Positions 1 to 64,000 of a stretch of DNA of 64,000 nt are shown one piece after another (position 1 is the first letter of the stretch; the number at the start of each line of letters is the position of its first letter). Source of the stretch: Leeuwenhoekiella sp. (GTDB lineage: Bacteria; Bacteroidota; Bacteroidia; Flavobacteriales; Flavobacteriaceae). The notes under the pieces are model-generated. The model searched no databases and had not been told where the DNA came from. It was given only the letters and a program-made list of their open reading frames with translations. Both the position numbers and the translations under genes were made by a program. The stretch is from NCBI GenBank assembly GCA_002708845.1, contig PAPI01000015.1, positions 1 through 64,000 of the forward strand, in the 5' to 3' direction.

Positions 1-1
1 G

Positions 2-192
2 GGAATTTTTCGCCATTTGGGCGAAAACCGCTTTGTCAGCTCCGCGTCGCTATCGCTCCTGTCCTTCGGAGCTTCCTGCAGCTATTCTGAACCGAGGGAG
101 GACTAAAGAATTGTATTCTTAGTTTTAATCTTAGAAACGGCCTCCAAGAGAGTATCGTCAAATTTGAAGTGAGTGTAACGTTGCAGGCGGTT
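2..192. repeat. Dispersed repeat, copy 1 (191 bp)
   Basis: This stretch recurs at 592-782 at a constant offset of 590 bp, with most mismatches in the last third. It starts with a small inverted repeat (TTTTTCGCC / GGCGAAAA) and contains a second GC-rich stretch around CCTGTCCTTCGGAGC. No convincing gene lies in it; the minus-strand reading frames across both copies encode near-identical peptides only because the DNA is repeated. From memory, repeats of this kind are scattered through flavobacterial genomes; that is not testable here. Confidence 0.85.
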
Positions 193-396
193 CTGTTTGA
201 GGCCGTCGTAGCGGCCGAGTTAAGCGCATGCAGTGCAACGAACAATAAATTTAGATACTGTCTTGTGAGCCTAGATTTTTTTGGCTCGTTTTTTCATCAA
301 TGGAAAAAATGAACATATTTAAATTACAGTTACTTTTATTTTCTATACCGTGTTATGTCAATTTCAGTAGAGTTACTCTACTTAGTTTAGTGTTTT

Positions 397-543
397 GCTT
401 TAGCTCGCTGTCAGTTATTGGATTTGGAACTTGTGAACCTCCTTTGTCGGTGTGTATATTCTTGTTACTATAAAATGTTCCTTACTTTTCTTTAGCTCGT
501 TGTTGCTTATTGGTTTTGGAACTCGTGAATCTCCTATCGTCGA
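397..543. repeat. Degenerate direct repeat between the two large copies
   Basis: Two related segments of about 52 bp, 399-449 and 491-543, share the pattern TTTAGCTCG...TTATTGG.TTTGGAAC..GTGAA.CTCCT..CGTCG. They fill part of the spacer between the two larger repeats, so 1-800 is repetitive, apparently non-coding DNA that has been amplified and has drifted. I see no gene, RNA or promoter in it that I can support. Confidence 0.6.
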
Positions 544-591
544 TTTGCTTGTCCAAAGAAAACGAACCAAAAGAAAAGACACCCTCGCTTA

Positions 592-782
592 GGAATTTTT
601 CGCCATTTGGGCGAAAACCGCTTTGTCAGCTCCGCGTCGCTATCGCTCCTGTCCTTCGGAGCTTCCTACAGCTATCCTGAACCGAGGGAGGACTAAAGAA
701 TTGTATTCTTAGTCCTAATTTTAAAAATGGCCTACAAGAAGGTATCGTCAAATTTGAATTGCGTGTACCGTTGCAGGCGGTG
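592..782. repeat. Dispersed repeat, copy 2 (191 bp)
   Basis: This is the second copy of the repeat at 2-192. It is preceded by AACGAACCAAAAGAAAAGAC, which has no counterpart in the window because copy 1 begins at the window edge. It ends about 125 bp before the DUF481 gene. The copies are close to identical for the first 120 bp and then diverge. Confidence 0.85.
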
Positions 783-907
783 CCAATCCTGTTTTTATCT
801 GTTGAGACGGGCATTTATGTATACAGCTTCGGTACCGACCGGAAAATCAGGAATGCCTGAGGGCGTATTGGAAAAGATATTTTTATTTTTGGGGTTCAGC
901 ACAAGTT

Positions 908-1675
908 ATGATCAGAATCCTGTTTTTGGGGTGTCTTTGGCTGTCACCAGTCGTACTCTCCGCGCAATTAGTAAATATTGAATCGAAACGCATGCAGACC
1001 GACTCGTTACGGTTTGCACTCAATGGCGATTTTAGTCTGAACCATACCAATAATGATGGTAAGCAGGTCACGCAACTGGATATGGCCCTGACCACCCAAT
1101 TAAAATCCAAAGATCTCCGGAAACTCTATTTTCTTATCGGAAATTACAGGCTGATCGATTCTGGAGCGGAAAATCTGCAGAACGCCTGGTTTCTCCACGG
1201 AAGATTTAATTATAAGTTTCGAAAATTACAATGGTTGCGCTTTGAAAGCTTTATACAGGGGCAGTATAACCAACTGCTGGTGGTAGAACAGCGCAACCTG
1301 ATTGGGGCCGGTCTCCGGGTAAAATGGATGGACAGGAAGCGGTTTACCGGCTATGCCGGCAACAGTTATATGTATGAAGTGGAGTATAGCGATCGGGCGG
1401 GTACGACCGATTACAATCATCGCAACAGCACCTACCTCACGGTATCGTATGCTCCCAAATCGGGTAAATTTTCGGTGGCCAATACGGTCTATTATCAACC
1501 GCTTTACAAGGATCTGAGCGACTACCGGATTCTGGAGCAGTTTCGGCTGGATGTTCCCCTGGCGGAGTGGTTTAAAGTTTTTACGGCATACAACTACTAT
1601 TTAGACCGTGAAACCCCGCTAAATACCCGGGAATATACCTCCAACTTAAATATAGGGATAGGTATCAGTTTGTGA
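908..1675 (+). CDS. DUF481 family outer-membrane protein
   Basis: A 255-residue secreted protein. It starts with a signal peptide (residues 1-19, ending in LSAQ) and continues as a chain of amphipathic beta strands rich in aromatic residues, ending in ...NIGIGISL as expected for an outer-membrane barrel. The pattern (N-terminal DFSLNHTNNDGK, central RNLIGAGLRVKW, C-terminal strand) matches the DUF481/YdiY-like family of small barrels of unknown function. The ATG at 908 is chosen because it places the signal peptide at the N-terminus. The neighbours are repeats and an unrelated minus-strand array, so context does not help assign a role. The family call is fairly firm; the function is unknown. 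Confidence 0.75.
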   Translation: MIRILFLGCLWLSPVVLSAQLVNIESKRMQTDSLRFALNGDFSLNHTNNDGKQVTQLDMALTTQLKSKDLRKLYFLIGNYRLIDSGAENLQNAWFLHGRFNYKFRKLQWLRFESFIQGQYNQLLVVEQRNLIGAGLRVKWMDRKRFTGYAGNSYMYEVEYSDRAGTTDYNHRNSTYLTVSYAPKSGKFSVANTVYYQPLYKDLSDYRILEQFRLDVPLAEWFKVFTAYNYYLDRETPLNTREYTSNLNIGIGISL

Positions 1676-1874
1676 TTGTTGAAGCGGAAATATTTTAAAG
1701 TTTGGGGAGGTGTTTTTACATTTAAATAAACTGCACACCGCAAGTGCAAAAAAGAACGGAATCGACCTCAGAGTATCTAAATGGAATTGAATAAACATGT
1801 TCTTGTTTTTCAGAGGAAGAAGTATTTTGCACCTCCCTACCTGCCTGTTAAGAGTTGTCGTCTTTAGAGTTTAG

Positions 1875-2003
1875 GGTTATCAAAACACTGAGAGTTTTAC
1901 TTATGGTGATAAGAAACGGCATTCTGTAGAGGAATAGATAAAAGAGCTAAAATCTGTATTAGAGATTTTAGCAGAGGATAAGTATGTCTCAAATTTAATG
2001 TAG
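1875..2003 (+). pseudogene. Decayed C-terminal remnant of an unidentified gene
   Basis: In one plus frame the sequence reads GYQNTESFTYGDKKRHSVEE, an in-frame TAG at 1935-1937 (one base from TGG), then IKELKSVLEILAEDKYVSNL and a stop at 2001-2003. The composition is protein-like (charged helix), and no start or longer frame exists upstream. It therefore looks like the tail of a dead gene. It also contains a perfect 10-bp inverted repeat, GCTAAAATCT/AGATTTTAGC (1946-1972). The rest of the 1676-2048 gap shows nothing I can support. I do not recognise the parent family. Confidence 0.35.
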
Positions 2004-2048
2004 AAAAGAGTGGTTTTTTACCTCAGTTCTTTGTTGTATGCAGTTTTT

Positions 2049-2492
2049 TTACAGTCTATAGGTAAATGGCTGTCTATATTCTACTCTTAGGTTTTTTCCG
2101 TCTGCTTTTCCAGGTATCCACCTTTCCATCTTTTTCATAACTTTAATGGATGCCTTATCCAAGGATTTGCTAACGCTTTGGACAACTTCTATATCTGTTG
2201 CGTAACCTTTCTCGTCAACAACATATTTAAGGATTACCGTTCCACTAATTTTTTCTTTAGTTGCTTTTTTCGGAATTACTGTGTTTTGACTAATAAAGCT
2301 ATAAATTCCTTTTTTGCCATTTGGATACCTAGCATATTTATCAGGTTTACACTTTTCATCAATATCATCTATATTTCCAATGACCTCTTGATATTTATAT
2401 TTATTTATGAATTCTACAGTATTCCATTTTTGCCCGAAACTTGATATTGATATGAGTAAAATTACGGTCGAAATTATATGTTTTATTTCCAT
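2049..2492 (-). CDS. Exported TonB C-terminal-domain protein
   Basis: 147 residues from the ATG at 2490-2492. That start puts a signal peptide (MEIKHIISTVILLISISSFG) at the N-terminus and has an A-rich leader; the longer frame to 2570 only reads through the upstream junction repeat. The C-terminal half (GTVILKYVVDEKGYATDIEV ... IKVMKKMERWIPGK) is the fold typical of TonB_C. These domains normally contact the TonB box of outer-membrane receptors, but here no transmembrane/proline-rich TonB region is present, so it is a free periplasmic TonB_C protein. Such single-domain proteins are common in Bacteroidetes and their role is unclear. It is the last gene of the first minus-strand array. Confidence 0.7.
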   Translation of the reverse strand: MEIKHIISTVILLISISSFGQKWNTVEFINKYKYQEVIGNIDDIDEKCKPDKYARYPNGKKGIYSFISQNTVIPKKATKEKISGTVILKYVVDEKGYATDIEVVQSVSKSLDKASIKVMKKMERWIPGKADGKNLRVEYRQPFTYRL

Positions 2493-2508
2493 TTCTTGTT
2501 TTTTTAAA

Positions 2509-2645
2509 TTGCATACAACGTGATTGTGTATGATTTCGTTGCGTCTTTTAGCAACTAATTTAGCAAACATAAACCGAATAGAAAATCTGCAAGGATTTTG
2601 GTAAGTAGGCGAGTACTAGCAATGAATTATACACGGTGTTAGCGG
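2509..2645. repeat. Structured junction with imperfect terminal inverted repeats (attC-like)
   Basis: The DNA between the genes at 2492 and 2657 is bounded by GCATACAACGTGATTGTGTA (from 2509) and, inverted, CGCTAACACCGTGTATAATT (reverse complement of about 2624-2645). The two align as imperfect terminal inverted repeats with AAC/GTT triplets at the outer ends. Inside is a second inverted repeat, GTTGC...GCAAC (about 2539-2556). Integron attC sites share this general design, but the strict core GTTRRRY is not met. Related but shorter motifs occur at most other junctions of the two arrays. Confidence 0.45.
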
Positions 2646-2656
2646 TAGTTTTTATT

Positions 2657-3919
2657 CTATAATTCGCAAGTAATCTTTTTTAGTTTATCATCTTTATATA
2701 CTCCGATACCTATGAATAAAATTGATTTTCCTTCGTCCATACTTTTGGTAAAAGACGTGTTCTTATAATCTTCTTTTCCTCTTGCGTGAACAACTATTTT
2801 CGATACCGAACCTTCTGAATCGGTAAAGTATGCAGAGCCATTTCCTGTATTAGTATTGAATTGATAAACTTGAAATTTATATTCTTTTGGATTTTCATCA
2901 ATTCGTTTTATTGGTTCAGCTTCGAATTCGCTGACATCAAATATTTTGTTTTTTATAGATGGAATAAAAGAACTGTCAATTACTCCAAATGGCGTGTCAG
3001 AATCGTTTAATGAACTTTGTTCAAATTTTAGTTCTTTAAAACTACCGCCATAATTAATATCTTCTATTTGTGTTGCTGAATAGTTTATTAAATCTATTAA
3101 TTTTTGTTCAACACCACCTTCGGGAAGCGCATATTTCTCTTCATAAATAGACTGTAATTCACTTTCTAAACTTTGAAAATCTTCCGACTCTACAGTTTCT
3201 GATTTAAAAACTAAATTATCTTCTTTTGGAAGTTTATTGAAAAAATATTTAAAATAATTAGAAAGAAATTGACTTATTTTATCTGTTGAATTATCTATGA
3301 TACCTAACTGTTCAGGTTCTTTTATTTCTACACGGAAGTTTATTTTAAAACTACCAGCTTTAAGAGCTTCTACATAAATTTTATTCTCTAGTTGAAAATC
3401 ATTTATGAATGATGTAGAGGATTTTAAGAAATCAGAAAAATGTGTACTTACATCGGATAACTCACGTGCTTCTGCTTTATGAGAATCTGCAAGGCCTCCT
3501 AATAAACTTACAGCATATGTAAAAGATGATTCTTTAATAAAGTCAGGGCAATACGAATTTTCTAATGGCAAATAATCAGTCGGAATTTCATTAATAGATA
3601 CTAGGTTTTGGTCAATTTCATTTAGTGCATAATCTAAATCTACTATAAACACACTTTCATTAGTGTTTATAATATTTCTTAATGAAGTTTTTTGATTTAT
3701 AAAATCACTATACTGCTTTTCCGAAATAAGCATATGAATGTATCTTAAATAACCATTTTCATCATCTTCGAACATAATGAAGCATAATAACCTGTTCTTA
3801 TATTCATTAGTTCCTGTGTAAATGATATCATTGTCTCCGTCATTAAAAAGCACTCTTTTATTTTCCACAACTTTGTGGAAGTTTTTTAATAGTGATTTAT
3901 GTTTTCTAACTTCAAACAT
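2657..3919 (-). CDS. Hypothetical protein, third gene of a three-gene unit
   Basis: A 420-residue soluble protein with no signal peptide or membrane segment. The N-terminal 110 residues (FNDGDNDIIYTGTNEY, LCFIMFEDDENGYLRYIHML) look like a small beta-rich domain reminiscent of DUF6575-type proteins; this is a memory-based resemblance, not a firm call. A central helical region follows and then a C-terminal beta-rich part (YQFNTNTGNGSAYFTDSEGS). Its start overlaps the end of the preceding gene by 8 bp, so the two are translationally coupled. It is AT-rich like the rest of the array. Function is not recognised; the tight three-gene packing suggests a dedicated module. Confidence 0.7.
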   Translation of the reverse strand: MFEVRKHKSLLKNFHKVVENKRVLFNDGDNDIIYTGTNEYKNRLLCFIMFEDDENGYLRYIHMLISEKQYSDFINQKTSLRNIINTNESVFIVDLDYALNEIDQNLVSINEIPTDYLPLENSYCPDFIKESSFTYAVSLLGGLADSHKAEARELSDVSTHFSDFLKSSTSFINDFQLENKIYVEALKAGSFKINFRVEIKEPEQLGIIDNSTDKISQFLSNYFKYFFNKLPKEDNLVFKSETVESEDFQSLESELQSIYEEKYALPEGGVEQKLIDLINYSATQIEDINYGGSFKELKFEQSSLNDSDTPFGVIDSSFIPSIKNKIFDVSEFEAEPIKRIDENPKEYKFQVYQFNTNTGNGSAYFTDSEGSVSKIVVHARGKEDYKNTSFTKSMDEGKSILFIGIGVYKDDKLKKITCEL

Positions 3920-4352
3920 TTTCTAGTGCTATTGTATCTACTACTTCTACCAATTCTTTGGTAAAGTTATCTGATTTATAGAAATCACAATGTAATGGAT
4001 TATTTTTACTTGGCGTTAATTTTATTTTTCCGCTTTTTTCTTTAAATGTAAGTATTGCACAATATGGTTTATACTTTGGTGATATTGGGAATAAAGACTT
4101 GTATATGTTTAGTGTTTTTTCAACATCGTTTTGAGTCTTTACTATTGAAATAGATTGAGACTGTAATGAACAAGCTTCCTTACAATTTTGATAGTCAGTT
4201 CTCCCTTTTTCCCAATATGTTTTAAAATCAACATCTCGTAAATTACTTTTATTAATTTTTAACGCAAAATGTGTTTCATAGTCTTCAAAAGTTTCTTGAA
4301 AACAATCACAAGCTGTTGTTTTAACTATCTTGTCAAATGTCATATTCTCCAT
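3912..4352 (-). CDS. Hypothetical protein, second gene of the unit
   Basis: 146 residues, cytosolic, cysteine-containing (CDC near residue 15-17 and paired cysteines in NCKEACSLQ). A second ATG three codons downstream (4341-4343) is an equally good start. It lies 7 bp after the upstream gene and overlaps the next by 8 bp, so all three are almost certainly one transcript. I do not recognise the family. Confidence 0.65.
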   Translation of the reverse strand: MENMTFDKIVKTTACDCFQETFEDYETHFALKINKSNLRDVDFKTYWEKGRTDYQNCKEACSLQSQSISIVKTQNDVEKTLNIYKSLFPISPKYKPYCAILTFKEKSGKIKLTPSKNNPLHCDFYKSDNFTKELVEVVDTIALENV

Positions 4353-4359
4353 ATAGTTT

Positions 4360-5268
4360 TTATTTTTTAAATTTATTATCGACTAGTGGAATATATGCTA
4401 ATTCATTTCCTTTTAGTTTTTCTTTTTCATCAAATTTTTTAAAATTGACCTCTTGTTCTGCAATTAAGAAAAATGCATTTAAAGCCTTATCGAAACGTAG
4501 TCTTAATAATTCGGAAATGGCAGTCGGAACAGAATTTACGATAGTTTTAAATGATGATACTTTGCTTGATATTTTATGTCTTTTAAGACTCTCTTTGTAT
4601 TCGTATAGTAGATGTTGAATTTTGTCATTCAACTCATCCGTTTTTATATTGTCAGGCAATTCATTAATCCAATTTTTTAAAGCAAATAATTTCCGTTTAC
4701 TTTCTGAATCATTATTGAAATCAAGTATCTTTTCCCAAGGTGTGTTTTCGACTGGTAGTGGAATTAATCCGTGAATAATACTATAAGCTTTTTGTTTAGT
4801 CGTTTCTTTTATTTCAAACGTGTTGGTGTTCTTTAGAGAAGGTGTTACAAAAATTTTTTCGTTACTAGAATTTGCAACATTGCACCATAATCGAGTATCA
4901 AGTTCGTCTAGTTGCCAAAATAATTCATTGCTTTTTTCCTCATTTTCTGAACCTAATTGGTCTCTATCATTTTTCAATTCCATTGTGTAATTCGCCAACT
5001 TTAAATCAGTTTCGTCCATTAGTACATCTCCTGGTTTGATTAATGATTTTAATTCGACGAATTTCTTTTTGTCAATCAGGAATAATAAGTTGTTTAATGC
5101 ATCTCTATAAAAGGGGTATTTTTTATACTTATCTAAACTATTGAGTAGAACATCTAAATTAAGTAGACCTAAACAGTCATATAGCAATAAATCTCTCTTC
5201 AACTGATTCATTCCATCAATCGGGTCTAAATAAATACTTGCTGTAGTTTTAATAAGGTGTTTGCTCAT
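4360..5268 (-). CDS. Hypothetical protein, first gene of the unit
   Basis: 302 residues from the ATG at 5266-5268 (MSKHLIKTTASIYLDP). The longer frame to 5307 reads through the TAACG junction sequence and is rejected as a start. Largely alpha-helical and acidic, with no signal peptide or membrane segment. A segment LIPLPVENTPWEKILDF, followed by a basic helix, resembles a pattern seen in several uncharacterised families from bacterial accessory loci, but I cannot name it. It heads the compact three-gene unit and sits next to a junction motif on its promoter side. Confidence 0.65.
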   Translation of the reverse strand: MSKHLIKTTASIYLDPIDGMNQLKRDLLLYDCLGLLNLDVLLNSLDKYKKYPFYRDALNNLLFLIDKKKFVELKSLIKPGDVLMDETDLKLANYTMELKNDRDQLGSENEEKSNELFWQLDELDTRLWCNVANSSNEKIFVTPSLKNTNTFEIKETTKQKAYSIIHGLIPLPVENTPWEKILDFNNDSESKRKLFALKNWINELPDNIKTDELNDKIQHLLYEYKESLKRHKISSKVSSFKTIVNSVPTAISELLRLRFDKALNAFFLIAEQEVNFKKFDEKEKLKGNELAYIPLVDNKFKK

Positions 5269-5407
5269 TGGTTGGTTCAAATTACCGCTAACGTAGGTAT
5301 AACACAACAGTTTGTATTATACCCCTTTTATATATTTGCTTGTAACCATTTACAAGCATTTGTAATTAAATTATCAAAGTAAATATAAACCTTTATCGCT
5401 CAGCATT

Positions 5408-5424
5408 TTTACGGTATTCCTCAT
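5408..5424. repeat. 17-bp identical sequence at array edge, copy 1
   Basis: TTTACGGTATTCCTCAT occurs here and again, identically, at 11214-11230. Each copy lies upstream, on the promoter side, of the first gene of one of the two minus-strand arrays: about 140 bp from the gene starting at 5268 and about 95 bp from the one starting at 11120. It may be a shared promoter or recombination element; nothing in the sequence decides between these. Confidence 0.6.
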
Positions 5425-5460
5425 TCGGCATTGAAACTGAGAAGCCAGGTAGCTTTTGAT

Positions 5461-5952
5461 CTATCTTCCACCGTATTTTTTAGGTATTGGGGCAGTTTCC
5501 GATTCTATAGTCCATAAAAGACTTACGATCCACCAGCGATCGGCATAATAGGTGAGTTGATAGCTGTTTAATCCGCGTTCTTCAGCTCCTTCGGAGTCCT
5601 TACCCTGAAAGGTCTGGAATACCTGTGCAATCCCCTGATAGGCATCAACCACTTTATGAATTTCCTGTTCCCGGTATCCTGCTTCATAATAGGGATCTTT
5701 CAAGAGGACGAGGAACTCATCGAGCGTTACGGTTTCCGCTTGTGTAGAATCGGCAACCGTGAATAGGGCAGCCGGGTGAAATAAATTCCGAATGGCGGTC
5801 GTATCCATTTTTTCGCCTTTTTCGATTGTGATTTGATCCAGGAGTTCGTTGATGATTCCGTCAATAGTTTGTAAAGAAGCCTTCGGGTTTTCCTGAGCCC
5901 GTGAACTCACTGAGGCGGTCAGGAACAGGAGTAGGCAAAGCAGATGTTTCAT
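5461..5952 (-). CDS. Secreted NTF2/SnoaL-like protein
   Basis: 163 residues from the ATG at 5950-5952, which starts a clear signal peptide (MKHLLCLLLFLTASVSSRAQ). The mature part has the helix-then-curved-sheet layout of the NTF2-like/SnoaL fold: an N-terminal helix (IDGIINELLDQI), RNLFHPAALFTV in the middle, and a final pair of strands ending WWIVSLLWTIES. Family members are mostly small-molecule-binding or uncharacterised periplasmic proteins. The base composition is less AT-rich than the flanking arrays, so this is probably core genome. Fold call moderate, function unknown. Confidence 0.65.
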   Translation of the reverse strand: MKHLLCLLLFLTASVSSRAQENPKASLQTIDGIINELLDQITIEKGEKMDTTAIRNLFHPAALFTVADSTQAETVTLDEFLVLLKDPYYEAGYREQEIHKVVDAYQGIAQVFQTFQGKDSEGAEERGLNSYQLTYYADRWWIVSLLWTIESETAPIPKKYGGR

Positions 5953-6027
5953 ATCGTGTTGGTTTGGTATTGCTCGTATATACGGCGTAGCACCCAAAAG
6001 GGTGCTGTGATTTTAGGGGGGATTTCA

Positions 6028-6051
6028 TTTTACGGTATAAATACTGTAAAA
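6028..6051. promoter_or_regulatory. Inverted repeat upstream of the SnoaL-like gene
   Basis: TTTTACGGTAT, two bases, then ATACTGTAAAA form an 11-bp inverted repeat with one mismatch, about 75 bp upstream of the gene starting at 5952. It contains the TACGGTAT core that is also part of the 17-bp repeat at 5408 and 11214. It could be an operator; it has no GC-rich stem and is not a convincing terminator. Confidence 0.4.
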
Positions 6052-6183
6052 AAAAGAAGATGTTGCTTTTTGATTAGTAGGGTCATCTAATTTCTTGCGG
6101 CTTACAGATGTTTACGACTAGTTTCAGGCGCAAGCAGTTAACTAGAATTAGGTGTTTGTTTGGTTTTCGATTTGAATAGCATC

Positions 6184-6591
6184 CTACGAGATTTTATCAA
6201 TATTCCATTCAGATACCTTTTGGAAGCGTTTTAATCTATCAACCAGTTCGGCATTATAAGTACATCTACTTTTATCGAATCCCACCCAGTTTGGAAAGTA
6301 TTTTTTAGCTAATTCAAAGGTTTGTTTATTGCGTTTGTTGGTGTTTTTGGTATCTGATAATTCTCTGGAAATTAAATAGGTCCTGTAGCGTAAAACGTAT
6401 CTAAATGCATTTCCGAGCTTTGGATGGCATTCCGCAATTCCTTCGTCTTCCCACACCAGTGAACCGGCTAAAATGTGGTATTTTGGTTTTAGATTATCAT
6501 ATGCAGTTGTCGTTGGCAAACTGTTGCGGTATTTTTTGAATACCCGTTTAACAACGAATTTCTGAAAGCCTATTTCGATTAATTTAAACAT
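6184..6591 (-). CDS. Hypothetical protein
   Basis: 135 residues, basic (many K/R), with no signal peptide or membrane segment. One motif block (HILAGSLVWEDEG, KLGNAFRYVLRYRT) looks conserved-protein-like. The ATG at 6589-6591 is the only plausible start. It stands alone with 180-bp gaps on both sides. I do not recognise the family. Confidence 0.55.
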   Translation of the reverse strand: MFKLIEIGFQKFVVKRVFKKYRNSLPTTTAYDNLKPKYHILAGSLVWEDEGIAECHPKLGNAFRYVLRYRTYLISRELSDTKNTNKRNKQTFELAKKYFPNWVGFDKSRCTYNAELVDRLKRFQKVSEWNIDKIS

Positions 6592-6709
6592 TCAGTTTCA
6601 AAGGTTTGCTACAGGTTTCCGTAAATATAACTATTTGACCCTAAAGCCTTTTTTGGAATTCTTTACTTGGGCTTGACCTGTGTAGTTAAGTAGTTTTTAG
6701 CCGGATGTG

Positions 6710-6730
6710 ATTCTGAAATGAATTCAGAAT
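6710..6730. terminator. Hairpin downstream of the MscS gene
   Basis: ATTCTGAA, five bases, TTCAGAAT form a perfect 8-bp stem about 45 bp past the stop codon of the minus-strand MscS gene. There is no T-run after it on the minus strand, so it is at best a weak terminator or 3' stabilising structure. Confidence 0.3.
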
Positions 6731-6773
6731 GACGTTGCTTGATAACAAGGTTCAAATACCGGCTGAATGGTAT

Positions 6774-7655
6774 TTATTTTGCCTTAACATTCAGTTCTTT
6801 ATCAAACAGATTTACCCCGCCTTTTACACCAAAATCCAGAGTCGTTACGTCATAGGCAATGCAGATGTCTTCTTCCTCAAACCGCTTTTTAATTTGAATA
6901 ATGATGTCGCTCATTGCTTTCATAAAATCGTTATTGGTTTTAAAAGCGATCCAAAAGCGAAGCTGAAAGTTGTATGTGGAACTTCCGATCCCGGTGTAGT
7001 AAAAATCCACATCTTCGTGAGGCAGCAGGGATTCCACCTTTTTGACTTCGTCTAAAGCTACCGCTCGTACGTGTTCTAAATCATCGCCGTACGAAACCCC
7101 ACTTTCCAGAATGATACGGCGTTTGCTGAATCTTGAAAAATTGGTGTACGACGAATTGTAAATCAATTGATTGGGAACAAACACTTCCTGCCCGGGAACG
7201 GTTTTAATGGAAGTGGTGATCCAGCCTACTTCTAAAACCACCCCAAAGCTGTCGTTAATTTGTACCCAGTCGTCTTTTCTAAACGGGCGTTGAATGTTTA
7301 AAAGCAAACCGGCAAAAATATTGGACGCGATATCCTTAAAAGCAAAACCGGCAATGATACCGATAACTCCGGCTCCGGCTAAAAGGTGGGACAACATTTG
7401 CTCGAGCCCCACAATTTTTAAGGCGATAAAAAGGCCTGATAAAATGAGGAAGAAATAAATAAGCGAAGCGATAAAATTGGCAATATGGTAATGCGCTTTT
7501 TTAGATTCGGAATACAGATTGAGACCGATTTTTTTACCCATTTTCGCAAGAAACCAAAACACGATTAATACTACAATGGCTAAAAAAATCTTAGGAAAAT
7601 AGGTGATAATCGAACTCTCCCAGGTTTCAAGTACTTGTTTTAAATAGTCAATCAT
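6774..7655 (-). CDS. Small-conductance mechanosensitive channel (MscS family)
   Basis: 293 residues, the usual length of a minimal MscS. Three membrane segments lie at roughly residues 20-42, 60-85 and 88-110. The third is the pore helix with the Gly/Ala-rich face LAGAGVIGIIAGFAFKD. The beta domain follows (QRPFRKDDWVQI, then TVPGQEVFVPNQLI), and then the mixed C-terminal cage domain. The channel opens under membrane tension to release solutes during hypo-osmotic shock. It is transcribed alone and sits between the two accessory arrays. Confidence 0.92.
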   Translation of the reverse strand: MIDYLKQVLETWESSIITYFPKIFLAIVVLIVFWFLAKMGKKIGLNLYSESKKAHYHIANFIASLIYFFLILSGLFIALKIVGLEQMLSHLLAGAGVIGIIAGFAFKDIASNIFAGLLLNIQRPFRKDDWVQINDSFGVVLEVGWITTSIKTVPGQEVFVPNQLIYNSSYTNFSRFSKRRIILESGVSYGDDLEHVRAVALDEVKKVESLLPHEDVDFYYTGIGSSTYNFQLRFWIAFKTNNDFMKAMSDIIIQIKKRFEEEDICIAYDVTTLDFGVKGGVNLFDKELNVKAK

Positions 7656-7819
7656 CTTTAGTAGTTGCTTTTGTTCGCCGGCTTAGCACCGGAATAGACA
7701 AACTCGTTTTGGTTCCTCTATTTTTTATGGAGTTACTAATATCGGTTTTTTTTAAGTACGGTTTGTATCTGATGTTTTTTGCCGAGGAAATCGGGCTTTG
7801 TGGAGTGGAAGGGTAGGGG

Positions 7820-8440
7820 TTAGGGGTTGGTTGTACATTTGTTTTTTATTCGTTTTACCAATGTGCTTCCTAAATATTCATGCATTTCAGGAAACTTGCT
7901 TTTGTAATAAGCATTCCAATAACTGATCATCCTACTTTCCGTCTGCTGCCAATATTTAGGATTTTCTTCTATAAATGAGCAATAATCAGTTATTGTCTTT
8001 TCATTTATGTGTTGGTCTAAGACTTGTAAGATCTCAAGTACATATTCTCCTAGCAACTGAATTGTAAAAGGAATAATCCATTTTTCATCTTTGTCAACTA
8101 ATTTTTTTAATCTTCGCTCCCGTAGATAACCATTGTGATGTCTCAGGAATATACAATTCAGGATGATTTTCTGTATATCAGTTAAGTGGGGCTCAGCGTT
8201 AATGTCCGGTTCGTCAAAGTATAGTCTGTAAGGAATTGTCAGCTGTTCGCCACTCCATTTAATCATCACTTCAGAGGGATGAATTAGATTCTCAACTTTA
8301 TGAAACTGACCATCACAAAGTTTTACCTCATTCTTCTCTAATGGCAATATGTTGACAACCGATTCAACGTCCGTTTTAAGTTCGGTCGGAAAGGATTTTA
8401 GAAGTCTGTCCTTATATTTTTTGGTTTCATTTTTTGTCAA
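7820..8440 (-). CDS. Hypothetical cytosolic protein (TTG start)
   Basis: 206 residues, charged and helical, with a distinctive central motif (LRHHNGYLRERRLKKLV followed by WIIPFTIQLLGEYV). The frame has no in-frame ATG near its beginning; the best start is the TTG at 8438-8440, and the frame stays open without ATG into the upstream junction. It is the last gene of the second minus-strand array. I do not recognise a function. Confidence 0.6.
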   Translation of the reverse strand: MTKNETKKYKDRLLKSFPTELKTDVESVVNILPLEKNEVKLCDGQFHKVENLIHPSEVMIKWSGEQLTIPYRLYFDEPDINAEPHLTDIQKIILNCIFLRHHNGYLRERRLKKLVDKDEKWIIPFTIQLLGEYVLEILQVLDQHINEKTITDYCSFIEENPKYWQQTESRMISYWNAYYKSKFPEMHEYLGSTLVKRIKNKCTTNP

Positions 8441-8521
8441 CCTATTCAGAATTGATTTTTTTAAAAGGTGTATGAGGCTTTTACCAAAGCGACTAATTAA
8501 ACACCGTGTTGTAATCTGGCT

Positions 8522-9127
8522 CTAGGCTAATTGTTCAATTCTTGCTCCTTTACACAGAGGATACGATTTCACAAATTCTTGAATCGATTCGTTCATTTCA
8601 GCAAAAGAGTCAGAATAATAATAAAGGGCAGTTTCATTCGTACCTTCCCAATACCTTGTAATTTCTGATTTGTCGTTAGTCATTTTTTTTAATTCTGAAA
8701 TCACAAAGTTAATATCAGAGTTTTTATAAACTTCTGGGTCTAAATTCACTCCGTCAATATAAATTCCTAAACCTTCTTTTTGTCCGAATTCTATTTTTTG
8801 GTCAGTTTTTTCAATGGTCAGTTTCGAGCCTTTAGGTGCTCCAAGTTCCTCAAGTTTGTTAATTATTAACTGAATATCGTTTTGATTAATCTCGTTTGAA
8901 TTTAGTTTAATTTCTAAATCGCAATATTCTAATTCTCCAGATTTTAATTGCATCGTTCCGCCACCGGAAACTTCTCCAATTCCCTTAGCTTTAAGCAATT
9001 CATCTAACGGGTCTTCGTAAATTTCTCCTCTGTCGAGAGGCATAATTTTGTCATTTAAAGTTGCTACAATAAAATTGCCAACATCGTTATTTTTTTGTTT
9101 TCCGAAGAGTTTTTTTATGAAGTTCAT
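8522..9127 (-). CDS. Hypothetical cytosolic protein
   Basis: 201 residues, acidic, with no signal peptide. Features are an N-terminal basic stretch (MNFIKKLFGKQK), an alpha/beta segment LEELGAPKGSKLTIEKTDQ and a C-terminal block QKEGLGIYIDGVNLDPEVYK. Small acidic proteins of this type are often found in toxin-immunity or cassette-borne gene sets, but that is only an inference from size and setting. Both ends carry array junction motifs: ACACCGTGTTGTAAT past its stop and TTTACAACGTTTAG before its start. Confidence 0.6.
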   Translation of the reverse strand: MNFIKKLFGKQKNNDVGNFIVATLNDKIMPLDRGEIYEDPLDELLKAKGIGEVSGGGTMQLKSGELEYCDLEIKLNSNEINQNDIQLIINKLEELGAPKGSKLTIEKTDQKIEFGQKEGLGIYIDGVNLDPEVYKNSDINFVISELKKMTNDKSEITRYWEGTNETALYYYSDSFAEMNESIQEFVKSYPLCKGARIEQLA

Positions 9128-9250
9128 TTGTTTTTATATCTAGTTTACAACGTTTAGTATATTAAAAGCTGGCGGTTATGAAGTGCTAATTTTTCAGTTA
9201 AGCACAAAGTTTGATGTGAATCAAAAGCCCTGATTTTATTAGTGTTTCGC

Positions 9251-9496
9251 CTATTTTTTATATACATCGTTGGCATACGTTTTTTTCTTCTTTATTAGAA
9301 ATACAACTCCAATTAATACATTCCAAATTAGAAAATAAACCCAAATATCTTTCGCAAATTCGGTTCGACAAGGTGGACAAGGATAATCCGGAATACAAGG
9401 TTCACATTGTATTAAAAACGAGTCGATTAAGAACCTGACTAATAGAACTATATTTCCAAGAATCCAGATGAATATAATTTGGAGTTTAATTCTCAT
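9251..9496 (-). CDS. Small two-TM membrane protein with Cys-rich loop
   Basis: 81 residues: membrane segments at about 5-28 and 48-68, joined by a loop holding CEPCIPDYPCPPC (two CxxC-like pairs), with a basic C-terminal tail. The cysteines suggest disulfides or metal binding in the loop. It starts 16 bp after the stop of the broken gene upstream. Function unknown; the protein is likely real because its layout is non-random and the start is clean. Confidence 0.6.
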   Translation of the reverse strand: MRIKLQIIFIWILGNIVLLVRFLIDSFLIQCEPCIPDYPCPPCRTEFAKDIWVYFLIWNVLIGVVFLIKKKKTYANDVYKK

Positions 9497-9512
9497 TCAG
9501 TTATACGTTCCA

Positions 9513-9804
9513 TTAATTGATTATGTTTTTCATTCCATTCCGAATCTCTATTATTTTCTCAACTTTTGTTTTGAAGTTTTCAAATTCATTATCCGCCTTT
9601 TCTAACGAACTATTAAAGTCAGTCAGTATGAAACATCAGTCCATATATTCCAATTGTGATAGAAAAAGGTGCAATAGAACCATTTTCTTCCAGAGTGATT
9701 CTTGCACCAAATGAATTTTCTTCATCCTTTAATATTTTTCCGTCTTCAGAGCCAATAGTCCCAATTGAATTTCCCTGATCAAATGGATTCCATTTATATT
9801 CCAT
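9513..9804 (-). pseudogene. Frameshifted gene (4-bp duplication)
   Basis: Starting from the ATG at 9802-9804 (MEYKWNPFDQGNS), the frame reads to GLMFHTD and stops at 9619-9621. On the minus strand this point carries a tandem ACTGACTGAC. Removing one GACT unit restores the frame, which then continues HTDFNSSLEKADNEF ... EIRNGMKNIIN to a TAA at 9513-9515, giving about 96 residues. The continuation has strong coding character (helical, charged), and the intact gene would end 16 bp before the next start. It is a recent loss-of-function mutation or a slippage-switchable gene. The product is unidentified. Confidence 0.75.
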
Positions 9805-9903
9805 AAAGTCACTTTTCAAATGTATACCAACAGTTCGGCTATGATTTTGTTGTGGCGTTATCTGCAGGATTATTCCGCAGAGAAATTAAGCTAGTTATAC
9901 GTT

Positions 9904-10428
9904 TTAATTTCCGTTTTTATATTCTTCCCAACTTTTGATTATTCGAAATTCTCCACAATTCTCCATTCTCTTAATCAGTTCCGCTCTGTTATTGTACATT
10001 TTGAATTTTTCTGGTACAATTCCGTTTATTATTTCAATCGAAGGACTTAATTCGGGATGATAATAATTTTCGAGAGTTACAATTTTAGTTTTTCCATTTT
10101 TTGTAAATCGGAATGATTTAATATCTCCATCTCTTACACAAACGTTTGAGTAGAGTACGCTTAAGCTATCAATGTTTATATTGGATAATTGTCGAATCTT
10201 GCTTTTTGGTAAGTCAATAGTCGAATATAAAACACTATCTTTTTCGTTTTCTAATTCTCCACGAAATGTTATAGTCAGTTTTTCATTCGTGAGCTCGTAA
10301 AGAACAGAATAGGCAAGAGAATAGTCGAAGTCAGCAATTGATAATTGAAATGGTTCAATCGGTTTATTGTTACAAGAAATTGTAAAAATTAAAACAACTG
10401 ATATTATCAATCCGACTGGTCTTCTCAT
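9904..10428 (-). CDS. Hypothetical lipoprotein
   Basis: 174 residues from the ATG at 10426-10428, which places a lipoprotein signal (MRRPVGLIISVVLIFTISC) with the lipidation cysteine at residue 19. The longer frame to 10464 crosses the junction sequence and lacks this logic. The mature part is mainly beta with no motif I recognise. It probably sits on the periplasmic or outer membrane surface. It belongs to the second array, with an attC-like junction on each side. Confidence 0.6.
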   Translation of the reverse strand: MRRPVGLIISVVLIFTISCNNKPIEPFQLSIADFDYSLAYSVLYELTNEKLTITFRGELENEKDSVLYSTIDLPKSKIRQLSNINIDSLSVLYSNVCVRDGDIKSFRFTKNGKTKIVTLENYYHPELSPSIEIINGIVPEKFKMYNNRAELIKRMENCGEFRIIKSWEEYKNGN

Positions 10429-10508
10429 AATGTTTGTAAATGGTAATGAACTTTCGTTAACCACCGAACGCCCTATTTGCTATATACCGTGTTGTACAAC
10501 GTATTTTT

Positions 10509-11120
10509 TTATAAACTATCAAGGAAACACTCAAAAAAGGTTTTTTCTCTATACACAACAGCATCTTTGTATTCTTCTGGTAGAGTTTCAGGTCCTTGTC
10601 TATGGGAACGTAACTCTCCATTTTTGAGGACGAAACTGTGATTTATGATTTCTTCAATATCATTTACAGAATAACCTTCTGGCATCTGAAAGAATTCGCA
10701 ATGAAATGAAGTTCCAAATCCAAAATGTTTACCATCTTTCATTTTAGCAGCAAAACCTGTCCAACCCATAGTTGTTTCGCCTTTAATTTGATTTTGAACC
10801 TTTAATGGAAAAGCAAAATCACTTTTCTCAATTTTTTCGATGTTATACTCATTCAACCTATTTCCACTAGTTACAAAGTGTTTAACAATGTTGAGATATC
10901 CTGTGTCTGTTGATTTATTAAAGATTCCCTTTCCTTTCTGCTCTTCTTTAAATCTCCTAACAGCAAGTTTTGTGATCTCTCTTGAGTTTCTAAATATCAC
11001 GCAAGGAAGAAATGTCCCATCCGTCAAATAGACAGAGGCTCTATATCCATCACCATAGTTGGTATCAGGTAAAGGCTCAATATTATTTCTTAGATATTTT
11101 GTGATTTCTTCCGTTCTCAT
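10509..11120 (-). CDS. Conserved hypothetical protein
   Basis: 203 residues from the ATG at 11118-11120 (MRTEEITKYLRN). Striking motif-rich stretches (GDGYRASVYLTDGTFLPC, KGETTMGWTGFAAKM, FGFGTSFHCEFFQMPEGY, RSHRQGPE) suggest a well-conserved family seen in scattered bacteria, but I know no function. No signal peptide or membrane segment. It is the first gene of the second array; the upstream junction contains ATGTTGCACAACAATTACAT, a near-palindrome. Confidence 0.6.
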   Translation of the reverse strand: MRTEEITKYLRNNIEPLPDTNYGDGYRASVYLTDGTFLPCVIFRNSREITKLAVRRFKEEQKGKGIFNKSTDTGYLNIVKHFVTSGNRLNEYNIEKIEKSDFAFPLKVQNQIKGETTMGWTGFAAKMKDGKHFGFGTSFHCEFFQMPEGYSVNDIEEIINHSFVLKNGELRSHRQGPETLPEEYKDAVVYREKTFFECFLDSL

Positions 11121-11213
11121 CTTTATGTTGCACAACAATTACATCACAGTCCAAAATGCACTGTTTTCTCTTATTTACATAGCTATAAATATACTCTTTT
11201 AAACCAACTGGAC

Positions 11214-11230
11214 TTTACGGTATTCCTCAT
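11214..11230. repeat. 17-bp identical sequence at array edge, copy 2
   Basis: This is identical to 5408-5424 and in the same orientation relative to the downstream array. It marks the promoter-side edge of the second minus-strand array, before the terminator of the rhamnose operon. Confidence 0.6.
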
Positions 11231-11300
11231 AGGGTCTTGTGTAGTAATACTAATGATACTTTAAGTTGTTAGGAAACTAGTTACATTATTTACCAAAAAA

Positions 11301-11337
11301 GAAATGGCCGTTATTCCCTAACTATAACGACCATTTC
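11301..11337 (-). terminator. Rho-independent terminator of the rhamnose operon
   Basis: GAAATGGCCGTTAT and ATAACGACCATTTC pair with one mismatch around a 9-base loop. On the minus strand the stem is followed by TTTTTTGG. It lies about 35 bp past the stop of the NCS1 permease, the last gene of the catabolic operon. Confidence 0.8.
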
Positions 11338-11371
11338 AAGGTACTCTTAAGCACCAGTTTTTTATTGGCTA

Positions 11372-12793
11372 TTAAGCAAGTCGCTGCTTTATCTGATAAA
11401 ATCTGCTGAAAATTAAAAACAGCACTCCACAACTGATCCATGCCGGTAAGGTCAAAAAGGAGAGGAATACATCAAATTGAATTGAAATAAAGTAAAATAC
11501 GCCAAAGCTTAAGGCCCATGCACCAAACACCGCCCAGTTGAATTTGATTCCGGTTTTTTCGGCATAAAAGGATTGGATTCCGGCTTGTTTTCCAAAGAAA
11601 TATTCAAACACAATGATGGCTCCTATTGGCGCCAGAATAAAGCCGTAGAGGGCTACAAAGCCTAAAAGCTTCATGGCAAATGCCGGGAATAAGCCAGCAA
11701 TAGTCGCTACAGTACCGGCAATGATGGTTACCCAAAAGGTAGAAAGTTTGGGAATGATGGCTTGAAATGCGAGTCCGGCCCGGTAAATTGTAGGGTTGGC
11801 AGTCGTCCATCCCGCAAGGATTACAGCGATAATCCCAAAAACGCCAATGGCATTGTAGGCCAAAGGACCCGGAGCTACCGAAGGCGCTTCACCAGCTGCA
11901 AGCAGGGCCTGGGCTTCAGGAGATTTAAGATATACGGCGTAGAGCAGGGCAGCGGCGATCCAGGCAATATAATGACCGATGTAAATTCCACCGGCGGTCG
12001 TCCATCCGGCACTTGCTTTTTTCGCAAAGCGGAACACAGACAGGTCAGACATCCCGATGTGCATCGCGGCATTGGCAAACCAGGACCACAACACCACATG
12101 CCAAAAGGTATATTTTACCTGTCCCGGAAAGGGTTCACCCCCGTCTCCCCAAATATTCCAAAAATCAGAAAAACTGTTTACATCCAGTTGGATCAACGCT
12201 ACAACCCCACAGGCAATAAAGGCCACTACGATTATGGGTGACATCCAGTTGGCCGCTTTGGCCACGGTATTATAACCTTTAGCAGCAATGATGGAAATTA
12301 CCGCGCCAATGGCAATTACAATAATCACCCAGGTCAGGCTGTTGGGCGTGGTGTCTGTAAGTTTGGGCATTTCCATATCAAAGGGAATCCCAACCGCGGT
12401 TGCTGATACAGTAATCATCGCTCCGGCCAAAAAGCAAAACAGAACTCCATTTGCGAGGTTGTACGCGGTCACCAGACGGGTACCACAGATTTTTTCCAGA
12501 TGAAAATACAAGGTGTATCTAAACTTAGTCCCGATCTCGGCAGTAAGAAAGCGCCAGCTCAACACCGCCATCAGGTTGCCCAGGAGCAGTCCTATAATCA
12601 GGTCAAAAGCACTTACCCCGGTCGTTAAAAACAGAGGGCCAATTACAAACTCGGTTCCGGCTGCGTGTTCCCCGGCATACATGCCTAAAAAGGCTTTCCA
12701 GCTCTGTAGTCTGGACTGGGGTACGCGTTCGCGTTCAAATTCGCCGCCGGCAATGGCTTCAATGGCTTCTTCTTCCTGATTGTATTGTGACAT
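11372..12793 (-). CDS. NCS1-family (CodB-like) permease
   Basis: 473 residues with about 12 membrane helices, matching the purine-cytosine permease/NCS1 fold (APC superfamily); typical segments are GTEFVIGPLFLTTGVSAFDL near residue 46 and WTTANPTIYRAGL near residue 327. Classical members take up nucleobases, allantoin or hydantoins with H+ or Na+. Here it is the last gene of the rhamnose operon, 3 bp after the lactate dehydrogenase gene and just before the operon terminator. No RhaT-type transporter is present, so it may carry rhamnose, a rhamnose oligomer or lactate instead; that is inference. The family assignment is firm, the substrate is open. Confidence 0.85.
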   Translation of the reverse strand: MSQYNQEEEAIEAIAGGEFERERVPQSRLQSWKAFLGMYAGEHAAGTEFVIGPLFLTTGVSAFDLIIGLLLGNLMAVLSWRFLTAEIGTKFRYTLYFHLEKICGTRLVTAYNLANGVLFCFLAGAMITVSATAVGIPFDMEMPKLTDTTPNSLTWVIIVIAIGAVISIIAAKGYNTVAKAANWMSPIIVVAFIACGVVALIQLDVNSFSDFWNIWGDGGEPFPGQVKYTFWHVVLWSWFANAAMHIGMSDLSVFRFAKKASAGWTTAGGIYIGHYIAWIAAALLYAVYLKSPEAQALLAAGEAPSVAPGPLAYNAIGVFGIIAVILAGWTTANPTIYRAGLAFQAIIPKLSTFWVTIIAGTVATIAGLFPAFAMKLLGFVALYGFILAPIGAIIVFEYFFGKQAGIQSFYAEKTGIKFNWAVFGAWALSFGVFYFISIQFDVFLSFLTLPAWISCGVLFLIFSRFYQIKQRLA

Positions 12794-12796
12794 AGG

Positions 12797-13954
12797 TTAG
12801 GTTATTAAGTGTTTGGGCAGGTCTTCAACCCGCTCGCAAACCAGTTGATCCATAACTTGTTTAAATTGGGTTTTGAGCATCCCGATGGTGTGATCTCCGC
12901 CTTTGTTGCCTAATGCGCCACAGCCGTACATAAACGAGCGGCCCATAAAGGTAAATTTGGCTCCACAGGCCATCGCCCGAGCAATATCGGGACCGGAACG
13001 CAGGCCACTGTCCATCATCACCTCGATCTGGTCGCCGTAGGTCGCCGCGATTTCTTTCAGCGAATTGATGGTAGATTGGGCGGCATCCAGTTGGCGTCCA
13101 CCGTGGTTCGAAACGATGATGCCGTCAAAGCCCATACGTATTGCGTCCTGGGTATCTTGCAGGGATTGTACGCCTTTAAGTACCAGCTTACCCTTCCAGC
13201 GGTCGCGGATGGGTTTTATTTTTTCTTCGTTGAGTTTCCCCGAAAAGGTGCGGTCCATAAACGCACCCAGTTGTTTTAGGTTTAAACCTTCAGGGGTGTA
13301 GGGTTTAAGATTTTCAAAAGTAGGCTGACCGTATTTAAGCGTGTTATAAGCCCAGGTGGGTTTGCCTAGGATTTGCATGATATTCTTAACAGACATTTTA
13401 GGTGGAAGCGCCAAGCCGTTTTTAAAATCCCGTGGGCGAAAGCCAAAGGTTGGCACATCACACAGCAGTACCAGAACCGGGCAACCGGCTGCTTCAGCAC
13501 GGTCAATAATATCGTTGCGTACCGCGTCTTCCACGGGATTGTACAACTGAAACCAGGCATTACCTTCGGTGAGTTCACTGGCTTTTTCAATATCCATCGT
13601 CGTTACCGTACTCAGAATAAACGGAATGTTGTGTTTGTGGGCTGCTTTGGCTAAAATCGCAGGTGAGTTGGGCCACATCAGCCCCTGAAGGCCTACCGGA
13701 GCGATGCCAAAAGGTGCATCAAACTCCATCCCGAGCACTTTGGTTTTGGTGGAGCTTTCGCCATAATTGTTGAGGTAACGGGGTTGCAACTGCACGTCAC
13801 GGATTTCAGAGGTGTTGCGCTTGATGCTTACATCTTCATTACAACCTCCGTCGAGGTATTCAAAGGCAAAGGCCGGAACCCGACTTTTTGCTTTGGTTCT
13901 TAAATCATCTACAGAAGGATACGCGGTGTCAAAAGAATTGGCCATAATTTTCAT
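12797..13954 (-). CDS. lldD: FMN-dependent alpha-hydroxy-acid (L-lactate) dehydrogenase
   Basis: 385 residues, full length for the family. It shows FMN- and substrate-binding blocks of the L-lactate dehydrogenase/glycolate oxidase barrel: PFGIAPVGLQGLMWP near 81, K260 in LVLKGV, and the active-site SNHGGRQLD with H284 and R287. It would oxidise L-lactate to pyruvate, passing electrons to the quinone pool. In this operon the expected L-lactate comes from the L-lactaldehyde released by the aldolase. Its ATG overlaps the stop of the kinase gene (ATGA, 13951-13954); an ATG three codons later is also possible. Specificity for L-lactate rather than another hydroxy acid is inferred from context. Confidence 0.87.
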   Translation of the reverse strand: MKIMANSFDTAYPSVDDLRTKAKSRVPAFAFEYLDGGCNEDVSIKRNTSEIRDVQLQPRYLNNYGESSTKTKVLGMEFDAPFGIAPVGLQGLMWPNSPAILAKAAHKHNIPFILSTVTTMDIEKASELTEGNAWFQLYNPVEDAVRNDIIDRAEAAGCPVLVLLCDVPTFGFRPRDFKNGLALPPKMSVKNIMQILGKPTWAYNTLKYGQPTFENLKPYTPEGLNLKQLGAFMDRTFSGKLNEEKIKPIRDRWKGKLVLKGVQSLQDTQDAIRMGFDGIIVSNHGGRQLDAAQSTINSLKEIAATYGDQIEVMMDSGLRSGPDIARAMACGAKFTFMGRSFMYGCGALGNKGGDHTIGMLKTQFKQVMDQLVCERVEDLPKHLIT

Positions 13955-15324
13955 TTTGCGATGAAGGGAATATGCTTCTTCATCGAATAGTTTTTCTTGA
14001 GAAATTTTGAATTCAGTTGCGTATCAGAGATGCAAATCGCGGCGCCAAGGGCAGACCCCAGCGAGGAGTCTGTGGTGCGCAATTCCATCGTTCTAAAATG
14101 ATGTGAAAGCAGTTGGATGTATACTTCGTTATCGCTAAAACCGCCGTCCACAAAAAGCTTTTCGATAGCCATGCTGCCTTTGGCACTTTTGATACTCGCG
14201 ACCTGAAGCAATACCAGCTCCACCATCAAGTGATGATACGCGTGTTCAAAAGTAGTATATCTTAATGTAGTTTTGTGTGGCATATTGGGAACATCAATCG
14301 ATTCCCAGTGAAAAAGCTTTTCAAAGTCTTTGTGAATCTCGTAGTGTATTTCGGGATCAAATTTTACCGTTTTGTGATAATGGGCGTCAACACCATAGTG
14401 TTTCACCAACTTTTTAACCTGAATACTGTATTCATTTCCCAGAAACAACCGCGCTGATTTTACGGGTTTGCCGTTGATGCGCATATAATTGATGCAATCG
14501 TCTGCAACATCCTGTTTGGTAAGCAAGCTGTCGGTAAACGGATTGAGTGAAATGCTCCAGGTACCGGTCGAAATCAGGATAAACGGTTTGCTCAGGCTGC
14601 GCACGTAGGGCAGGAGGGCAGCACTGCTGTCGTGAATTCCCACGCCAATTTTAATACGCTTGCCGTTGTAATTCATATTGATACTCGTTTCGGTAGAAAC
14701 GATGGGCGGCAGGATTTGGTCCAGTTTTTCGGCATAGACCCAATCGTGGTAGTCTTTTTTTTCAAAATCCCAAAGTGCGGTATGACAGCCAATACTGGTG
14801 TATTCGCTAAGCGGAATTCCCGTGAACACGAAACTCAAATATTGTGGCAGGTGCAGACTGTAACGGATTTTGCTAAATACTTCGGGTTTGGTGTGTTTTA
14901 GCCAATAGAGCTGCATCCCGGCATTGAGCATTCCGGAACTTGATGAACCCGTTTGTTGATGGAAATCGGCTTCCGGACCGTATTTCTCATAAAAACCATC
15001 ACTAATTTCCTGCGGAATCGATTTCGTATAATTATATAAAGGAAAGATCACATCGCGGTTTTCATCCAGATGCACCAGGCTGGCGCCGTAAGACGAAAAG
15101 TTGATGGCCTTTATGTCGTAGTTTTCGGTCTTTAAGATGCGGTCAAAAACAGTTTTTAGCCAGTTGCGCAAAGCGGAAAGGTCTTCGGTGGGATGCCCGT
15201 CTTCATCTTCGATCTCGTCAAACTGAACATATTCGCGATACACCTCCTGAAAGTCTTCGTCAAAGAGGAAGAATTTTTTGTTGGTCTTACCAATATCGAA
15301 TATGGCCGTTACTGTTTGTTTCAT
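13951..15324 (-). CDS. rhaB: FGGY-family sugar kinase, probable rhamnulokinase
   Basis: 457 residues from the ATG at 15322-15324. The FGGY/actin-ATPase fold is visible in FDIGKTNKKFFLFD (phosphate 1 loop, residues 10-23), ISTGTWSISLNP (phosphate 2) and FVDGGFSDN (adenosine region). It phosphorylates L-rhamnulose at C1, between the isomerase (upstream gene) and the aldolase. It lies 18 bp after the isomerase stop and overlaps the dehydrogenase gene by 4 bp, so it is in the middle of the operon. Fuculokinase activity is the main alternative; the P. stutzeri-type rhamnose isomerase next door favours rhamnulose. Confidence 0.85.
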   Translation of the reverse strand: MKQTVTAIFDIGKTNKKFFLFDEDFQEVYREYVQFDEIEDEDGHPTEDLSALRNWLKTVFDRILKTENYDIKAINFSSYGASLVHLDENRDVIFPLYNYTKSIPQEISDGFYEKYGPEADFHQQTGSSSSGMLNAGMQLYWLKHTKPEVFSKIRYSLHLPQYLSFVFTGIPLSEYTSIGCHTALWDFEKKDYHDWVYAEKLDQILPPIVSTETSINMNYNGKRIKIGVGIHDSSAALLPYVRSLSKPFILISTGTWSISLNPFTDSLLTKQDVADDCINYMRINGKPVKSARLFLGNEYSIQVKKLVKHYGVDAHYHKTVKFDPEIHYEIHKDFEKLFHWESIDVPNMPHKTTLRYTTFEHAYHHLMVELVLLQVASIKSAKGSMAIEKLFVDGGFSDNEVYIQLLSHHFRTMELRTTDSSLGSALGAAICISDTQLNSKFLKKNYSMKKHIPFIAK

Positions 15325-15342
15325 CAATTACCTGGTGCCTGA

Positions 15343-16623
15343 TTAGAGTCCGGTTGCTACGGTTTTACTACCGCGTTCGGCGATGAGGTTTTTGCGAACC
15401 TCCAGCTTGCGGTAGGCTTCAATAGGATTAAGTGCACCACCGCTGCGTAAACGAGCTTCCCGAACCAGTGGCCTTACATCGGTGCGATAGGCATTTTGTA
15501 AAAGCTCCTGACACAGGGTAACATCGTTTGCTTCCTGCGCGGCTCTTAGCGCATCCTGATCAATCAATAAGGCTTTTGCATAAGCTTCTTGAATCGCTTC
15601 CAACGATTGGATTAAATCTTCCAGCGGATCTTTAACGTTGTGACTGGCATCGATCATCCAGCCCAGTTCGGGGTTTTGCGGATTGTTTTGAATCCCGTAC
15701 ACGAGTTCGTTGAAAATCAGGAAGAGGGCATAGGGCTTTATGCTACCCACAGTAAGATCATCATCGCCGTATTTGCTGTCGTTAAAGTGGAAACCGCCCA
15801 GTTTGCCTTTCAGCATTAAAACCGAAACGATTTGCTCAATATTGGTATTGGGCAGGTGATGCCCTAAATCTACTAAGGTATAGGCGCGTTCGCCGCAGCC
15901 GTTTGCCAGCATCAGTGAAGTTCCCCAATCCTGAATAACAGTACTGTAAAAATTAGGTTCGTAAGGTTTATACTCGATATACAGCTTCCAGTCTGTGGGC
16001 ATATCTTCATAGATCGAAATCAGACTGTTTTGCGTGTGGGTTAAAGCCGTCTGAAAGTTATTTTGCCCCGGAAAGGATGAACCGTCTGCCAGCCAAACGG
16101 TCAAGGCTTTAGATCCCAGTTTGTTTCCTATTTCTACCACTTCTTTGTTGTGGGCGATGGCCTGCTCGCGTACTGCGGAACTGGTATTGCTCAGCGAACC
16201 GTATTTATAGGTTTCCTTCTGATTCTTTTGATCCTGAAAGGTGTTGCTGTTTACCGCATCAAATTTAATTTGATGTTTGGCCGCCAGTTCTTTAATCGCG
16301 TTGTAATCGTTAGGTACATCCCATGGGATATGTAATGAAACGGCGCCCGCTGTCTGCGTTAGCCTGTGAATTAAGCCAATGTCTTCAATTTTTTGTTCTA
16401 AAGAAGCCGGTTCGCCACCGTAAGAGAATCTTCCGAAGCGGGTTCCGCCTGCACCCAGGGCCCAACTGGGAATGGCGACCTGAAAGTCAGCCAGCTTAGT
16501 AATGAGCTTATCTACTGCAGCACCTGATTTCGATAACGATTGAGCTAAGAAATCAAAATGGGATTTATGGTCCTGAAGTTTGTGTTTGTTGAGATCTTCG
16601 AGTTGTTGTTTGTGGATGTTCAT
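15343..16623 (-). CDS. rhaI: L-rhamnose isomerase (RhaI type)
   Basis: 426 residues, the length of the Pseudomonas stutzeri-type enzyme rather than E. coli RhaA. The TIM-barrel metal ligands can be read at positions shifted by two from that enzyme: E217 (LYIEYKP), D252 (LVDLGHH), H279 (GFHFNDSKYGDDDL) and D325 (WMIDASHN). It interconverts L-rhamnose and L-rhamnulose with Mn2+/Co2+-type metals in the cytosol. It is the second gene of the operon, separated from the first by 69 bp that hold a strong hairpin. Its start is preceded by AAGGAG on the plus print (CTCCTT on the coding strand), so the start rests on frame and family alignment. Confidence 0.9.
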   Translation of the reverse strand: MNIHKQQLEDLNKHKLQDHKSHFDFLAQSLSKSGAAVDKLITKLADFQVAIPSWALGAGGTRFGRFSYGGEPASLEQKIEDIGLIHRLTQTAGAVSLHIPWDVPNDYNAIKELAAKHQIKFDAVNSNTFQDQKNQKETYKYGSLSNTSSAVREQAIAHNKEVVEIGNKLGSKALTVWLADGSSFPGQNNFQTALTHTQNSLISIYEDMPTDWKLYIEYKPYEPNFYSTVIQDWGTSLMLANGCGERAYTLVDLGHHLPNTNIEQIVSVLMLKGKLGGFHFNDSKYGDDDLTVGSIKPYALFLIFNELVYGIQNNPQNPELGWMIDASHNVKDPLEDLIQSLEAIQEAYAKALLIDQDALRAAQEANDVTLCQELLQNAYRTDVRPLVREARLRSGGALNPIEAYRKLEVRKNLIAERGSKTVATGL

Positions 16624-16643
16624 AAGGAGATAATCATGTTAAT

Positions 16644-16670
16644 CGCCGGGAGTCAACCTGACTCCCGGCG
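16644..16670 (-). other. Intercistronic GC-rich hairpin in the rhamnose operon
   Basis: CGCCGGGAGTCA, three bases, TGACTCCCGGCG form a perfect 12-bp stem between the aldolase/dehydrogenase and isomerase genes. No T-run follows on the minus strand, so it is unlikely to terminate fully. It more likely protects or sets the 3' end of the first cistron after mRNA cleavage, or tunes read-through. Confidence 0.7.
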
Positions 16671-16692
16671 GTTTAAACTAGTTCAATTCGTT

Positions 16693-18789
16693 TTAACGCA
16701 CAAATGCATTTGCCATCCCGCCATCTACATTGATGGTATTTCCGGTGCTTTTGAGCAGGATACCCACACAGGCAAAAACGCCGTCTGCGATATCATCCGG
16801 AAGAATGATCTCGTTGAGTAAATTACGCTTGGCGTAGTGCGCAGGTAAGTCTTTCACCTCGATCCCGTAGGCTTTGGCGCGGCCTTCGGCCCAGGCGCCT
16901 TCCCAAATTTTACTGCCAACAATCACGCCGTCTGGGTTTACGGTATTTACGCGTATTTTATCTTCACCCAGTTCGGCAGCCAGCAAGCGCGTCATATGTT
17001 GCTGTGCGGCTTTGGCAGTACCGTAACCCACATTGTTAGGTCCTGAGACGAGTCCGTTTTTACTGGCGATATTTACGATATCACCGCCCAATCCCTGTTT
17101 GCGCATTACCGCAACACCTTCCTGTGCCATCAAAAACTGACCTTTCACCAAGACGTCCTGCAAGAGGTCCCAATCTTTTTGCGTGGTATCTTCCAGTGGT
17201 TTTGAAATAGCCAATCCGGCAGAATGAATTACGATATCTACGCCTCCAAATTCGAGGCAGGCTTTTTTATAGGCTTTTTTTATGGCTTCTTCGTTGGTAA
17301 CGTCACAAACGGCACCACCAACCTGATCTTTTTTATAGGTTGCGATGGCTTCGTCTAAAGCCTTCTCGCTCATATCGGTCAGTACCACATTGGCACCTTC
17401 TGCAACCAGTTTGTCTGCAATAGCTTTGCCAATACCTCCGGCTGCTCCGGTTACGATGGCCACCTTTCGCGAAAGCGGTTGCTCCTTAGGCATACGTTGT
17501 AGTTTCGCTTCTTCAAGAAGCCAGTACTCAATGTCAAAAGCTTCCTGGCGCGGTAATGAGGTGTAGCTCGTGATGGCTTCGGCACCCCGCATCACATTGA
17601 TGGCATTGATGTAAAACTCACTAGCCACACGCGTGGTTTGTTTGTTTTTAGCAAAGCTGAACATACCCACACCCGGATAAATAATAATCACCGGATTGGG
17701 ATCCCGCATCGCGGGGCTGTTGTCGTGCTTGCAGCTTTCGTAGTATTCTTTATATTCCTCGCGGTATTTTTCAAAGGCAGGATTCAGCTGGTCCAGAACA
17801 GCTTGAGTATCGTCGAGGTTTGCGTTTTTATCCAGTTCTAATACTAACGGCTGAATTTTGGTACGCAAAAAATGATCGGGGCAGGAGGTGCCCATAGGCG
17901 CGAGGCGCTCCAGATCGTTACTGTTTATAAATTGCAGAACGGTATCACTGTCTGTAAAATGGCCAATCATACGGTCTTCTGATGAAGCCAGACCTCTAAG
18001 TAAAGGCATTAATTTAGCCGCCTGATCTTTGCGTTTATCGGCAGGCAGGCTTTCTATTTTTTGTCCGCCAAAAACCTGACCGTTTTCTTTTACCTTTTTC
18101 TCAATATAAGCCGAAGCTTTTTCGATTACTTCAAGGCTGTTGATGTAGCACTCGTAAGAGGTATCTCCCCAGGTAAACAAACCATGACTACCCAAAACGA
18201 TACCGCGGATACCCGGGTTTTCGTTCAGGCATTTTTCAAGCTGAAGACCCAGATCAAAACCGGGACGTTGCCAGGGCACCCAGCCCATTGTGTCTCCCCA
18301 GATTTCTTTAGTTATGCGCTCGCTGTCTTCTGCAGCTGCAATAGCGATAAGTGCATCGGGATGTAGGTGATCTATATGTTTAAAAGGCAATAAGCCGTGT
18401 AAAGGAGTATCTATAGAAGGAGCTTTGGAGTCCAGATCGTAGATGCAATGATTAAACAAGCCCACCATACGATCTTCATCTTCCAGGCCGCCATAAACGT
18501 TTTTTAAATTCCGAAGGCGCTCTGTGTAGAGTCCGGCAATACCGGCACGTGTGAGTGTACCAATGTCACCGCCTGAGCCCTTAACCCACATGACTTCTAC
18601 CTCTTCATTAGTAAGGGGGTCTTTTTCTATCGTTTTGCAACTGGTGTTGCCACCACCGTAATTTGTAATACGTAAATCTGCCCCCAGAATATTTGAGCGG
18701 TATAAAAACAGCGCAACCTGGTCATCTCCCAATTCTGCGGCTTCTTGCTCGTTCCATAGATAGTTTACGTGAGTAAAAGTTTTTTCCAT
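16693..18789 (-). CDS. Bifunctional rhamnulose-1-phosphate aldolase / short-chain (lactaldehyde) dehydrogenase
   Basis: 698 residues from the ATG at 18787-18789. The N-terminal 420 residues are a class II aldolase domain (zinc-type motif HIDHLHPDALIAIAAA near 150; GSHGLFTWG near 205). The C-terminal 270 residues are a classical SDR with the NAD motif VTGAAGGIGKAIA, the catalytic YGTAKAAQQ (YxxxK) and a PDGV segment. Fusions of this type (RhaEW in Bacillus and others) split L-rhamnulose-1-phosphate to DHAP and L-lactaldehyde and oxidise the aldehyde to L-lactate. It is the first gene of the operon, divergent from the regulator at 18929. Upstream codons to 18822 read promoter DNA and are not used. 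Confidence 0.9.
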   Translation of the reverse strand: MEKTFTHVNYLWNEQEAAELGDDQVALFLYRSNILGADLRITNYGGGNTSCKTIEKDPLTNEEVEVMWVKGSGGDIGTLTRAGIAGLYTERLRNLKNVYGGLEDEDRMVGLFNHCIYDLDSKAPSIDTPLHGLLPFKHIDHLHPDALIAIAAAEDSERITKEIWGDTMGWVPWQRPGFDLGLQLEKCLNENPGIRGIVLGSHGLFTWGDTSYECYINSLEVIEKASAYIEKKVKENGQVFGGQKIESLPADKRKDQAAKLMPLLRGLASSEDRMIGHFTDSDTVLQFINSNDLERLAPMGTSCPDHFLRTKIQPLVLELDKNANLDDTQAVLDQLNPAFEKYREEYKEYYESCKHDNSPAMRDPNPVIIIYPGVGMFSFAKNKQTTRVASEFYINAINVMRGAEAITSYTSLPRQEAFDIEYWLLEEAKLQRMPKEQPLSRKVAIVTGAAGGIGKAIADKLVAEGANVVLTDMSEKALDEAIATYKKDQVGGAVCDVTNEEAIKKAYKKACLEFGGVDIVIHSAGLAISKPLEDTTQKDWDLLQDVLVKGQFLMAQEGVAVMRKQGLGGDIVNIASKNGLVSGPNNVGYGTAKAAQQHMTRLLAAELGEDKIRVNTVNPDGVIVGSKIWEGAWAEGRAKAYGIEVKDLPAHYAKRNLLNEIILPDDIADGVFACVGILLKSTGNTINVDGGMANAFVR

Positions 18790-18847
18790 TTTTAGTGTAT
18801 AGGTTAAAGCGTCAACAACCAAAACTAGGAGCTTAATTGTATTTAGG

Positions 18848-18868
18848 CATCCTGTGCTGTACTGTATG
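18848..18868. promoter_or_regulatory. Probable operator of the rhamnose regulator
   Basis: The divergent region between the operon and the regulator gene holds CATCCTGTGCTGTACTGTAT, with three CTGT units at 5-bp steps. A matching site, CATCCTGTACTGTT, occurs on the opposite strand at 19983-19999, in front of the acetylesterase gene. A shared element at both outputs next to the regulator is what an operator would look like. Confidence 0.5.
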
Positions 18869-18928
18869 AATTATGTTTCTTAAAGCTTAACTTTTGTCTA
18901 CATTTACCGAAGTTAAAAAATTCCTTCT

Positions 18929-19975
18929 ATGGCTCAGGGCTTTACCATTAACATAAATGAAGATTCAAGAATACCCAAATACAAGCAGATTGTTGACTCT
19001 ATGATTAATGATATTGCGGCCGGAAGGTTGAAGGTAGGAGAAAAAATTCCTTCTATCAACGAGCTGAGTGAAGCCGCATATCTGAGTCGGGACACGGTAG
19101 AAAAAGCCTATAAAATACTAAAGGAACGCAAGGTTATTATTTCGGTTAAAGGGAAAGGCTATTATACTGCTAAAACCGATTTGATCTCAAAAATCAATGT
19201 GTTCTTTTTAATCAATAAGCCCAGTTCTTACAAGATGATGATCTACAATCATTTTGTCAACGCGATGGGGGTGAATGCTCACGTAAACCTGTTTATTTAC
19301 CATTGTGAAGAATCGCTTTTTATAAATGCTATTGAGAAAAATATAGGCGCTTATAATTACTATGTGATTATGCCTCATTTTAAAGATTCTGATCTTAATC
19401 ATGTGAGTTTTACGCCACAGGTTTTAAAAGCTATCGAATTGATCCCAAAAGATCAGTTGCTTATGGTAGACAATGCAAAGCCTGAAATCAAAGGGAATTA
19501 TGGCGCTATCTACCAGGATTTTAAAGAAGATATTTTTCAGGCGCTTGAAGAAGGTATTGATAAGCTTAAAAAATACGACCGGCTGATTCTGGTTTATCCT
19601 TCAAAAAGTATACACCCATACCCCTTACGCATCGTACACGGGTTTAAGTTTTTCTGCCAGAAGTATGATTTTGATTTTGAGATTCTGGATGAGATTTATG
19701 AGGATATGGAATTTGAGCGCAAAGACGTCTATATTACCATAGAAGAGATGGATCTGGTAAACCTGATGCGTCAGATACGGGCTCGCAATCTAACTTTGGG
19801 CACTGATATCGGGGTGATTTCATATAACGAGACCCCGTTGAAAGAGTTGCTGGGCATTACGGTCATCAGTACTGATTTTAAAGCGATGGGCGAAACTGCA
19901 GCCTATATGATTTTGAAAAATAAAAAGGAGCGGGTTAAAAACGTATTCAAATACATAGAACGCAATTCGGTTTAA
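18929..19975 (+). CDS. GntR-family transcriptional regulator with periplasmic-binding-protein-like sensor domain
   Basis: 348 residues. The N-terminal winged helix of the GntR family covers about residues 8-78 (YKQIVDSMINDIAAGRLKVG, then INELSEAAYLSRDTVEKAY). The rest resembles a LacI/sugar-binding fold (FFLINKPSSYKM, a two-lobe alpha/beta layout, TDIGVISYNETPLKELLGI near the end) that would bind an inducer such as rhamnose or rhamnulose. It is divergent from the catabolic operon and just upstream of the rhamnogalacturonan genes, so it probably controls both through the CTGT-repeat sites. The ATG at 18929 gives the start expected for the family. Confidence 0.87.
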   Translation: MAQGFTININEDSRIPKYKQIVDSMINDIAAGRLKVGEKIPSINELSEAAYLSRDTVEKAYKILKERKVIISVKGKGYYTAKTDLISKINVFFLINKPSSYKMMIYNHFVNAMGVNAHVNLFIYHCEESLFINAIEKNIGAYNYYVIMPHFKDSDLNHVSFTPQVLKAIELIPKDQLLMVDNAKPEIKGNYGAIYQDFKEDIFQALEEGIDKLKKYDRLILVYPSKSIHPYPLRIVHGFKFFCQKYDFDFEILDEIYEDMEFERKDVYITIEEMDLVNLMRQIRARNLTLGTDIGVISYNETPLKELLGITVISTDFKAMGETAAYMILKNKKERVKNVFKYIERNSV

Positions 19976-19982
19976 AAATCAG

Positions 19983-19999
19983 AACAGTACAGGATGGTG
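19983..19999. promoter_or_regulatory. Second probable operator (rhamnose regulator)
   Basis: AACAGTACAGGATGGTG is the reverse complement of CACCATCCTGTACTGTT and shares CATCCTGT...ACTGT with the site at 18848. It lies 8 bp after the regulator stop and about 50 bp before the acetylesterase ATG, placing it in the likely promoter of the downstream carbohydrate genes. Confidence 0.45.
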
Positions 20000-20047
20000 T
20001 TGCGGGGATAGCTTTGTATTTTCCGTTCTTCAATATCATTTGAATAC

Positions 20048-21328
20048 ATGAAAGCTTTAGTTCTCGGGTTACTTTTCAGTTTTTTTAGTCTTCAGGCTCA
20101 AAATACAATCGATTACCGATTTGTTTTTGGAACTGAAAATAGTCCTGAACAAGCTACTACGGTTTCGCCCCAGCTCCCTTACCAGTCAGACACCGGTTAT
20201 GGTTTTGACTTCGGAACGGCCTACCGGGTAACGCAGCATAACAATGGCTTTAAGGCAAACGCTCCGGTCTATTTTTCAGTCGATGTTCCCGAAGGAATTT
20301 ATAATATTACTATTATACTTTCCGGAAAGGATACTGAAATGACGGTGAAGGCCGAATCGAAGCGGCTTTTAGCATTCCGTGAAAAACTTGATACACCAGA
20401 CAAGAGGGTAAAGACATTTACCGTAGCGGTTTATAATCCTGAAATTTCAGAAAACTATAAAGTAGGACTGAAAGATCGCGAGTTGGGTAAATTAGACTGG
20501 GATCGTAAGCTAACTCTTGAATTTCTGGGGAATAGCACTATTCATGAAATACACATAACGCCTGTAACTGATACCCGAACGCTTTTTCTGGCGGGCGATT
20601 CTACCGTGACCAATCAGGACGTGGAGCCCTGGGCTTCCTGGGGGCAATTTATAACGGCATATTTAGATGAAAACATCGCCGTTTCAAATCAGGCTTCGTC
20701 GGGAGCATCGCTGGCTTCTTTTAAAGGAAGTCGAATTGATAAGATTTTAAGTCAGCTCAAACCTGAGGACTTTGTGATCATCGAGTTTGGCCACAATGAC
20801 GAAAAGATCAAAGGCGAAGGCAATGGTGCCTGGGGATTGTATACGGATCTGTTAACCGATTTTATACAACGCATTCGCGAAAAGAAAGGCGTTCCCATTT
20901 TGATTACACCAACTCAGCGCCGGGCTTTTGAAGGAGCAAAGCTGAAAGAAACACATGGCGATTTTCCTGACGCCATGCGGAAGGTGGCAAAAGAGGAAGA
21001 TGTGTTGTTAGTGGATTTAACCAAAATGACAACCCAAATGTATAAGGCCTGGGGACCTGAAGAATCCCGTAAAGCTTTTGTGCAATATCCTGCAAATACC
21101 TTTCCCGGGCAGAGCAGCAAACTGGAAGATAACACGCATTTCAGCAATTTTGGAGCAAACGAGATTGCGCTGGCTGTGGCAAATGCCATTAGAAATTCGG
21201 ACTCTGAACTGAAAAAATATATCGCTACAGAAACCCCTAATAACGACCCTTCTCAACCTAATCCTGCAGACAGCTATACGATACCGTTTAGCAGTCGTTT
21301 TCAAATTGAAAAACCAGACGGTAATTAA
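20048..21328 (+). CDS. Rhamnogalacturonan acetylesterase-like SGNH hydrolase
   Basis: 426 residues, exported (signal peptide 1-17, ending LQAQ). Residues 20-170 form an N-terminal beta domain (FGTENSPEQ, GYGFDFG) of the type attached to bacterial pectin esterases. The SGNH catalytic domain follows: nucleophile S185 in LAGDSTVT, block with N250 in IEFGHNDEK, and the D361/H364 dyad in DNTHFSNFGA. It removes acetyl groups from galacturonate in rhamnogalacturonan I. The regulator gene and the GH2 gene flank it closely (9 bp to the GH2 start), so it fits a pectin/RG-I degradation set. Confidence 0.87.
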   Translation: MKALVLGLLFSFFSLQAQNTIDYRFVFGTENSPEQATTVSPQLPYQSDTGYGFDFGTAYRVTQHNNGFKANAPVYFSVDVPEGIYNITIILSGKDTEMTVKAESKRLLAFREKLDTPDKRVKTFTVAVYNPEISENYKVGLKDRELGKLDWDRKLTLEFLGNSTIHEIHITPVTDTRTLFLAGDSTVTNQDVEPWASWGQFITAYLDENIAVSNQASSGASLASFKGSRIDKILSQLKPEDFVIIEFGHNDEKIKGEGNGAWGLYTDLLTDFIQRIREKKGVPILITPTQRRAFEGAKLKETHGDFPDAMRKVAKEEDVLLVDLTKMTTQMYKAWGPEESRKAFVQYPANTFPGQSSKLEDNTHFSNFGANEIALAVANAIRNSDSELKKYIATETPNNDPSQPNPADSYTIPFSSRFQIEKPDGN

Positions 21329-21337
21329 ACAAAACTT

Positions 21338-24184
21338 ATGAAAAAATTTCTTCAAGTTATAATTCTGACCTGCCTAAGCTTTACAAGCTGTTTGGCTCAA
21401 CAAACCGATAAAATCTGGCTTTCAGGAACTGATTTTGAACACCCCAAAATCTGGGATTTTAAAGTTTCGGCAGGAGCTAATAGCGGAAACTGGTCTACCA
21501 TCGAGGTACCTTCACAATGGGAGCTGCAGGGCTTCGGCGAGTACACCTATGGCCGCTGGTATAAAGAACTGGAGCAGGATGAGCCCAGCAAAGAGGAGGG
21601 TTTTTATAAGCTTAATTTTGAACTCCCCGCTTCAGCAAAAGGGGAAGTTGTTACGATTCATTTTGGTGGTGTGATGACCGATACCGAAGTTTCCGTAAAT
21701 GGAAAGGTGGTTGGCCCGAAACATCACGGTGGTTTTTACGAGTTTGAATACGATATCACCGATTTTGTGAAATTTGGTACAGAAAATCTTCTTGAAGTGC
21801 ACGTATGGAAGCACTCTGAAATAGGGAGTGTAAATAACGCAGAGCGAAAGGCAGACTGGTGGCTTTTTGGTGGAATTTACCGCCCGGTTTGGTTGGAGAT
21901 CAAGCCGAAAACCCATATCGACCACGTCGCTGTAGATGCCCAAATGGACGGCGGCCTAAAGGCTCACTTAAATATCGCTAACCCTTCAAGAAATTTGACT
22001 GTTCGGGCAAGTATTAAACCACTTTCAGGGGAGGGTAAAACTTTTGAAGCGCAAAGCCGTGAGTTGAGTGGAAAAACGGAGGAAGCAATTCAATTTAAAT
22101 GGGACGATGTCAAAACCTGGGATCCTGAAAATCCGAATTTGTACACCTTGACCCTACAACTGCAACAAAACGGAAAAACCATTCATGAGGTTACGGAGCG
22201 CATCGGTTTTAGGACTATTGATTTTAGAAAGCGGGATGGCATTTACGTAAACGGAACCAAGATCAAAATGAAAGGCATCAACCGGCACAGCTTTTGGCCG
22301 GAAGGAGGCCGGAGTACCAGCAAACGCATCAGCGTGATGGATGTGAACCTGATCAAAGATATGAATATGAATGCGGTGCGTTTTCACTATCCGCCTGATG
22401 ATCACTTTCTGGAGGTGGCGGATTCGTTGGGACTTTTTGTCTTAGACGAACTGGCGGGCTGGCAAAATCCCTATAATACCGAAACCGGAAAACAACTCAT
22501 CAAAGAGATGGTAGACCGCGATGTCAACCATCCATCCGTAATTATCTGGGATCAGGGGAATGAAGGTGGCTGGAATTATGAACTGGACGACGAGTTTGCA
22601 AAGCACGATCCTCAAAATCGCATCGTGATCCACCCGTGGTCTGATTTTAACGGCTGGGATACGCATCACTACCCCACGTATTTAACCGGCGTACACCGCT
22701 TTGGGAATGGTGAAAATGTGTTTTTCCCCACCGAATTTATGCACGGAACTTATGATAACGGGATAGGAGCCGGACTCAAAGATTTTTGGGAACACTATAG
22801 CGAGAGTCCGTTGTTTGCAGGCGGATTTATATGGGCCTTTGTCGATGAAGCAGTTTTACGTTCAGATTGGGCGGGCGATGAGAAATTTGATTCCAAAGGC
22901 AGCCTGGCCGCAGATGGTGTTTTAGGTCCGCACCGTGAGAAAGAAGGCAGTTTTTATACCGTAAAAGAAGTTTGGGCTCCGGTTCAATTTAAGCCTAAAG
23001 CCATCACGGAAACCTTTGACGGAAGCTTTTTGGTAACCAATGACTATCTATTTACAAACCTCAATACGGTTACAATGCAGTACCGCGTGATGGAGGCAGA
23101 TACAAAAACTTTTTATCAGCCGGGTACTGCTGCGCGTATTTTAGATTCCGGCAAAATTGAATTACCCGATACCGAACCCGGTGAAACCCGAAAAATAAAA
23201 ATGCCTGTAGCTGAAGATTTCTTTAATGGAGATTGGCTGGAGCTGACCGCAACCGATCAACACGGTCGCGAGATTTATACCTGGACCTGGCCCATTCATA
23301 AAGCCGATTATTTTGCTAATAAATTCATATATCAGGCTGAGGTCAAAAAAGCAGCTAAAGCCACACAAAACGGTGATTTAATTGAGTTAACCGGTAAGGA
23401 TGTGCATTTAGAACTAAACACCAAAACCGGTTATATCACCAAAATAAATAATAAAGAGCACGAAATTCCTTTCATCAACGGACCCAAACCTATTGGTATG
23501 AAAGCTGAAGTCGATAAGGTCACACTTTCACAAGAGGACCAAAATGCCGTTTGCCGTATCGATTACAATGGAGGAATCGACCACATCAAATGGACGATGT
23601 ATGCCGATGGTCGCGTACATATGGAACTTGTTGCATTAAAAAACGCCGGAAGAAGCAGCGGTTTTGACGGCGCTTTTTATGAAGGAGATATCGATAAGTT
23701 TGGGATCACGTTTGACTTTCCGGAAGAAGGTGTTGAGGGAATTACACTTTTTGGTCGCGGACCCTATCATACCTGGCGCAATCGCCTGCAGGGTATTGAG
23801 TATGGAATTTGGGAAAAAGAATACAATACAACCATAACCGGTGAGAGTTTTGAGAATCTGGTTTATCCGGAGTTTAAAGGCTATTATGCCAATTTCTTAG
23901 CGGGAAACCTACAAGCCGGTAACAATAGTTTTAAAGTCTTTAGCGAAAGCGATAAGTTATTCCTGCGCCTGTTTACACCGGATGAAGCCAAAAACGGATT
24001 TAGAGGCAGTCATTTTCAGCCTGGTTTTCCGGATGGAAACATCTCATTTATGTATGAAATTCCCGGACAGCGCGCATTTAAACCTTTGGAACAACAAGGA
24101 CCCAGCAGTCAGCCTTCAAATATTAGAATCAAAAGCGGTGATGAAGGAATCTCGATGAACTTGTGGTTTGATTTTAGGGAATAG
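21338..24184 (+). CDS. Glycoside hydrolase family 2 (beta-galactosidase-type)
   Basis: 948 residues, exported; FTSC at 15-18 is a possible lipobox, so it may be a lipoprotein. Domain order is an N-terminal jelly-roll sandwich (about 25-190), Ig-like sandwich (195-295), TIM barrel (296-600) with acid/base E409 (WDQGNEGG) and nucleophile E466 (FPTEFMHG), then further beta domains including a C-terminal galactose-mutarotase-like sandwich. It probably removes beta-linked galactose or a related sugar from pectin side chains. It is translationally close to the esterase upstream. The family is firm; the exact linkage is not readable. Confidence 0.88.
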   Translation: MKKFLQVIILTCLSFTSCLAQQTDKIWLSGTDFEHPKIWDFKVSAGANSGNWSTIEVPSQWELQGFGEYTYGRWYKELEQDEPSKEEGFYKLNFELPASAKGEVVTIHFGGVMTDTEVSVNGKVVGPKHHGGFYEFEYDITDFVKFGTENLLEVHVWKHSEIGSVNNAERKADWWLFGGIYRPVWLEIKPKTHIDHVAVDAQMDGGLKAHLNIANPSRNLTVRASIKPLSGEGKTFEAQSRELSGKTEEAIQFKWDDVKTWDPENPNLYTLTLQLQQNGKTIHEVTERIGFRTIDFRKRDGIYVNGTKIKMKGINRHSFWPEGGRSTSKRISVMDVNLIKDMNMNAVRFHYPPDDHFLEVADSLGLFVLDELAGWQNPYNTETGKQLIKEMVDRDVNHPSVIIWDQGNEGGWNYELDDEFAKHDPQNRIVIHPWSDFNGWDTHHYPTYLTGVHRFGNGENVFFPTEFMHGTYDNGIGAGLKDFWEHYSESPLFAGGFIWAFVDEAVLRSDWAGDEKFDSKGSLAADGVLGPHREKEGSFYTVKEVWAPVQFKPKAITETFDGSFLVTNDYLFTNLNTVTMQYRVMEADTKTFYQPGTAARILDSGKIELPDTEPGETRKIKMPVAEDFFNGDWLELTATDQHGREIYTWTWPIHKADYFANKFIYQAEVKKAAKATQNGDLIELTGKDVHLELNTKTGYITKINNKEHEIPFINGPKPIGMKAEVDKVTLSQEDQNAVCRIDYNGGIDHIKWTMYADGRVHMELVALKNAGRSSGFDGAFYEGDIDKFGITFDFPEEGVEGITLFGRGPYHTWRNRLQGIEYGIWEKEYNTTITGESFENLVYPEFKGYYANFLAGNLQAGNNSFKVFSESDKLFLRLFTPDEAKNGFRGSHFQPGFPDGNISFMYEIPGQRAFKPLEQQGPSSQPSNIRIKSGDEGISMNLWFDFRE

Positions 24185-24246
24185 GTGATAGACGTGAGAC
24201 TATAGATATTAGATAAAAGACTTAAGACTCAAAAGAGTTGCGCAAG

Positions 24247-24310
24247 GGATTGCAGTGAAAATCCCGGATTGTGAGCAGCGCGAGCAAACGGAATTGAAAC
24301 GAAAAGCCCG
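24247..24310. repeat. Direct repeat in intergenic spacer
   Basis: Two related 21-bp units, GGATTGCAGTGAAAATCCCG (24247) and GGAATTGAAACGAAAAGCCC (24290), lie in the 165-bp spacer before the double-esterase gene, separated by a GC-rich stretch and followed by an imperfect inverted repeat (GACCC...GGGTTGCG). From memory this resembles short dispersed elements common in flavobacterial intergenic DNA. Confidence 0.5.
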
Positions 24311-24349
24311 ACCCAAAGGGTTGCGCCCAAAATAGTAAAAGCATCATTT

Positions 24350-25858
24350 ATGAAATTAGTAAAATTTTTCAGCCTTTTCATACTGGCTCTATGTTTTGTG
24401 CAATGCGAATCTGTCAATGCGCAAAAGCCTACGGTTTATTGTGTAGGAGATTCAACAGTAAAGAACGGTCAGGGCAAAGGCGACGGCGGTCTCTGGGGCT
24501 GGGGTGACTTTATAGATCAGTTTTTGGATACGACTCAAGTGCGGGTTGAGAATCACGCTTTGGGCGGAACGAGCAGTCGCACCTTTCAATCCAAAGGATT
24601 GTGGCAGCCGGTTTTGGACAGTTTGCAGAAAGGGGATTATGTACTCATTCAGTTTGGGCATAATGACAATGGTGCTTTAAATGATGATTCACGTGCACGT
24701 GGGACCATAAAAGGAACAGGTGAAGAGACCGAAGATATTGACAATATGCTTACCGGGGAGCACGAAGTGGTACACAGTTACGGCTGGTACCTGCGTAAAA
24801 TTGTGAAAGAAGCCAAATCAAAAGGGGCCATCCCGGTGATTATGGCGCCCATACCGCGTAACGATTGGAGCAATGGTAAAGTACCGCGCAATGCCGATTC
24901 GTATGGGGGCTGGGCAAAACAAATTGCCGAGGAAGAAAGTGTCACTTTTATCGACCTGAATGATAAAATGGCTTCGGCAATGGAAGCACGAGGAGAGGAT
25001 CAGGTTACCGGACATTTGTTTTATAAGCGCGATCACACGCATACTTCGGCAAAAGGAGCAGTGCTTGCGGCATCCCTGATTGCAGAAGGACTGGCAGAAA
25101 GCGATAATTCGTTAAAAAACTATTTACTGGAGGATCCTGAAATCAAGCTTCCGCGAAAGCGAAATTTATTCATCATTGGGGATTCTACGGTTGCAGATAA
25201 CGGTCAGGATGGTAAAACCGGCTGGGGCGTTTATTTACCCCAACACATCGACACCACCAGAATGACGGTTTATAATAAAGCCCGGGGAGGGAGAAGCAGC
25301 CGCACTTTTAGATATGAGGGCTTGTGGGATGCGATAAGGTCTCAACTGAAGCCGGGAGATTTTGTGTTGATGCAATTTGGTCATAACGATGGCGGAAATA
25401 TTGATAAAGCAAAATACCGCGGTTCCCTCAAAGGAATGGGAGATGAAACACAGGACGTACAGCGGGACAGCAGCGGTATTGAAACCGTGCATACCTACGG
25501 CTGGTATATGAAGCAATACATAAAAGAAACCGAAGCGGCGGGAGCAACACCCATTGTATTGAGTATGATACCCCGCAACGATTGGTCTGACGGGAATGTA
25601 GACCGTGCATCTGGCAGTTATGGCACCTGGGCTAAAGAAGCTGTGGATGAAGCCGGCGGTTATTTTTTAGATCTGAATGAAGCGGTGGCTCGAAAATACG
25701 AAGCGATGGGTAAAGATAGCGTTGCTGTGTTTTTCCCGGATGATCACACACATACCAACAGAGCAGGAGCCAAACTCAACGCACTTACCGTAGCAGAACT
25801 GATTGAAGGTTTACGCCAAAGCGATTTACGGGATTACGTGTTTATCAAGAAGGACTGA
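24350..25858 (+). CDS. Tandem (double-domain) rhamnogalacturonan acetylesterase
   Basis: 502 residues, exported (signal 1-25; FVQC at 16-19 could be a lipobox). Two complete SGNH domains stand in tandem. Domain 1 (about 27-255): S35 in GDSTV, N105 in QFGHND, D228/H231 in DHTH. Domain 2 (270-500): S279 in GDSTV, N346 in QFGHND, D465/H468 in DHTH. Both keep all catalytic residues and share long identical patches (HSYGWY/HTYGWY, IPRNDWS), so this is an internal duplication with both halves probably active. It likely acts with the single-domain esterase and GH2 enzyme upstream on acetylated RG-I. Confidence 0.88.
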   Translation: MKLVKFFSLFILALCFVQCESVNAQKPTVYCVGDSTVKNGQGKGDGGLWGWGDFIDQFLDTTQVRVENHALGGTSSRTFQSKGLWQPVLDSLQKGDYVLIQFGHNDNGALNDDSRARGTIKGTGEETEDIDNMLTGEHEVVHSYGWYLRKIVKEAKSKGAIPVIMAPIPRNDWSNGKVPRNADSYGGWAKQIAEEESVTFIDLNDKMASAMEARGEDQVTGHLFYKRDHTHTSAKGAVLAASLIAEGLAESDNSLKNYLLEDPEIKLPRKRNLFIIGDSTVADNGQDGKTGWGVYLPQHIDTTRMTVYNKARGGRSSRTFRYEGLWDAIRSQLKPGDFVLMQFGHNDGGNIDKAKYRGSLKGMGDETQDVQRDSSGIETVHTYGWYMKQYIKETEAAGATPIVLSMIPRNDWSDGNVDRASGSYGTWAKEAVDEAGGYFLDLNEAVARKYEAMGKDSVAVFFPDDHTHTNRAGAKLNALTVAELIEGLRQSDLRDYVFIKKD

Positions 25859-25954
25859 TCTAGCGGTTATTTGACCTGATTTCAGATCGAAATAATAACG
25901 GGTTCGGAAAATCTTGTGTTGAGGGTTTTAGAACAGATTAGCCTAAATGCCGTT

Positions 25955-27379
25955 TTATTGCCAATGCTCAAAAATGGAAGACTCTGTTTCTTCTTTGGCG
26001 CTTAGCGTGACTTTTTCAAGTTTTTTTGATGTGGTCAGATACCTTTGAATTATGCGATCTGCATAAGCAGAACTTTTCTGTCGAATCATATAATTTCTAA
26101 AATCTTCAACAGCATTAATTTCTTCCTGAGTATCAATAAAACCATAGCCCGCAAAACGGCCCTGCTCGAGGTAAATAAAGGATTTTTCGGTATGCTCGCG
26201 TCCTTTTTCAATCAGGAGGCAGGATTCTTCGTAGGTAGCTATAAAATCAAGTGCTTTGCTCACGCGTTTGTTGTATTCTTTGGACGAAAGACTTCCATCG
26301 CAAGCCCCACTACACTGGTGAATTTTATAATGCGAGCATACTTCAACCCCGGTTTGAAGAGCACAAAACTTTGGGCAGAGCTCAAATTTTTCGCACAGCA
26401 TTTCTAGAAATTCGACAGCTTCTTCACGCGTGTAAAACTGCATCCAGCTTACGGGAGCAATTTTATTTTTATGCAGCGCAAATTGTTCGATTCCCTTTTT
26501 GTTGTGGTAGGAGGTAAGCTTATAGGGTTTGGTTGGGTTCTTTTGTGCTTTGTTGTATTTGGGATAATGCTTTAAAATAAGTTCGGCTTCGCGTAGCAGA
26601 GCCAAAACTTCACTGCCTGTAAGTTCGTAATCAATGCTGTAGGTGTCTTGCAACAGGGCATATTTTCGGTTGCTCTTTTCCCGAAAATGGCTCATCACCC
26701 GCTTCTGAATATTGATGGCTTTGCCGATATACAACGGACTCCCTTTTTTATCCCTGAAGAAATAAACACCCGGTTTCTGCGGTAAGTTTTCAAAATCGGA
26801 AGCCTTGCAGTTTGGTGGTACGTAGGATTCTTTTGATTTTCGGTTTAAAAAACCACTGATGACTTCATACTCCTCGTCAAGAGCAAGACAGCGCTGAAAA
26901 AGAATGACCGTAGCCTCGGTATCTCCCTGCGCACGGTGCCTATCCCGATGCGGAATGTTTATCGAAGTGCATAAATTGCCCAAACTGTAGGAGAATAATC
27001 CCGGAATGAGTTTTTTGGCCAGGCGTACGGTACACAGGCGCTTGCGGTTAAAATCGATTCCTGCTTCAACAAATTCGGCACGTACCACATTGTAATCAAA
27101 GCCTACATTGTGCGCTACAAAAATACAATCTTTAGTAAGTTGATTGATTTGTTCTGCAAGCTCATCAAAATACGGAGCATCAGCGACCATCGCATCGTTA
27201 ATTCCGGTTAATTTTTCGATGTACAACGGTATTTCCCGTCCCGGATTAACCAGCGATACAAAACGGTCAATCTCCTCGCCGTCCTGTAAAATAATGACGC
27301 AAATTTCGGTGATTTTGTTTCCCCTGATTCCGCCTCCTGTGGTTTCCACATCGATGATGGCAAACTTCGCCTCTTTCAT
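25955..27379 (-). CDS. DEDDh exonuclease / GIY-YIG nuclease fusion
   Basis: 474 residues. The N-terminal 165 residues are a DnaQ-like 3'-5' exonuclease (D10 and E12 in IIDVETTGG, HNVGFDYN, then HRDRHRAQGDTEAT with the DEDDh His and Asp). Residues about 195-280 are a UvrC-type GIY-YIG domain (KPGVYFFRD, LYIGKAINIQKR). A C-terminal region has a Cys cluster (CSHYKIHQCSGAC). This layout matches DnaQ-UvrC fusions such as Cho-like proteins in Bacteroidetes and mycobacteria, thought to act in DNA repair; the exact role is not settled. Stand-alone gene with its own promoter region and a terminator-like hairpin upstream. Confidence 0.87.
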   Translation of the reverse strand: MKEAKFAIIDVETTGGGIRGNKITEICVIILQDGEEIDRFVSLVNPGREIPLYIEKLTGINDAMVADAPYFDELAEQINQLTKDCIFVAHNVGFDYNVVRAEFVEAGIDFNRKRLCTVRLAKKLIPGLFSYSLGNLCTSINIPHRDRHRAQGDTEATVILFQRCLALDEEYEVISGFLNRKSKESYVPPNCKASDFENLPQKPGVYFFRDKKGSPLYIGKAINIQKRVMSHFREKSNRKYALLQDTYSIDYELTGSEVLALLREAELILKHYPKYNKAQKNPTKPYKLTSYHNKKGIEQFALHKNKIAPVSWMQFYTREEAVEFLEMLCEKFELCPKFCALQTGVEVCSHYKIHQCSGACDGSLSSKEYNKRVSKALDFIATYEESCLLIEKGREHTEKSFIYLEQGRFAGYGFIDTQEEINAVEDFRNYMIRQKSSAYADRIIQRYLTTSKKLEKVTLSAKEETESSIFEHWQ

Positions 27380-27415
27380 AGTTGCAAAGTACCGATTTTT
27401 GCGGGTCTTTTAAAA

Positions 27416-27445
27416 GGAAAAAATCCGTTAATACGGATTTTTTCC
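27416..27445. terminator. Rho-independent terminator
   Basis: GGAAAAAATCCG, a six-base loop and CGGATTTTTTCC form a perfect 12-bp stem with built-in A and T runs. It lies 21 bp after the stop of the minus-strand oxidoreductase gene and upstream of the exonuclease gene, so it ends the oxidoreductase transcript. Confidence 0.85.
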
Positions 27446-27466
27446 AATAAATTAGTATCTGATGTT

Positions 27467-28918
27467 TTAAGAAAGCTTCCAACCCTCACGGTAGTTGCGT
27501 CTTACAAACTGATTGGCCTCCTCAAAATTAGTTACTCGCATGTTTTCGGCATCCCAAAGCATTTCGATATAACGACCGGGATACTCGTAACCTCCGCCCT
27601 CGCGCTCTTTACGAATATCGAAACCGCGAATCGCAAGATTGGCAATAAGCAGGGTTTCGGTAAGCGGACCGGCAACGCTAAAGGGTGAACTCACTTCCTT
27701 CTTGCCATATCCTGCAAGCGCTGCTTCTACCCATTGCTTGTAGTGTCCTTCGGCCTCACCGGGAACACGGTCGTACTTTTGAGGCACCATGGTTTCTTCA
27801 GTTTTCGAAGTAGGTAGGAGTTGCGCGTTTCTGCCATAAGTACCGCACATCATTTTACCTTTGGTTCCCACAATTAAAACGCCGTTACCACCATCGCCAA
27901 AAACCTCATTCGGTCCCAATTCTTCCGGACGTGTGGGTTGAATACCCCCATCCATCCAGTGCAGGGTAATATCACCTGAGGTTTTATCGGTTTTAGGGAA
28001 AGTCATGGTGACATGACTTGAAGGCGGGCAGCTGTCTGGGAAGTACCCGCGTTTGAATTCGTCAACATATACACTACCTACGCTACACTGTACGTTTTTA
28101 GGGTATTTGAGGTTGAGTACACGCACTGGTACTTCTACAAGATGACATCCCATATCGCCTAGGGCACCGGTACCGTAATCCCACCAGCCGCGCCAGTTAA
28201 AGGGTACCAGGCCGTCAACATATTCTTTATAGGGCGCGGTATTGAGCCACAAATCCCAGTCGAGCTCTGCAGGAATAGCACTTGAGGTCTCAGGCCAGGG
28301 GATTCCCTGTGGCCAAACGGGACGGTCTGTCCAACAATACACTTCGGTAACCTCACCGATGAGTCCGGCGTCATACCATTCGCTCATCAGGCGGGTACCA
28401 TCATTAGAAGCTCCCTGATTTCCCATCTGGGTGACGACCTTGTATTTGTCTGCGGCTTCGGTAAGCGCACGGGCTTCATAAATATCGTGGGTAAGGGGTT
28501 TTTGCACGTAAACGTGTTTGCCCAGTTGCATAGCTGCCATCGCCTGCACTGCGTGGCCGTGGTCTGGAGTAGAAACAGAAACCGCATCGATTTTGTCGGC
28601 TTCTTTTTCCAACATTTCGCGATAGTCCTTATAGTATTTGGCTTTAGGGAATCGTTCTCTTGAAGTAGCTGCACGACGGTCATCTACATCGCATAAAAAG
28701 GCGATTTCTGCCAGACCCGAATCTGCAAAACTTTTGATATCGCTTTGGCCTTTACCACCTACACCTATACCGGCTACCATGAGTTTATCACTGGGTGCTG
28801 TAAAACCAACACCTCCCAGAACGTGCCTGGGAACAATGGAAATACCCAATGAGGCGATTGAAGCTTTTTTGATAAAATCCCTGCGCGGGACCGAATGTTG
28901 CTGTGTTTTCGGTTTCAT
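27467..28918 (-). CDS. Gfo/Idh/MocA-family oxidoreductase, Tat-exported
   Basis: 483 residues from the ATG at 28916-28918. The N-terminus carries a twin-arginine signal (RRDFIKKASIASLGISIVP), then a Rossmann fold (AGIGVGGKGQSDIKSF), a nucleotide-contact YVQKPLTHDIYEAR and the C-terminal alpha/beta domain with TP DHGHAVQAMAA-type helices. Bacteroidetes have many such periplasmic NAD(P)-dependent sugar oxidoreductases, some acting in carbohydrate modification; the substrate here is unknown. It is transcribed alone. An upstream TTG at 28927 is less likely than the ATG. Confidence 0.85.
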   Translation of the reverse strand: MKPKTQQHSVPRRDFIKKASIASLGISIVPRHVLGGVGFTAPSDKLMVAGIGVGGKGQSDIKSFADSGLAEIAFLCDVDDRRAATSRERFPKAKYYKDYREMLEKEADKIDAVSVSTPDHGHAVQAMAAMQLGKHVYVQKPLTHDIYEARALTEAADKYKVVTQMGNQGASNDGTRLMSEWYDAGLIGEVTEVYCWTDRPVWPQGIPWPETSSAIPAELDWDLWLNTAPYKEYVDGLVPFNWRGWWDYGTGALGDMGCHLVEVPVRVLNLKYPKNVQCSVGSVYVDEFKRGYFPDSCPPSSHVTMTFPKTDKTSGDITLHWMDGGIQPTRPEELGPNEVFGDGGNGVLIVGTKGKMMCGTYGRNAQLLPTSKTEETMVPQKYDRVPGEAEGHYKQWVEAALAGYGKKEVSSPFSVAGPLTETLLIANLAIRGFDIRKEREGGGYEYPGRYIEMLWDAENMRVTNFEEANQFVRRNYREGWKLS

Positions 28919-29154
28919 AAAATTCAAAAGTTATAGATGTTGCTTGTATACAATTTTGGAATTAATGCATTGGTATTCTTAAAAATACACGTAATCGTTT
29001 AGTATTTCAGTAAAAACGAGTACCCTTTTTTGCCATTTAAAGATATTGAAACCTGTTTAGAATTACTCGCTTTTTAGAAAAATCGATCTGGTTTTGAGTG
29101 ATGCAGGGGTCTGAATTTCGGAAGCAATAGTGTGTATGTACCATATTCAAACAA

Positions 29155-29183
29155 AAAATCCCGCCATTTTATGACGGGATTTT
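29155..29183 (-). terminator. Rho-independent terminator of the 1192-residue protein gene
   Basis: AAAATCCCG and CGGGATTTT pair perfectly around an 11-base loop. On the minus strand the stem runs into TTTTTTG. It is about 25 bp past the stop of the minus-strand gene. The remaining 28928-29150 spacer shows only AT-rich promoter-like DNA. Confidence 0.8.
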
Positions 29184-29207
29184 CTGAAAGTATGTAAAAA
29201 ATATATT

Positions 29208-32200
29208 TTAGAACCGAAAGCCTAAAGTAAAGATAACCCGGTCACTTTCGTCGCTTAAGTAATAACCAATGTTTGCGGTTACAGCTTTAAATCCGTTGAG
29301 GAAGATTGAACCGCCATAACTGTGATGCCATTGATCGGAAGTATCATTATCTGTCCAAACCCTACCGTAGTCATAGCCCAGAGTCGCTCCCAGACGTAGA
29401 GGAACATAGCTGGTTTTTAAGTCAACGATGCCGGTACGCAGGTCAATACTCTGATAAAACATACGGTCTCCATTGAAGCGTTCATTTCGGAAACCTCTTA
29501 GACTGTTGTTACCCCCCAAAGTCGCACCGTGATAGAATTCGTAGTCGCCAAAATTCATCTGAGCTCCCAGTTTTGTGGCTAAAACTACAAATCCACTGGA
29601 ATGTAAAGGGAAGTCAACGGAAAGGCTTGGTTTTATATAGGTAAATTCGTTATTAAACTCATCTTTAATAGCGGTCTTGTAACCCGCATCCAGATCAAAC
29701 TGAAAACCTCTTCGTATAAACGCGATTTCACCGGTTTTGTTTTTATACTGAAAGCGCGCTTCTGCACCTCCATAAAGTTGATTTCGGAATACATCATCAT
29801 CTGATGCAAATTCATCAGCAGTGACACTATTTGATCTGTTTTCGACATCAAAGTTTTCTATCAGAGGTCCTATACTAAACAGGATTCGGGCTTTAGCATA
29901 CTTTAAAGCCGGCTTGATATTCCATTGCGCAATACGTACCCGGTTAAAATCCCGGCTGACATCGTCTTCATCATACGTGGTGTCGTTACCGGTGCCAAAG
30001 TAGTTAATCGCGTAATTAGGACTTGTGATGCGGGCATCTAGTCTAAAATTCCAGTTGTAGAATACGTGTGCAAACTCCCCCGAATAATCTAAGGACAAAC
30101 CGCTGGTAGCCGAGTAGAAAGCTGCCGTAAGGGTTTGCTGCGTTTTAAACGGATTGTTTGCTAAACCATAGGTGGTGTAGGTATCGCGTAAACCTATTTT
30201 AAAGCCGGCATCGGGGTCAAAACCAATGCTTGGGAAAACCGTATTGGCTTTAAGTTTACGATTGGCATCATTGTAAGTATTGATGTCGTAACTGTCTACG
30301 AGCCATTTGCTGGAAGCTGGATTAGTAAAGGTATTTTTCTTGCTTTTATAGTCGTATGCTTTTACGCGTCTGGTATTTTGAAAATCGTACACATCATTGT
30401 TTTCACCACCCAAAATCTTCAGTGGAATGTAGTGATCGCCTTCCCCTTCTACAATAAAAGTATCCTCATCATCCAGACCGTATATCCAAATTTCTTTAGT
30501 GATGTCTTTGGTATAAGTACGTTCGAAATCGCGGCCGTTTTCAGTCTTTAAACTGATAATTGTCGCGCCGTCTGGTTGGCGGGTGATTCGGAATTCATCT
30601 TTATCTTCAGTACCCAAAATAATCTGATGACTCATCAAGTAGTCATAATAGCGTTTAGCAATAGATTGCAGATTGTCGCGGCGTAGTTTTAGATTCTTCT
30701 TGATGTTTGAGATGGTCTCATCCTGAGTAGTTTCGGGCAGGGTTGCAAAAGCGGTTTCAATGGTTTCATCAGTCAGGTTTTCCTGAATAAAATCAACCTG
30801 CTTTTGCCAGTCTTCCCAAGTAATTTCCTTTAAAAATGCCTGATCAAGCGGGTAGGCATAGCGGCTCATCCATTTGACGCTGTTTACATCCTCGTCGTAT
30901 TTTTCCATAGAGCGAAAATCAATCATTCCCATTTTGAGAATGCTTAATATGATTCCGTCGTATTTTGGAAATGCCTGATCTCGGTCGCGGCGTATGGTTT
31001 TATATAATTTATTGCCGTCTTCCTGCTCGTATTCAGACCAGCGCCATTGGTCGTAGTGGCGGTCATAATCGCCTACCACAAAATCCATGAGGCGTACTTT
31101 GAGAAAATTGGACTCATCTACCTGATGCTTTTTTGATTCGCGAATATTCGCTAACAAATCCTTGGTACTGATGATGTCATCGGCATCGCCAAAACGTTCA
31201 AATGACTTGTTCTCATCTCCGGCGTGTGCCTCGTACATATAGAGTTTGTCTCCGTAATCTTCGTTATAAATACCCAGTTGCTTTTGTTTAGGCAGGTAAT
31301 AGATTTTAGGCTCGGCATTGTAAATATCCAGGCTGTCAAAAATGGGATTCAGGGCAAAAGGTGCGTAGGGATGGGCTGTAGTATAAAAATCCTGCACTAC
31401 ATCTTCTGCGAGGGAGTTGCTCATAATATCCTGCACATAATGGTCTGTAATTTTAGATTGTATAAAGCGCACGGCACTTTTTCGGAGTTCGCGGGCGGTG
31501 TATTCGTGCTCCTCATCATCGATAAGGCGTAAGGAGCGCGATTGATTACCACCACCTTCTGAAATGGCGTGTACATTACCGGGCAAAGCCGAAAGGTCTA
31601 AAACCGGTGCCTCAATCTCACGACTGTAAACCGGACGGTAGTGATCTCCCCAGAAAAAACGGTAAAGACCACTTTTGCTAGTTTCTTCAGGAGTGTAGAT
31701 AGATGCCTTATAAGTATCACCCATATTTGAAATGTCAGGAATAGTCACTTCGCTGAGTTTGGTTTGCTGGCGGCGAATATCTTTTTCAAAGAGTTTCTGA
31801 GGGGTTCCGTTACCGGTAGCAAAGAATTCTACTTTAGAGCTGCGGTCGTTGTAAACCGTGAGTCGTGCAAAACCATTGGTTTTAGATGCAAACTGACCGT
31901 CTTTAGTATTCTTTACGTTATCCAGTTTATCAGCTGCAGCCCCACTGATAATTTGCGGGATGCCGTCATCTTCTAGATACTGTAAATTGCGGTCGCTGGC
32001 CGATACAAAAACCACATCAGGAAAGAGAGTAGCCATAGTTTCCAGGTTTCCCGCAAGTTTTTGACGCTGCTGGCTGTAATAATCCTGCTTGCTCAATCCA
32101 CCAATATTTTCAAAGAAATCCTGACGTGAGCGTGTAAGCACCGAATGGTAGATGGCGACAATTACAGTTTTATTCTGCTCGTCTTTAAGGTCATCTTTAA

Positions 32201-32786
32201 ACTTCGCAAAAAAGTCATCGCGGGTTTTGATATCGCATTTGTTATTCAGGTAAAGGTGATCGTCCCAGTCTTCAAGAAACCATTGCGAATCTATCATAAG
32301 GAGCTCAACCTTATCCATATCCAGATCTTCAATCTCGCGCACACAGCCGTCGTTTGGCCAAAATTTCACTTTGCTATTATCCTGAATAAAGGATTCCAGA
32401 TCATCAATATTTTCGTGGCCGTTTTTGTTCCACTCGTTTTTTCCGGGCATAAAAATCAGGTTACCGTTAAAATCTTTGAGTGGATTTAGCAGACTTTCTT
32501 TAATTTGTTCTTCTACTTTTTTACGGTCTTTGTCTTTAGGTGGGTAACCGTTATCGGTGATGTTTCCTAAAGCAACAAAAGTCGCTTTATCGTCATCCTG
32601 AGACATAGTTGTGATGGCGTTCAAAACTTCTAGTGACGGATTTTGCGTTTGCAAGTCTGTATTTCCGGTGAAGTAGAATACCTGTTCGATAGTGCGTTCC
32701 TGCGCCTGTGCCCCCAAAATAGAGAGGCCGAGGAGCATAATTACTGAGAAATAAAAAGGTAGGGTAGTAGTTGTAGTGATTTTCAT
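29208..32786 (-). CDS. Phosphoesterase-like / BamA-type outer-membrane barrel protein, metal site degenerate
   Basis: 1192 residues with signal peptide (1-29, GAQAQ). The N-terminal 320 residues follow a calcineurin-like phosphoesterase layout, with the family's DSQWFLEDW segment. The metal motifs are altered: GN at 41-42 and LGN at 73-75 where GD is expected, PGKNEW near 114-119 for PGNHDW, YHSVL for HHPL, and ASDRN for GHxH. A middle domain holds DFVVGDYDRHYDQWRW. The last about 330 residues are an Omp85/BamA-like barrel ending VIFTLGFRF. Active relatives in Bacteroidetes keep the metal residues, so this one looks like a pseudoenzyme. Role unknown. Single gene with its own terminator. Confidence 0.8.
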   Translation of the reverse strand: MKITTTTTLPFYFSVIMLLGLSILGAQAQERTIEQVFYFTGNTDLQTQNPSLEVLNAITTMSQDDDKATFVALGNITDNGYPPKDKDRKKVEEQIKESLLNPLKDFNGNLIFMPGKNEWNKNGHENIDDLESFIQDNSKVKFWPNDGCVREIEDLDMDKVELLMIDSQWFLEDWDDHLYLNNKCDIKTRDDFFAKFKDDLKDEQNKTVIVAIYHSVLTRSRQDFFENIGGLSKQDYYSQQRQKLAGNLETMATLFPDVVFVSASDRNLQYLEDDGIPQIISGAAADKLDNVKNTKDGQFASKTNGFARLTVYNDRSSKVEFFATGNGTPQKLFEKDIRRQQTKLSEVTIPDISNMGDTYKASIYTPEETSKSGLYRFFWGDHYRPVYSREIEAPVLDLSALPGNVHAISEGGGNQSRSLRLIDDEEHEYTARELRKSAVRFIQSKITDHYVQDIMSNSLAEDVVQDFYTTAHPYAPFALNPIFDSLDIYNAEPKIYYLPKQKQLGIYNEDYGDKLYMYEAHAGDENKSFERFGDADDIISTKDLLANIRESKKHQVDESNFLKVRLMDFVVGDYDRHYDQWRWSEYEQEDGNKLYKTIRRDRDQAFPKYDGIILSILKMGMIDFRSMEKYDEDVNSVKWMSRYAYPLDQAFLKEITWEDWQKQVDFIQENLTDETIETAFATLPETTQDETISNIKKNLKLRRDNLQSIAKRYYDYLMSHQIILGTEDKDEFRITRQPDGATIISLKTENGRDFERTYTKDITKEIWIYGLDDEDTFIVEGEGDHYIPLKILGGENNDVYDFQNTRRVKAYDYKSKKNTFTNPASSKWLVDSYDINTYNDANRKLKANTVFPSIGFDPDAGFKIGLRDTYTTYGLANNPFKTQQTLTAAFYSATSGLSLDYSGEFAHVFYNWNFRLDARITSPNYAINYFGTGNDTTYDEDDVSRDFNRVRIAQWNIKPALKYAKARILFSIGPLIENFDVENRSNSVTADEFASDDDVFRNQLYGGAEARFQYKNKTGEIAFIRRGFQFDLDAGYKTAIKDEFNNEFTYIKPSLSVDFPLHSSGFVVLATKLGAQMNFGDYEFYHGATLGGNNSLRGFRNERFNGDRMFYQSIDLRTGIVDLKTSYVPLRLGATLGYDYGRVWTDNDTSDQWHHSYGGSIFLNGFKAVTANIGYYLSDESDRVIFTLGFRF

Positions 32787-33098
32787 AAAGGATTTGCTTA
32801 CAAGGGCTGAAAATATGTTAAAATTACGGAGGAGCCCCAGACTTTAACCCTCATATAACACAGCTTTAAAGAAGTGTTAAGAAATAGACCTTGATCTTCG
32901 ATTACAGATGTATCTCACAGATGTATCTCTTTGGTTCATTAATTAATTGCTCTGGATAATTAATTTTCTGAAATTTAAAGAATAAGCTCTGATACTTGTT
33001 TTTCACTTTTAAAGCGCGAAAGCTTAATAATAGGCTAAAAATGTGCTAATAAAGTGTGAATTGGCAATGTGAAATGTTTCCGTTAATATTGTTAATAA

Positions 33099-33106
33099 TA
33101 ATTTTG
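33099..33106 (+). promoter_or_regulatory. Bacteroidetes -7 element before the 93-residue gene
   Basis: TAATTTTG is an exact match to TAnnTTTG and sits 18 bp before the ATG at 33124. I see no clear TTTG at the usual -33 spacing. The rest of the 337-bp gap 32787-33123 is AT-rich, includes the promoter region of the divergent gene, and holds nothing else I can support. Confidence 0.55.
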
Positions 33107-33123
33107 TAGAAAAATCTAATACT

Positions 33124-33405
33124 ATGAAAGCTTCAGCCAATGGTCATTTTTCGCAAAGTTTGAATGTGCTTCTCAAACGATATAGTTTAAGTGAACACGA
33201 ACTACTAAAACTGCGCACTATCGATGAGTCTAAAATTGTAAGTCTTGCCTATACCGAAACGGGTGGATTTGATATTACCGACGGAGCATTTTATGCCGAA
33301 GAGCGTGATGTAAACTACAAGCTTAAAATAGACTACCTGATCAAGGGAAGCGACCGCAAGCAAACCTTGATTTTGCTTCCGGTAGTAGCGGATGAACTCG
33401 GTTAG
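33124..33405 (+). CDS. Hypothetical protein
   Basis: 93 residues, cytosolic, with an N-terminal helix pair (SQSLNVLLKRYSLSEHELLK) and a beta-rich second half. It has a good -7 element directly upstream and ends one base before the stop of the convergent SdiA-regulated-type gene. I do not recognise the family; coding is supported by promoter placement and composition. Confidence 0.6.
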   Translation: MKASANGHFSQSLNVLLKRYSLSEHELLKLRTIDESKIVSLAYTETGGFDITDGAFYAEERDVNYKLKIDYLIKGSDRKQTLILLPVVADELG

Positions 33406-33406
33406 T

Positions 33407-34270
33407 TTATTCTTCCAGCGTAATTTCAAGCAGGGTTGCAACCCCGCCAGCAGCCTCGTTTGCGATAAACAACCGACCTTCAGGACTGAAGGCGATTCCT
33501 TCCGGCTGTTCAAAATGATAGCGGTTGAGGTTGTGTAAGGCTTTAACCTTACCACTTTGGGTCATAATAAGCAGCTTTAGATTTCGCCCGTCTACCAGAT
33601 AGTATTCTCCGGTTTTAGGATGTATGGCAAGATCAGAAGGGTAAAAGTTGTCTTCAAGTTTCTTCTGCTTAATAGAATCAAGGGTTTTAGCCTTCATATC
33701 TATCATAAATAGGGGCTTTTCTCCCATTGTTCGGGTTTCTGGTGAGATGGCATACAAACCTTTAAAGCGGTCTTTTTTAAGTCCGCGATCTTTAGGTACG
33801 GTGACCAGAAGGTTTGTTTTTGAATTATAGGCTAGAGATTCCATATTATTCTGGGCATCAAAAGGCGTATCAAATGGCGAAACATCTATAGAGTCTAAAG
33901 TAAAATCATCAATTTCAAAGACGAGTCCGTCGCTGCGCATTACAAAAGCTTGCTTGCCATTAAGGGCGATGGCTTCATAGTCTGCATCGGTACCAAAGCG
34001 TACATCGTGTGTGATTTCTGAGGTGTTCAGGTTATAATTATAGATGATGCCTTTTTCATCCTGAATACAGGCTAAAATCGAATCGTTTACCCATGCTATG
34101 CCACTTACCTCACCAAGAATTTGAGGAAACTCCCAGCGGTTTTGTATAGTATAGGTGGCATTAGCCAGAATCTCACGTTCTTCACGTACTGATTTTTTAT
34201 AAAAGAAAAAGGACAGGACGCCGGCAATGAGCATTATGCCCAAGATTATGTAGAGCGAAAGGTATTTCAT
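33407..34270 (-). CDS. SdiA-regulated-domain (beta-propeller) protein
   Basis: 287 residues with an N-terminal membrane anchor or uncleaved signal (YIILGIMLIAGVLSFFFY). The rest shows repeated beta-propeller strands typical of the SdiA-regulated family: GEVSGIAWVNDSILACIQDE, DADYEAIALNG, NMESLAYNSKTNLL, and HFEQPEGIAFSPEGRLFIANE at the end. Such proteins sit in the periplasm or on the surface; the family has no established enzymatic role, although related propellers are phytase-like. Convergent with the preceding small gene. Confidence 0.8.
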   Translation of the reverse strand: MKYLSLYIILGIMLIAGVLSFFFYKKSVREEREILANATYTIQNRWEFPQILGEVSGIAWVNDSILACIQDEKGIIYNYNLNTSEITHDVRFGTDADYEAIALNGKQAFVMRSDGLVFEIDDFTLDSIDVSPFDTPFDAQNNMESLAYNSKTNLLVTVPKDRGLKKDRFKGLYAISPETRTMGEKPLFMIDMKAKTLDSIKQKKLEDNFYPSDLAIHPKTGEYYLVDGRNLKLLIMTQSGKVKALHNLNRYHFEQPEGIAFSPEGRLFIANEAAGGVATLLEITLEE

Positions 34271-34443
34271 CTGCTAAGGCTTTGATTTATTTGACTAGTT
34301 CAGGTTAAAAATAGAAACAAATCAGCGTGAAAAGTGTTAGCGTATTGTTATTTGGTTTATCCCGGGTATAAGTATTACGCATAGATGAGGAAAACATCTA
34401 GGAGCTTATTTGATTGAATCCTGTAGCAATCTAAATTTTCTCT

Positions 34444-34833
34444 TTAAGAATTTAAGGAATCCTCCTGATGAAAACCGGGGAGTTCTTCAAGGCTTTTATA
34501 ATTGTTTACAAACTTACAGGGAATGTCTGTTAATCGTTTGAGATACTCAAAATTTCTGTAATCTGGTTGGTAATTTGATACGACAATTACCCATTGAAGG
34601 TGAGCTTCCATCGCTTTCCGGTAGTTAACCAAAAACATAGGATCAATAGAGTAGGTGGCACCAGAGTCATTAGTGACTAGAATCCCAATTTTTAAATTAC
34701 CGTAGATTTCTTGCTTGATGAAATAACATTCTTCAAATGCTTTAGAATCAAAATGCGAGCCTTCATTGATTTTTATTTTAATGTAATTGGGTTTAAAGTC
34801 TAAATGATAATTACCGAGATTTATTGTATTCAT
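34444..34833 (-). CDS. Hypothetical protein (STAS/SpoIIAA-like layout)
   Basis: 129 residues, cytosolic. The pattern of strands and helices (IKIKINEGSHFDSKAF, GNLKIGILVTNDSGATY, HLQWVIVVSNYQPDYRNF) resembles the small SpoIIAA/STAS-like proteins found singly in Bacteroidetes genomes. Isolated gene with a 16-bp palindrome 65 bp upstream. Low certainty on family. Confidence 0.5.
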   Translation of the reverse strand: MNTINLGNYHLDFKPNYIKIKINEGSHFDSKAFEECYFIKQEIYGNLKIGILVTNDSGATYSIDPMFLVNYRKAMEAHLQWVIVVSNYQPDYRNFEYLKRLTDIPCKFVNNYKSLEELPGFHQEDSLNS

Positions 34834-34897
34834 CTTTTGGAGAGCGGGCTATTTAGTTTTTTGGAAGGGCGAAATTAATTAAAAGTGATTCTAAATA

Positions 34898-34913
34898 GTA
34901 GTACTTGTACTAC
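34898..34913. promoter_or_regulatory. Perfect palindrome in a divergent promoter region
   Basis: GTAGTAC-TT-GTACTAC lies between two divergently transcribed genes (starts at 34833 and 35094). Perfect 7-bp arms around two bases are typical of a dimeric-regulator operator. The regulator is unknown. Confidence 0.45.
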
Positions 34914-35093
34914 ATATTAGATTTCTTTAACAACTTTTAACAAGAGATACTGTTCTTCACTTTTATTTAGGTTTTTGCTCAAAGCCCTTTTTTGATTTAG
35001 TTTCTACTAGGTGTGTTTCATAATTTATAGATTATTTAATTTCATAATCCTAATAGCCAGCTTATATTGCCGGTAACAACCAAAACGTACACC

Positions 35094-35975
35094 ATGGCCT
35101 CAGGTTTTTTTGCATTATTAGATGATATCGCTGCATTGATGGATGATGTAGCCGTAATGAGTAAAGTGGCTGGAAAAAAAACCGCCGGTATTTTAGGAGA
35201 TGATCTTGCAGTAAACGCCGAGAAAGCTTCGGGATTTATGTCAGACCGTGAACTACCGGTGCTGTGGTCTATAACTAAAGGCTCACTACTTAATAAGATA
35301 ATCATTCTGCCTGTAGCCTTTTTGTTGAGTGCCTTTTTGCCCACGGCGATAACGGTGATTCTAATTCTGGGCGGACTCTATCTGGCCTATGAGGGTGCCG
35401 AAAAAATCTACGAATATCTGGTGCCTCACGAAAAGCATAACGCTGTCGAAAAGCTTGATGAGATGAGCGAAGAACAGTTGCTGGCGCGTGAAAAAGAAAA
35501 AGTAAAATCAGCCATACTTACTGATTTTATCCTTTCGGTTGAGATTATTATCATCGCCCTGGGTACCGTTTCACAGGAGCCTATTGCCACGCAGATTGGG
35601 GTGGTAACCATAATCGCACTGGTTGCAACCGTTGGAGTTTATGGTATTGTTGCACTTATCGTACGTATGGATGAGTTTGGTGCTAAACTCATCAACCTGA
35701 ACGAGCGGGATAACAGCTTTTCAGATAAAGTAGGTATGTTCCTGGTCAATGCGCTCCCCTGGGTGATTAAAGGTCTTGGGGTAATAGGTACTATCGCTTT
35801 GATGCTGGTTTCCGGGGGTATATTTGTACACAATCTGGAGTTCTTCCACCATTGGGAAGAGAGCCTGGGCTTGCCGGCCATCGTTTTTGAGTTTCTTGCC
35901 GGTCTGGTTATCGGTTTTATCGTGCTACTTGTCATAAATGGCGGGAAAAAAGCCTGGAAATCTGTAAGAGCCTAA
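35094..35975 (+). CDS. DUF808 (YedI-like) inner-membrane protein
   Basis: 293 residues from the ATG at 35094 (MASGFFALLDDIAALMDDVA), the family's characteristic N-terminus; upstream codons to 35067 are not used. DUF808 signatures are present (SKVAGKKTAGILGDDLAVNA, then a series of about seven membrane helices with LGGLYLAYEGAEKIYE). Members are found across proteobacteria and Bacteroidetes; function is not established, though a transport role has been suggested. Isolated gene. Confidence 0.87.
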   Translation: MASGFFALLDDIAALMDDVAVMSKVAGKKTAGILGDDLAVNAEKASGFMSDRELPVLWSITKGSLLNKIIILPVAFLLSAFLPTAITVILILGGLYLAYEGAEKIYEYLVPHEKHNAVEKLDEMSEEQLLAREKEKVKSAILTDFILSVEIIIIALGTVSQEPIATQIGVVTIIALVATVGVYGIVALIVRMDEFGAKLINLNERDNSFSDKVGMFLVNALPWVIKGLGVIGTIALMLVSGGIFVHNLEFFHHWEESLGLPAIVFEFLAGLVIGFIVLLVINGGKKAWKSVRA

Positions 35976-36062
35976 GTTGGCTCATAGGTTGCCACAAGGG
36001 CTATTCATTGTTAATTCAAAGTTTCTTTAAGGTTATTAAGACGTTAAGTAAAAGGATAATTT

Positions 36063-36070
36063 TACTTTTG
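36063..36070 (+). promoter_or_regulatory. -7 element before the porin gene
   Basis: TACTTTTG matches TAnnTTTG exactly and lies 26 bp before the porin ATG at 36097. No clear -33 element is visible at the standard distance. Confidence 0.55.
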
Positions 36071-36096
36071 CAGGTCAAATCAGATTTGCGAAGTGC

Positions 36097-37305
36097 ATGC
36101 ATTTTAAACGTTCAATACTTTTTTTCATAATTTTTGTAATAGTCTTAGGCGCTTCGAGTTATGCTCAGGAGACCCATAGCGATTCAATCCCCCGTTGGGG
36201 AATAGCATACGGACCAAAAGGCATACTCTTTACTGCTCCCGATGATGCTTTCAGTTTGCATATACAGAGTCGGTTGCAGTTTCGCTTTGCAACACCGGGA
36301 GATAATGATCCTGTGAGTTTTAACGATTTTAATGATAGTGAAAACACAGTTTTAAAAATTAATCGGGCCCGTCTTAAAGTAGGAGGTCACGCATATAAGC
36401 CGTGGTTGAAGTATTACTGGGAATACGAATTGGGGCAGGGAAATCTGCTCGATTTTAGAATTATGATTGAGCGCTTTAAATGGCTTAATGTCAAGGTGGG
36501 CCAGTGGAAGGTTGAATTCACCCGCGAACGCCGCATAAGCAGTGGCACACAACAGCTGGTAGACCGCTCTATTTTAAACCGAAATTTTACAATAGACCGT
36601 CAACAGGGTATTGAACTCTACGGAAGGTTAGAAGGTCGCGGTTTGGCAGACTTTAGCTATTGGGCCGCCGTACTGACCGGATCGGGTAGGGGAGCGACTG
36701 AAAATGATGATAAAAACCTGATGTATTTTGGTCGTCTTCAATGGAATATCCTAGGAGATGCTTTAGGCTTTGGCGGTAGCAGCGACCTGGAGATTCACCA
36801 AAAACCCGAAGCTCAACTGGCATTTTCTGCCGTAACCAACCGCAGTCCGTTTACCCGATTTTCTTCCTCGGGAGGAGGTTCTTTAAATGGATTTGAAGAA
36901 CAACAACCCGGACAGTATCGCATCAACCAGCGTAATTTTGAAACCGCTTTTAAATACAAAGGGTTTAGCTGGCAATCAGAACTGCACTATAAAGAAATTA
37001 TTGATAAGCTAAATGCAGATGCAACCACGCAGTTACGGGGTTTTTATGCACAAGCCGGTTACTTTGGGCATCAGGCCTTGCATAGGTGGCCCAGACAGTT
37101 GGAGCTTGCAGCACGTTATGCCGAGTATAGTCCTAATATAGATCAGGAGGTTAATCTTGACGAAATTTCTGTAGCACTCAACTGGTTTTTTAAGGGGCAC
37201 CGTAATAAACTTACCGCTGAGATTTCAAACTTTGACTACGAAAGTGAATTGCAAAAGATAAAGGAAGACTGGCGATTTAGAGTGCAGTGGGAAATTTCAT
37301 TTTAA
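36097..37305 (+). CDS. Phosphate-selective (OprP/OprO-type) porin
   Basis: 402 residues with signal peptide (1-23, ASSYAQ). The barrel has the family's marker stretches: HIQSRLQFRFA near 52, INRARLKVGGHAYKPWLKYYWEYELG near 88, VKVGQWKVEFTRERRIS near 132 and GIELYGRLEGRG near 170, ending in the aromatic strand WRFRVQWEISF. It forms an outer-membrane channel; the family name refers to phosphate/polyphosphate uptake in Pseudomonas, and the ion carried here is unknown. Single gene. Confidence 0.87.
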   Translation: MHFKRSILFFIIFVIVLGASSYAQETHSDSIPRWGIAYGPKGILFTAPDDAFSLHIQSRLQFRFATPGDNDPVSFNDFNDSENTVLKINRARLKVGGHAYKPWLKYYWEYELGQGNLLDFRIMIERFKWLNVKVGQWKVEFTRERRISSGTQQLVDRSILNRNFTIDRQQGIELYGRLEGRGLADFSYWAAVLTGSGRGATENDDKNLMYFGRLQWNILGDALGFGGSSDLEIHQKPEAQLAFSAVTNRSPFTRFSSSGGGSLNGFEEQQPGQYRINQRNFETAFKYKGFSWQSELHYKEIIDKLNADATTQLRGFYAQAGYFGHQALHRWPRQLELAARYAEYSPNIDQEVNLDEISVALNWFFKGHRNKLTAEISNFDYESELQKIKEDWRFRVQWEISF

Positions 37306-37395
37306 TCAGAATATCCCTTTTTGCCAAATTCTAAACCAACAGGTGTTGGAGAATTGAGAGCAGATATAGCGTTTAAACTGGCAGCGCGCTATTTA

Positions 37396-38169
37396 TTACA
37401 ATTCTTTTAGCTTAATATCTTTAAATATTACACCCTGACCTTCTGCCTGAAGCCCGATATACCCGTTTTTTAAGGCGGTGCCATCTATTTTTAAGGCTGG
37501 GTCAAAACCGTTTGCCACTTCGCCACCTATCTGCGTTTGACTGTACCGAAGCACTTCTTTGCCATTTACTTTATGAATGATCAACGAATCGCTGTGCACA
37601 ATCAAATCGGCTTCAACCCAGGTATCCCAGCCATAAGTGTCTGAAGTTGAATTGATACAGTGATCATTCGATTTTTCACCATTATAATACACATCGGTTC
37701 CCGGCGAACACATATTCCCGGTGGGTCTGGGTTTACCAGCTTCGGCTTCGGCAAGCATTTGATATTCCACCGAGATGGGCCAATCCTGTTCCTTTAAAAT
37801 CGTTTCAGGTGCCTGGCTGTGAAACATTACCCCGCTGTTGCGAAAGGTGTAGGAGGGCGCATCTTCCATCCACTGGTCGGTAAAACGGTATTTAAATTTT
37901 AGGTGAAACGATTCAAACGGCTTATCGTAAAACAAATGCCCATAACGTTGATCAAAGGTGTCGTAATCGGAATAGTCAACCACAATGGCACTGTCTTTAA
38001 CCCGGAAGGTATTGGCATAATTTTCACCGGTCTCGTGATGGTAGAATTTGGGCGTCCAGCCCTCGAGATCGGTACCGTTAAAGAGTGAAATCCATTCGGT
38101 TTCCTGAGGCTGCTCTTTGCAGGAATAAATTGTCAGAAGCAGCAGACCTGCATAAAAGATTCGTTTCAT
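37396..38169 (-). CDS. DUF1080 (3-keto-disaccharide hydrolase-type) lipoprotein
   Basis: 257 residues. The signal ends in a lipobox (LLTIYSCKE, Cys at about 17). The DUF1080 concanavalin-like domain starts at WISLFNGTDLEGWTP and includes FKYRFTDQWMEDAPSYTFRNSG-like strands and a C-terminal NGYIGLQAEGQGVIFKDIKL. Family members bind or cleave oxidised (3-keto) glycosides or related sugars in the periplasm of Bacteroidetes, in some pathways alongside Gfo/Idh/MocA enzymes like the one at 27467. Stand-alone gene. Confidence 0.87.
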   Translation of the reverse strand: MKRIFYAGLLLLTIYSCKEQPQETEWISLFNGTDLEGWTPKFYHHETGENYANTFRVKDSAIVVDYSDYDTFDQRYGHLFYDKPFESFHLKFKYRFTDQWMEDAPSYTFRNSGVMFHSQAPETILKEQDWPISVEYQMLAEAEAGKPRPTGNMCSPGTDVYYNGEKSNDHCINSTSDTYGWDTWVEADLIVHSDSLIIHKVNGKEVLRYSQTQIGGEVANGFDPALKIDGTALKNGYIGLQAEGQGVIFKDIKLKEL

Positions 38170-38317
38170 AGTTTTCCGTTGATGGCTTAAAAGTATTTAA
38201 TTTTTAGATAAGCGGTAACGGCTTCGAAGAATAGGGCAGAACCTTTAATGTAAAAAAAAATCTTGATGAATCGCAACCGATCAACTGATTTCAGCGATCA
38301 CTGGTTTTAGAACTGGA

Positions 38318-38755
38318 CTATTTGGATGAAAATTGATCATTTGGCCGATTAATTTTATTGAATGTAATAGCTACTGTTTTCTTGCCCCATTCTTTAGCGG
38401 CTTCTTCATCGAGGCCCATATAAATATCAATCTTCTTCTCCCAGCGTCGGTTCATTTTATCCTTAACGATGTAGGTGCCTTCCAGCCCGTCAATTTCAAC
38501 TTCTTCATTATGATCTAATCCCAAATTTATGAGATCCCGAGATACCGCAATGGCTTTTTCCCCGGGCTCTAACTGATCTCCCCAAGCTGCCAGACCGGGA
38601 TTTCCTTTTTTGGTTTGATATTCAACAGCGTTGTAGGCAGTAGCCGTCACGGTTATTGTCACTTTGTTTTCGGGCTCAGTACAGCTTATGAGGGTGATTA
38701 GTGCAACAAGGAGTAGATGTATTTTAAATTTGGTAATTCGTGTTTTCGTTTTCAT
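38318..38755 (-). CDS. 3D-domain (MltA/RlpA-fold) lipoprotein
   Basis: 145 residues from the ATG at 38753-38755, giving a lipoprotein signal (LLLVALITLISCTEP). The rest is a small double-psi barrel of the 3D (Asp-Asp-Asp) type: VTATAYNAVEYQT, a central AWGDQLEPGEKAIAVSRDL, GTYIVKDKMNRRW and KKIDIYMGL. Proteins with this domain usually act on or bind peptidoglycan. The upstream codons to 38791 are AT-rich leader. Function inferred from fold only. Confidence 0.8.
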   Translation of the reverse strand: MKTKTRITKFKIHLLLVALITLISCTEPENKVTITVTATAYNAVEYQTKKGNPGLAAWGDQLEPGEKAIAVSRDLINLGLDHNEEVEIDGLEGTYIVKDKMNRRWEKKIDIYMGLDEEAAKEWGKKTVAITFNKINRPNDQFSSK

Positions 38756-38791
38756 ATACCTATAAAATACAAAAAAAAATATGTAAAACAT

Positions 38792-39122
38792 TGATTTTTA
38801 GCAACTAAGGGTTTTCTTGACTAAACAAGTGAGTACTGCTGGTTTAGCATGTCCGGACTTCCAAGGACATTAACATCGTGCTAAATGAAACCTTAGGTGC
38901 CTTTCATGTATCCTAATCAAAAGTATGTGTAACCCCATCCAGGGGTCAACAAGCCCGTAACTTTCTAAATTACACCTGTAAATTCAAGGGTTTTTGAGCT
39001 TTTTGGGTAAGCCAATATTTTTTTACCTGATTTACGAAATCGATTTCTTAAAACCAACTAGAACCAGAATCAGGACATGTTTAAACCCTGAATCAACTAA
39101 ACTAACCGTGAAAAATGATGGC
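38792..39122. other. Spacer before the GH30 gene
   Basis: This 331-bp spacer contains a short stem ACCCC-ATCCA-GGGGT (38932-38946) and AT-rich promoter-like DNA. A longer frame from 38994 reads across it but has no signal-peptide logic. I see nothing else I can support. Confidence 0.4.
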
Positions 39123-41852
39123 ATGAAAAAAAATTACATCTATTACTTAAGCCTGCTTTGTTTTTTGATACTGTCTAAGCTCAACGGGCAGGAACTCAAT
39201 GCCACGGTACAGCTCGATGCAGATGTCCGCTTTCAGACCGTGACCGGGTACGGCGGTTTTGTGTGTAGTCCGCAGTTTGCCTACAATCACATGACCCCGG
39301 CACAGATTCGTCAGCTTTGGGGGGCAGATAGCGAACTGGGGTATAACATCATGCGACTGTACATTCCGATAGGCCGGTCAAATTGGCCACAGTCCCTGGC
39401 TACTGCTCAACTAGCGCAGTCGCTGGGCCTTATCATTTTTGCCAGTCCCTGGTCTATGCCTGCAGACTGGAAAACCAATGGCGATATCGCAGGTATTGTT
39501 ACCGATGCCAACGGCAATGAGATTGAAGGCTTTCTTAAAGAGGAAAACTATGGGGATTATGCTGATTATCTTAATGATTATGTGCTTTATCTGCGCGATA
39601 ACGGGGTAGATCTGGATGGGATTTCCCTGCAGAATGAACCCGATTATAAGGTGACCTATGCCGGTTGCTCCTGGACGCCACAGCAAATGGCCAACTTTAT
39701 AAAAGATTATGGCGATCGTATCGACTGTAAAATAATAGCCCCGGAGACTGTGGGGATTTCTACACGCTACGCCCAGGCCCTTGCGGCTGATGGGGTAAAA
39801 GAACAATTCGACATTTTTGCCGGACATCAATATGGTGCAATAGAAACTGAAGGAATAGCATTGCAACGCAGTCAGGCTAAAGAAGCCTGGATGACCGAAT
39901 TCTTGATCAACTGGAATGCCGGGAGCCAGACTCCGCGGGATTACAGCTGGGAACAGGACGCATTCAATTTTGCCCGAAGCATCAACACTGCGATGTTATC
40001 AAACGTGAGTGCCTGGGTGCACTACGCTTCCAAGCGCTATTATGGTATGATGGGTGACGGTGAGCGCGGCACTCAGGAAGGGGTGATTACCAAGCGGGGC
40101 TATATTTTATCGCATTTCGCAAAATACACTACTGGAAAAAGCCGTATTGCGGCCACCTGGCTTGATGACAGCGAGGAGCTTGAAGGCTCTGCTTTTATTT
40201 CTGAAGATGGAAATACCCTGACCCTGCATCTCATCAATGCTTCGGCTAATACCTATAATCTAACCACAGACCTTCCGTTTTATACTGAAAGCGGCACTCG
40301 CATTGTTACAACTAATGCTGAAAGTATGGCTACGACTGAGGTTTCTTTGTCTTCAGAAAGCTTTCGCCCACAGGTAAACATAGAGCCCAGCAGTTTTACC
40401 ACTTTTGTTTTTGAAAAGAGCAGCGAGCGTCCCGAATCGCAAATGACTGGAAGCCCTGTGTATTATAACCCTATTGAAAACCAAAACCCCACACAAGCTG
40501 CTTTTGGAAACGGCTATGAGCTAAGTAATCGTCAAATGACCTTTAGTGTAAATAACCGACTTATCAGTTCAAACACTGCTTTAACTAATGGGTATCTGGC
40601 GCTGGATGACCGTTATACTAAGCTGGTTTTTCAGGTGAAGCATGTGGTATCTGCCAACCAATACAACTCAGACAATACTACGCTGCACTATGTGAATGCC
40701 GAAGGGCAATTGAGTTCATACAATTACGGCCGAATAGATATGCCTGCAACCGGTAACTTCGAATGGGAATTTGATCTTTCGCGAGAGGTGCTCAGCGATG
40801 GAATAACCGGGATCGTTGGGATTAGCAACACCAATTACAGTTCGGTGCTGACCATCGATTTTGGAGCGGTTTATTTTTTACTGGGAAACGAAAAAGCCTA
40901 TGCTTTTGAAGGCATTTACAGCAAGGAAGACAGCGATTTGCTCGAGGCGCTTTCCAATGCAGATTATACCGTTATTAATTTTTCAAAAACCACAGAGGTA
41001 CCCGAAAATCCCAACTGGAAAGCTCAGGCGGAAAATCCTAATCTGTTGTTTTATACCGCCGAAAACAGTGGTATTAAGGAGACCAATGTTGTTGCCGGAA
41101 CTCAGGCTGCGCAGTTGGAGCTTGAAGGAAAAGGGAACTTTCAGGTGCCCGAAAGCTTTACGGCTGCACAGGCCAGCTATACCCGGGATTTTACTGGTTA
41201 CGAACTGCTTATTTTACCTTTTGAAGCTTCTATTCCTGAAGGAGCAGACTGCTATACCATCGAACCTGCAGCAGATGAAATCGCGTGTAAACTCATCACC
41301 GAAGCGGTCATTCCGTCCAATACTCCGGTGCTGGTACTGGGAACTGGAAGGTTCACCTTTACCGGAAGCGGAGCCGCAAGTACGCCCAAATTAAATACAA
41401 CCAATAACATAAATGGGGTTTATATCAAAAATCAGGCTGCTGCAGGCGCTTACACCCTCGTGGTTGAAAACGAAGACCCGGTTTTTAAACAGGTAGCGGC
41501 CGGCACGGCTCAACCCGTAAATCCATTTACGGCCTATCTTTCTGAATCTGCCGGTTATACAGCGGCACGTATTGCGGTGCGTTTTGATAAGCTAAGTCTC
41601 GCAGCGGTCGATTCATCTGCGGGCTTTTTTAAAGTATATCCCAATCCCGCTACCGATGTGCTTCGGCTGCAGTTGGATGAGACCACCGCATCACAGGCGA
41701 TCATCTATGATCTTCAGGGACGTAATGTTCTGGGGCCTCTTGATGTTTCACAAACCCGTTCGATTCCAGTTTCATCCTTGAATCCGGGAGTGTATTTAAT
41801 TCGTGTTTCCAATGGTGAGCAGAGTAGTACGCTTCGGTTTATAAAGGGATAA
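39123..41852 (+). CDS. T9SS-exported glycoside hydrolase family 30 (xylanase-type)
   Basis: 909 residues from the ATG at 39123, which gives the signal peptide (MKKNYIYYLSLLCFLILS). The GH30 catalytic domain spans about 30-470, with acid/base E172 in SLQNEPDYKVTYAGCSWTP and nucleophile E259 in AWMTEFLIN; the SLQNEPDY..YxGCxWT pattern fits the glucuronoxylanase-type subgroup best. A beta-rich middle (475-820) and a type IX secretion sorting domain (FKVYPNPATDVLRLQ ... NPGVYLIRVSNGEQ, last about 75 residues) follow. It is therefore secreted through the outer membrane by T9SS. Substrate probably xylan or a related beta-glycan. Confidence 0.87.
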   Translation: MKKNYIYYLSLLCFLILSKLNGQELNATVQLDADVRFQTVTGYGGFVCSPQFAYNHMTPAQIRQLWGADSELGYNIMRLYIPIGRSNWPQSLATAQLAQSLGLIIFASPWSMPADWKTNGDIAGIVTDANGNEIEGFLKEENYGDYADYLNDYVLYLRDNGVDLDGISLQNEPDYKVTYAGCSWTPQQMANFIKDYGDRIDCKIIAPETVGISTRYAQALAADGVKEQFDIFAGHQYGAIETEGIALQRSQAKEAWMTEFLINWNAGSQTPRDYSWEQDAFNFARSINTAMLSNVSAWVHYASKRYYGMMGDGERGTQEGVITKRGYILSHFAKYTTGKSRIAATWLDDSEELEGSAFISEDGNTLTLHLINASANTYNLTTDLPFYTESGTRIVTTNAESMATTEVSLSSESFRPQVNIEPSSFTTFVFEKSSERPESQMTGSPVYYNPIENQNPTQAAFGNGYELSNRQMTFSVNNRLISSNTALTNGYLALDDRYTKLVFQVKHVVSANQYNSDNTTLHYVNAEGQLSSYNYGRIDMPATGNFEWEFDLSREVLSDGITGIVGISNTNYSSVLTIDFGAVYFLLGNEKAYAFEGIYSKEDSDLLEALSNADYTVINFSKTTEVPENPNWKAQAENPNLLFYTAENSGIKETNVVAGTQAAQLELEGKGNFQVPESFTAAQASYTRDFTGYELLILPFEASIPEGADCYTIEPAADEIACKLITEAVIPSNTPVLVLGTGRFTFTGSGAASTPKLNTTNNINGVYIKNQAAAGAYTLVVENEDPVFKQVAAGTAQPVNPFTAYLSESAGYTAARIAVRFDKLSLAAVDSSAGFFKVYPNPATDVLRLQLDETTASQAIIYDLQGRNVLGPLDVSQTRSIPVSSLNPGVYLIRVSNGEQSSTLRFIKG

Positions 41853-41929
41853 CACGATCTTTAATGGGAGGGTAAAGTACCCTATTACAATACTCTCCCT
41901 ATTTTAAAGGCTTTTAAATTACCTGTAAA

Positions 41930-42021
41930 ACCACTCGTCTACACTTAACGACCACTCGTCTACACTTTGGGCAGGCTTCATCTAGGTTTGACTTTTTACA
42001 GCGATTTCTGATGCAATTTTG
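41930..42021 (+). promoter_or_regulatory. LytTR-type activator sites and promoter of the NO-sensing operon (promoter A)
   Basis: Two identical 17-bp sites, ACCACTCGTCTACACTT (41930-41946 and 41951-41967), are tandem at 21-bp spacing. The CGTC of the second starts at 41957, exactly 57 bp before the -7 element CAATTTTG (42014-42021), which precedes the ATG at 42059. The core resembles the AlgR (LytTR) site CCGTTCGTC. No strong -33 is visible, as expected for an activator-dependent promoter. The regulator encoded at the end of this operon is the obvious candidate for binding here. Confidence 0.75.
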
Positions 42022-42058
42022 TAGCTTCCCTAACTTGAAACTTGTGATCACACGTAAA

Positions 42059-42460
42059 ATGAATATCTTACTTATCGAAGATGACGCTATAGAAGTCATG
42101 AAACTGGAACGCGCTATTAGCAAACTGGGCGTCGAGCATCAGTTGATTAAAGCCCGTGACGGCGAGGAAGCGCTGTCGCTCTTGCAATCCGGAGGTGCTT
42201 TGCCAGATGTCGTTTTTCTGGATTTAAATATGCCCAAAATCAACGGGATTGATTTTTTAAAAATTCTAAAGGCTGACGAGCGTCTGCAATTTTTACCTAC
42301 AATGATATTAACGACATCGGCAAACCGAAAAGATATGTTGGAGTGCTATAAGATTGGGGTAGCCGGCTATCTTATTAAGCCTCTTAAATACGACGATTAC
42401 GTTAATAAAATTAAAATTGCTCTGGATTACTGGAGTATTAACGAACTTATAGATTCGTAA
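42059..42460 (+). CDS. Single-domain response regulator (Rcp1-type receiver)
   Basis: 133 residues, a stand-alone receiver domain. Visible residues are the acidic pair E7/D8/D9 (LLIEDD), phosphoacceptor D55 (VVFLDLNMPKING), the switch Thr in ILTTSA and the Lys in LIKPLK. There is no output domain, so it shuttles phosphate or docks on another protein. Its stop overlaps the next ATG by one base (TAATG, 42458-42462). The ATG at 42059 is preferred over 42011 because it removes leader codons lying in the promoter. Confidence 0.92.
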   Translation: MNILLIEDDAIEVMKLERAISKLGVEHQLIKARDGEEALSLLQSGGALPDVVFLDLNMPKINGIDFLKILKADERLQFLPTMILTTSANRKDMLECYKIGVAGYLIKPLKYDDYVNKIKIALDYWSINELIDS

Positions 42461-43002
42461 TGAAAGGAATTGTTTTTACAGAATTTTTGGAGCTGGTAGA
42501 AGAACGCTATGGTCTTGAGATGGTAGACCATCTCATCACCGAGGCAGATTTACCTTCCGGCGGAGTGTACACTTCTGTGGGGACGTATCAATTTTCGGAA
42601 ATGTTGAGTCTGCTTGTAGAACTCAGCGAACAAACCGGAACACCCATTGATTCCCTGCTCGAAGTTTACGGTGAGCATTTCTTTGGTGTGGTTTTAAAAA
42701 GTTATCCTGGTTTTATAGCTCAGTATACAGATCCATTAGATTTGCTGGCTTCTATAGAAAGCCACATACACGTTGAGGTACGCAAAATATATCCGGATGC
42801 CGAATTACCTGTTTTTCGCGTCCTGGAAAAAGACACCGATAAGCTTACTTTAGTGTACCGCTCCAGCAGGGCGATGTACGCTTTTGGTAAGGGACTCAAG
42901 CAGCGTACCCTGGCGCATTTTGGTCAGCAGGCAGAAATTCTGGTAGAAAAGATCAAAGAAGATGGTACCGAAGTGAAATTTAGTATCCGCATTCATGAGT
43001 AA
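42460..43002 (+). CDS. H-NOX (heme nitric-oxide-binding) protein
   Basis: 180 residues, a full stand-alone HNOB domain. The proximal heme ligand is H104 (SHIHVEVRKIYPDAELP), and the heme-propionate motif YxSxR is Y133-S135-R137 (LVYRSSRAMY). In characterised bacteria H-NOX binds NO and inhibits a co-encoded histidine kinase. Here it lies directly upstream of a PAS histidine kinase and overlaps it by 8 bp, matching that pairing. A distal-pocket Tyr that would favour O2 binding is not obvious, so NO is the likely ligand. Confidence 0.92.
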   Translation: MKGIVFTEFLELVEERYGLEMVDHLITEADLPSGGVYTSVGTYQFSEMLSLLVELSEQTGTPIDSLLEVYGEHFFGVVLKSYPGFIAQYTDPLDLLASIESHIHVEVRKIYPDAELPVFRVLEKDTDKLTLVYRSSRAMYAFGKGLKQRTLAHFGQQAEILVEKIKEDGTEVKFSIRIHE

Positions 43003-44971
43003 TAAACAACTGGAGCTATATGAAAGGGCTCTGGCCCGTGAACGTGCTGCCCGCAAAGAAGCTGAACGCATTCTGGAGGAAAAGTCGCGTGAGCTGTATT
43101 ACAAATCAGAAGAGCTTAAAAAAACCAACCAGAAACTCGAAAGTCTCGTACACACGGCACATTCTGAGTTGCAGGGCGTCTTTGGCAATATTGCCGATGC
43201 TTATGTGATGATGAATCTGGAAGGGGTTCCTATTAAAATGAATTCGGTTGCCGAGGAGCTTTTAGGTTATACCGTTGAGGATCACATCAACTTATATAAA
43301 CTGGTTGTTGAGGAGGATCAACATTTGGTAAGTAAAAGTTTTGAAAAACTTGTTACAACTGGCGCAATTACAAATTTTGAAATCAATATTCGCCGTTCAA
43401 ATGATGAGATTCGTTGTGTGCAAATCAATGCCAGCGTGATTTATGATCCTGCAAATAAACCTTTGGCTGCGCAGGGAATTGTACGCGATATTACCCTTCA
43501 AAAACAAAGTGAACAGGAGTTGATTGATTCTCAAAATCGTCTTTCTACCCTTATTCTCAATCTGGAAAGCGGCGTGCTCTTGGAAGATGAAAACCGAAAT
43601 ATCGTGATCACGAATAAGCGTTTCTGTGATTTCTTCAGTATTCCGGTTCCCCCAGAACTCTTACAGGGTCAGAACTGTGAACAGGCTGCTGAGCAAAGCA
43701 AAGATTTGTTTGAAAACCCGGAAGATTTTGTAAGCCGAATTAATGAATTGCTGGTCAATAAAGAGCAGGTGCTTGCAGACGAATTATCGATGCGCGATGG
43801 CCGCGTGCTAGAGCGTGATTTTATACCCATTTATGAAGATGGGTACTATAAGGGGCATTTGTGGACGTATCGTGATGTTACTTTACGCCGAAAATACCGG
43901 GAGAGTATTGAAGCCGAGCGTCAAAAATACAGCAACATCATCGCCAATATGAACCTGGGCCTTATTGAGGTAAACAATGATGATGAAATCCTAATGATTA
44001 ACCAAAGCCTTGAAGAAATGTCGGGCTATACCGAAGCTGAACTTTTAGGTGAAAAAGGAATGGACATTTTACTCTATCCCGGGGATCGCGATAAACTTAA
44101 TGCCGAGAATGAAAGCCGGCAGCATGGGGCTTCCAATTCCTATGAGATTCGTGCGCGTAGAAAAAACGGTGAATTAAGGCACTGGCTTATCAGTGGTGCA
44201 CCTAACTACAACATCAACGGGAAGGTGGTAGGCTCCATAGGTATTCATCTGGATATTACTGATCTTAAAAACCTGGAACTTCAAAAAGAAAACCTGCTTC
44301 GCAAACTGGAGAAGAGTAACGACGAATTGCAGGAATACGCTCATGTGGTTTCTCATGACTTGAAATCACCCCTGCGCAGTTTGAGCGCTTTGGTAGATTG
44401 GATCAGGGAAGACAACAGAGATTGCTTTGATGAGCAAACCTTCGCCAATTTTGGTTTGATTGACCAAACTCTTGAGAAGATGGAGCAGCTTATTTCAGAT
44501 GTGCTCAACTACTCGAGCATGGGCATAGAAAATAGCAAACGCGAGCAGGTGCCGGTTAAGCAGGTGCTTGATGATATAAGAACACTGATCCACATCCCAG
44601 AGCATATAAAACTCACGTATCCCGAAAATCTTCCTGTACTATTGGCAGACCGGGTGAAGCTGCAGCAACTTTTTCAAAACCTCATCGGCAATGCAATTGC
44701 ATATTGCGATAAAAATCCGGGTTGGGTGCAAATAAGTTGGGAGGAGCAGCAAAATGTCTATCTGTTTAAAGTGAGTGATAATGGAGTGGGCATTGCACCT
44801 GAGTATCACGACAAAATCTTTAAAATCTTTCAGTCTTTGCAAAAGCGGAAAGAGTCAACCGGCGTGGGATTATCGATAGTCAAAAAAATTGTGGAATTGT
44901 ATAACGGTAAGATTTGGCTGGAAAGTACACCGGGCGAAGGAACCACTTTTTACTTTACCTTAGTCAAATAG
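42995..44971 (+). CDS. PAS-domain sensor histidine kinase (H-NOX partner)
   Basis: 658 residues, soluble (no membrane segments). An N-terminal coiled coil (2-60) is followed by three PAS-like domains (about 60-170, 180-300, 310-430), a HisKA dimerisation domain with phosphoacceptor H454 (HVVSHDLKSPLR) and an HATPase domain with an N-box (NLIGNAIAY) and G boxes (SDNGVGIA, TGVGLSIVKKI). Its start overlaps the H-NOX gene. The cytosolic layout fits control by the soluble H-NOX sensor. The kinase core is clearly related to the second kinase of the operon. Confidence 0.92.
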   Translation: MSNKQLELYERALARERAARKEAERILEEKSRELYYKSEELKKTNQKLESLVHTAHSELQGVFGNIADAYVMMNLEGVPIKMNSVAEELLGYTVEDHINLYKLVVEEDQHLVSKSFEKLVTTGAITNFEINIRRSNDEIRCVQINASVIYDPANKPLAAQGIVRDITLQKQSEQELIDSQNRLSTLILNLESGVLLEDENRNIVITNKRFCDFFSIPVPPELLQGQNCEQAAEQSKDLFENPEDFVSRINELLVNKEQVLADELSMRDGRVLERDFIPIYEDGYYKGHLWTYRDVTLRRKYRESIEAERQKYSNIIANMNLGLIEVNNDDEILMINQSLEEMSGYTEAELLGEKGMDILLYPGDRDKLNAENESRQHGASNSYEIRARRKNGELRHWLISGAPNYNINGKVVGSIGIHLDITDLKNLELQKENLLRKLEKSNDELQEYAHVVSHDLKSPLRSLSALVDWIREDNRDCFDEQTFANFGLIDQTLEKMEQLISDVLNYSSMGIENSKREQVPVKQVLDDIRTLIHIPEHIKLTYPENLPVLLADRVKLQQLFQNLIGNAIAYCDKNPGWVQISWEEQQNVYLFKVSDNGVGIAPEYHDKIFKIFQSLQKRKESTGVGLSIVKKIVELYNGKIWLESTPGEGTTFYFTLVK

Positions 44972-44974
44972 CTT

Positions 44975-46105
44975 ATGAAAACCCTACAACTACAACGAAA
45001 GCGTGATGAGGCCTGGCACTATGTTGGGCCTAGGTCAGATTTAAAAGAACCTCTGGTTTTAATATTTGGCAACCGTTTTTTGCTGGAAGAGGCTGCTACT
45101 TTTGAAGAAATACGTAAGCTTTTCCCGGATGGGCATCTGGTTTTTGGTTCGTCTAGCGGTGATTTGATTGCCGATTCGGTAAACGATGAGCATCTGAGTG
45201 TCACTGCTATCGAGTTTGAACGGGCCCTATTTGAAGTAAAAACCATCAATATAAGTACGGTAGCCTACAACAGCGAACTTGCCGGCCGCGAGGTAGTAAG
45301 CAAACTCAATCCCAACGGGCTCAAACACATTTTTGTGGTTTCAGAAGGCAGTTCGGTTAACGGTTCAGCATTGACTAAAGGGATGCAGGCTGCTGCTCCC
45401 AAGGTGTTAATCACCGGCGGTTTGTGTGGTGATGATGCGCGTTTTGAACGCACGCTTGCCGGTTATAATAAACCACCGGATGACGGGGAAATTGTGGTAA
45501 TTGGTTTTTACGGTGAAAGCTTTGAAGCTAGTTTCTCGCTTTACGGCGGATGGATTCCTTTTGGTCCGCAACGCGTGGTTACCCGTTCTGAAGGCAATGT
45601 ACTGTATGAAATAGACGGTAAACCAGCCCTTGATTTGTATCGAATGTATTTGGGCGAAAAGGCTAAAGAACTGCCGGGATCTGCGCTGATTTATCCGTTA
45701 AATGTTACCAGTACCGAAAACAATCAGGCTTTTGTACGCACCATTCTTCAGATTGACGAAAAGCAAAATGCGATGATTCTTGCCGGCGATGTACCCGAGC
45801 AGGCATTGGTACAGCTAATGATGACCAATATTGACAGCTTGGCGGTAGCATCAGAAACGGCAGCCTTACGGGCACTCGAGGGACGCACGACAAAACCCCA
45901 GTTGGCTTTGCTTATTAGCTGCATAGGGCGTAAACTGGTGCTCAATCAGCGGGTGGAGGAAGAGGTCGAGGAAGTCAGAGAAATACTGGGCGAGGAAGTA
46001 ATTATCAGCGGGATGTATTCCTACGGAGAAATCGCTCCGTTTTACGGCGAACGCAGTTGCAAACTACATAATCAAACGATGACCATTACTTTAATAAGTG
46101 AATGA
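44975..46105 (+). CDS. FIST-domain protein, NosP-like nitric-oxide sensor
   Basis: 376 residues: FIST N domain (about 25-220) with GSSSGDLIAD and ITGGLCGDDARFERT, then FIST C domain (225-365) with GSALIYPLN and SCIGRKLVLNQRVEEEVE. FIST proteins encoded next to histidine kinases have been shown to be heme-based NO sensors (NosP) in Pseudomonas, Vibrio and others. Here it sits between two kinases and directly overlaps (8 bp) the second, the same arrangement. The heme ligand cannot be assigned from sequence alone. Ligand is inferred from family and the H-NOX in the same operon. Confidence 0.85.
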   Translation: MKTLQLQRKRDEAWHYVGPRSDLKEPLVLIFGNRFLLEEAATFEEIRKLFPDGHLVFGSSSGDLIADSVNDEHLSVTAIEFERALFEVKTINISTVAYNSELAGREVVSKLNPNGLKHIFVVSEGSSVNGSALTKGMQAAAPKVLITGGLCGDDARFERTLAGYNKPPDDGEIVVIGFYGESFEASFSLYGGWIPFGPQRVVTRSEGNVLYEIDGKPALDLYRMYLGEKAKELPGSALIYPLNVTSTENNQAFVRTILQIDEKQNAMILAGDVPEQALVQLMMTNIDSLAVASETAALRALEGRTTKPQLALLISCIGRKLVLNQRVEEEVEEVREILGEEVIISGMYSYGEIAPFYGERSCKLHNQTMTITLISE

Positions 46106-47141
46106 TATGAACGAGCTGCTGAAACGTCAATTGCGAAAATACCTTCCTGAAGATCTTAAGGAGCGGGAGGATCTGCAGGCTTTTTTGCAGGCTGTTAGCG
46201 CTTCGTATGACAACCTCGAGGATCAGTTTAAGATGACCCAGCGGGCGATGAAGCTCAGTTCAGACGAACTCTACGAAGTCAACGTTTCTTTACGACAGGA
46301 AGCCGAAAAGCAGCGGGCACTCCTAAGTCGGTTTGAAGAGGTCGTAAACCGCGTGGCTCCCCCGACCGGCGCTCCCTTGCAGGATGGGAAAAACCTCTCT
46401 GATTACATCAGCCAACAGGCCGAAGAGCTTATAGCCCTTACCCAAAGACAGGAAGGTCTGCTGCAGGAACTCGAGCAGCAAAATCAGGAGCTGAGCGATT
46501 ATGCTCATATTGTATCTCACGATCTCAAATCGCCCTTACGCAATATAGACGCGCTGGTTTCCTGGCTCCGGGAAGATTATGCAGATGTGTTGGATGAAAA
46601 CGGACTGCAGCAAATGGACCTGATTAAAACACATCTGGGAAAAATGGATGCACTCATCGGCGGAATCCTGCATTACTCGACTATAGGCAGGGATAGTGGT
46701 ACCGAAAGTAAGATCGATTTGAATGTGCTGCTTCCGGATATTCTGGATGGGATTCAAATTCCCGAAGGTATAGATGTGCAGGTGCACCGGTTACCGGTAA
46801 TCACGGCCGATCGATTTAAGATTCAGCAGGTGTTTCAAAACCTGATTTGTAATGCGGTAACCAGTATTGAGCAACCCTCCGGAAAGATCAAAGTAGTAAG
46901 TCGGGAACTTGATAAAGGCCATCAATTTGAAATAAGCGATACCGGAAAGGGTATTGATTCCAATTACTTCGATAAAATCTTTAAAGTCTTTCAGAAACTG
47001 GAGCATGATTCTGCCACGACCGGGATAGGACTATCTATTGTCAAAAAGATTGTAAACTTTTATGGTGGAAGTATTTGGCTGGACAGTGAGCCGGGCAAAG
47101 GCACCACTTTTTATTTCACACTACCACAAACCGAAAAATAA
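46098..47141 (+). CDS. Histidine kinase (NosP partner)
   Basis: 347 residues, soluble, with an N-terminal helical/coiled-coil region (1-130) in place of PAS domains. HisKA carries phosphoacceptor H141 (HIVSHDLKSPLR), and the HATPase domain contains NLICNAVTS, SDTGKGID and TGIGLSIVKKI. The kinase core is strongly similar to that of the kinase at 42995 (SHDLKSPLR, DKIFKVFQ, GTTFYFTL), indicating duplication within the operon. The start overlaps the FIST gene by 8 bp; an ATG three codons later is also possible. Pairing with the FIST protein is inferred from overlap and known NosP-kinase operons. Confidence 0.9.
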   Translation: MNDMNELLKRQLRKYLPEDLKEREDLQAFLQAVSASYDNLEDQFKMTQRAMKLSSDELYEVNVSLRQEAEKQRALLSRFEEVVNRVAPPTGAPLQDGKNLSDYISQQAEELIALTQRQEGLLQELEQQNQELSDYAHIVSHDLKSPLRNIDALVSWLREDYADVLDENGLQQMDLIKTHLGKMDALIGGILHYSTIGRDSGTESKIDLNVLLPDILDGIQIPEGIDVQVHRLPVITADRFKIQQVFQNLICNAVTSIEQPSGKIKVVSRELDKGHQFEISDTGKGIDSNYFDKIFKVFQKLEHDSATTGIGLSIVKKIVNFYGGSIWLDSEPGKGTTFYFTLPQTEK

Positions 47142-47143
47142 CT

Positions 47144-47461
47144 ATGAAAAGCCCTAACCTTTCCTATATTGATAATTTGGCTGCAGACGATGAACGTTTC
47201 CGCAGTGAGTTTATCGCCATCCTGAAAACCGAACTTCCTTTGGAGGTGGAGCTTTACCGCCGATATATAGAGCAGGAGGAGTGGAAATCTGCCGCAGAGA
47301 GTGTGCATAAAATGAAGCATAAACTGGGAATTGCCAGTATGGACGAGGCATACGAAATCGCCATTCGTTACGAAGAAGAACTTAAGACCGGTTCCAAAAA
47401 CTCACAAATCGCCTTTGAACGGGAGCTTAAACGACTTTCTGATTTTGTAAGTGACTTATAA
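47144..47461 (+). CDS. Hpt-domain phosphotransfer protein
   Basis: 105 residues, nearly all helical, with the Hpt motif SVHKMKHKLGIASM; H55 is the likely phosphorylated His. An Hpt between two kinases and a DNA-binding regulator is the expected middle step of a branched phosphorelay: kinase(s), a receiver, Hpt, then the LytTR regulator. It follows the second kinase by 2 bp. Confidence 0.87.
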   Translation: MKSPNLSYIDNLAADDERFRSEFIAILKTELPLEVELYRRYIEQEEWKSAAESVHKMKHKLGIASMDEAYEIAIRYEEELKTGSKNSQIAFERELKRLSDFVSDL

Positions 47462-47496
47462 TTTGTAATTTGCTGTAGTACCTCAAATTTCAGATT

Positions 47497-48216
47497 GTGA
47501 ACTGTATTATTGTAGATGATGAAGCCGCTTCGCGAATGATCGTATCACACCTGTGCAGTCAGGTTGATGATGTTACGGTAATTGATGAATTTCCCAACGC
47601 CCTTCAGGCGATTAAATTTTTGAACAAGAATGAAGTCGATTTTATCTTTCTCGACATTCATATGCCCGATTTTACCGGCTTTGACTTTTTAGATACGCTG
47701 GCTAATCCGCCTAAAGTGATACTTACCACCTCAGACCGTAATTTTGCCATTGAAGCTTTCGAATACGATTGTATCGTTGATTATCTGGTAAAACCCATTA
47801 CCTTGCCACGGTTTATCAAAGCATTACAACGGCTTGAAAGTGCACCGGCTGCTGCTGCACCCGTGACACCTAAAGAAACCCCAGCAAATCCGGAAGCTTC
47901 CACAGAAAAGGAAATGTATGTAAATATTGACCGCCGTCTAATTAAAATCGAATTTGATAAAATCTTTTTGATTGAAGCTAAAGGCGATTACATTCTGATT
48001 AAGACCGAGCAAAAGAACTACACGGTGCATTCAACACTTAAGAAAATAGAAGAGAAATTACCGGATCATTTATTTGTAAAAGTGCATCGCTCGTATATCA
48101 TCAACATCAAGAAGATTATTGATATTGAAGATAACAGTGTGCTCATCGCCCGTGACGTGATCCCCATCAGCCGGTCTAATCGGCCTGAATTGATGAAGCG
48201 TCTCAATCTACTTTAA
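47497..48216 (+). CDS. LytTR-family response regulator (output of the NO relay)
   Basis: 239 residues from a GTG start at 47497 (MNCIIVDDEAA), preferred because it places the receiver's DDE at the normal position. Receiver domain 1-115 with phosphoacceptor D53 (FIFLDIHMPDF) and the Lys in YLVKPIT; an Ala/Pro-rich linker (116-138); and a LytTR DNA-binding domain (140-239: IFLIEAKGDYILI, FVKVHRSYIIN, IPISRSNR). LytTR proteins bind pairs of direct-repeat sites about two helical turns apart. Such pairs occur at promoters in this locus. It ends 5 bp before the convergent TPR/barrel gene. Confidence 0.92.
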   Translation: MNCIIVDDEAASRMIVSHLCSQVDDVTVIDEFPNALQAIKFLNKNEVDFIFLDIHMPDFTGFDFLDTLANPPKVILTTSDRNFAIEAFEYDCIVDYLVKPITLPRFIKALQRLESAPAAAAPVTPKETPANPEASTEKEMYVNIDRRLIKIEFDKIFLIEAKGDYILIKTEQKNYTVHSTLKKIEEKLPDHLFVKVHRSYIINIKKIIDIEDNSVLIARDVIPISRSNRPELMKRLNLL

Positions 48217-48221
48217 AAAAT

Positions 48222-50243
48222 CTAAAGTTTAAACACCGGCTTTGCTAAGAACTGCCATCTCAGTTTTAAACCTATTTCGGTGAACTCAAAACCTGCTGCT
48301 GTTGCTGAGGCCACGTTGCTGTACTTCGCGTAAAACCCTGCATCCAGACGATCAGATAGGGTGTGGTTGATGCTGGCTTCGAGTCTGAATAGCGTAGAAG
48401 CTTTGTCTTTTTCAACAAACTGATATCCACCTGCTGCATTGGCCGCATACTGCCAGTTTTTAATACTTCCATTTAAATCTGCAAAAAGCTCCACCGCCTG
48501 ATAGCTCGACGGACTAAAATACAGCGTAGGCACCTGGTCTTTAAAACCGACATATTGATAGTTGATTCCCCCTTTTAAGGCTGGCGCCTTGGTAAAGGTG
48601 TAATAGATTGAGGTAAACAACAGCTTACGCTGGTTGCCATCAGTTTGTGGGGTAAACATAAGCCCGGTGTACCAGCCGAGATTTATATTCGTTCCCATAT
48701 TGTAATTGAGCTTGTAGTTATTCATAAAGATCTTTTGATCAATCAGGGTGGCGTTAAAGTTTTGCAGTTCCCGACTGTAACCCAATTCTAAATATTGAAG
48801 GGGCAGGGGACGGGCTTTCAATACCACCGATCCGTTCACGTCGGTATAGCTGTTGACATCGGCTTCAGCCTTAAGGACTCCCAGGTTAGCTTCAATCCAG
48901 GTGTTGTTATAAATGCGGTATTGAACGCCAAAATTAAAACTGCTGTTCGATGCCTGTGCATTTACATCGGCATTAGCCGTTTTGCGGTAGTCGTAATTGA
49001 TTTGCGTACGAAAGCGGTAGGACACCGGGAACAGAACGCTTAATCCTGTAGCATAAGCGCGGTTACCTCCATTATCCCGGGTGTAGGCCGCACGTGGCAT
49101 AACCTGAGGAGCAAGACTGCCGGAAAGGGTTTGCATTAAGCCCAGCGCATCTTTTTGACCTTCATAATATTCGGTAGTTTTTTGGGCGAAAGCATGGGCT
49201 TTGTCAAGGTTACCCTGAGCCCGGTAGGCGTTTGCGATACCCAGGTTTCCGTCAAAGGAGGTGGAATCCTGCTCTAAAATGGACTGATAATGCGCAATAC
49301 TGGTTTTAAAGGTTCCGGTATACATCCCCAGACTTGCTTTTAAAGCTAGAATACGCGGGGCATTGCCATAAACCTGATCCAGGCTGTCTAAGGTTTTACG
49401 TGCGGTTTTGAACTTTTGATTCCAGATCAGCGCCTGTACATAACGCTCACTGGCCTGTATGCTTTGTAGGGAGTCTTTCGGGCTGAAGGCTTTTGCTTGT
49501 TGTGCCAGCTCCAATGCTTTTTGTTCTGCTCCGTCCAGATGTGCAACCAGGGATTGCCCGGTTAAAACCGCAACCGAATCAGACATACGACCATAAGTTG
49601 TAAAGGCTGCATCGTAGTTTTTCTGGGCAATGTGGGTATTAGCCAAAACCTGTAAGCTGAGTGCATCTGCTTCAAAATCCTTAAGGTTTTCGTCAAGCAA
49701 AGCGAGGGCATTAGTAAAGTCGGCTTCACTGCTTAACTGGTTGGCTCTGCCCAGACGTATGTATTTACGGGAAACCAGCGCGTTGGGATTACCCGGCTGA
49801 ATGCTCAGCGCCTGATTAACACGTTGCAGTGCCTTGTCATATTCTTTAAGATTGGATAAGGTATTGGCATAACCCAAAACCGCCGAAAAGCTGGTGCTGT
49901 CTGTCTTTACCAGATCTTCGTAAACCGTTTTGGCTTCGTTGAAGTTTTCGCCCCATAACAACGATTCGGCATAGTTGAGGGCGATTTCAAAATCCCCGGG
50001 GTATTCGGTTTGCAATTGGGTAAACAGGGCAGTGGCTTCAGCCGTCGCCCCGCTTAATCCTAAAGCTCTTCCGTAGCACAGGCGGGCAGTCTTGTTGGTG
50101 GGATATTCTTCCAGGATGTCTTTAAAAAAGAGTTTGGCCTTCACGTATTTGCCTTCTTCCAGCAAATTAAATCCGGAAGTCATTTCCTGAGCATAAGCCC
50201 AATTGGCGAAACATATACTAATAAAAAGAACCAGTTTTTTCAT
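48222..50243 (-). CDS. TPR and outer-membrane beta-barrel protein (YaiO/PgaA-like)
   Basis: 673 residues from the ATG at 50241-50243, giving a signal peptide (MKKLVLFISICFANWAYAQ). About 10-11 TPR-like repeats (residues 20-385; for example KLFFKDILEEYPTNKTARL, AVLGYANTLSNLKEYDKAL) are followed by an outer-membrane barrel (about 400-673) of the YaiO type. Proteins joining periplasmic TPRs to a barrel (PgaA, BcsC, AlgK/AlgE, PelB) export exopolysaccharide, so an export role fits the neighbouring glycosyltransferases. It converges on the LytTR gene. The longer start at 50303 reads across a palindrome and is rejected. Confidence 0.8.
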   Translation of the reverse strand: MKKLVLFISICFANWAYAQEMTSGFNLLEEGKYVKAKLFFKDILEEYPTNKTARLCYGRALGLSGATAEATALFTQLQTEYPGDFEIALNYAESLLWGENFNEAKTVYEDLVKTDSTSFSAVLGYANTLSNLKEYDKALQRVNQALSIQPGNPNALVSRKYIRLGRANQLSSEADFTNALALLDENLKDFEADALSLQVLANTHIAQKNYDAAFTTYGRMSDSVAVLTGQSLVAHLDGAEQKALELAQQAKAFSPKDSLQSIQASERYVQALIWNQKFKTARKTLDSLDQVYGNAPRILALKASLGMYTGTFKTSIAHYQSILEQDSTSFDGNLGIANAYRAQGNLDKAHAFAQKTTEYYEGQKDALGLMQTLSGSLAPQVMPRAAYTRDNGGNRAYATGLSVLFPVSYRFRTQINYDYRKTANADVNAQASNSSFNFGVQYRIYNNTWIEANLGVLKAEADVNSYTDVNGSVVLKARPLPLQYLELGYSRELQNFNATLIDQKIFMNNYKLNYNMGTNINLGWYTGLMFTPQTDGNQRKLLFTSIYYTFTKAPALKGGINYQYVGFKDQVPTLYFSPSSYQAVELFADLNGSIKNWQYAANAAGGYQFVEKDKASTLFRLEASINHTLSDRLDAGFYAKYSNVASATAAGFEFTEIGLKLRWQFLAKPVFKL

Positions 50244-50280
50244 CGTCGTTATTTTATGGATGCAAGTTAGAAGCAGTTCG

Positions 50281-50297
50281 TACAGATTCAATCTGTA
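50281..50297. promoter_or_regulatory. Perfect palindrome upstream of the TPR/barrel gene
   Basis: TACAGATT-C-AATCTGTA, a 17-bp perfect palindrome, lies 38 bp upstream of the start codon of the minus-strand exporter gene, within its likely promoter. A CGTC-containing sequence similar to the LytTR sites (CAACTCGTCGATACT, 50306-50320) is just beyond it. It is a candidate operator. Confidence 0.5.
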
Positions 50298-50355
50298 GTT
50301 CATTGCAACTCGTCGATACTTTTTGGTATTTGAAGGAAGTAGGAGGCAGTTGAAC

Positions 50356-50397
50356 GTGAGAAATGAGAAGTGAGAGGTGAGAAGTGAGAAGTGAGAT
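50356..50397. repeat. Imperfect heptanucleotide repeat
   Basis: Six 7-bp units related to GTGAGAA run from 50356 to 50397. This is part of the 393-bp gap 50244-50636, which otherwise holds the palindrome, a CGTC site, and the activator site and promoter at 50544-50614. A related but distinct heptamer array is at 63254. Confidence 0.65.
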
Positions 50398-50543
50398 GTA
50401 AGATGTAACTACGGGAATGAATAAAGAACAAAGAGAAGAGAATAGAGAACATATAATAACGAACACCGGTCACCGAACAACAAGCCCTGCACCCGAAACA
50501 CTCCCGACTAAATCGATTAACTGCATTTCAAAGCCGATTAAAT

Positions 50544-50614
50544 ACCATTCGTCTACAGCAGACTCCCGCTAAACGAAATTTGCAGGTATGCCTTTCAATC
50601 CCGCAACATCTTTG
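50544..50614 (+). promoter_or_regulatory. LytTR-type activator site and promoter of the flippase unit (promoter B)
   Basis: ACCATTCGTCTACA starts at 50544; its CGTC begins at 50550, exactly 57 bp before the -7 element CATCTTTG (50607-50614). The 44-residue ORF starts at 50637. Unlike the other three promoters no CGTC lies 21 bp upstream, although a weak partial match (GCATTTCAAA, 50523) occurs at that position. Otherwise the geometry is identical to promoters A, C and D. Confidence 0.7.
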
Positions 50615-50636
50615 TACCAACAAAAACCCAAAGACT

Positions 50637-50771
50637 ATGCGACTTATTTCTATGAGCTCTGAACCTAAATTAAAAGTGGTGCATAATGTTTACCGCCCCG
50701 TCACGCAAAACTTCTTACGTGTGGTACACCGCAAAGCGGAGACCCGTGTCATTTCATTAGTAACCTGCTAA
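50637..50771 (+). CDS. Small 44-residue protein upstream of the flippase
   Basis: MRLISMSSEPKLKVVHNVY... encodes 44 residues, basic and beta-prone, with an internal VVH repeat (KVVHNVYRP and RVVHRKAET). It starts about 22 bp after the -7 element of promoter B and stops 11 bp before the flippase ATG, so it is the first cistron of this transcript. It could be a real small protein or a translated leader that tunes flippase expression. Codons are not evidently biased enough to decide. Confidence 0.45.
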   Translation: MRLISMSSEPKLKVVHNVYRPVTQNFLRVVHRKAETRVISLVTC

Positions 50772-50782
50772 CACCTATTCTT

Positions 50783-52039
50783 ATGCTTACGCTAACAAAA
50801 CGCCTGCCTAAACTCCTCACCCCCGAGCAAATCTTTATGGCCAGTGCCTTTGTGGTCAATGGAGGTAACTATGCTTACAACCTGATTCTGGGCCGGGTAC
50901 TGGGTCCGGCTGCATTTGCCGATGCTGCCATACTCATTACCATGTTACTGGTTTTGTCCTTTGTCGCGATGACCTTTCAGTTGGCAGTAGCCAAATTTAC
51001 TGCCGGGTTTGAACCCGCCGCACGACAGATTTTTATTGCCAGTGCCCTGCGTTATGCGACAGCCGCGGGAATAGGTCTGGGGGTGTTGTGTGTGTTGAGC
51101 GCTTCGGCTTTACAACAACTTTTTAATACTGCTTCGCCAACTATGTTTGTGATTTTTGGCCTGGCCATACCCTTATACTTTGTGATGAGTGTTAACCGGG
51201 GCAACCTGCAGGGTAATCAGCTTTTTGTCAAACTTTCGGTTACCTACCAACTGGAAATGCTGGTGCGTCTTGTTTTGACCTTCAGCTTGTTATTGTTCTT
51301 TAAAGTCGAGGCGTCCTATGCGGTTTCCATAGCTATAGGCATCTCATTTATTGCGGGTATGTTTCCGTATAAAAAGAATACAGGCACTTCTGTATCCCAA
51401 ACGGAAATCCCTCCGGAACAGTATCGACAAATCCTGAAGTTTTTTGCGCTTACCGCTACCTATGAACTCACTCAGATCATCTGCAATAACAGCGACATCC
51501 TTCTGGTTAAGCATTATTTTGAAGCTTATGATGCCGGGTTGTACGCTTCGCTAGCACTCATTGGTCGTGTGGTGTATTTTGTGACCTGGATGTTTGTGAT
51601 GATCCTTTTGCCCAAAGTGGTGCAATTGCGTAAGGAAGGTCAGAATCCGTTACCGGTATTAAAGAACTATCTGGGATACATTGGTTTGTTGTCCTTGTCT
51701 ATTACTGCCTTTACCTTTTTGTTTCCCGGGTTTTCAGTACGCCTGTTGTTTGGCAGTGCCTATCTCGCCGTATCGCCTTTGCTGGGTTGGTATGCGCTGG
51801 CGACCTCGCTTTTTGCGCTGTCTAACGTTTTTGCTTATTACTTTTTATCGCTTGATCATTACAAGCCGGTTGCCCTGGCGGGTATTTTTGGAGTGGTGCA
51901 GGTGCTGCTTATCGTATTCTTTCACGGAAGTTTGCTTGAAGTGGTCATCGCTCAGGTGATTGCAATGGGACTCTTACTGGGCGCGCAACTCACTTATTTT
52001 GTGTTGCATACCTTAAAACTGAAAAAAACCTCGTCGTAA
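50783..52039 (+). CDS. Wzx-like polysaccharide flippase (MOP superfamily)
   Basis: 418 residues with about 12 membrane helices and the layout of lipid-linked oligosaccharide flippases: a first helix pair with NGGNYAYNLILGRVLGPAAFAD near 27, an amphipathic MSVNRGNLQGNQLF near 133, and a second-half cluster of hydrophobic helices. It would move lipid-linked sugar units, or the polymer in a synthase-type system, across the inner membrane. It is expressed from promoter B with the small ORF upstream. Its 3' end overlaps the distal CGTC site (52032) of promoter C for the next gene. Confidence 0.87.
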   Translation: MLTLTKRLPKLLTPEQIFMASAFVVNGGNYAYNLILGRVLGPAAFADAAILITMLLVLSFVAMTFQLAVAKFTAGFEPAARQIFIASALRYATAAGIGLGVLCVLSASALQQLFNTASPTMFVIFGLAIPLYFVMSVNRGNLQGNQLFVKLSVTYQLEMLVRLVLTFSLLLFFKVEASYAVSIAIGISFIAGMFPYKKNTGTSVSQTEIPPEQYRQILKFFALTATYELTQIICNNSDILLVKHYFEAYDAGLYASLALIGRVVYFVTWMFVMILLPKVVQLRKEGQNPLPVLKNYLGYIGLLSLSITAFTFLFPGFSVRLLFGSAYLAVSPLLGWYALATSLFALSNVFAYYFLSLDHYKPVALAGIFGVVQVLLIVFFHGSLLEVVIAQVIAMGLLLGAQLTYFVLHTLKLKKTSS

Positions 52040-52117
52040 GATAACTACCATTCGTCGACACCAAAGTTCAAACCAGCGTGCTTCGGCAAAAACTCTTGTT
52101 TTTCTAAACCATTTTTG
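52027..52117 (+). promoter_or_regulatory. LytTR-type activator sites and promoter of the GT4 gene (promoter C)
   Basis: A proximal site ACCATTCGTCGACA (52047-52060, CGTC at 52053) and a distal CGTC at 52032 (AACCTCGTCG) are 21 bp apart. The proximal CGTC lies exactly 57 bp before the -7 element CATTTTTG (52110-52117). The distal site overlaps the flippase stop codon. The downstream ATG is at 52159. Confidence 0.72.
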
Positions 52118-52158
52118 TCCTGTATAAAAAAGTACTCCAAATCTTAAAACCTTTGATT

Positions 52159-53361
52159 ATGAAATTAGCAATCGTAACCGCCTATCCTCCCAGCAAAGTA
52201 ACCCTTAATGAATATGCTTACCATTTAGTAAAACATTTCCGCCAGCTTGAAGAAGTAAGCGAAATCGTCCTGTTAACCGATGTGGAAGCTGACGAGGCCG
52301 ACATTCGTTTTGAAGAGGAAGGCTGCAGCGTAAAAGTCATCAACTGCTGGAAGTTTAACAGCTACCGCAACGTATTGACCATCACTAAAACCCTCAAAGC
52401 TCTGAAACCCGATGCCGTACTGTATAACCTTCAGTTTATGAAGTTTGGGGATCAAAAGATTCCGGCAGCATTGGGCTTATTCGCTCCGTTTTTTAGCAAA
52501 CTGATGGGGATGAAAACCATTGTTTTACTGCACAACATTATGGAAGCTGTAGACCTGAACCAGGCCGGATTTACCTCCAATAAACTGAAGATCAAAATCT
52601 TTAACCTAATCGGTTCTGTACTTACCCGCGTGGTGCTTAAGGCCGATAAAGTTGCCCTTACTATTGGCAACTACGTCACCTTGCTCGAAGAAAAGTACAA
52701 GGCCAAAAACTGTATGTTAATCCCGCACGGCACTTTTGAACTCGCCGAAGAACCCACTTTTGAGATACCCGAAGGCCCTATGAAGATTATGACTTTTGGA
52801 AAATTTGGTACCTATAAAAAAGTAGAAGTGCTTATTGAAGCGGTAGAGCAGGCCCGTAAAATTACCGGGAAGGAACTGGAAGTGGTTATCGCCGGTACCG
52901 ACAACCCGAATACTTTGGGCTATCTGGCCGGAGTACAGGCTAAGTATGCGCACCTGCCTAATATTCAGTTTACCGGATATGTAGCAGAAGAAGATGTACC
53001 CCGCATTTTTACCGAAAGCGCAATGGTGGTGTTCCCCTACACTTCAACAACCGGCAGCAGCGGCGTACTACACCAGGCCGGAAGTTATGGTAAAGCCGTT
53101 GTGATGCCTGATCTGGGAGACCTTGCACTCTTAGTTAAAGAGGAAGGCTACCGCGGGGAGTTTTTTGAGCCTGAAAACCCAACAAGTCTGGCGCAGGCTA
53201 TCGCAAAGCTGGTTGTAAACACGGCTTATCGTACGGAGCTGGCTAAAGCCAATTTTGAAGCGGCCAATGCTCTGCCTATGTCGGTGATCGCGCAATGCTA
53301 TCTGGATGCATTTAAACAAATAGAAATAGAAAGCCGTTCAGAAGAACTAGTGGCGGCCTAA
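52159..53361 (+). CDS. GT4-family (GT-B fold) glycosyltransferase
   Basis: 400 residues from the ATG at 52159 (MKLAIVTAYPP). Two Rossmann halves: N-terminal acceptor side (AIVTAYPPSKVTLNEYAYHL), C-terminal nucleotide-sugar side with MKIMTFGKFGTYKKVEVLIEA near 210 and VVFPYTSTTGSSGVLHQAGSYGKAVV near 290. It transfers a sugar from a nucleotide donor during chain assembly in the cytosol; the sugar cannot be read from sequence. It has its own regulated promoter C and ends one base before the stop of the convergent hydrolase gene. Confidence 0.88.
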   Translation: MKLAIVTAYPPSKVTLNEYAYHLVKHFRQLEEVSEIVLLTDVEADEADIRFEEEGCSVKVINCWKFNSYRNVLTITKTLKALKPDAVLYNLQFMKFGDQKIPAALGLFAPFFSKLMGMKTIVLLHNIMEAVDLNQAGFTSNKLKIKIFNLIGSVLTRVVLKADKVALTIGNYVTLLEEKYKAKNCMLIPHGTFELAEEPTFEIPEGPMKIMTFGKFGTYKKVEVLIEAVEQARKITGKELEVVIAGTDNPNTLGYLAGVQAKYAHLPNIQFTGYVAEEDVPRIFTESAMVVFPYTSTTGSSGVLHQAGSYGKAVVMPDLGDLALLVKEEGYRGEFFEPENPTSLAQAIAKLVVNTAYRTELAKANFEAANALPMSVIAQCYLDAFKQIEIESRSEELVAA

Positions 53362-54873
53362 TCAGCGGTCTCTGATCGTATAATAAGCCGGGTCTTTCAC
53401 CCCATTTTGATCAATAATACCAAAATAGCCCTGCTTGTTTTTACGCCAGGGAAGCCTACCGGCAACACGCTCTGGGACATCCCTAAAGTCGAAGAGCGTC
53501 CAGGAGAGATAGTTTATGCTGTCTCTCCTTTTTATTTGCATAAATTCGGTGTAAAAATCATCCTGACTTTTTGCACCAATACCGAAGCCATTCCAGATTC
53601 CGGAGTAGGAGGAGTAGCCTATTTCCTGAAGTACAACAGGCTTTGAGGTTTGCTGTTTCAGGTTTTGGTGGGCTTCAGCAAGGTCCTCAAGATCCCGGTA
53701 ATAGTGATACGAAACCACATCTACCTCATTTTCGAGGAGGATAGCTGCTTCGGGTGTCGACCAGCCAATAGTTATCGGATGTTCGGCGTCAAGCTCTTTT
53801 AATTTCTGAATGCTTTGGCGAAGCCAAAGCAGAACCTCTTCTTTGCCCCGGGATTCAAAATCCAGATCGGGTTCGTTTTTCAAGTCCCAACCCCACAGGG
53901 CCGGATGCTCTTTCAGATGATTTACAATGCCGCTTAGGTGTTTGTTGGTCAGCGTATAGTCGTTGAGGTTGTAATTTCCATAGAAATCAAAAAGCGTCAC
54001 CATCACTTTTAGCCCTGCTTTATCTGCCTCATCTAAGAGCCGAGTGAGCTTCTCCAACTTTGCAGGATTTAGGTTTGTTTTGCCAAAATCTTCATAGCCC
54101 ACAAATACGCGAATGCAATTCAATTTTAAGTCGGTCACCAGTTTAAAATCTTCAGCAAGGACTGAAGGATCAAAGTTTTCACCAAAAGTATCCCACGGAC
54201 TGTCCTGCGGATAGTAGTTGATGCCTTCTAAAACTTCCGCCTTCATTTGAATTGGATCAGCTACAACCGAATCCTGCCGGGCCTCCAGCTTTTCTAAATG
54301 CCGGATGCGCCAAAAGCCGTCTTCGAGCAGGAGTACCACCCGGTAATCTGCATTAAATCTGTGGGTTGTAATGAGTTTGTTGTTAGTATAGATTTTTTCG
54401 ATCCCGCTTACATCACGGTCAGTAAGCACCGCCAGCTTGCCGTCTGCACTGTAAAACTCCAGACTGGGGTGGTGGGTCAGTGTGGTGGATTCTACTTTGA
54501 TTCCGTTGGTCTGGTTAAGGGCGATCAAGTCTTTAAGCTTGACGCGGGCGCTTGAGGTATAGTGATCGTTTATACCGGTCTCGTCACCCTTAAACAGCGC
54601 ATTGTTGCGCACATACCAGGCATCCAGATAATCCTGTTCGAGCCGGGTTTGGTTTGCGGGTTCCAGGGGTCTGCCGGGGTTTTCAACAGATTCCCAGATT
54701 ACATCGGGCAGGTAATAATCCCCACGTTTGGCATCGAGATGAAGCATCGTTGATTTATCTGCACCCGTGTTGAGGTAGGCAATGATCTGGCTGATGCCAT
54801 AGAGAATCCCGGCGTTGACCAGCACAAAAATGAGCAGAATGGCAGCTCTTAGTATGGTTTTGTTACGGTTCAC
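53362..54873 (-). CDS. Membrane-anchored glycoside hydrolase (clan GH-A, GH5/GH39-like)
   Basis: 503 residues from a GTG start. A membrane anchor (8-32) precedes an NTF2/SnoaL-like domain (about 75-200: LEQDYLDAWYVRN ... DGFWRIRHLEKLE), then a (beta/alpha)8 hydrolase (215-500) with acid/base E334 (GWDLKNEPDLDF) and nucleophile E417 (PVVLQEIGYSS). Exopolysaccharide loci often include a hydrolase (PslG, PelA, BcsZ) that trims the chain during export, and this fits that role. Its GTG overlaps the stop of the upstream gene (GTGA), so three genes are translationally coupled on the minus strand. Confidence 0.85.
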   Translation of the reverse strand: MNRNKTILRAAILLIFVLVNAGILYGISQIIAYLNTGADKSTMLHLDAKRGDYYLPDVIWESVENPGRPLEPANQTRLEQDYLDAWYVRNNALFKGDETGINDHYTSSARVKLKDLIALNQTNGIKVESTTLTHHPSLEFYSADGKLAVLTDRDVSGIEKIYTNNKLITTHRFNADYRVVLLLEDGFWRIRHLEKLEARQDSVVADPIQMKAEVLEGINYYPQDSPWDTFGENFDPSVLAEDFKLVTDLKLNCIRVFVGYEDFGKTNLNPAKLEKLTRLLDEADKAGLKVMVTLFDFYGNYNLNDYTLTNKHLSGIVNHLKEHPALWGWDLKNEPDLDFESRGKEEVLLWLRQSIQKLKELDAEHPITIGWSTPEAAILLENEVDVVSYHYYRDLEDLAEAHQNLKQQTSKPVVLQEIGYSSYSGIWNGFGIGAKSQDDFYTEFMQIKRRDSINYLSWTLFDFRDVPERVAGRLPWRKNKQGYFGIIDQNGVKDPAYYTIRDR

Positions 54874-56096
54874 TGCAGCACGATGGTTTTTTGGGTAGTT
54901 AAACCTAAAGCTTTTACGATAACGCGGTATTCTCCTGCGGCAAATTTTTCCGGATTGAGGTCAAAAGAAGCTCTGCCGTCTTTGGTTTTGAGGATTTGAG
55001 TTGTGTTACCAATTTGGATTTCGACACGAACTCCATCAGGAATTAACTGTCCCAGATAACTGGTAATGGGTCCTACCTGAATGCTTCGGTCTTTAAGAGA
55101 AAACGGAAGTTCGTTAGTCGCCGGTTTAAAGCTGACCTGGGCAGAACCACTGCGGGCGATCCCCTTGACGACTGCCTCAACCGTCCAGGTGGTGGGAAAT
55201 TCCGGGTGCAGCACAGGTGCAAAGGCAAAACCGTTGAGGCTGGGTGCCGCAGTTTTCCAGCGGTAGCCGCGGTCGTCTTTCATATAAAAATAAACCAGAG
55301 TTCCATCGGTAATCACATTGCCGTGGCCATCTCTGATCTGATCGGTTTTGAAGGTGAGCAGCGCATTACCGTCTGCATAGGGATGCAGATGATCTATGCT
55401 GAGGTTGAAGTTTTCTGCCAGATCGGGATACACATCCGCGACGAGTTCGCGCGAGGCACTGTTGCCCAAAACACTGGCGGTGGTGATCCTACCGGTTTGC
55501 AGGGGTGCGGAGATGTTTTTCCAGGCAAAGCCTTTATCAATTGTGGCCGGGGTCGTCGTAATCGCATCCCGAAACTGATGTTTGATGAACAATGGTGTCC
55601 CGTTGGGCAGCAGGTTGTCGAGGTAATCGGTTGGCAGACTCACTAACATGGTATAATCGCGCTCGCTGGCAACAATGCTTCGCGGTCCCAGGTAATTTTC
55701 GAGTTCGCCCAATTGGGTCGTATCAGCCTGCAGATCAAAACGGCCTTGCTGAATCGTGCGGCTTCCTTCCTGTAATTGCCAGGAGATTACCCCGGCGTGT
55801 TTGGTCAATTCAGGTGGAATCTGGAAAACGGGAACATCATTAGTAAGCTCGGGTTTTAAAACGGTGGTACCATAGGTGCCTGATGCAATAAGGCAAATGG
55901 AATCCTTAAGCGGAAGTTCGTATTCCGAAATCCGAACGGATATGCCTTGGGGCGTGACTGTTTGTGAACCGGGAATTTCGAGTTTTAAAGCCTGCTGTTT
56001 TTGGTTCTGATCAGCAGATTGGGTCCCCCGGGCAACCCAAAAAAGACCCAGAATGAGCAAGGCTAAACCAATGCGGTATGTGTGTGTGGTTTTCAT
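54870..56096 (-). CDS. Periplasmic Ig-like/beta-sandwich protein of unknown function
   Basis: 408 residues, with an N-terminal membrane anchor or signal (IGLALLILGLFWVARGTQ), then several beta-sandwich domains with repeated strand motifs. Residues about 165-305 contain GLVYFYMKDDRGYRWKT-like strands, and the C-terminus again resembles a surface-exposed sandwich. I do not recognise the family. It overlaps the GT-C-like gene upstream and the hydrolase downstream by 4 bp each (ATGA, GTGA), so its product almost certainly works with them, perhaps as a scaffold or polymer-binding part. Confidence 0.75.
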   Translation of the reverse strand: MKTTHTYRIGLALLILGLFWVARGTQSADQNQKQQALKLEIPGSQTVTPQGISVRISEYELPLKDSICLIASGTYGTTVLKPELTNDVPVFQIPPELTKHAGVISWQLQEGSRTIQQGRFDLQADTTQLGELENYLGPRSIVASERDYTMLVSLPTDYLDNLLPNGTPLFIKHQFRDAITTTPATIDKGFAWKNISAPLQTGRITTASVLGNSASRELVADVYPDLAENFNLSIDHLHPYADGNALLTFKTDQIRDGHGNVITDGTLVYFYMKDDRGYRWKTAAPSLNGFAFAPVLHPEFPTTWTVEAVVKGIARSGSAQVSFKPATNELPFSLKDRSIQVGPITSYLGQLIPDGVRVEIQIGNTTQILKTKDGRASFDLNPEKFAAGEYRVIVKALGLTTQKTIVLQ

Positions 56097-59000
56097 CGTG
56101 GATTTCCAATATACGCATTTGGCGTGATGCTCAGATATTGATAGGGCATCCCGTTTATTTCGATGAGTTCTTCGGCTTTGCCAAAATCGTTTCGGTAGGG
56201 TACAATTTTATCGGAAATACTTTGATTGGGCAGTCCGTTTACCGAAACCGTACTCAGACCTGAAGCACAAATCTGAGGCCATACGCCGGTATATAGAGTG
56301 ATTTCAAAAGGCTGTTTGCGCTGCTGCCGCACGCTTTCGTCCACATAGGTAGCATCAACCCAAACCAATTGCTGCTCCCGGTTGTAATAGGAGGTGAGTA
56401 ACTGCGGAATGGTTGCCGCTTCGGTGGTGGGGTTGAAGAGGAAACCGGTGAGTTGCGTCCCTTCCTGCTGCAGCTTGGCCGGGGAAATGGCCTGATACAA
56501 ATCGGTTGTGGCGACATTGGCTTTTACCTGAACCTCAAAACTCTCAACTGCTTGAGGCAGGGAATCTCCCGGAATGGGAACAAAATCAATGCGGAAGGGC
56601 GTGGTTTCTTTGGGCAACAGCTTGTGTTTTACCAGATCTTGCGCGTTGTAGCGTGCCTCCTCCCGGTTTTGAGCATCGTACAGGGCTCCGGTGACCGAGA
56701 TATCTGCGGGAATGTTGTCTACATTCTGAATTTCACCTACTATATAAAACAAGCTATCACGCTGAACGAGTTGGGCCGAAAGTACCTCGACCACAGGTTG
56801 CTTCAGGATGTCTTCGTGATAGGTTTGCTCTGAAGTTATCTTGCGTTTACCGTGGTTGTACCAGGCGGTGGTATTTTCAGTAAGCAATTGGTCTGGCGGA
56901 ATATCGGGATCAACCGTATCGGCTCTTAAAAACCAATCGCCTTTGCGTTTTACCAGTTGGAGGCTGTCTATGGTATTGATGATTTTGAGCGGAGTGACCC
57001 ATTCCGAACGGGCAACGGCATAGGCTGTTGAGTCGGTCGTGGAAAGCAATTCGACATCAATGCGGTCGAGCTTGGCATACGAACTCAGCAAACCGTCTGA
57101 TACCGAAATTTCAAGCATAAACTGGGCGATGCTTTTTCCGCTTTGCGGATCGATATAGGAATGTGCCCGCTCAAACTCTTTAAAATCCATCGCATCGTAA
57201 TAGGCCAACACGGCATTTGTAGGACTGAGCTGCTCTTCACTTTTGATATAAAACAGGTACATCCCAAAGCAAAAGAAACCGGTCATCAGCAGAACCCAAA
57301 CCAGAGAAATTCGGTACAGTAATCCCGATATACGCTGTCTGGAGGGGACAAAATTTAAATAGACCGCTCTTTGTTCGTTACCTTTTTTAAAGGAGCGCGT
57401 CCACATGGATTTGAGGTGGAGCAGCAAGGCTATAATCACGGTCAAAAAAGGAATGGTGCCCCACATCAATTTTAAAAATAAGGCTACATCTTCTTTAGGA
57501 ATAAAGCTGGGCAGGGGTTCTATGCCTGATTTTTCCCAAACCTGAATCCCGTTTTCGAGAACGCTAAGGCGGTGCCAGCCTGTAAAATACAGCAACGGAT
57601 CGTAGAACTTATCGTTTGAAAACACGTACTTCAAATGGTATTTTTCGGGAACCGTAAGAAACTGTTGTAGGGAGCCGATGCCTTCTATTCCGCGATACTT
57701 GGAATTTTCAAGACGTTCTACCGCGCGGGAAGTGAGTTCGGGCAGGCGGCGTGCCGAATGGTAATCTCCGTCAACCGTGGTAGCGGGGGTAAGGGCCGAA
57801 AGCCAGGACATTTGATCGCCAAAGCCCAAAGGTAAATAGCGCCATTTATCGTGGTTGTCCTGATTGAGGAAGTTTACAATAGGCAGCATATTTAAAGTCG
57901 CTGGCTGGCTGGGTCTGAATTTACCCAGGGTAACCGTAAAAATGGCGATAGCGATAAATACACCGGCCAAAAAGCCACCCGATACCCGATGCAAAAGGGA
58001 ACCCCATTTAGACTGCAGGTATTGTTTGTAATCGCCTTCTACAAAACGGTAGCAGAATTCTCCAAAAGCAGGAAGAGCCATAATAGATGCCCAAAGCGTA
58101 AAGCGGTCTAGCGTTAGGATGTTAAAGGCATTTTCGCCCAAAATTTTCAACGGAATGGGCGTGGTACCTCCGGTTCCCAATATCAATAAGAGGGTAAAGC
58201 TGATGCCAAAAAACAACAGGCGTTTGCTGTAATAGCGGTAAAAGAAGTAGGGTAGGAGCAACAGTAAAATTCCCCAGGGAATGATGAAAAATGCGAGTCC
58301 GGATGAGGTTACTTCCAAAAAATTATCCCGCGAACCGTGTGGGATGGGCACCTGGGTAATTGGGTTTTTTTTGGTGTTGATCCAATACGGAAGGATGCAG
58401 ACTACGATCAGTACTAGCGACGAAGCACCAAAAATGATGATACGTTTAAGATGACTCCACAGCGTTTTAATAAATAGGACGAGGGTAACCTCCCGGTTGC
58501 TGCAAACCTTTTCGCGGGCGGCATCCATAATTACCATTCCGATTAAGGGAAAAATAAAGAATACCATCCCAAATATAGGCGTGACATGGTGTGAGGTAAC
58601 GGTGACCGAAAGCAGGGCAAGGGCTTTAAACAAATGCCTTTTGCGGGCGGTTTTAAGCCACAGGTAGATTTCCGGCAGGGCGTGCATCAGTACTGAAATG
58701 CCAATGATGCTGGGCAGTTGCCCAAAAATATGCAGGGTTTCCACAAAAGAGGAGGAGAATACTGCAAGAATGGCGGCGTAACCGGCTACTTTTTTATCGG
58801 GGATTAGCACCAGCGTAAAACGGTATACTCCGGTAATGAATAAGACAATGCCTACAAAAGCCAGGGTAAACATTCCAAATTTGAGTCCGCCCACGAGCGA
58901 AAGTGCCCCAATGATCTGGTGTACCAGCGGCGGATAGCCCATTACGGTAAAGCCGGTGTACCAGCTGTAGCTCCAGGGTTCAAACCAACTGGTCGCGTAA

Positions 59001-59131
59001 TGGTTGGCAAAAAAGAGGTGTATGAGGGCGTCGTAGGTACGTTCCAGCGTAAAAAAGATGGAAGTACCGTGCACAATGATACCCAGCAGTACTGCGGTGA
59101 CCAGGTATTTATTGGTTTGATTTGCCTTCAT
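56093..59131 (-). CDS. Large GT-C-like membrane protein (PTPS-related/YfhO-type)
   Basis: 1012 residues from the ATG at 59129-59131 (a GTG one codon upstream is an alternative). The N-terminal about 590 residues hold some 12-13 membrane helices with RTYDALIHLFFANHY after the first, an acidic residue in the first periplasmic loop as in GT-C transferases, and YPPLVHQIIGAL. A soluble NTF2/SnoaL-like domain (about 640-750) follows, then beta-rich domains. The 'PTPS-related' membrane family carries this pattern. It may add sugars from a polyprenyl-phosphate donor in the periplasm, supplied by the GT2 at 59313. First gene of the coupled three-gene set. Confidence 0.8.
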   Translation of the reverse strand: MKANQTNKYLVTAVLLGIIVHGTSIFFTLERTYDALIHLFFANHYATSWFEPWSYSWYTGFTVMGYPPLVHQIIGALSLVGGLKFGMFTLAFVGIVLFITGVYRFTLVLIPDKKVAGYAAILAVFSSSFVETLHIFGQLPSIIGISVLMHALPEIYLWLKTARKRHLFKALALLSVTVTSHHVTPIFGMVFFIFPLIGMVIMDAAREKVCSNREVTLVLFIKTLWSHLKRIIIFGASSLVLIVVCILPYWINTKKNPITQVPIPHGSRDNFLEVTSSGLAFFIIPWGILLLLLPYFFYRYYSKRLLFFGISFTLLLILGTGGTTPIPLKILGENAFNILTLDRFTLWASIMALPAFGEFCYRFVEGDYKQYLQSKWGSLLHRVSGGFLAGVFIAIAIFTVTLGKFRPSQPATLNMLPIVNFLNQDNHDKWRYLPLGFGDQMSWLSALTPATTVDGDYHSARRLPELTSRAVERLENSKYRGIEGIGSLQQFLTVPEKYHLKYVFSNDKFYDPLLYFTGWHRLSVLENGIQVWEKSGIEPLPSFIPKEDVALFLKLMWGTIPFLTVIIALLLHLKSMWTRSFKKGNEQRAVYLNFVPSRQRISGLLYRISLVWVLLMTGFFCFGMYLFYIKSEEQLSPTNAVLAYYDAMDFKEFERAHSYIDPQSGKSIAQFMLEISVSDGLLSSYAKLDRIDVELLSTTDSTAYAVARSEWVTPLKIINTIDSLQLVKRKGDWFLRADTVDPDIPPDQLLTENTTAWYNHGKRKITSEQTYHEDILKQPVVEVLSAQLVQRDSLFYIVGEIQNVDNIPADISVTGALYDAQNREEARYNAQDLVKHKLLPKETTPFRIDFVPIPGDSLPQAVESFEVQVKANVATTDLYQAISPAKLQQEGTQLTGFLFNPTTEAATIPQLLTSYYNREQQLVWVDATYVDESVRQQRKQPFEITLYTGVWPQICASGLSTVSVNGLPNQSISDKIVPYRNDFGKAEELIEINGMPYQYLSITPNAYIGNPR

Positions 59132-59184
59132 CACGTGTTTCGGTGCTTTTTGTTTTGCTTAGGGTAAAGATAGGATATTCGATA

Positions 59185-59277
59185 ACTGGTTCGTCTGTCG
59201 ACGAATGGTTTCCGTCTACAGAAACGGTTCAGTCACAGAGAAACTCCATTTTTCGTCGTGAGACGCAGGTATGTTTG
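59185..59277 (+). promoter_or_regulatory. LytTR-type activator sites and promoter of the GT2 gene (promoter D)
   Basis: CGTC cores at 59192 (TGGTTCGTCTGTC) and 59213 (TTTCCGTCTACA) are 21 bp apart. The second lies exactly 57 bp before the -7 element TATGTTTG (59270-59277), a perfect TAnnTTTG. The GT2 ATG follows at 59313. Confidence 0.72.
59196..59209 (-). promoter_or_regulatory. LytTR-type site on the minus strand, divergent region
   Basis: The reverse complement here is ACCATTCGTCGACA, identical over 14 bp to the proximal site of promoter C. It overlaps the plus-strand sites of promoter D and points toward the minus-strand three-gene set starting at 59131. No -7 element lies at 57 bp in that direction; the nearest candidate (TATCTTTA, 59172 to 59165) is 31 bp from its CGTC. 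Confidence 0.5.
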
Positions 59278-59312
59278 TACGGTAATTAATACAAACCCAA
59301 AAATCTACTACG

Positions 59313-60125
59313 ATGAAAACAGGTATCATCATTCCGTGCTACAACGAAGAAAAACGTTTAAATCAGGAAGCGTTTGTACGCTTTGCCCAGGAGCACGAAG
59401 ACTATCATTTATGTTTTGTAAACGATGGCAGTAAAGACCGCACCCTAAATGTATTGAACCGTATGCGTGCTCAGGCACCTTCAGGAATCAGTATTGTAGA
59501 CGTCAAGAAAAATTCAGGCAAAGCCACTGCCGTTCGTGCCGGTGCCCGCTACTTATATACGCTTGATGAAATTGCCTACATAGGTTTTATGGATGCCGAT
59601 CTATCTACCGATTTTCGGGATTTTAAAGATCTGGTAACTACTCTTAAGCGCGAGCGCGTGTCTATGGTTTTTGGTTCGCGAAATTCGGGCGGTGGGGGTA
59701 TTGAGCGTAATTTTATGCGCAGCCTTTTTTCCAACTTTATCAAGCAGTTTATCCTGCTCATTTTAGGCTTACCTATCAGAGACACGCAGTGTGGGGCCAA
59801 AGTATTTACCCGTGATATTATTCCGGTGCTTTATGAGCAGGGTTTTGTAAGCAAATGGCTTTTTGATGTCGAAATCTTTTTAAGACTGAAAACCTATTTG
59901 GGTAAAGAACAGACTCTAAAGCAAATCATCGAGCAACCGCTGATGCGTTGGGTGCACGTAGACGACTCCCGATTGGGTATGAAAGACGCCATCGAAATCC
60001 CAGGAAAACTCGCCCAGATTTGGTTAACTTACACGATGCCTGGCCTTATGCAAGCTTCAAGACCTGTTGCTGAACCAGCTTTAGCGATTTATGCCGGAGT
60101 TCCTGAATTGCGTGTTGCAGCTTAA
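59313..60125 (+). CDS. GT2-family glycosyltransferase (dolichyl-phosphate-sugar synthase-like)
   Basis: 270 residues, a single GT-A domain without the C-terminal membrane helices of cellulose-type synthases. Visible motifs are IIPCYNEEKRL (donor loop), VNDGSKDRTL, the DxD-type GFMDADLSTD and SRNSGGGG. The layout matches DPM1/ALG5-like enzymes that load a sugar on polyprenyl phosphate. The product would be the donor for GT-C-type periplasmic transferases such as the protein at 56093. Its own promoter D carries the regulon geometry. The stop is followed by about 360 bp without a gene. Confidence 0.87.
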   Translation: MKTGIIIPCYNEEKRLNQEAFVRFAQEHEDYHLCFVNDGSKDRTLNVLNRMRAQAPSGISIVDVKKNSGKATAVRAGARYLYTLDEIAYIGFMDADLSTDFRDFKDLVTTLKRERVSMVFGSRNSGGGGIERNFMRSLFSNFIKQFILLILGLPIRDTQCGAKVFTRDIIPVLYEQGFVSKWLFDVEIFLRLKTYLGKEQTLKQIIEQPLMRWVHVDDSRLGMKDAIEIPGKLAQIWLTYTMPGLMQASRPVAEPALAIYAGVPELRVAA

Positions 60126-60482
60126 GGTTGGTTGTAAGCGAAATAAGAAATACAAAATCAGTAATCGGTATTTAGTCTCAATATGCAGTCTGCAGTGCTT
60201 TCCCTGGAAAATAAAGCATTGAGAACTTACTTCAGATTCATTTGAAGTGTATTCTTAGCTGCAATTTTCCTGAGATTGAATCATTTTGAATCCAGTTGGA
60301 TGAATACGAAATAGGAAATCAGGGACGCGTTACCTGTGGAATGAATTTAAAATTCCAGATAGAAGTATTTTTTATATGAATCCATAGTTTGAGCGGTCCG
60401 GATGTTGCCCAAAATGTTGAGTAACAGCATTTGTATCTGTTTTTATACATTTACAGAACCCCTACCGGAATCAAATCAGAAT
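60126..60482. other. Spacer without genes
   Basis: This 357-bp spacer follows the last gene of the polysaccharide locus. I find no CGTC-type activator site at the 57-bp geometry and no strong terminator. A weak -7-like TACATTTA lies at about 60446-60453. The codons from 60402 in frame with the next gene are leader DNA. Confidence 0.4.
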
Positions 60483-63203
60483 ATGATAAAATTTCTTCAG
60501 CAGTATTGGTGTCTGGTTGTGCTTTGGATTGGGGTCCTGGGGTGCTTTGAGCCTGTACATGCACAGCTCAATCAACTGCAGTATGCCGAAAAGATTTACC
60601 TGCAAACCGATGCTGATGTTTACACCTCGGGAAATCAAATCTGGTTTAAGGCCATTGTTTTGTTGGGTCCCAATCATATACTTTCTAAATCGAGTGGTGT
60701 ACTTCATGTAGAATTGATCGGTCCCGATCGCGAAGAGGTAGTCTCCCAGCTCATCAAACTGCAAGATGGAATCGGTGCCGGAAGCATCACTTTAGATCCT
60801 GAACTTGCTGAAGGAACCTATTTTCTGCGGGCTTATACCCGTTGGAATCAGAATTTTGAATCCGATTTTATCTTTCAAAAAACCATCCCCATTTTCAGTC
60901 CGCAGGGACAGGTATCGCGAGCCACACGCCCCTTACAGATTACCCAAAAAAACACTAATGATGACAAAAGCCTTACTGTCCGTTTAGACCCCAAATCGGT
61001 TGATAGCCTGCATCGCGGTAAGCTGGATGTTTTTATCAATCTGGACGGAAAGCACGATACGCTGGCCGTTCGCCAGAAAGAAGGGGACTTTTATGTGCTT
61101 GAATATCCATTGGAAACAGATAGCGATGTGCTCAGCATCAGCTATCGTACTGATTCCGGTAAAAAACAGTACCAAACCATTGCGCTAGATACTTCAAAAA
61201 TCGATCTACAATTTTTTCCGGAAGGTGGAGATTTGATTGCAGGTATTCCAGCACTGGTGGGCTTTAAAGCGGTAGGTTATGACGGTCTGGGACGTCAGGT
61301 TTCCGGTACGATTACCGATCAAAACGGAACCGAGCTTACTACATTTACAAGCAATGTACTGGGAATGGGCAGTTTTCGCCTAAATTCAAAAAGCGATACA
61401 CTAAATTATTTTGCAGAGCTACAACGTCAGGATGGTTCTATTAGAAAAATTCCGTTACCAAAAGTTCAGGCTTCGGGGAGTACCCTTAGTATTCGGAATA
61501 TGGGAGCGGGATTGCAGGTTCAGGTGTTGTCCAATCAAATTCCCAATGATACAATCCGGCTGCAGCTCAGCAGTCGCGGTAAGACGTACTATAATTTAAG
61601 GGAACCTCTGAATAAGGGATTACTTAGTGCAATTTTTCCGGGAGCTAAACTTCCGTTTGGTATTCTAGAGATTTCGCTTTTTGACAATCAGAACGTGCAG
61701 CTGGCGCGGCGCCTGTATTTTAATGATTTTGGGATGGCACAACTGAAGCTTGTTGCTAACCAGGATCAGGAGGTCTATGCTCCCCGGGAAGAATTGCACC
61801 TGCAGCTAGAGGTTACAGACACTGCCGGGAATCCCCGGGCTGCCCATGCTTCGGTTTTGGTACTGGATGAAAAGCAACTGGGTGGACAGGCCGAAAACCG
61901 TACAAATATCCTGTCCTATTTTTTACTACAGTCTGAATTGCGGGGTCACATCGAGCAACCGGGGTATTATTTTGAGGGCGACCGTATACGCACTGCCGAT
62001 ATTGATAAACTGTTGCTTACACAGGGGTGGGCGCGTTACAAATATGACCACACCGTGACTTCCCGTACATTTTTACCGGAGCCTGTATTAATGCTTTCCG
62101 GTACGGTAAGCGCAGCCTTTAACAAAAACAAGCGCCGGGATGATATAAAACTTACCCTGATGAGTTTTGGCGATGATATCCTGTTTCAGGAACAACACAG
62201 TGATAGTCTGGGCCGCTTTAATTTTAATCTGGATAACCTGAGTGGAGGCTATCAAAATATGGTGCTGCAAACCACCAGTGAGAAAGGAAAAAACAAAGAT
62301 TACAACCTGAATTTAAAACAAACCAAAAAGCCAGAAATACGGGTGCAACAGCAGCAGGAATTTGTGATTGCAGACACCACTATTGTAGAGGCCGCCCTTC
62401 AAAAGATCGATAAGCAGCGTATACTACGCGAGGCCATACCCTTTGGAGGCGAGGATATCGCGCTGGATGAAGTTTTGGTAAACAGTTATAAAATGACGCC
62501 GAAGCGTCAGGAAGTGGCCGATAAATATGGAATGCCCGATGAAGTCATAGATGGCAAGGCCATACAGGACAAAGAGGAAAAATGGTCATATGGTCTCTAC
62601 AGTGTATTGCTCTTCAATTTTCCGGATAAGATACGTATTGTTAGAAAAGCGGGTGTGCTTCGGGCAGAGGTGAGTCTTTCAGATACGACTCTGGTACTGG
62701 TAGACGGTAAACCTGTTTTAGGCTATAATTATGATTTGATTCCCAACTTGCCGGTTAGCGAGGTAGAAAGCTTTGAAATTATTGAAATGGCAAAAAACTT
62801 TTCCAGCCTGTATCTGGAAGCCTATCCCAATGCGAGTCCGCTGGAGGCCCCTCCCTGGGGTCACGTAATCGCGATTTATACCTATGGCGGCAACGGTCTG
62901 TTTGCTGCCGAACGCCCCAAGGGTATACTTAAGGAACGGGTACAGGTATTTTCAGAACCGGAAGCCTTTTATACGCCGAAATACGAGACGCAGCAGGATT
63001 TGAACCGGTCTGAACCGGATTTAAGGAGCACCCTGTATTGGGAACCAGATCTGCAAATCGACGAAAACGGCAAAGCAGCTGTTGAGTTTTATAACCCCGA
63101 TAATACCGGGACAATGTTGCTTTATATCGAAGCTGTTTCCCCTCAGGGAGAGTTGGGGTATAGCTTAAAGCGCTATCAAATACTGGAGGAGGAGGATCCT
63201 TAA
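60483..63203 (+). CDS. Large MG-domain / TonB-plug surface protein
   Basis: 906 residues from the ATG at 60483, giving signal peptide MIKFLQQYWCLVVLWIGVLG...HAQ. The N-terminal part is built of beta sandwiches like alpha-2-macroglobulin MG domains (IYLQTDADVYTSGNQIWFKA near 30, YAPREELHLQLEVTDTAGN near 455, repeated). A plug-like segment follows at about 690-790 (LDEVLVNSYKMTP ... VLVDGKPVLGYNYDL), and the C-terminus resembles another MG domain (GKAAVEFYNPDNTGTM). Such proteins are widespread in Bacteroidetes at the outer surface, with functions mostly unknown. It lies 280 bp outside the regulated locus. Confidence 0.8.
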   Translation: MIKFLQQYWCLVVLWIGVLGCFEPVHAQLNQLQYAEKIYLQTDADVYTSGNQIWFKAIVLLGPNHILSKSSGVLHVELIGPDREEVVSQLIKLQDGIGAGSITLDPELAEGTYFLRAYTRWNQNFESDFIFQKTIPIFSPQGQVSRATRPLQITQKNTNDDKSLTVRLDPKSVDSLHRGKLDVFINLDGKHDTLAVRQKEGDFYVLEYPLETDSDVLSISYRTDSGKKQYQTIALDTSKIDLQFFPEGGDLIAGIPALVGFKAVGYDGLGRQVSGTITDQNGTELTTFTSNVLGMGSFRLNSKSDTLNYFAELQRQDGSIRKIPLPKVQASGSTLSIRNMGAGLQVQVLSNQIPNDTIRLQLSSRGKTYYNLREPLNKGLLSAIFPGAKLPFGILEISLFDNQNVQLARRLYFNDFGMAQLKLVANQDQEVYAPREELHLQLEVTDTAGNPRAAHASVLVLDEKQLGGQAENRTNILSYFLLQSELRGHIEQPGYYFEGDRIRTADIDKLLLTQGWARYKYDHTVTSRTFLPEPVLMLSGTVSAAFNKNKRRDDIKLTLMSFGDDILFQEQHSDSLGRFNFNLDNLSGGYQNMVLQTTSEKGKNKDYNLNLKQTKKPEIRVQQQQEFVIADTTIVEAALQKIDKQRILREAIPFGGEDIALDEVLVNSYKMTPKRQEVADKYGMPDEVIDGKAIQDKEEKWSYGLYSVLLFNFPDKIRIVRKAGVLRAEVSLSDTTLVLVDGKPVLGYNYDLIPNLPVSEVESFEIIEMAKNFSSLYLEAYPNASPLEAPPWGHVIAIYTYGGNGLFAAERPKGILKERVQVFSEPEAFYTPKYETQQDLNRSEPDLRSTLYWEPDLQIDENGKAAVEFYNPDNTGTMLLYIEAVSPQGELGYSLKRYQILEEEDP

Positions 63204-63253
63204 TTAGTGGGCAGTTGCAGTGGGTAGTAATTCGGATTCTAAATTTACTATTT

Positions 63254-63300
63254 GAGAACAGAGAACAGAGAACAGAGAACAGAGAACAGAGAACAGAGAA
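63254..63300. repeat. Heptanucleotide tandem repeat (GAGAACA)
   Basis: Six perfect copies plus a partial seventh of GAGAACA run from 63254 to 63300, in the 383-bp gap 63204-63586. The array is perfect, so it is young and prone to slippage. A minus-strand frame across it (62929-63318) is only a shadow. The rest of the gap shows nothing I can support. Confidence 0.9.
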
Positions 63301-63586
63301 ATCGCAAGCTTGAATCATTCTGGTTACAAGTGAGAAGTGAGACTTTAGAAGTGAGTAGGCAGTCGCTGTTGGCAGTGGTGCCTATTCAAGGTTTTTACCT
63401 TTTCAGCGTAAAGTGGTTTTTGTAAATACGACCGTCTCCCCCAAGTCTACGTGAAACCAGTAATCGTCTGAAGGTAAAGTTTAGTCTATAATCTCATACG
63501 AATGCTTCCTATTTAGCTAGGGATGTTAATATTTTTTACTATTTTTTCATCTTTAAGACCTTCCCTAGAGTCTGTAAGCTCATTCC

Positions 63587-64000
63587 ATGATATATTTAAA
63601 ATACCTGCTTAGCCTGTTGCTGCTGGTGGCTGCATCGGGTAATGCACAGGAGGGGGTGCTCAAAGGAACACTTCTGGATGATGAGGGTTTACCCTTGCCT
63701 GGCGCAAATGTACAGGTGAAAGGAACCCCCAGAGGAGTACAAACCGATTTTGATGGCGTCTATGCGATTCCCTGTGAGGTCGGGGATACGCTTGTCATTA
63801 CCTACGTGGGTTATGCTACGCGCGAAGTACTGGTGACCCCGGCCATGTTTAATACCGGTGATGTTAAACTAAACCAACTTAGAAAGGCTGTACAACCCAT
63901 TAGGAGTAGCGCGTATGAGCAGGCTATCAGGCAAAACAATCCCTCTTTTCACGGGATTCCCGATTTGAATTCCTCTTCATTAACCTACACCGTTAACCGG
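63587..64000 (+). CDS. CarboxypepD_reg-like (TonB-receptor-type) protein, partial at window end
   Basis: The ATG at 63587 opens a signal peptide (MIYLKYLLSLLLLVAASGNA) and a carboxypeptidase-like regulatory domain (GTLLDDEGLPLPGANVQV, QTDFDGVYAIP, LVITYVGYATREV). The frame is open for 138 codons to the window edge with no stop. This domain usually begins SusC/TonB-dependent receptors or related surface proteins in Bacteroidetes, but the plug is not yet visible, so a receptor call would be premature. Confidence 0.8.
   Translation, partial: MIYLKYLLSLLLLVAASGNAQEGVLKGTLLDDEGLPLPGANVQVKGTPRGVQTDFDGVYAIPCEVGDTLVITYVGYATREVLVTPAMFNTGDVKLNQLRKAVQPIRSSAYEQAIRQNNPSFHGIPDLNSSSLTYTVNR

Follow-up and report, generated by a model that had tools for sequence, protein, structure and literature searches.

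Why should four promoters in one stretch of Leeuwenhoekiella DNA (the window, 64,000 nucleotides) share the same spacing between a CGTC core and a -7 box, and which protein would read such sites? A sequence-only reading of the window took them for a LytTR regulon that joins a sensor/regulator operon to genes for a flippase and two glycosyltransferases. Having followed the sites through this genome and its relatives, we assign a probability of roughly 70% to an autoregulated LytTR regulon driven by an NO-sensing phosphorelay. The features on which this view is built are listed in Table 1.

Table 1. Genes, putative regulator sites and predicted promoter boxes in the window, in order of position.
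Feature	Position	Strand	Evidence
Tandem LytTR-type sites, two exact ACCACTCGTCTACA copies 21 bp apart	41930..41964	+	Motif search; pair kept in relatives
Predicted operon promoter -7 box CAATTTTG	42014..42021	+	57 bp from nearer CGTC
CheY-like receiver protein	42059..42460	+	Pfam Response_reg 9.3e-21
H-NOX haem NO/O2-binding protein	42460..43002	+	Pfam HNOB 2.7e-37; solved relative 6bde E 1.3e-73
Soluble PAS histidine kinase	42995..44971	+	Pfam, hydropathy scan
FIST protein, NosP-like	44975..46105	+	Pfam FIST 2.4e-39, FIST_C 1.7e-33
Soluble histidine kinase adjoining FIST gene	46098..47141	+	Pfam
HPt phosphotransfer protein	47144..47461	+	22.2 bits, below Pfam cut-off 24.6
REC-LytTR response regulator, candidate reader of sites	47497..48216	+	Pfam LytTR 2.8e-20, Response_reg 1.9e-17
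TPR protein, weak BcsC-barrel similarity, possible polysaccharide exporter	48222..50303	-	TPR_19 3.7e-30; BCSC_C 0.00044, below cut-off
Strong site ACCATTCGTCTACA and degenerate mate (9/14) 21 bp downstream	50544..50578	+	Motif scoring
Predicted flippase promoter -7 box CATCTTTG	50607..50614	+	57 bp from core
Polysaccharide flippase-type membrane protein	50783..52039	+	10 hydropathy segments; orthologue L079 Polysacc_synt_3 1.5e-13
Weak upstream half-site (9/14) and strong site ACCATTCGTCGACA	52026..52060	+	Motif scoring
Predicted GT4 promoter -7 box CATTTTTG	52110..52117	+	57 bp from core
GT4 glycosyltransferase	52159..53361	+	Glyco_trans_1_4 5.1e-19
Divergent three-gene unit: GH5-like protein, 408-aa protein, 1013-aa membrane protein	53362..59134	-	Kept with module in relatives
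Two weak forward half-sites (8/14, 9/14), 21 bp apart, GT2 promoter	59186..59220	+	Motif scoring
Perfect inverted site ACCATTCGTCGACA toward 1013-aa gene	59196..59209	-	Motif search
Predicted GT2 promoter -7 box TATGTTTG	59270..59277	+	57 bp from forward CGTC
GT2 glycosyltransferase	59313..60125	+	Glycos_transf_2 2.9e-23

A pattern scan of the window recovers every coordinate of the four CGTC/-7 pairs first noticed in the sequence: CGTC-N53-[TC]AnnTTTG is present at 41957/42014, 50550/50607, 52053/52110 and 59213/59270, each with an exact distance of 57 bp. The pattern CGTC-N53-YAnnTTTG has five matches in the window compared to a mean of 0.20 and a maximum of 1 in shuffled sequence, and none of 100 shuffles reaches five. 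Likewise, CGTC-to-YAnnTTTG pairs average 0.31 per offset between 20 and 120, while offset 57 has five and offset 78 has three. The fifth match, at 52674, lies within the GT4 gene and lacks a 14-mer site, and was taken as chance. Between site and box, the sequences of the four promoters are unrelated.

Across the 4,353,457-base genome there are five exact copies of the 14-mer ACCAYTCGTCKACA, always inside 17.3 kb of the window (plus strand at 41930, 41951, 50544 and 52047; minus strand at 59209-59196). Looser versions are unremarkable by count: the exact 13-mer has five genome matches versus two for the control, one mismatch in the 14-mer gives six on both strands versus eight for the reversed pattern, and three mismatches give 11 in the window versus 9.7 expected, no better than chance; the significance of the motif therefore rests on its clustering and geometry. 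The second CGTC that had been placed 21 bp upstream at three promoters does lie there (41936, 52032 and 59192), yet the partners at 52032 (9/14) and 59192 (8/14) are weak. A similar qualification applies to the GT2 promoter, where the geometry stands but the forward site is weak (9/14) and the perfect 14-mer sits inverted on the minus strand; on the side of the 1013-aa gene, YAnnTTTG is absent at both 57 and 78 bp from this inverted site.

The sensor/regulator operon ends in a LytTR gene, as had been read, and the LytTR domain of its product passes the Pfam cut-off; the nearest NCBIfam model for this regulator is E. coli BtsR. Previously unrecognised were the H-NOX protein and the NosP-like FIST protein, with which the operon becomes a candidate REC / H-NOX / PAS kinase / FIST / kinase / HPt / REC-LytTR series that would combine two putative NO sensors with one phosphorelay. 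The H-NOX gene directly adjoins a kinase gene, its candidate signalling partner, and the FIST protein has both N and C domains with a kinase gene next door, which is the NosP arrangement. Against the curated NCBIfam NosP equivalog the FIST protein scores 53.7 bits where the cut-off is 450, and we call it "NosP-like" only. It is the presence of H-NOX and this NosP-like protein in the operon that leads us to name NO as the probable signal. A simple hydropathy scan found no membrane segments in the seven operon proteins, which would suit sensors of a diffusible gas.

The closest named relative of the H-NOX protein, among the best 80 of at least 544 loci, is that of Leeuwenhoekiella nanhaiensis (89% identical). 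Its closest solved relatives, 6bde_A and 6bdd_A (E about 1e-73), carry the molecule name aldolase, which looks mislabelled; the nearest chain is presumably an H-NOX, unlike its entry label. The receiver gene start was taken as ATG 42059, downstream of the -7 box, and an alternative start at 42011 lies upstream of it. The operon promoter is directly preceded by a 952-aa ORF (38994-41852) that carries a type IX sorting tail and weakly matches GH30.

In named genomes, we took the best 80 of at least 544 H-NOX loci, of which 78 had 700 bp of upstream sequence and two were dropped for missing sequence. A site of at least 12/14 lies ahead of the orthologous operon in 71 of the 78 loci, and a tandem pair in 68, with a best spacing of 21 bp in 60, 22 bp in five and another value in three. 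At the same loci, the reversed motif gave one site and no pair, and eight shuffled motifs gave 0-3 sites and no pair. Thus the sites and spacing, which the sequence-only reading had proposed to seek in related genomes, are conserved before orthologous genes with controls near zero. Gene content is conserved as well: in the 70 named loci longer than 20 kb, the response regulator, H-NOX and LytTR genes are present in all 70, the first kinase in 69 and HPt in 67, with the second kinase in 53 and FIST in 47 (absent from 23).

The promoter geometry extends to the family. A loose pattern matched 91 of 249 family genomes but with many control matches; the strict pattern that took its place, CAYTCGTCKACA-N48-50-YAnnTTTG, has 57 matches in 34 of the 249 genomes and none for the reversed control. 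Around 181 non-redundant sites that score 13/14 or better, nAnnTTTG boxes are concentrated at two distances from the core, 56-58 and 77-79 bp, and any other offset holds at most two boxes in each class. When the box is relaxed to [TCG]AnnTTT, 91 sites have one at 56-58 and 38 at 77-79 (129/181), and 52 at neither. The two classes carry their mates differently: against an overall mean mate score of 4.2, the 57 class averages 7.5 at 21 bp upstream and 6.5 at 21 bp downstream, and the 78 class averages 9.5 at 21 bp downstream, with a faint third half-site at +42 (5.9). Operon promoters in the relatives have two good sites in tandem; where a strong site stands alone, its mate 21 bp downstream is degenerate. 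As judged from sequence, these are repeats at a fixed distance just upstream of predicted promoters.

Does the site travel with the LytTR gene? Defining an orthologue as at least 54% identical with E 7e-76 or better, we found one in 30 of 99 relatives; the nearest matches below this line are a second copy in G036 (51%) and G082 (46%). The 13-mer is present in 22 of the 30 genomes with the orthologue and in 8 of the 69 others (Fisher 2.5e-9, ignoring relatedness), so the co-occurrence that had been suggested as a check is there. All eight matches in orthologue-less genomes fall inside open frames of 83-904 codons and have no good mate, and two of them (G087 and G095) have a box-like match at 57. 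The genomes that have a GT4 orthologue are exactly those with a flippase orthologue, 22 of the 99, and every one of them is LytTR-positive. Rearranged genomes are consistent with this co-inheritance. In G023, perfect sites with a box at 57 belong to a receiver-LytTR pair that lies on a different contig from the H-NOX operon; that operon has lost LytTR and, like its adjoining GT4 and flippase genes, is devoid of sites. In G059, which lacks H-NOX but retains receiver, kinase and LytTR, the tandem site still precedes the receiver gene; G017, without H-NOX and FIST, has sites just after LytTR and before GT4; and G012, which keeps FIST and lacks H-NOX, has sites after LytTR. Across these comparisons, the site goes with LytTR rather than with H-NOX.

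The glycosyltransferases and the flippase had also been named as targets; of these candidates, GT4 and GT2 are clear by Pfam and the flippase is recognised through its orthologue only, since the protein itself has no Pfam match. Together with the weakly matching exporter, these genes would form a polysaccharide export module. A Pel-type exopolysaccharide system is not claimed, as Pel families are absent from the profile matches obtained. Solved-structure searches with the 1013-aa, flippase-type and 408-aa proteins returned nothing useful; the 1013-aa protein has nine hydropathy segments, and two of the three divergent-unit proteins are without a confident Pfam or solved-structure match.

In relatives, the genes behind sites include orthologues of the response regulator/H-NOX operon, flippase, GT4 and GT2 and, on the opposite strand, of the 1013-aa protein (three loci). 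When 297 sites were grouped by target (exact duplicates dropped, tandem mates counted apart), the operon accounted for 120 sites at 92 loci, a large protein for 62 at 51, a mixed GT2/receiver group for 27 at 24, flippase for 19 at 18, GT4 for 18 at 17 and a CAP-domain-type group for 12 at 11, plus smaller groups. The tested member of the large-protein group has a type IX sorting tail and that of the CAP group is a CAP-domain protein. No site scoring 12/14 or more accompanies 9 of 23 GT4 and 11 of 24 flippase-type matches; the shuffled-motif averages are 0.24 and 0.14, respectively.

Operon genes aside, what most often follows a site in relatives is a gene for a large secreted protein that has a type IX tail and DUF4114 or DUF6923 (for example, L070:9863-12442). 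We read 13 regions upstream of the flippase gene, from relatives or this genome, and in six of them (L245, L249, L251, L258-L260) an ORF of 92-106 aa separates the site from the gene. Among the products tested, one passes the Pfam STAS cut-off (2e-7) and one of the other type weakly matches STAS_2. In the window (50638-50772) and in two near relatives, the ORF at this place is just 44-46 aa long.

The regulon had been described within the window, and in this respect the description was too narrow. On contig C24 of the same genome (L294:6634-9114), a type IX-tailed 826-aa protein lies behind a site (13/14, TAnnTTTG at 56) and aligns with the large protein of the relatives over 582 residues at 31% identity; lying on a separate contig, this site supports the regulon model. 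Contig C20 has a 12/14 match with a box at 58 and weak mates, and contig C4 a one-mismatch match to the 14-mer.

How might these parts work together? H-NOX and NosP act on partner kinases in the systems covered by the relevant sections of PMC6769237 and PMC11237717, and this suggests a chain from NO sensors through a phosphorelay and LytTR to surface polysaccharide. The H-NOX and FIST/NosP-like proteins would bind NO and alter the neighbouring soluble kinases, and phosphate would pass from kinase to CheY-like receiver, to HPt and to the receiver of the LytTR protein. A LytTR dimer would then bind 9-bp repeats with a 21-bp period and the consensus ACCATTCGTCKACACTTAA. The flavobacterial sigma-A box TAnnTTTG spans -12 to -5 according to the promoter passages of PMC9723704. 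With the -7 box so placed, the measured distances would put the strong repeat at about -75 to -67 and the weaker mate at -54 to -46, which agrees with the published LytTR repeat position: in the promoters described in excerpts of PMC6193735, a 12-bp gap usually separates the 9-bp repeats, and these often stand 10 bp ahead of -35. Operon promoters could carry a further repeat upstream. The LytTR-regulon reading is strengthened accordingly in that repeat length and period match published LytTR promoters, while its sites, spacing and co-occurrence with LytTR hold. The targets of the regulator would be its own operon, a type IX-secreted protein encoded outside the window and a surface-polysaccharide module made up of flippase, GT4 and GT2, perhaps with the divergent unit, and it would probably activate rather than repress them.

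It could be that the regulon is real and NO is not its main signal, in which case the PAS kinase would sense something else, and H-NOX and FIST would be optional modulators responding to oxygen, redox or another cue. In its favour, H-NOX is missing from G059 and G017, where receiver, kinase and LytTR persist, and from G012, and FIST is missing from 23 of 70 loci. However, H-NOX adjoins the relay in every one of the 70 full-length named loci, though those loci were picked by H-NOX, and in the unselected set of 99 genomes an H-NOX match is found in 27 of the 30 that are LytTR-positive; we regard another main signal as unlikely, if worth keeping in mind. We find it much harder to believe that a different DNA-binding protein, such as a paralogous LytTR regulator, reads the sites. 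At least two more LytTR paralogues, 41% and 35% identical, are encoded in this genome, but the site stands before the operon that contains LytTR, stays with LytTR where that gene is parted from H-NOX (G023) and is reduced to stray coding matches in orthologue-less genomes, although 27 of these 69 have a paralogue at E 1e-40 or better.

That four sites fall within 17 kb might point to chance or to a promoter segment copied within the locus. Both are contradicted by the shuffles and by the reversed and shuffled motifs, by the unrelated site-to-box sequences and by the recurrence of the same targets in other genera, which makes this explanation barely conceivable; chance is ruled out by the motif controls at 78 loci and by the strict pattern (57 versus 0 in 249 genomes). 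Some observations do weigh against an NO-driven LytTR regulon, namely the 52 of 181 boxless sites, the site-less GT4 and flippase genes, the distance of FIST from the NosP cut-off, the inverted site without promoter geometry and cross-genome associations that take no account of relatedness. Nevertheless, we favour the NO-driven LytTR regulon, and lean, with somewhat less assurance, toward a fuller version in which the H-NOX and NosP-like sensors of marine flavobacteria feed a single HPt phosphorelay, and a LytTR activator whose site code can be read controls a surface-polysaccharide module and type IX-secreted proteins with no c-di-GMP step, an undescribed pathway from NO to transcription.

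NO control of bacterial communities in Proteobacteria runs via c-di-GMP or quorum-sensing relays, as set out in portions of PMC6769237 and PMC11237717; if our reading is true, NO is here carried to DNA via a LytTR regulator. What emerges is an operator code and a list of targets, both predicted, for one transcription regulator of marine Flavobacteriaceae, together with its probable signal. The sites, promoters and proteins concerned are short and conserved, and they can be tested directly in laboratory strains. Among the open-licence literature matches listed, we found neither H-NOX joined with a LytTR regulator in Flavobacteriaceae nor a relay shared by H-NOX and a NosP-like sensor that has a LytTR output and an operator code. 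Both terms occur in two of the listed papers, PMC6769237, whose sole LytTR mention concerns AgrA, and PMC8396549. Each part is of a known kind; the combination of H-NOX, NosP-like sensor, one relay and LytTR output, which we did not find in this literature, would be the new element.

The promoters resemble those of HdrR, BrsR and other LytTR proteins, for which excerpts of PMC6193735 describe 9-bp ACC-type direct repeats with a 12-bp gap upstream of the promoter, and autoregulation. Compared to these, a flavobacterial -7 box replaces -35/-10, many targets have a single strong site with a degenerate mate, and the regulator would be fed by a multi-protein relay with haem sensors. The core CCGTTCGTC also resembles the CCATTCGTC of AlgR in Pseudomonas aeruginosa, which controls exopolysaccharide genes, but AlgR does not require direct repeats with a 12-bp spacing, and its sites may be found hundreds of bases away (PMC4064291, in part). 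CoxC and RcoM, as portrayed in sections of PMC11347149, likewise couple a diatomic gas signal to LytTR output, through three direct repeats about 18-21 bp apart; they differ in that the sensor is fused to LytTR in one protein, the signal is CO and CoxC represses. Closest on the sensory side are the H-NOX/NosP pathways of Vibrio and Legionella, in which, according to the same portions of PMC6769237 and PMC11237717, haem NO sensors adjoin histidine kinases, NosP lies beside its kinase and outputs are biofilm-related. Those outputs are c-di-GMP enzymes, a CheY-like protein or LuxU, whereas here both candidate sensors, HPt and the LytTR regulator are encoded in one operon.
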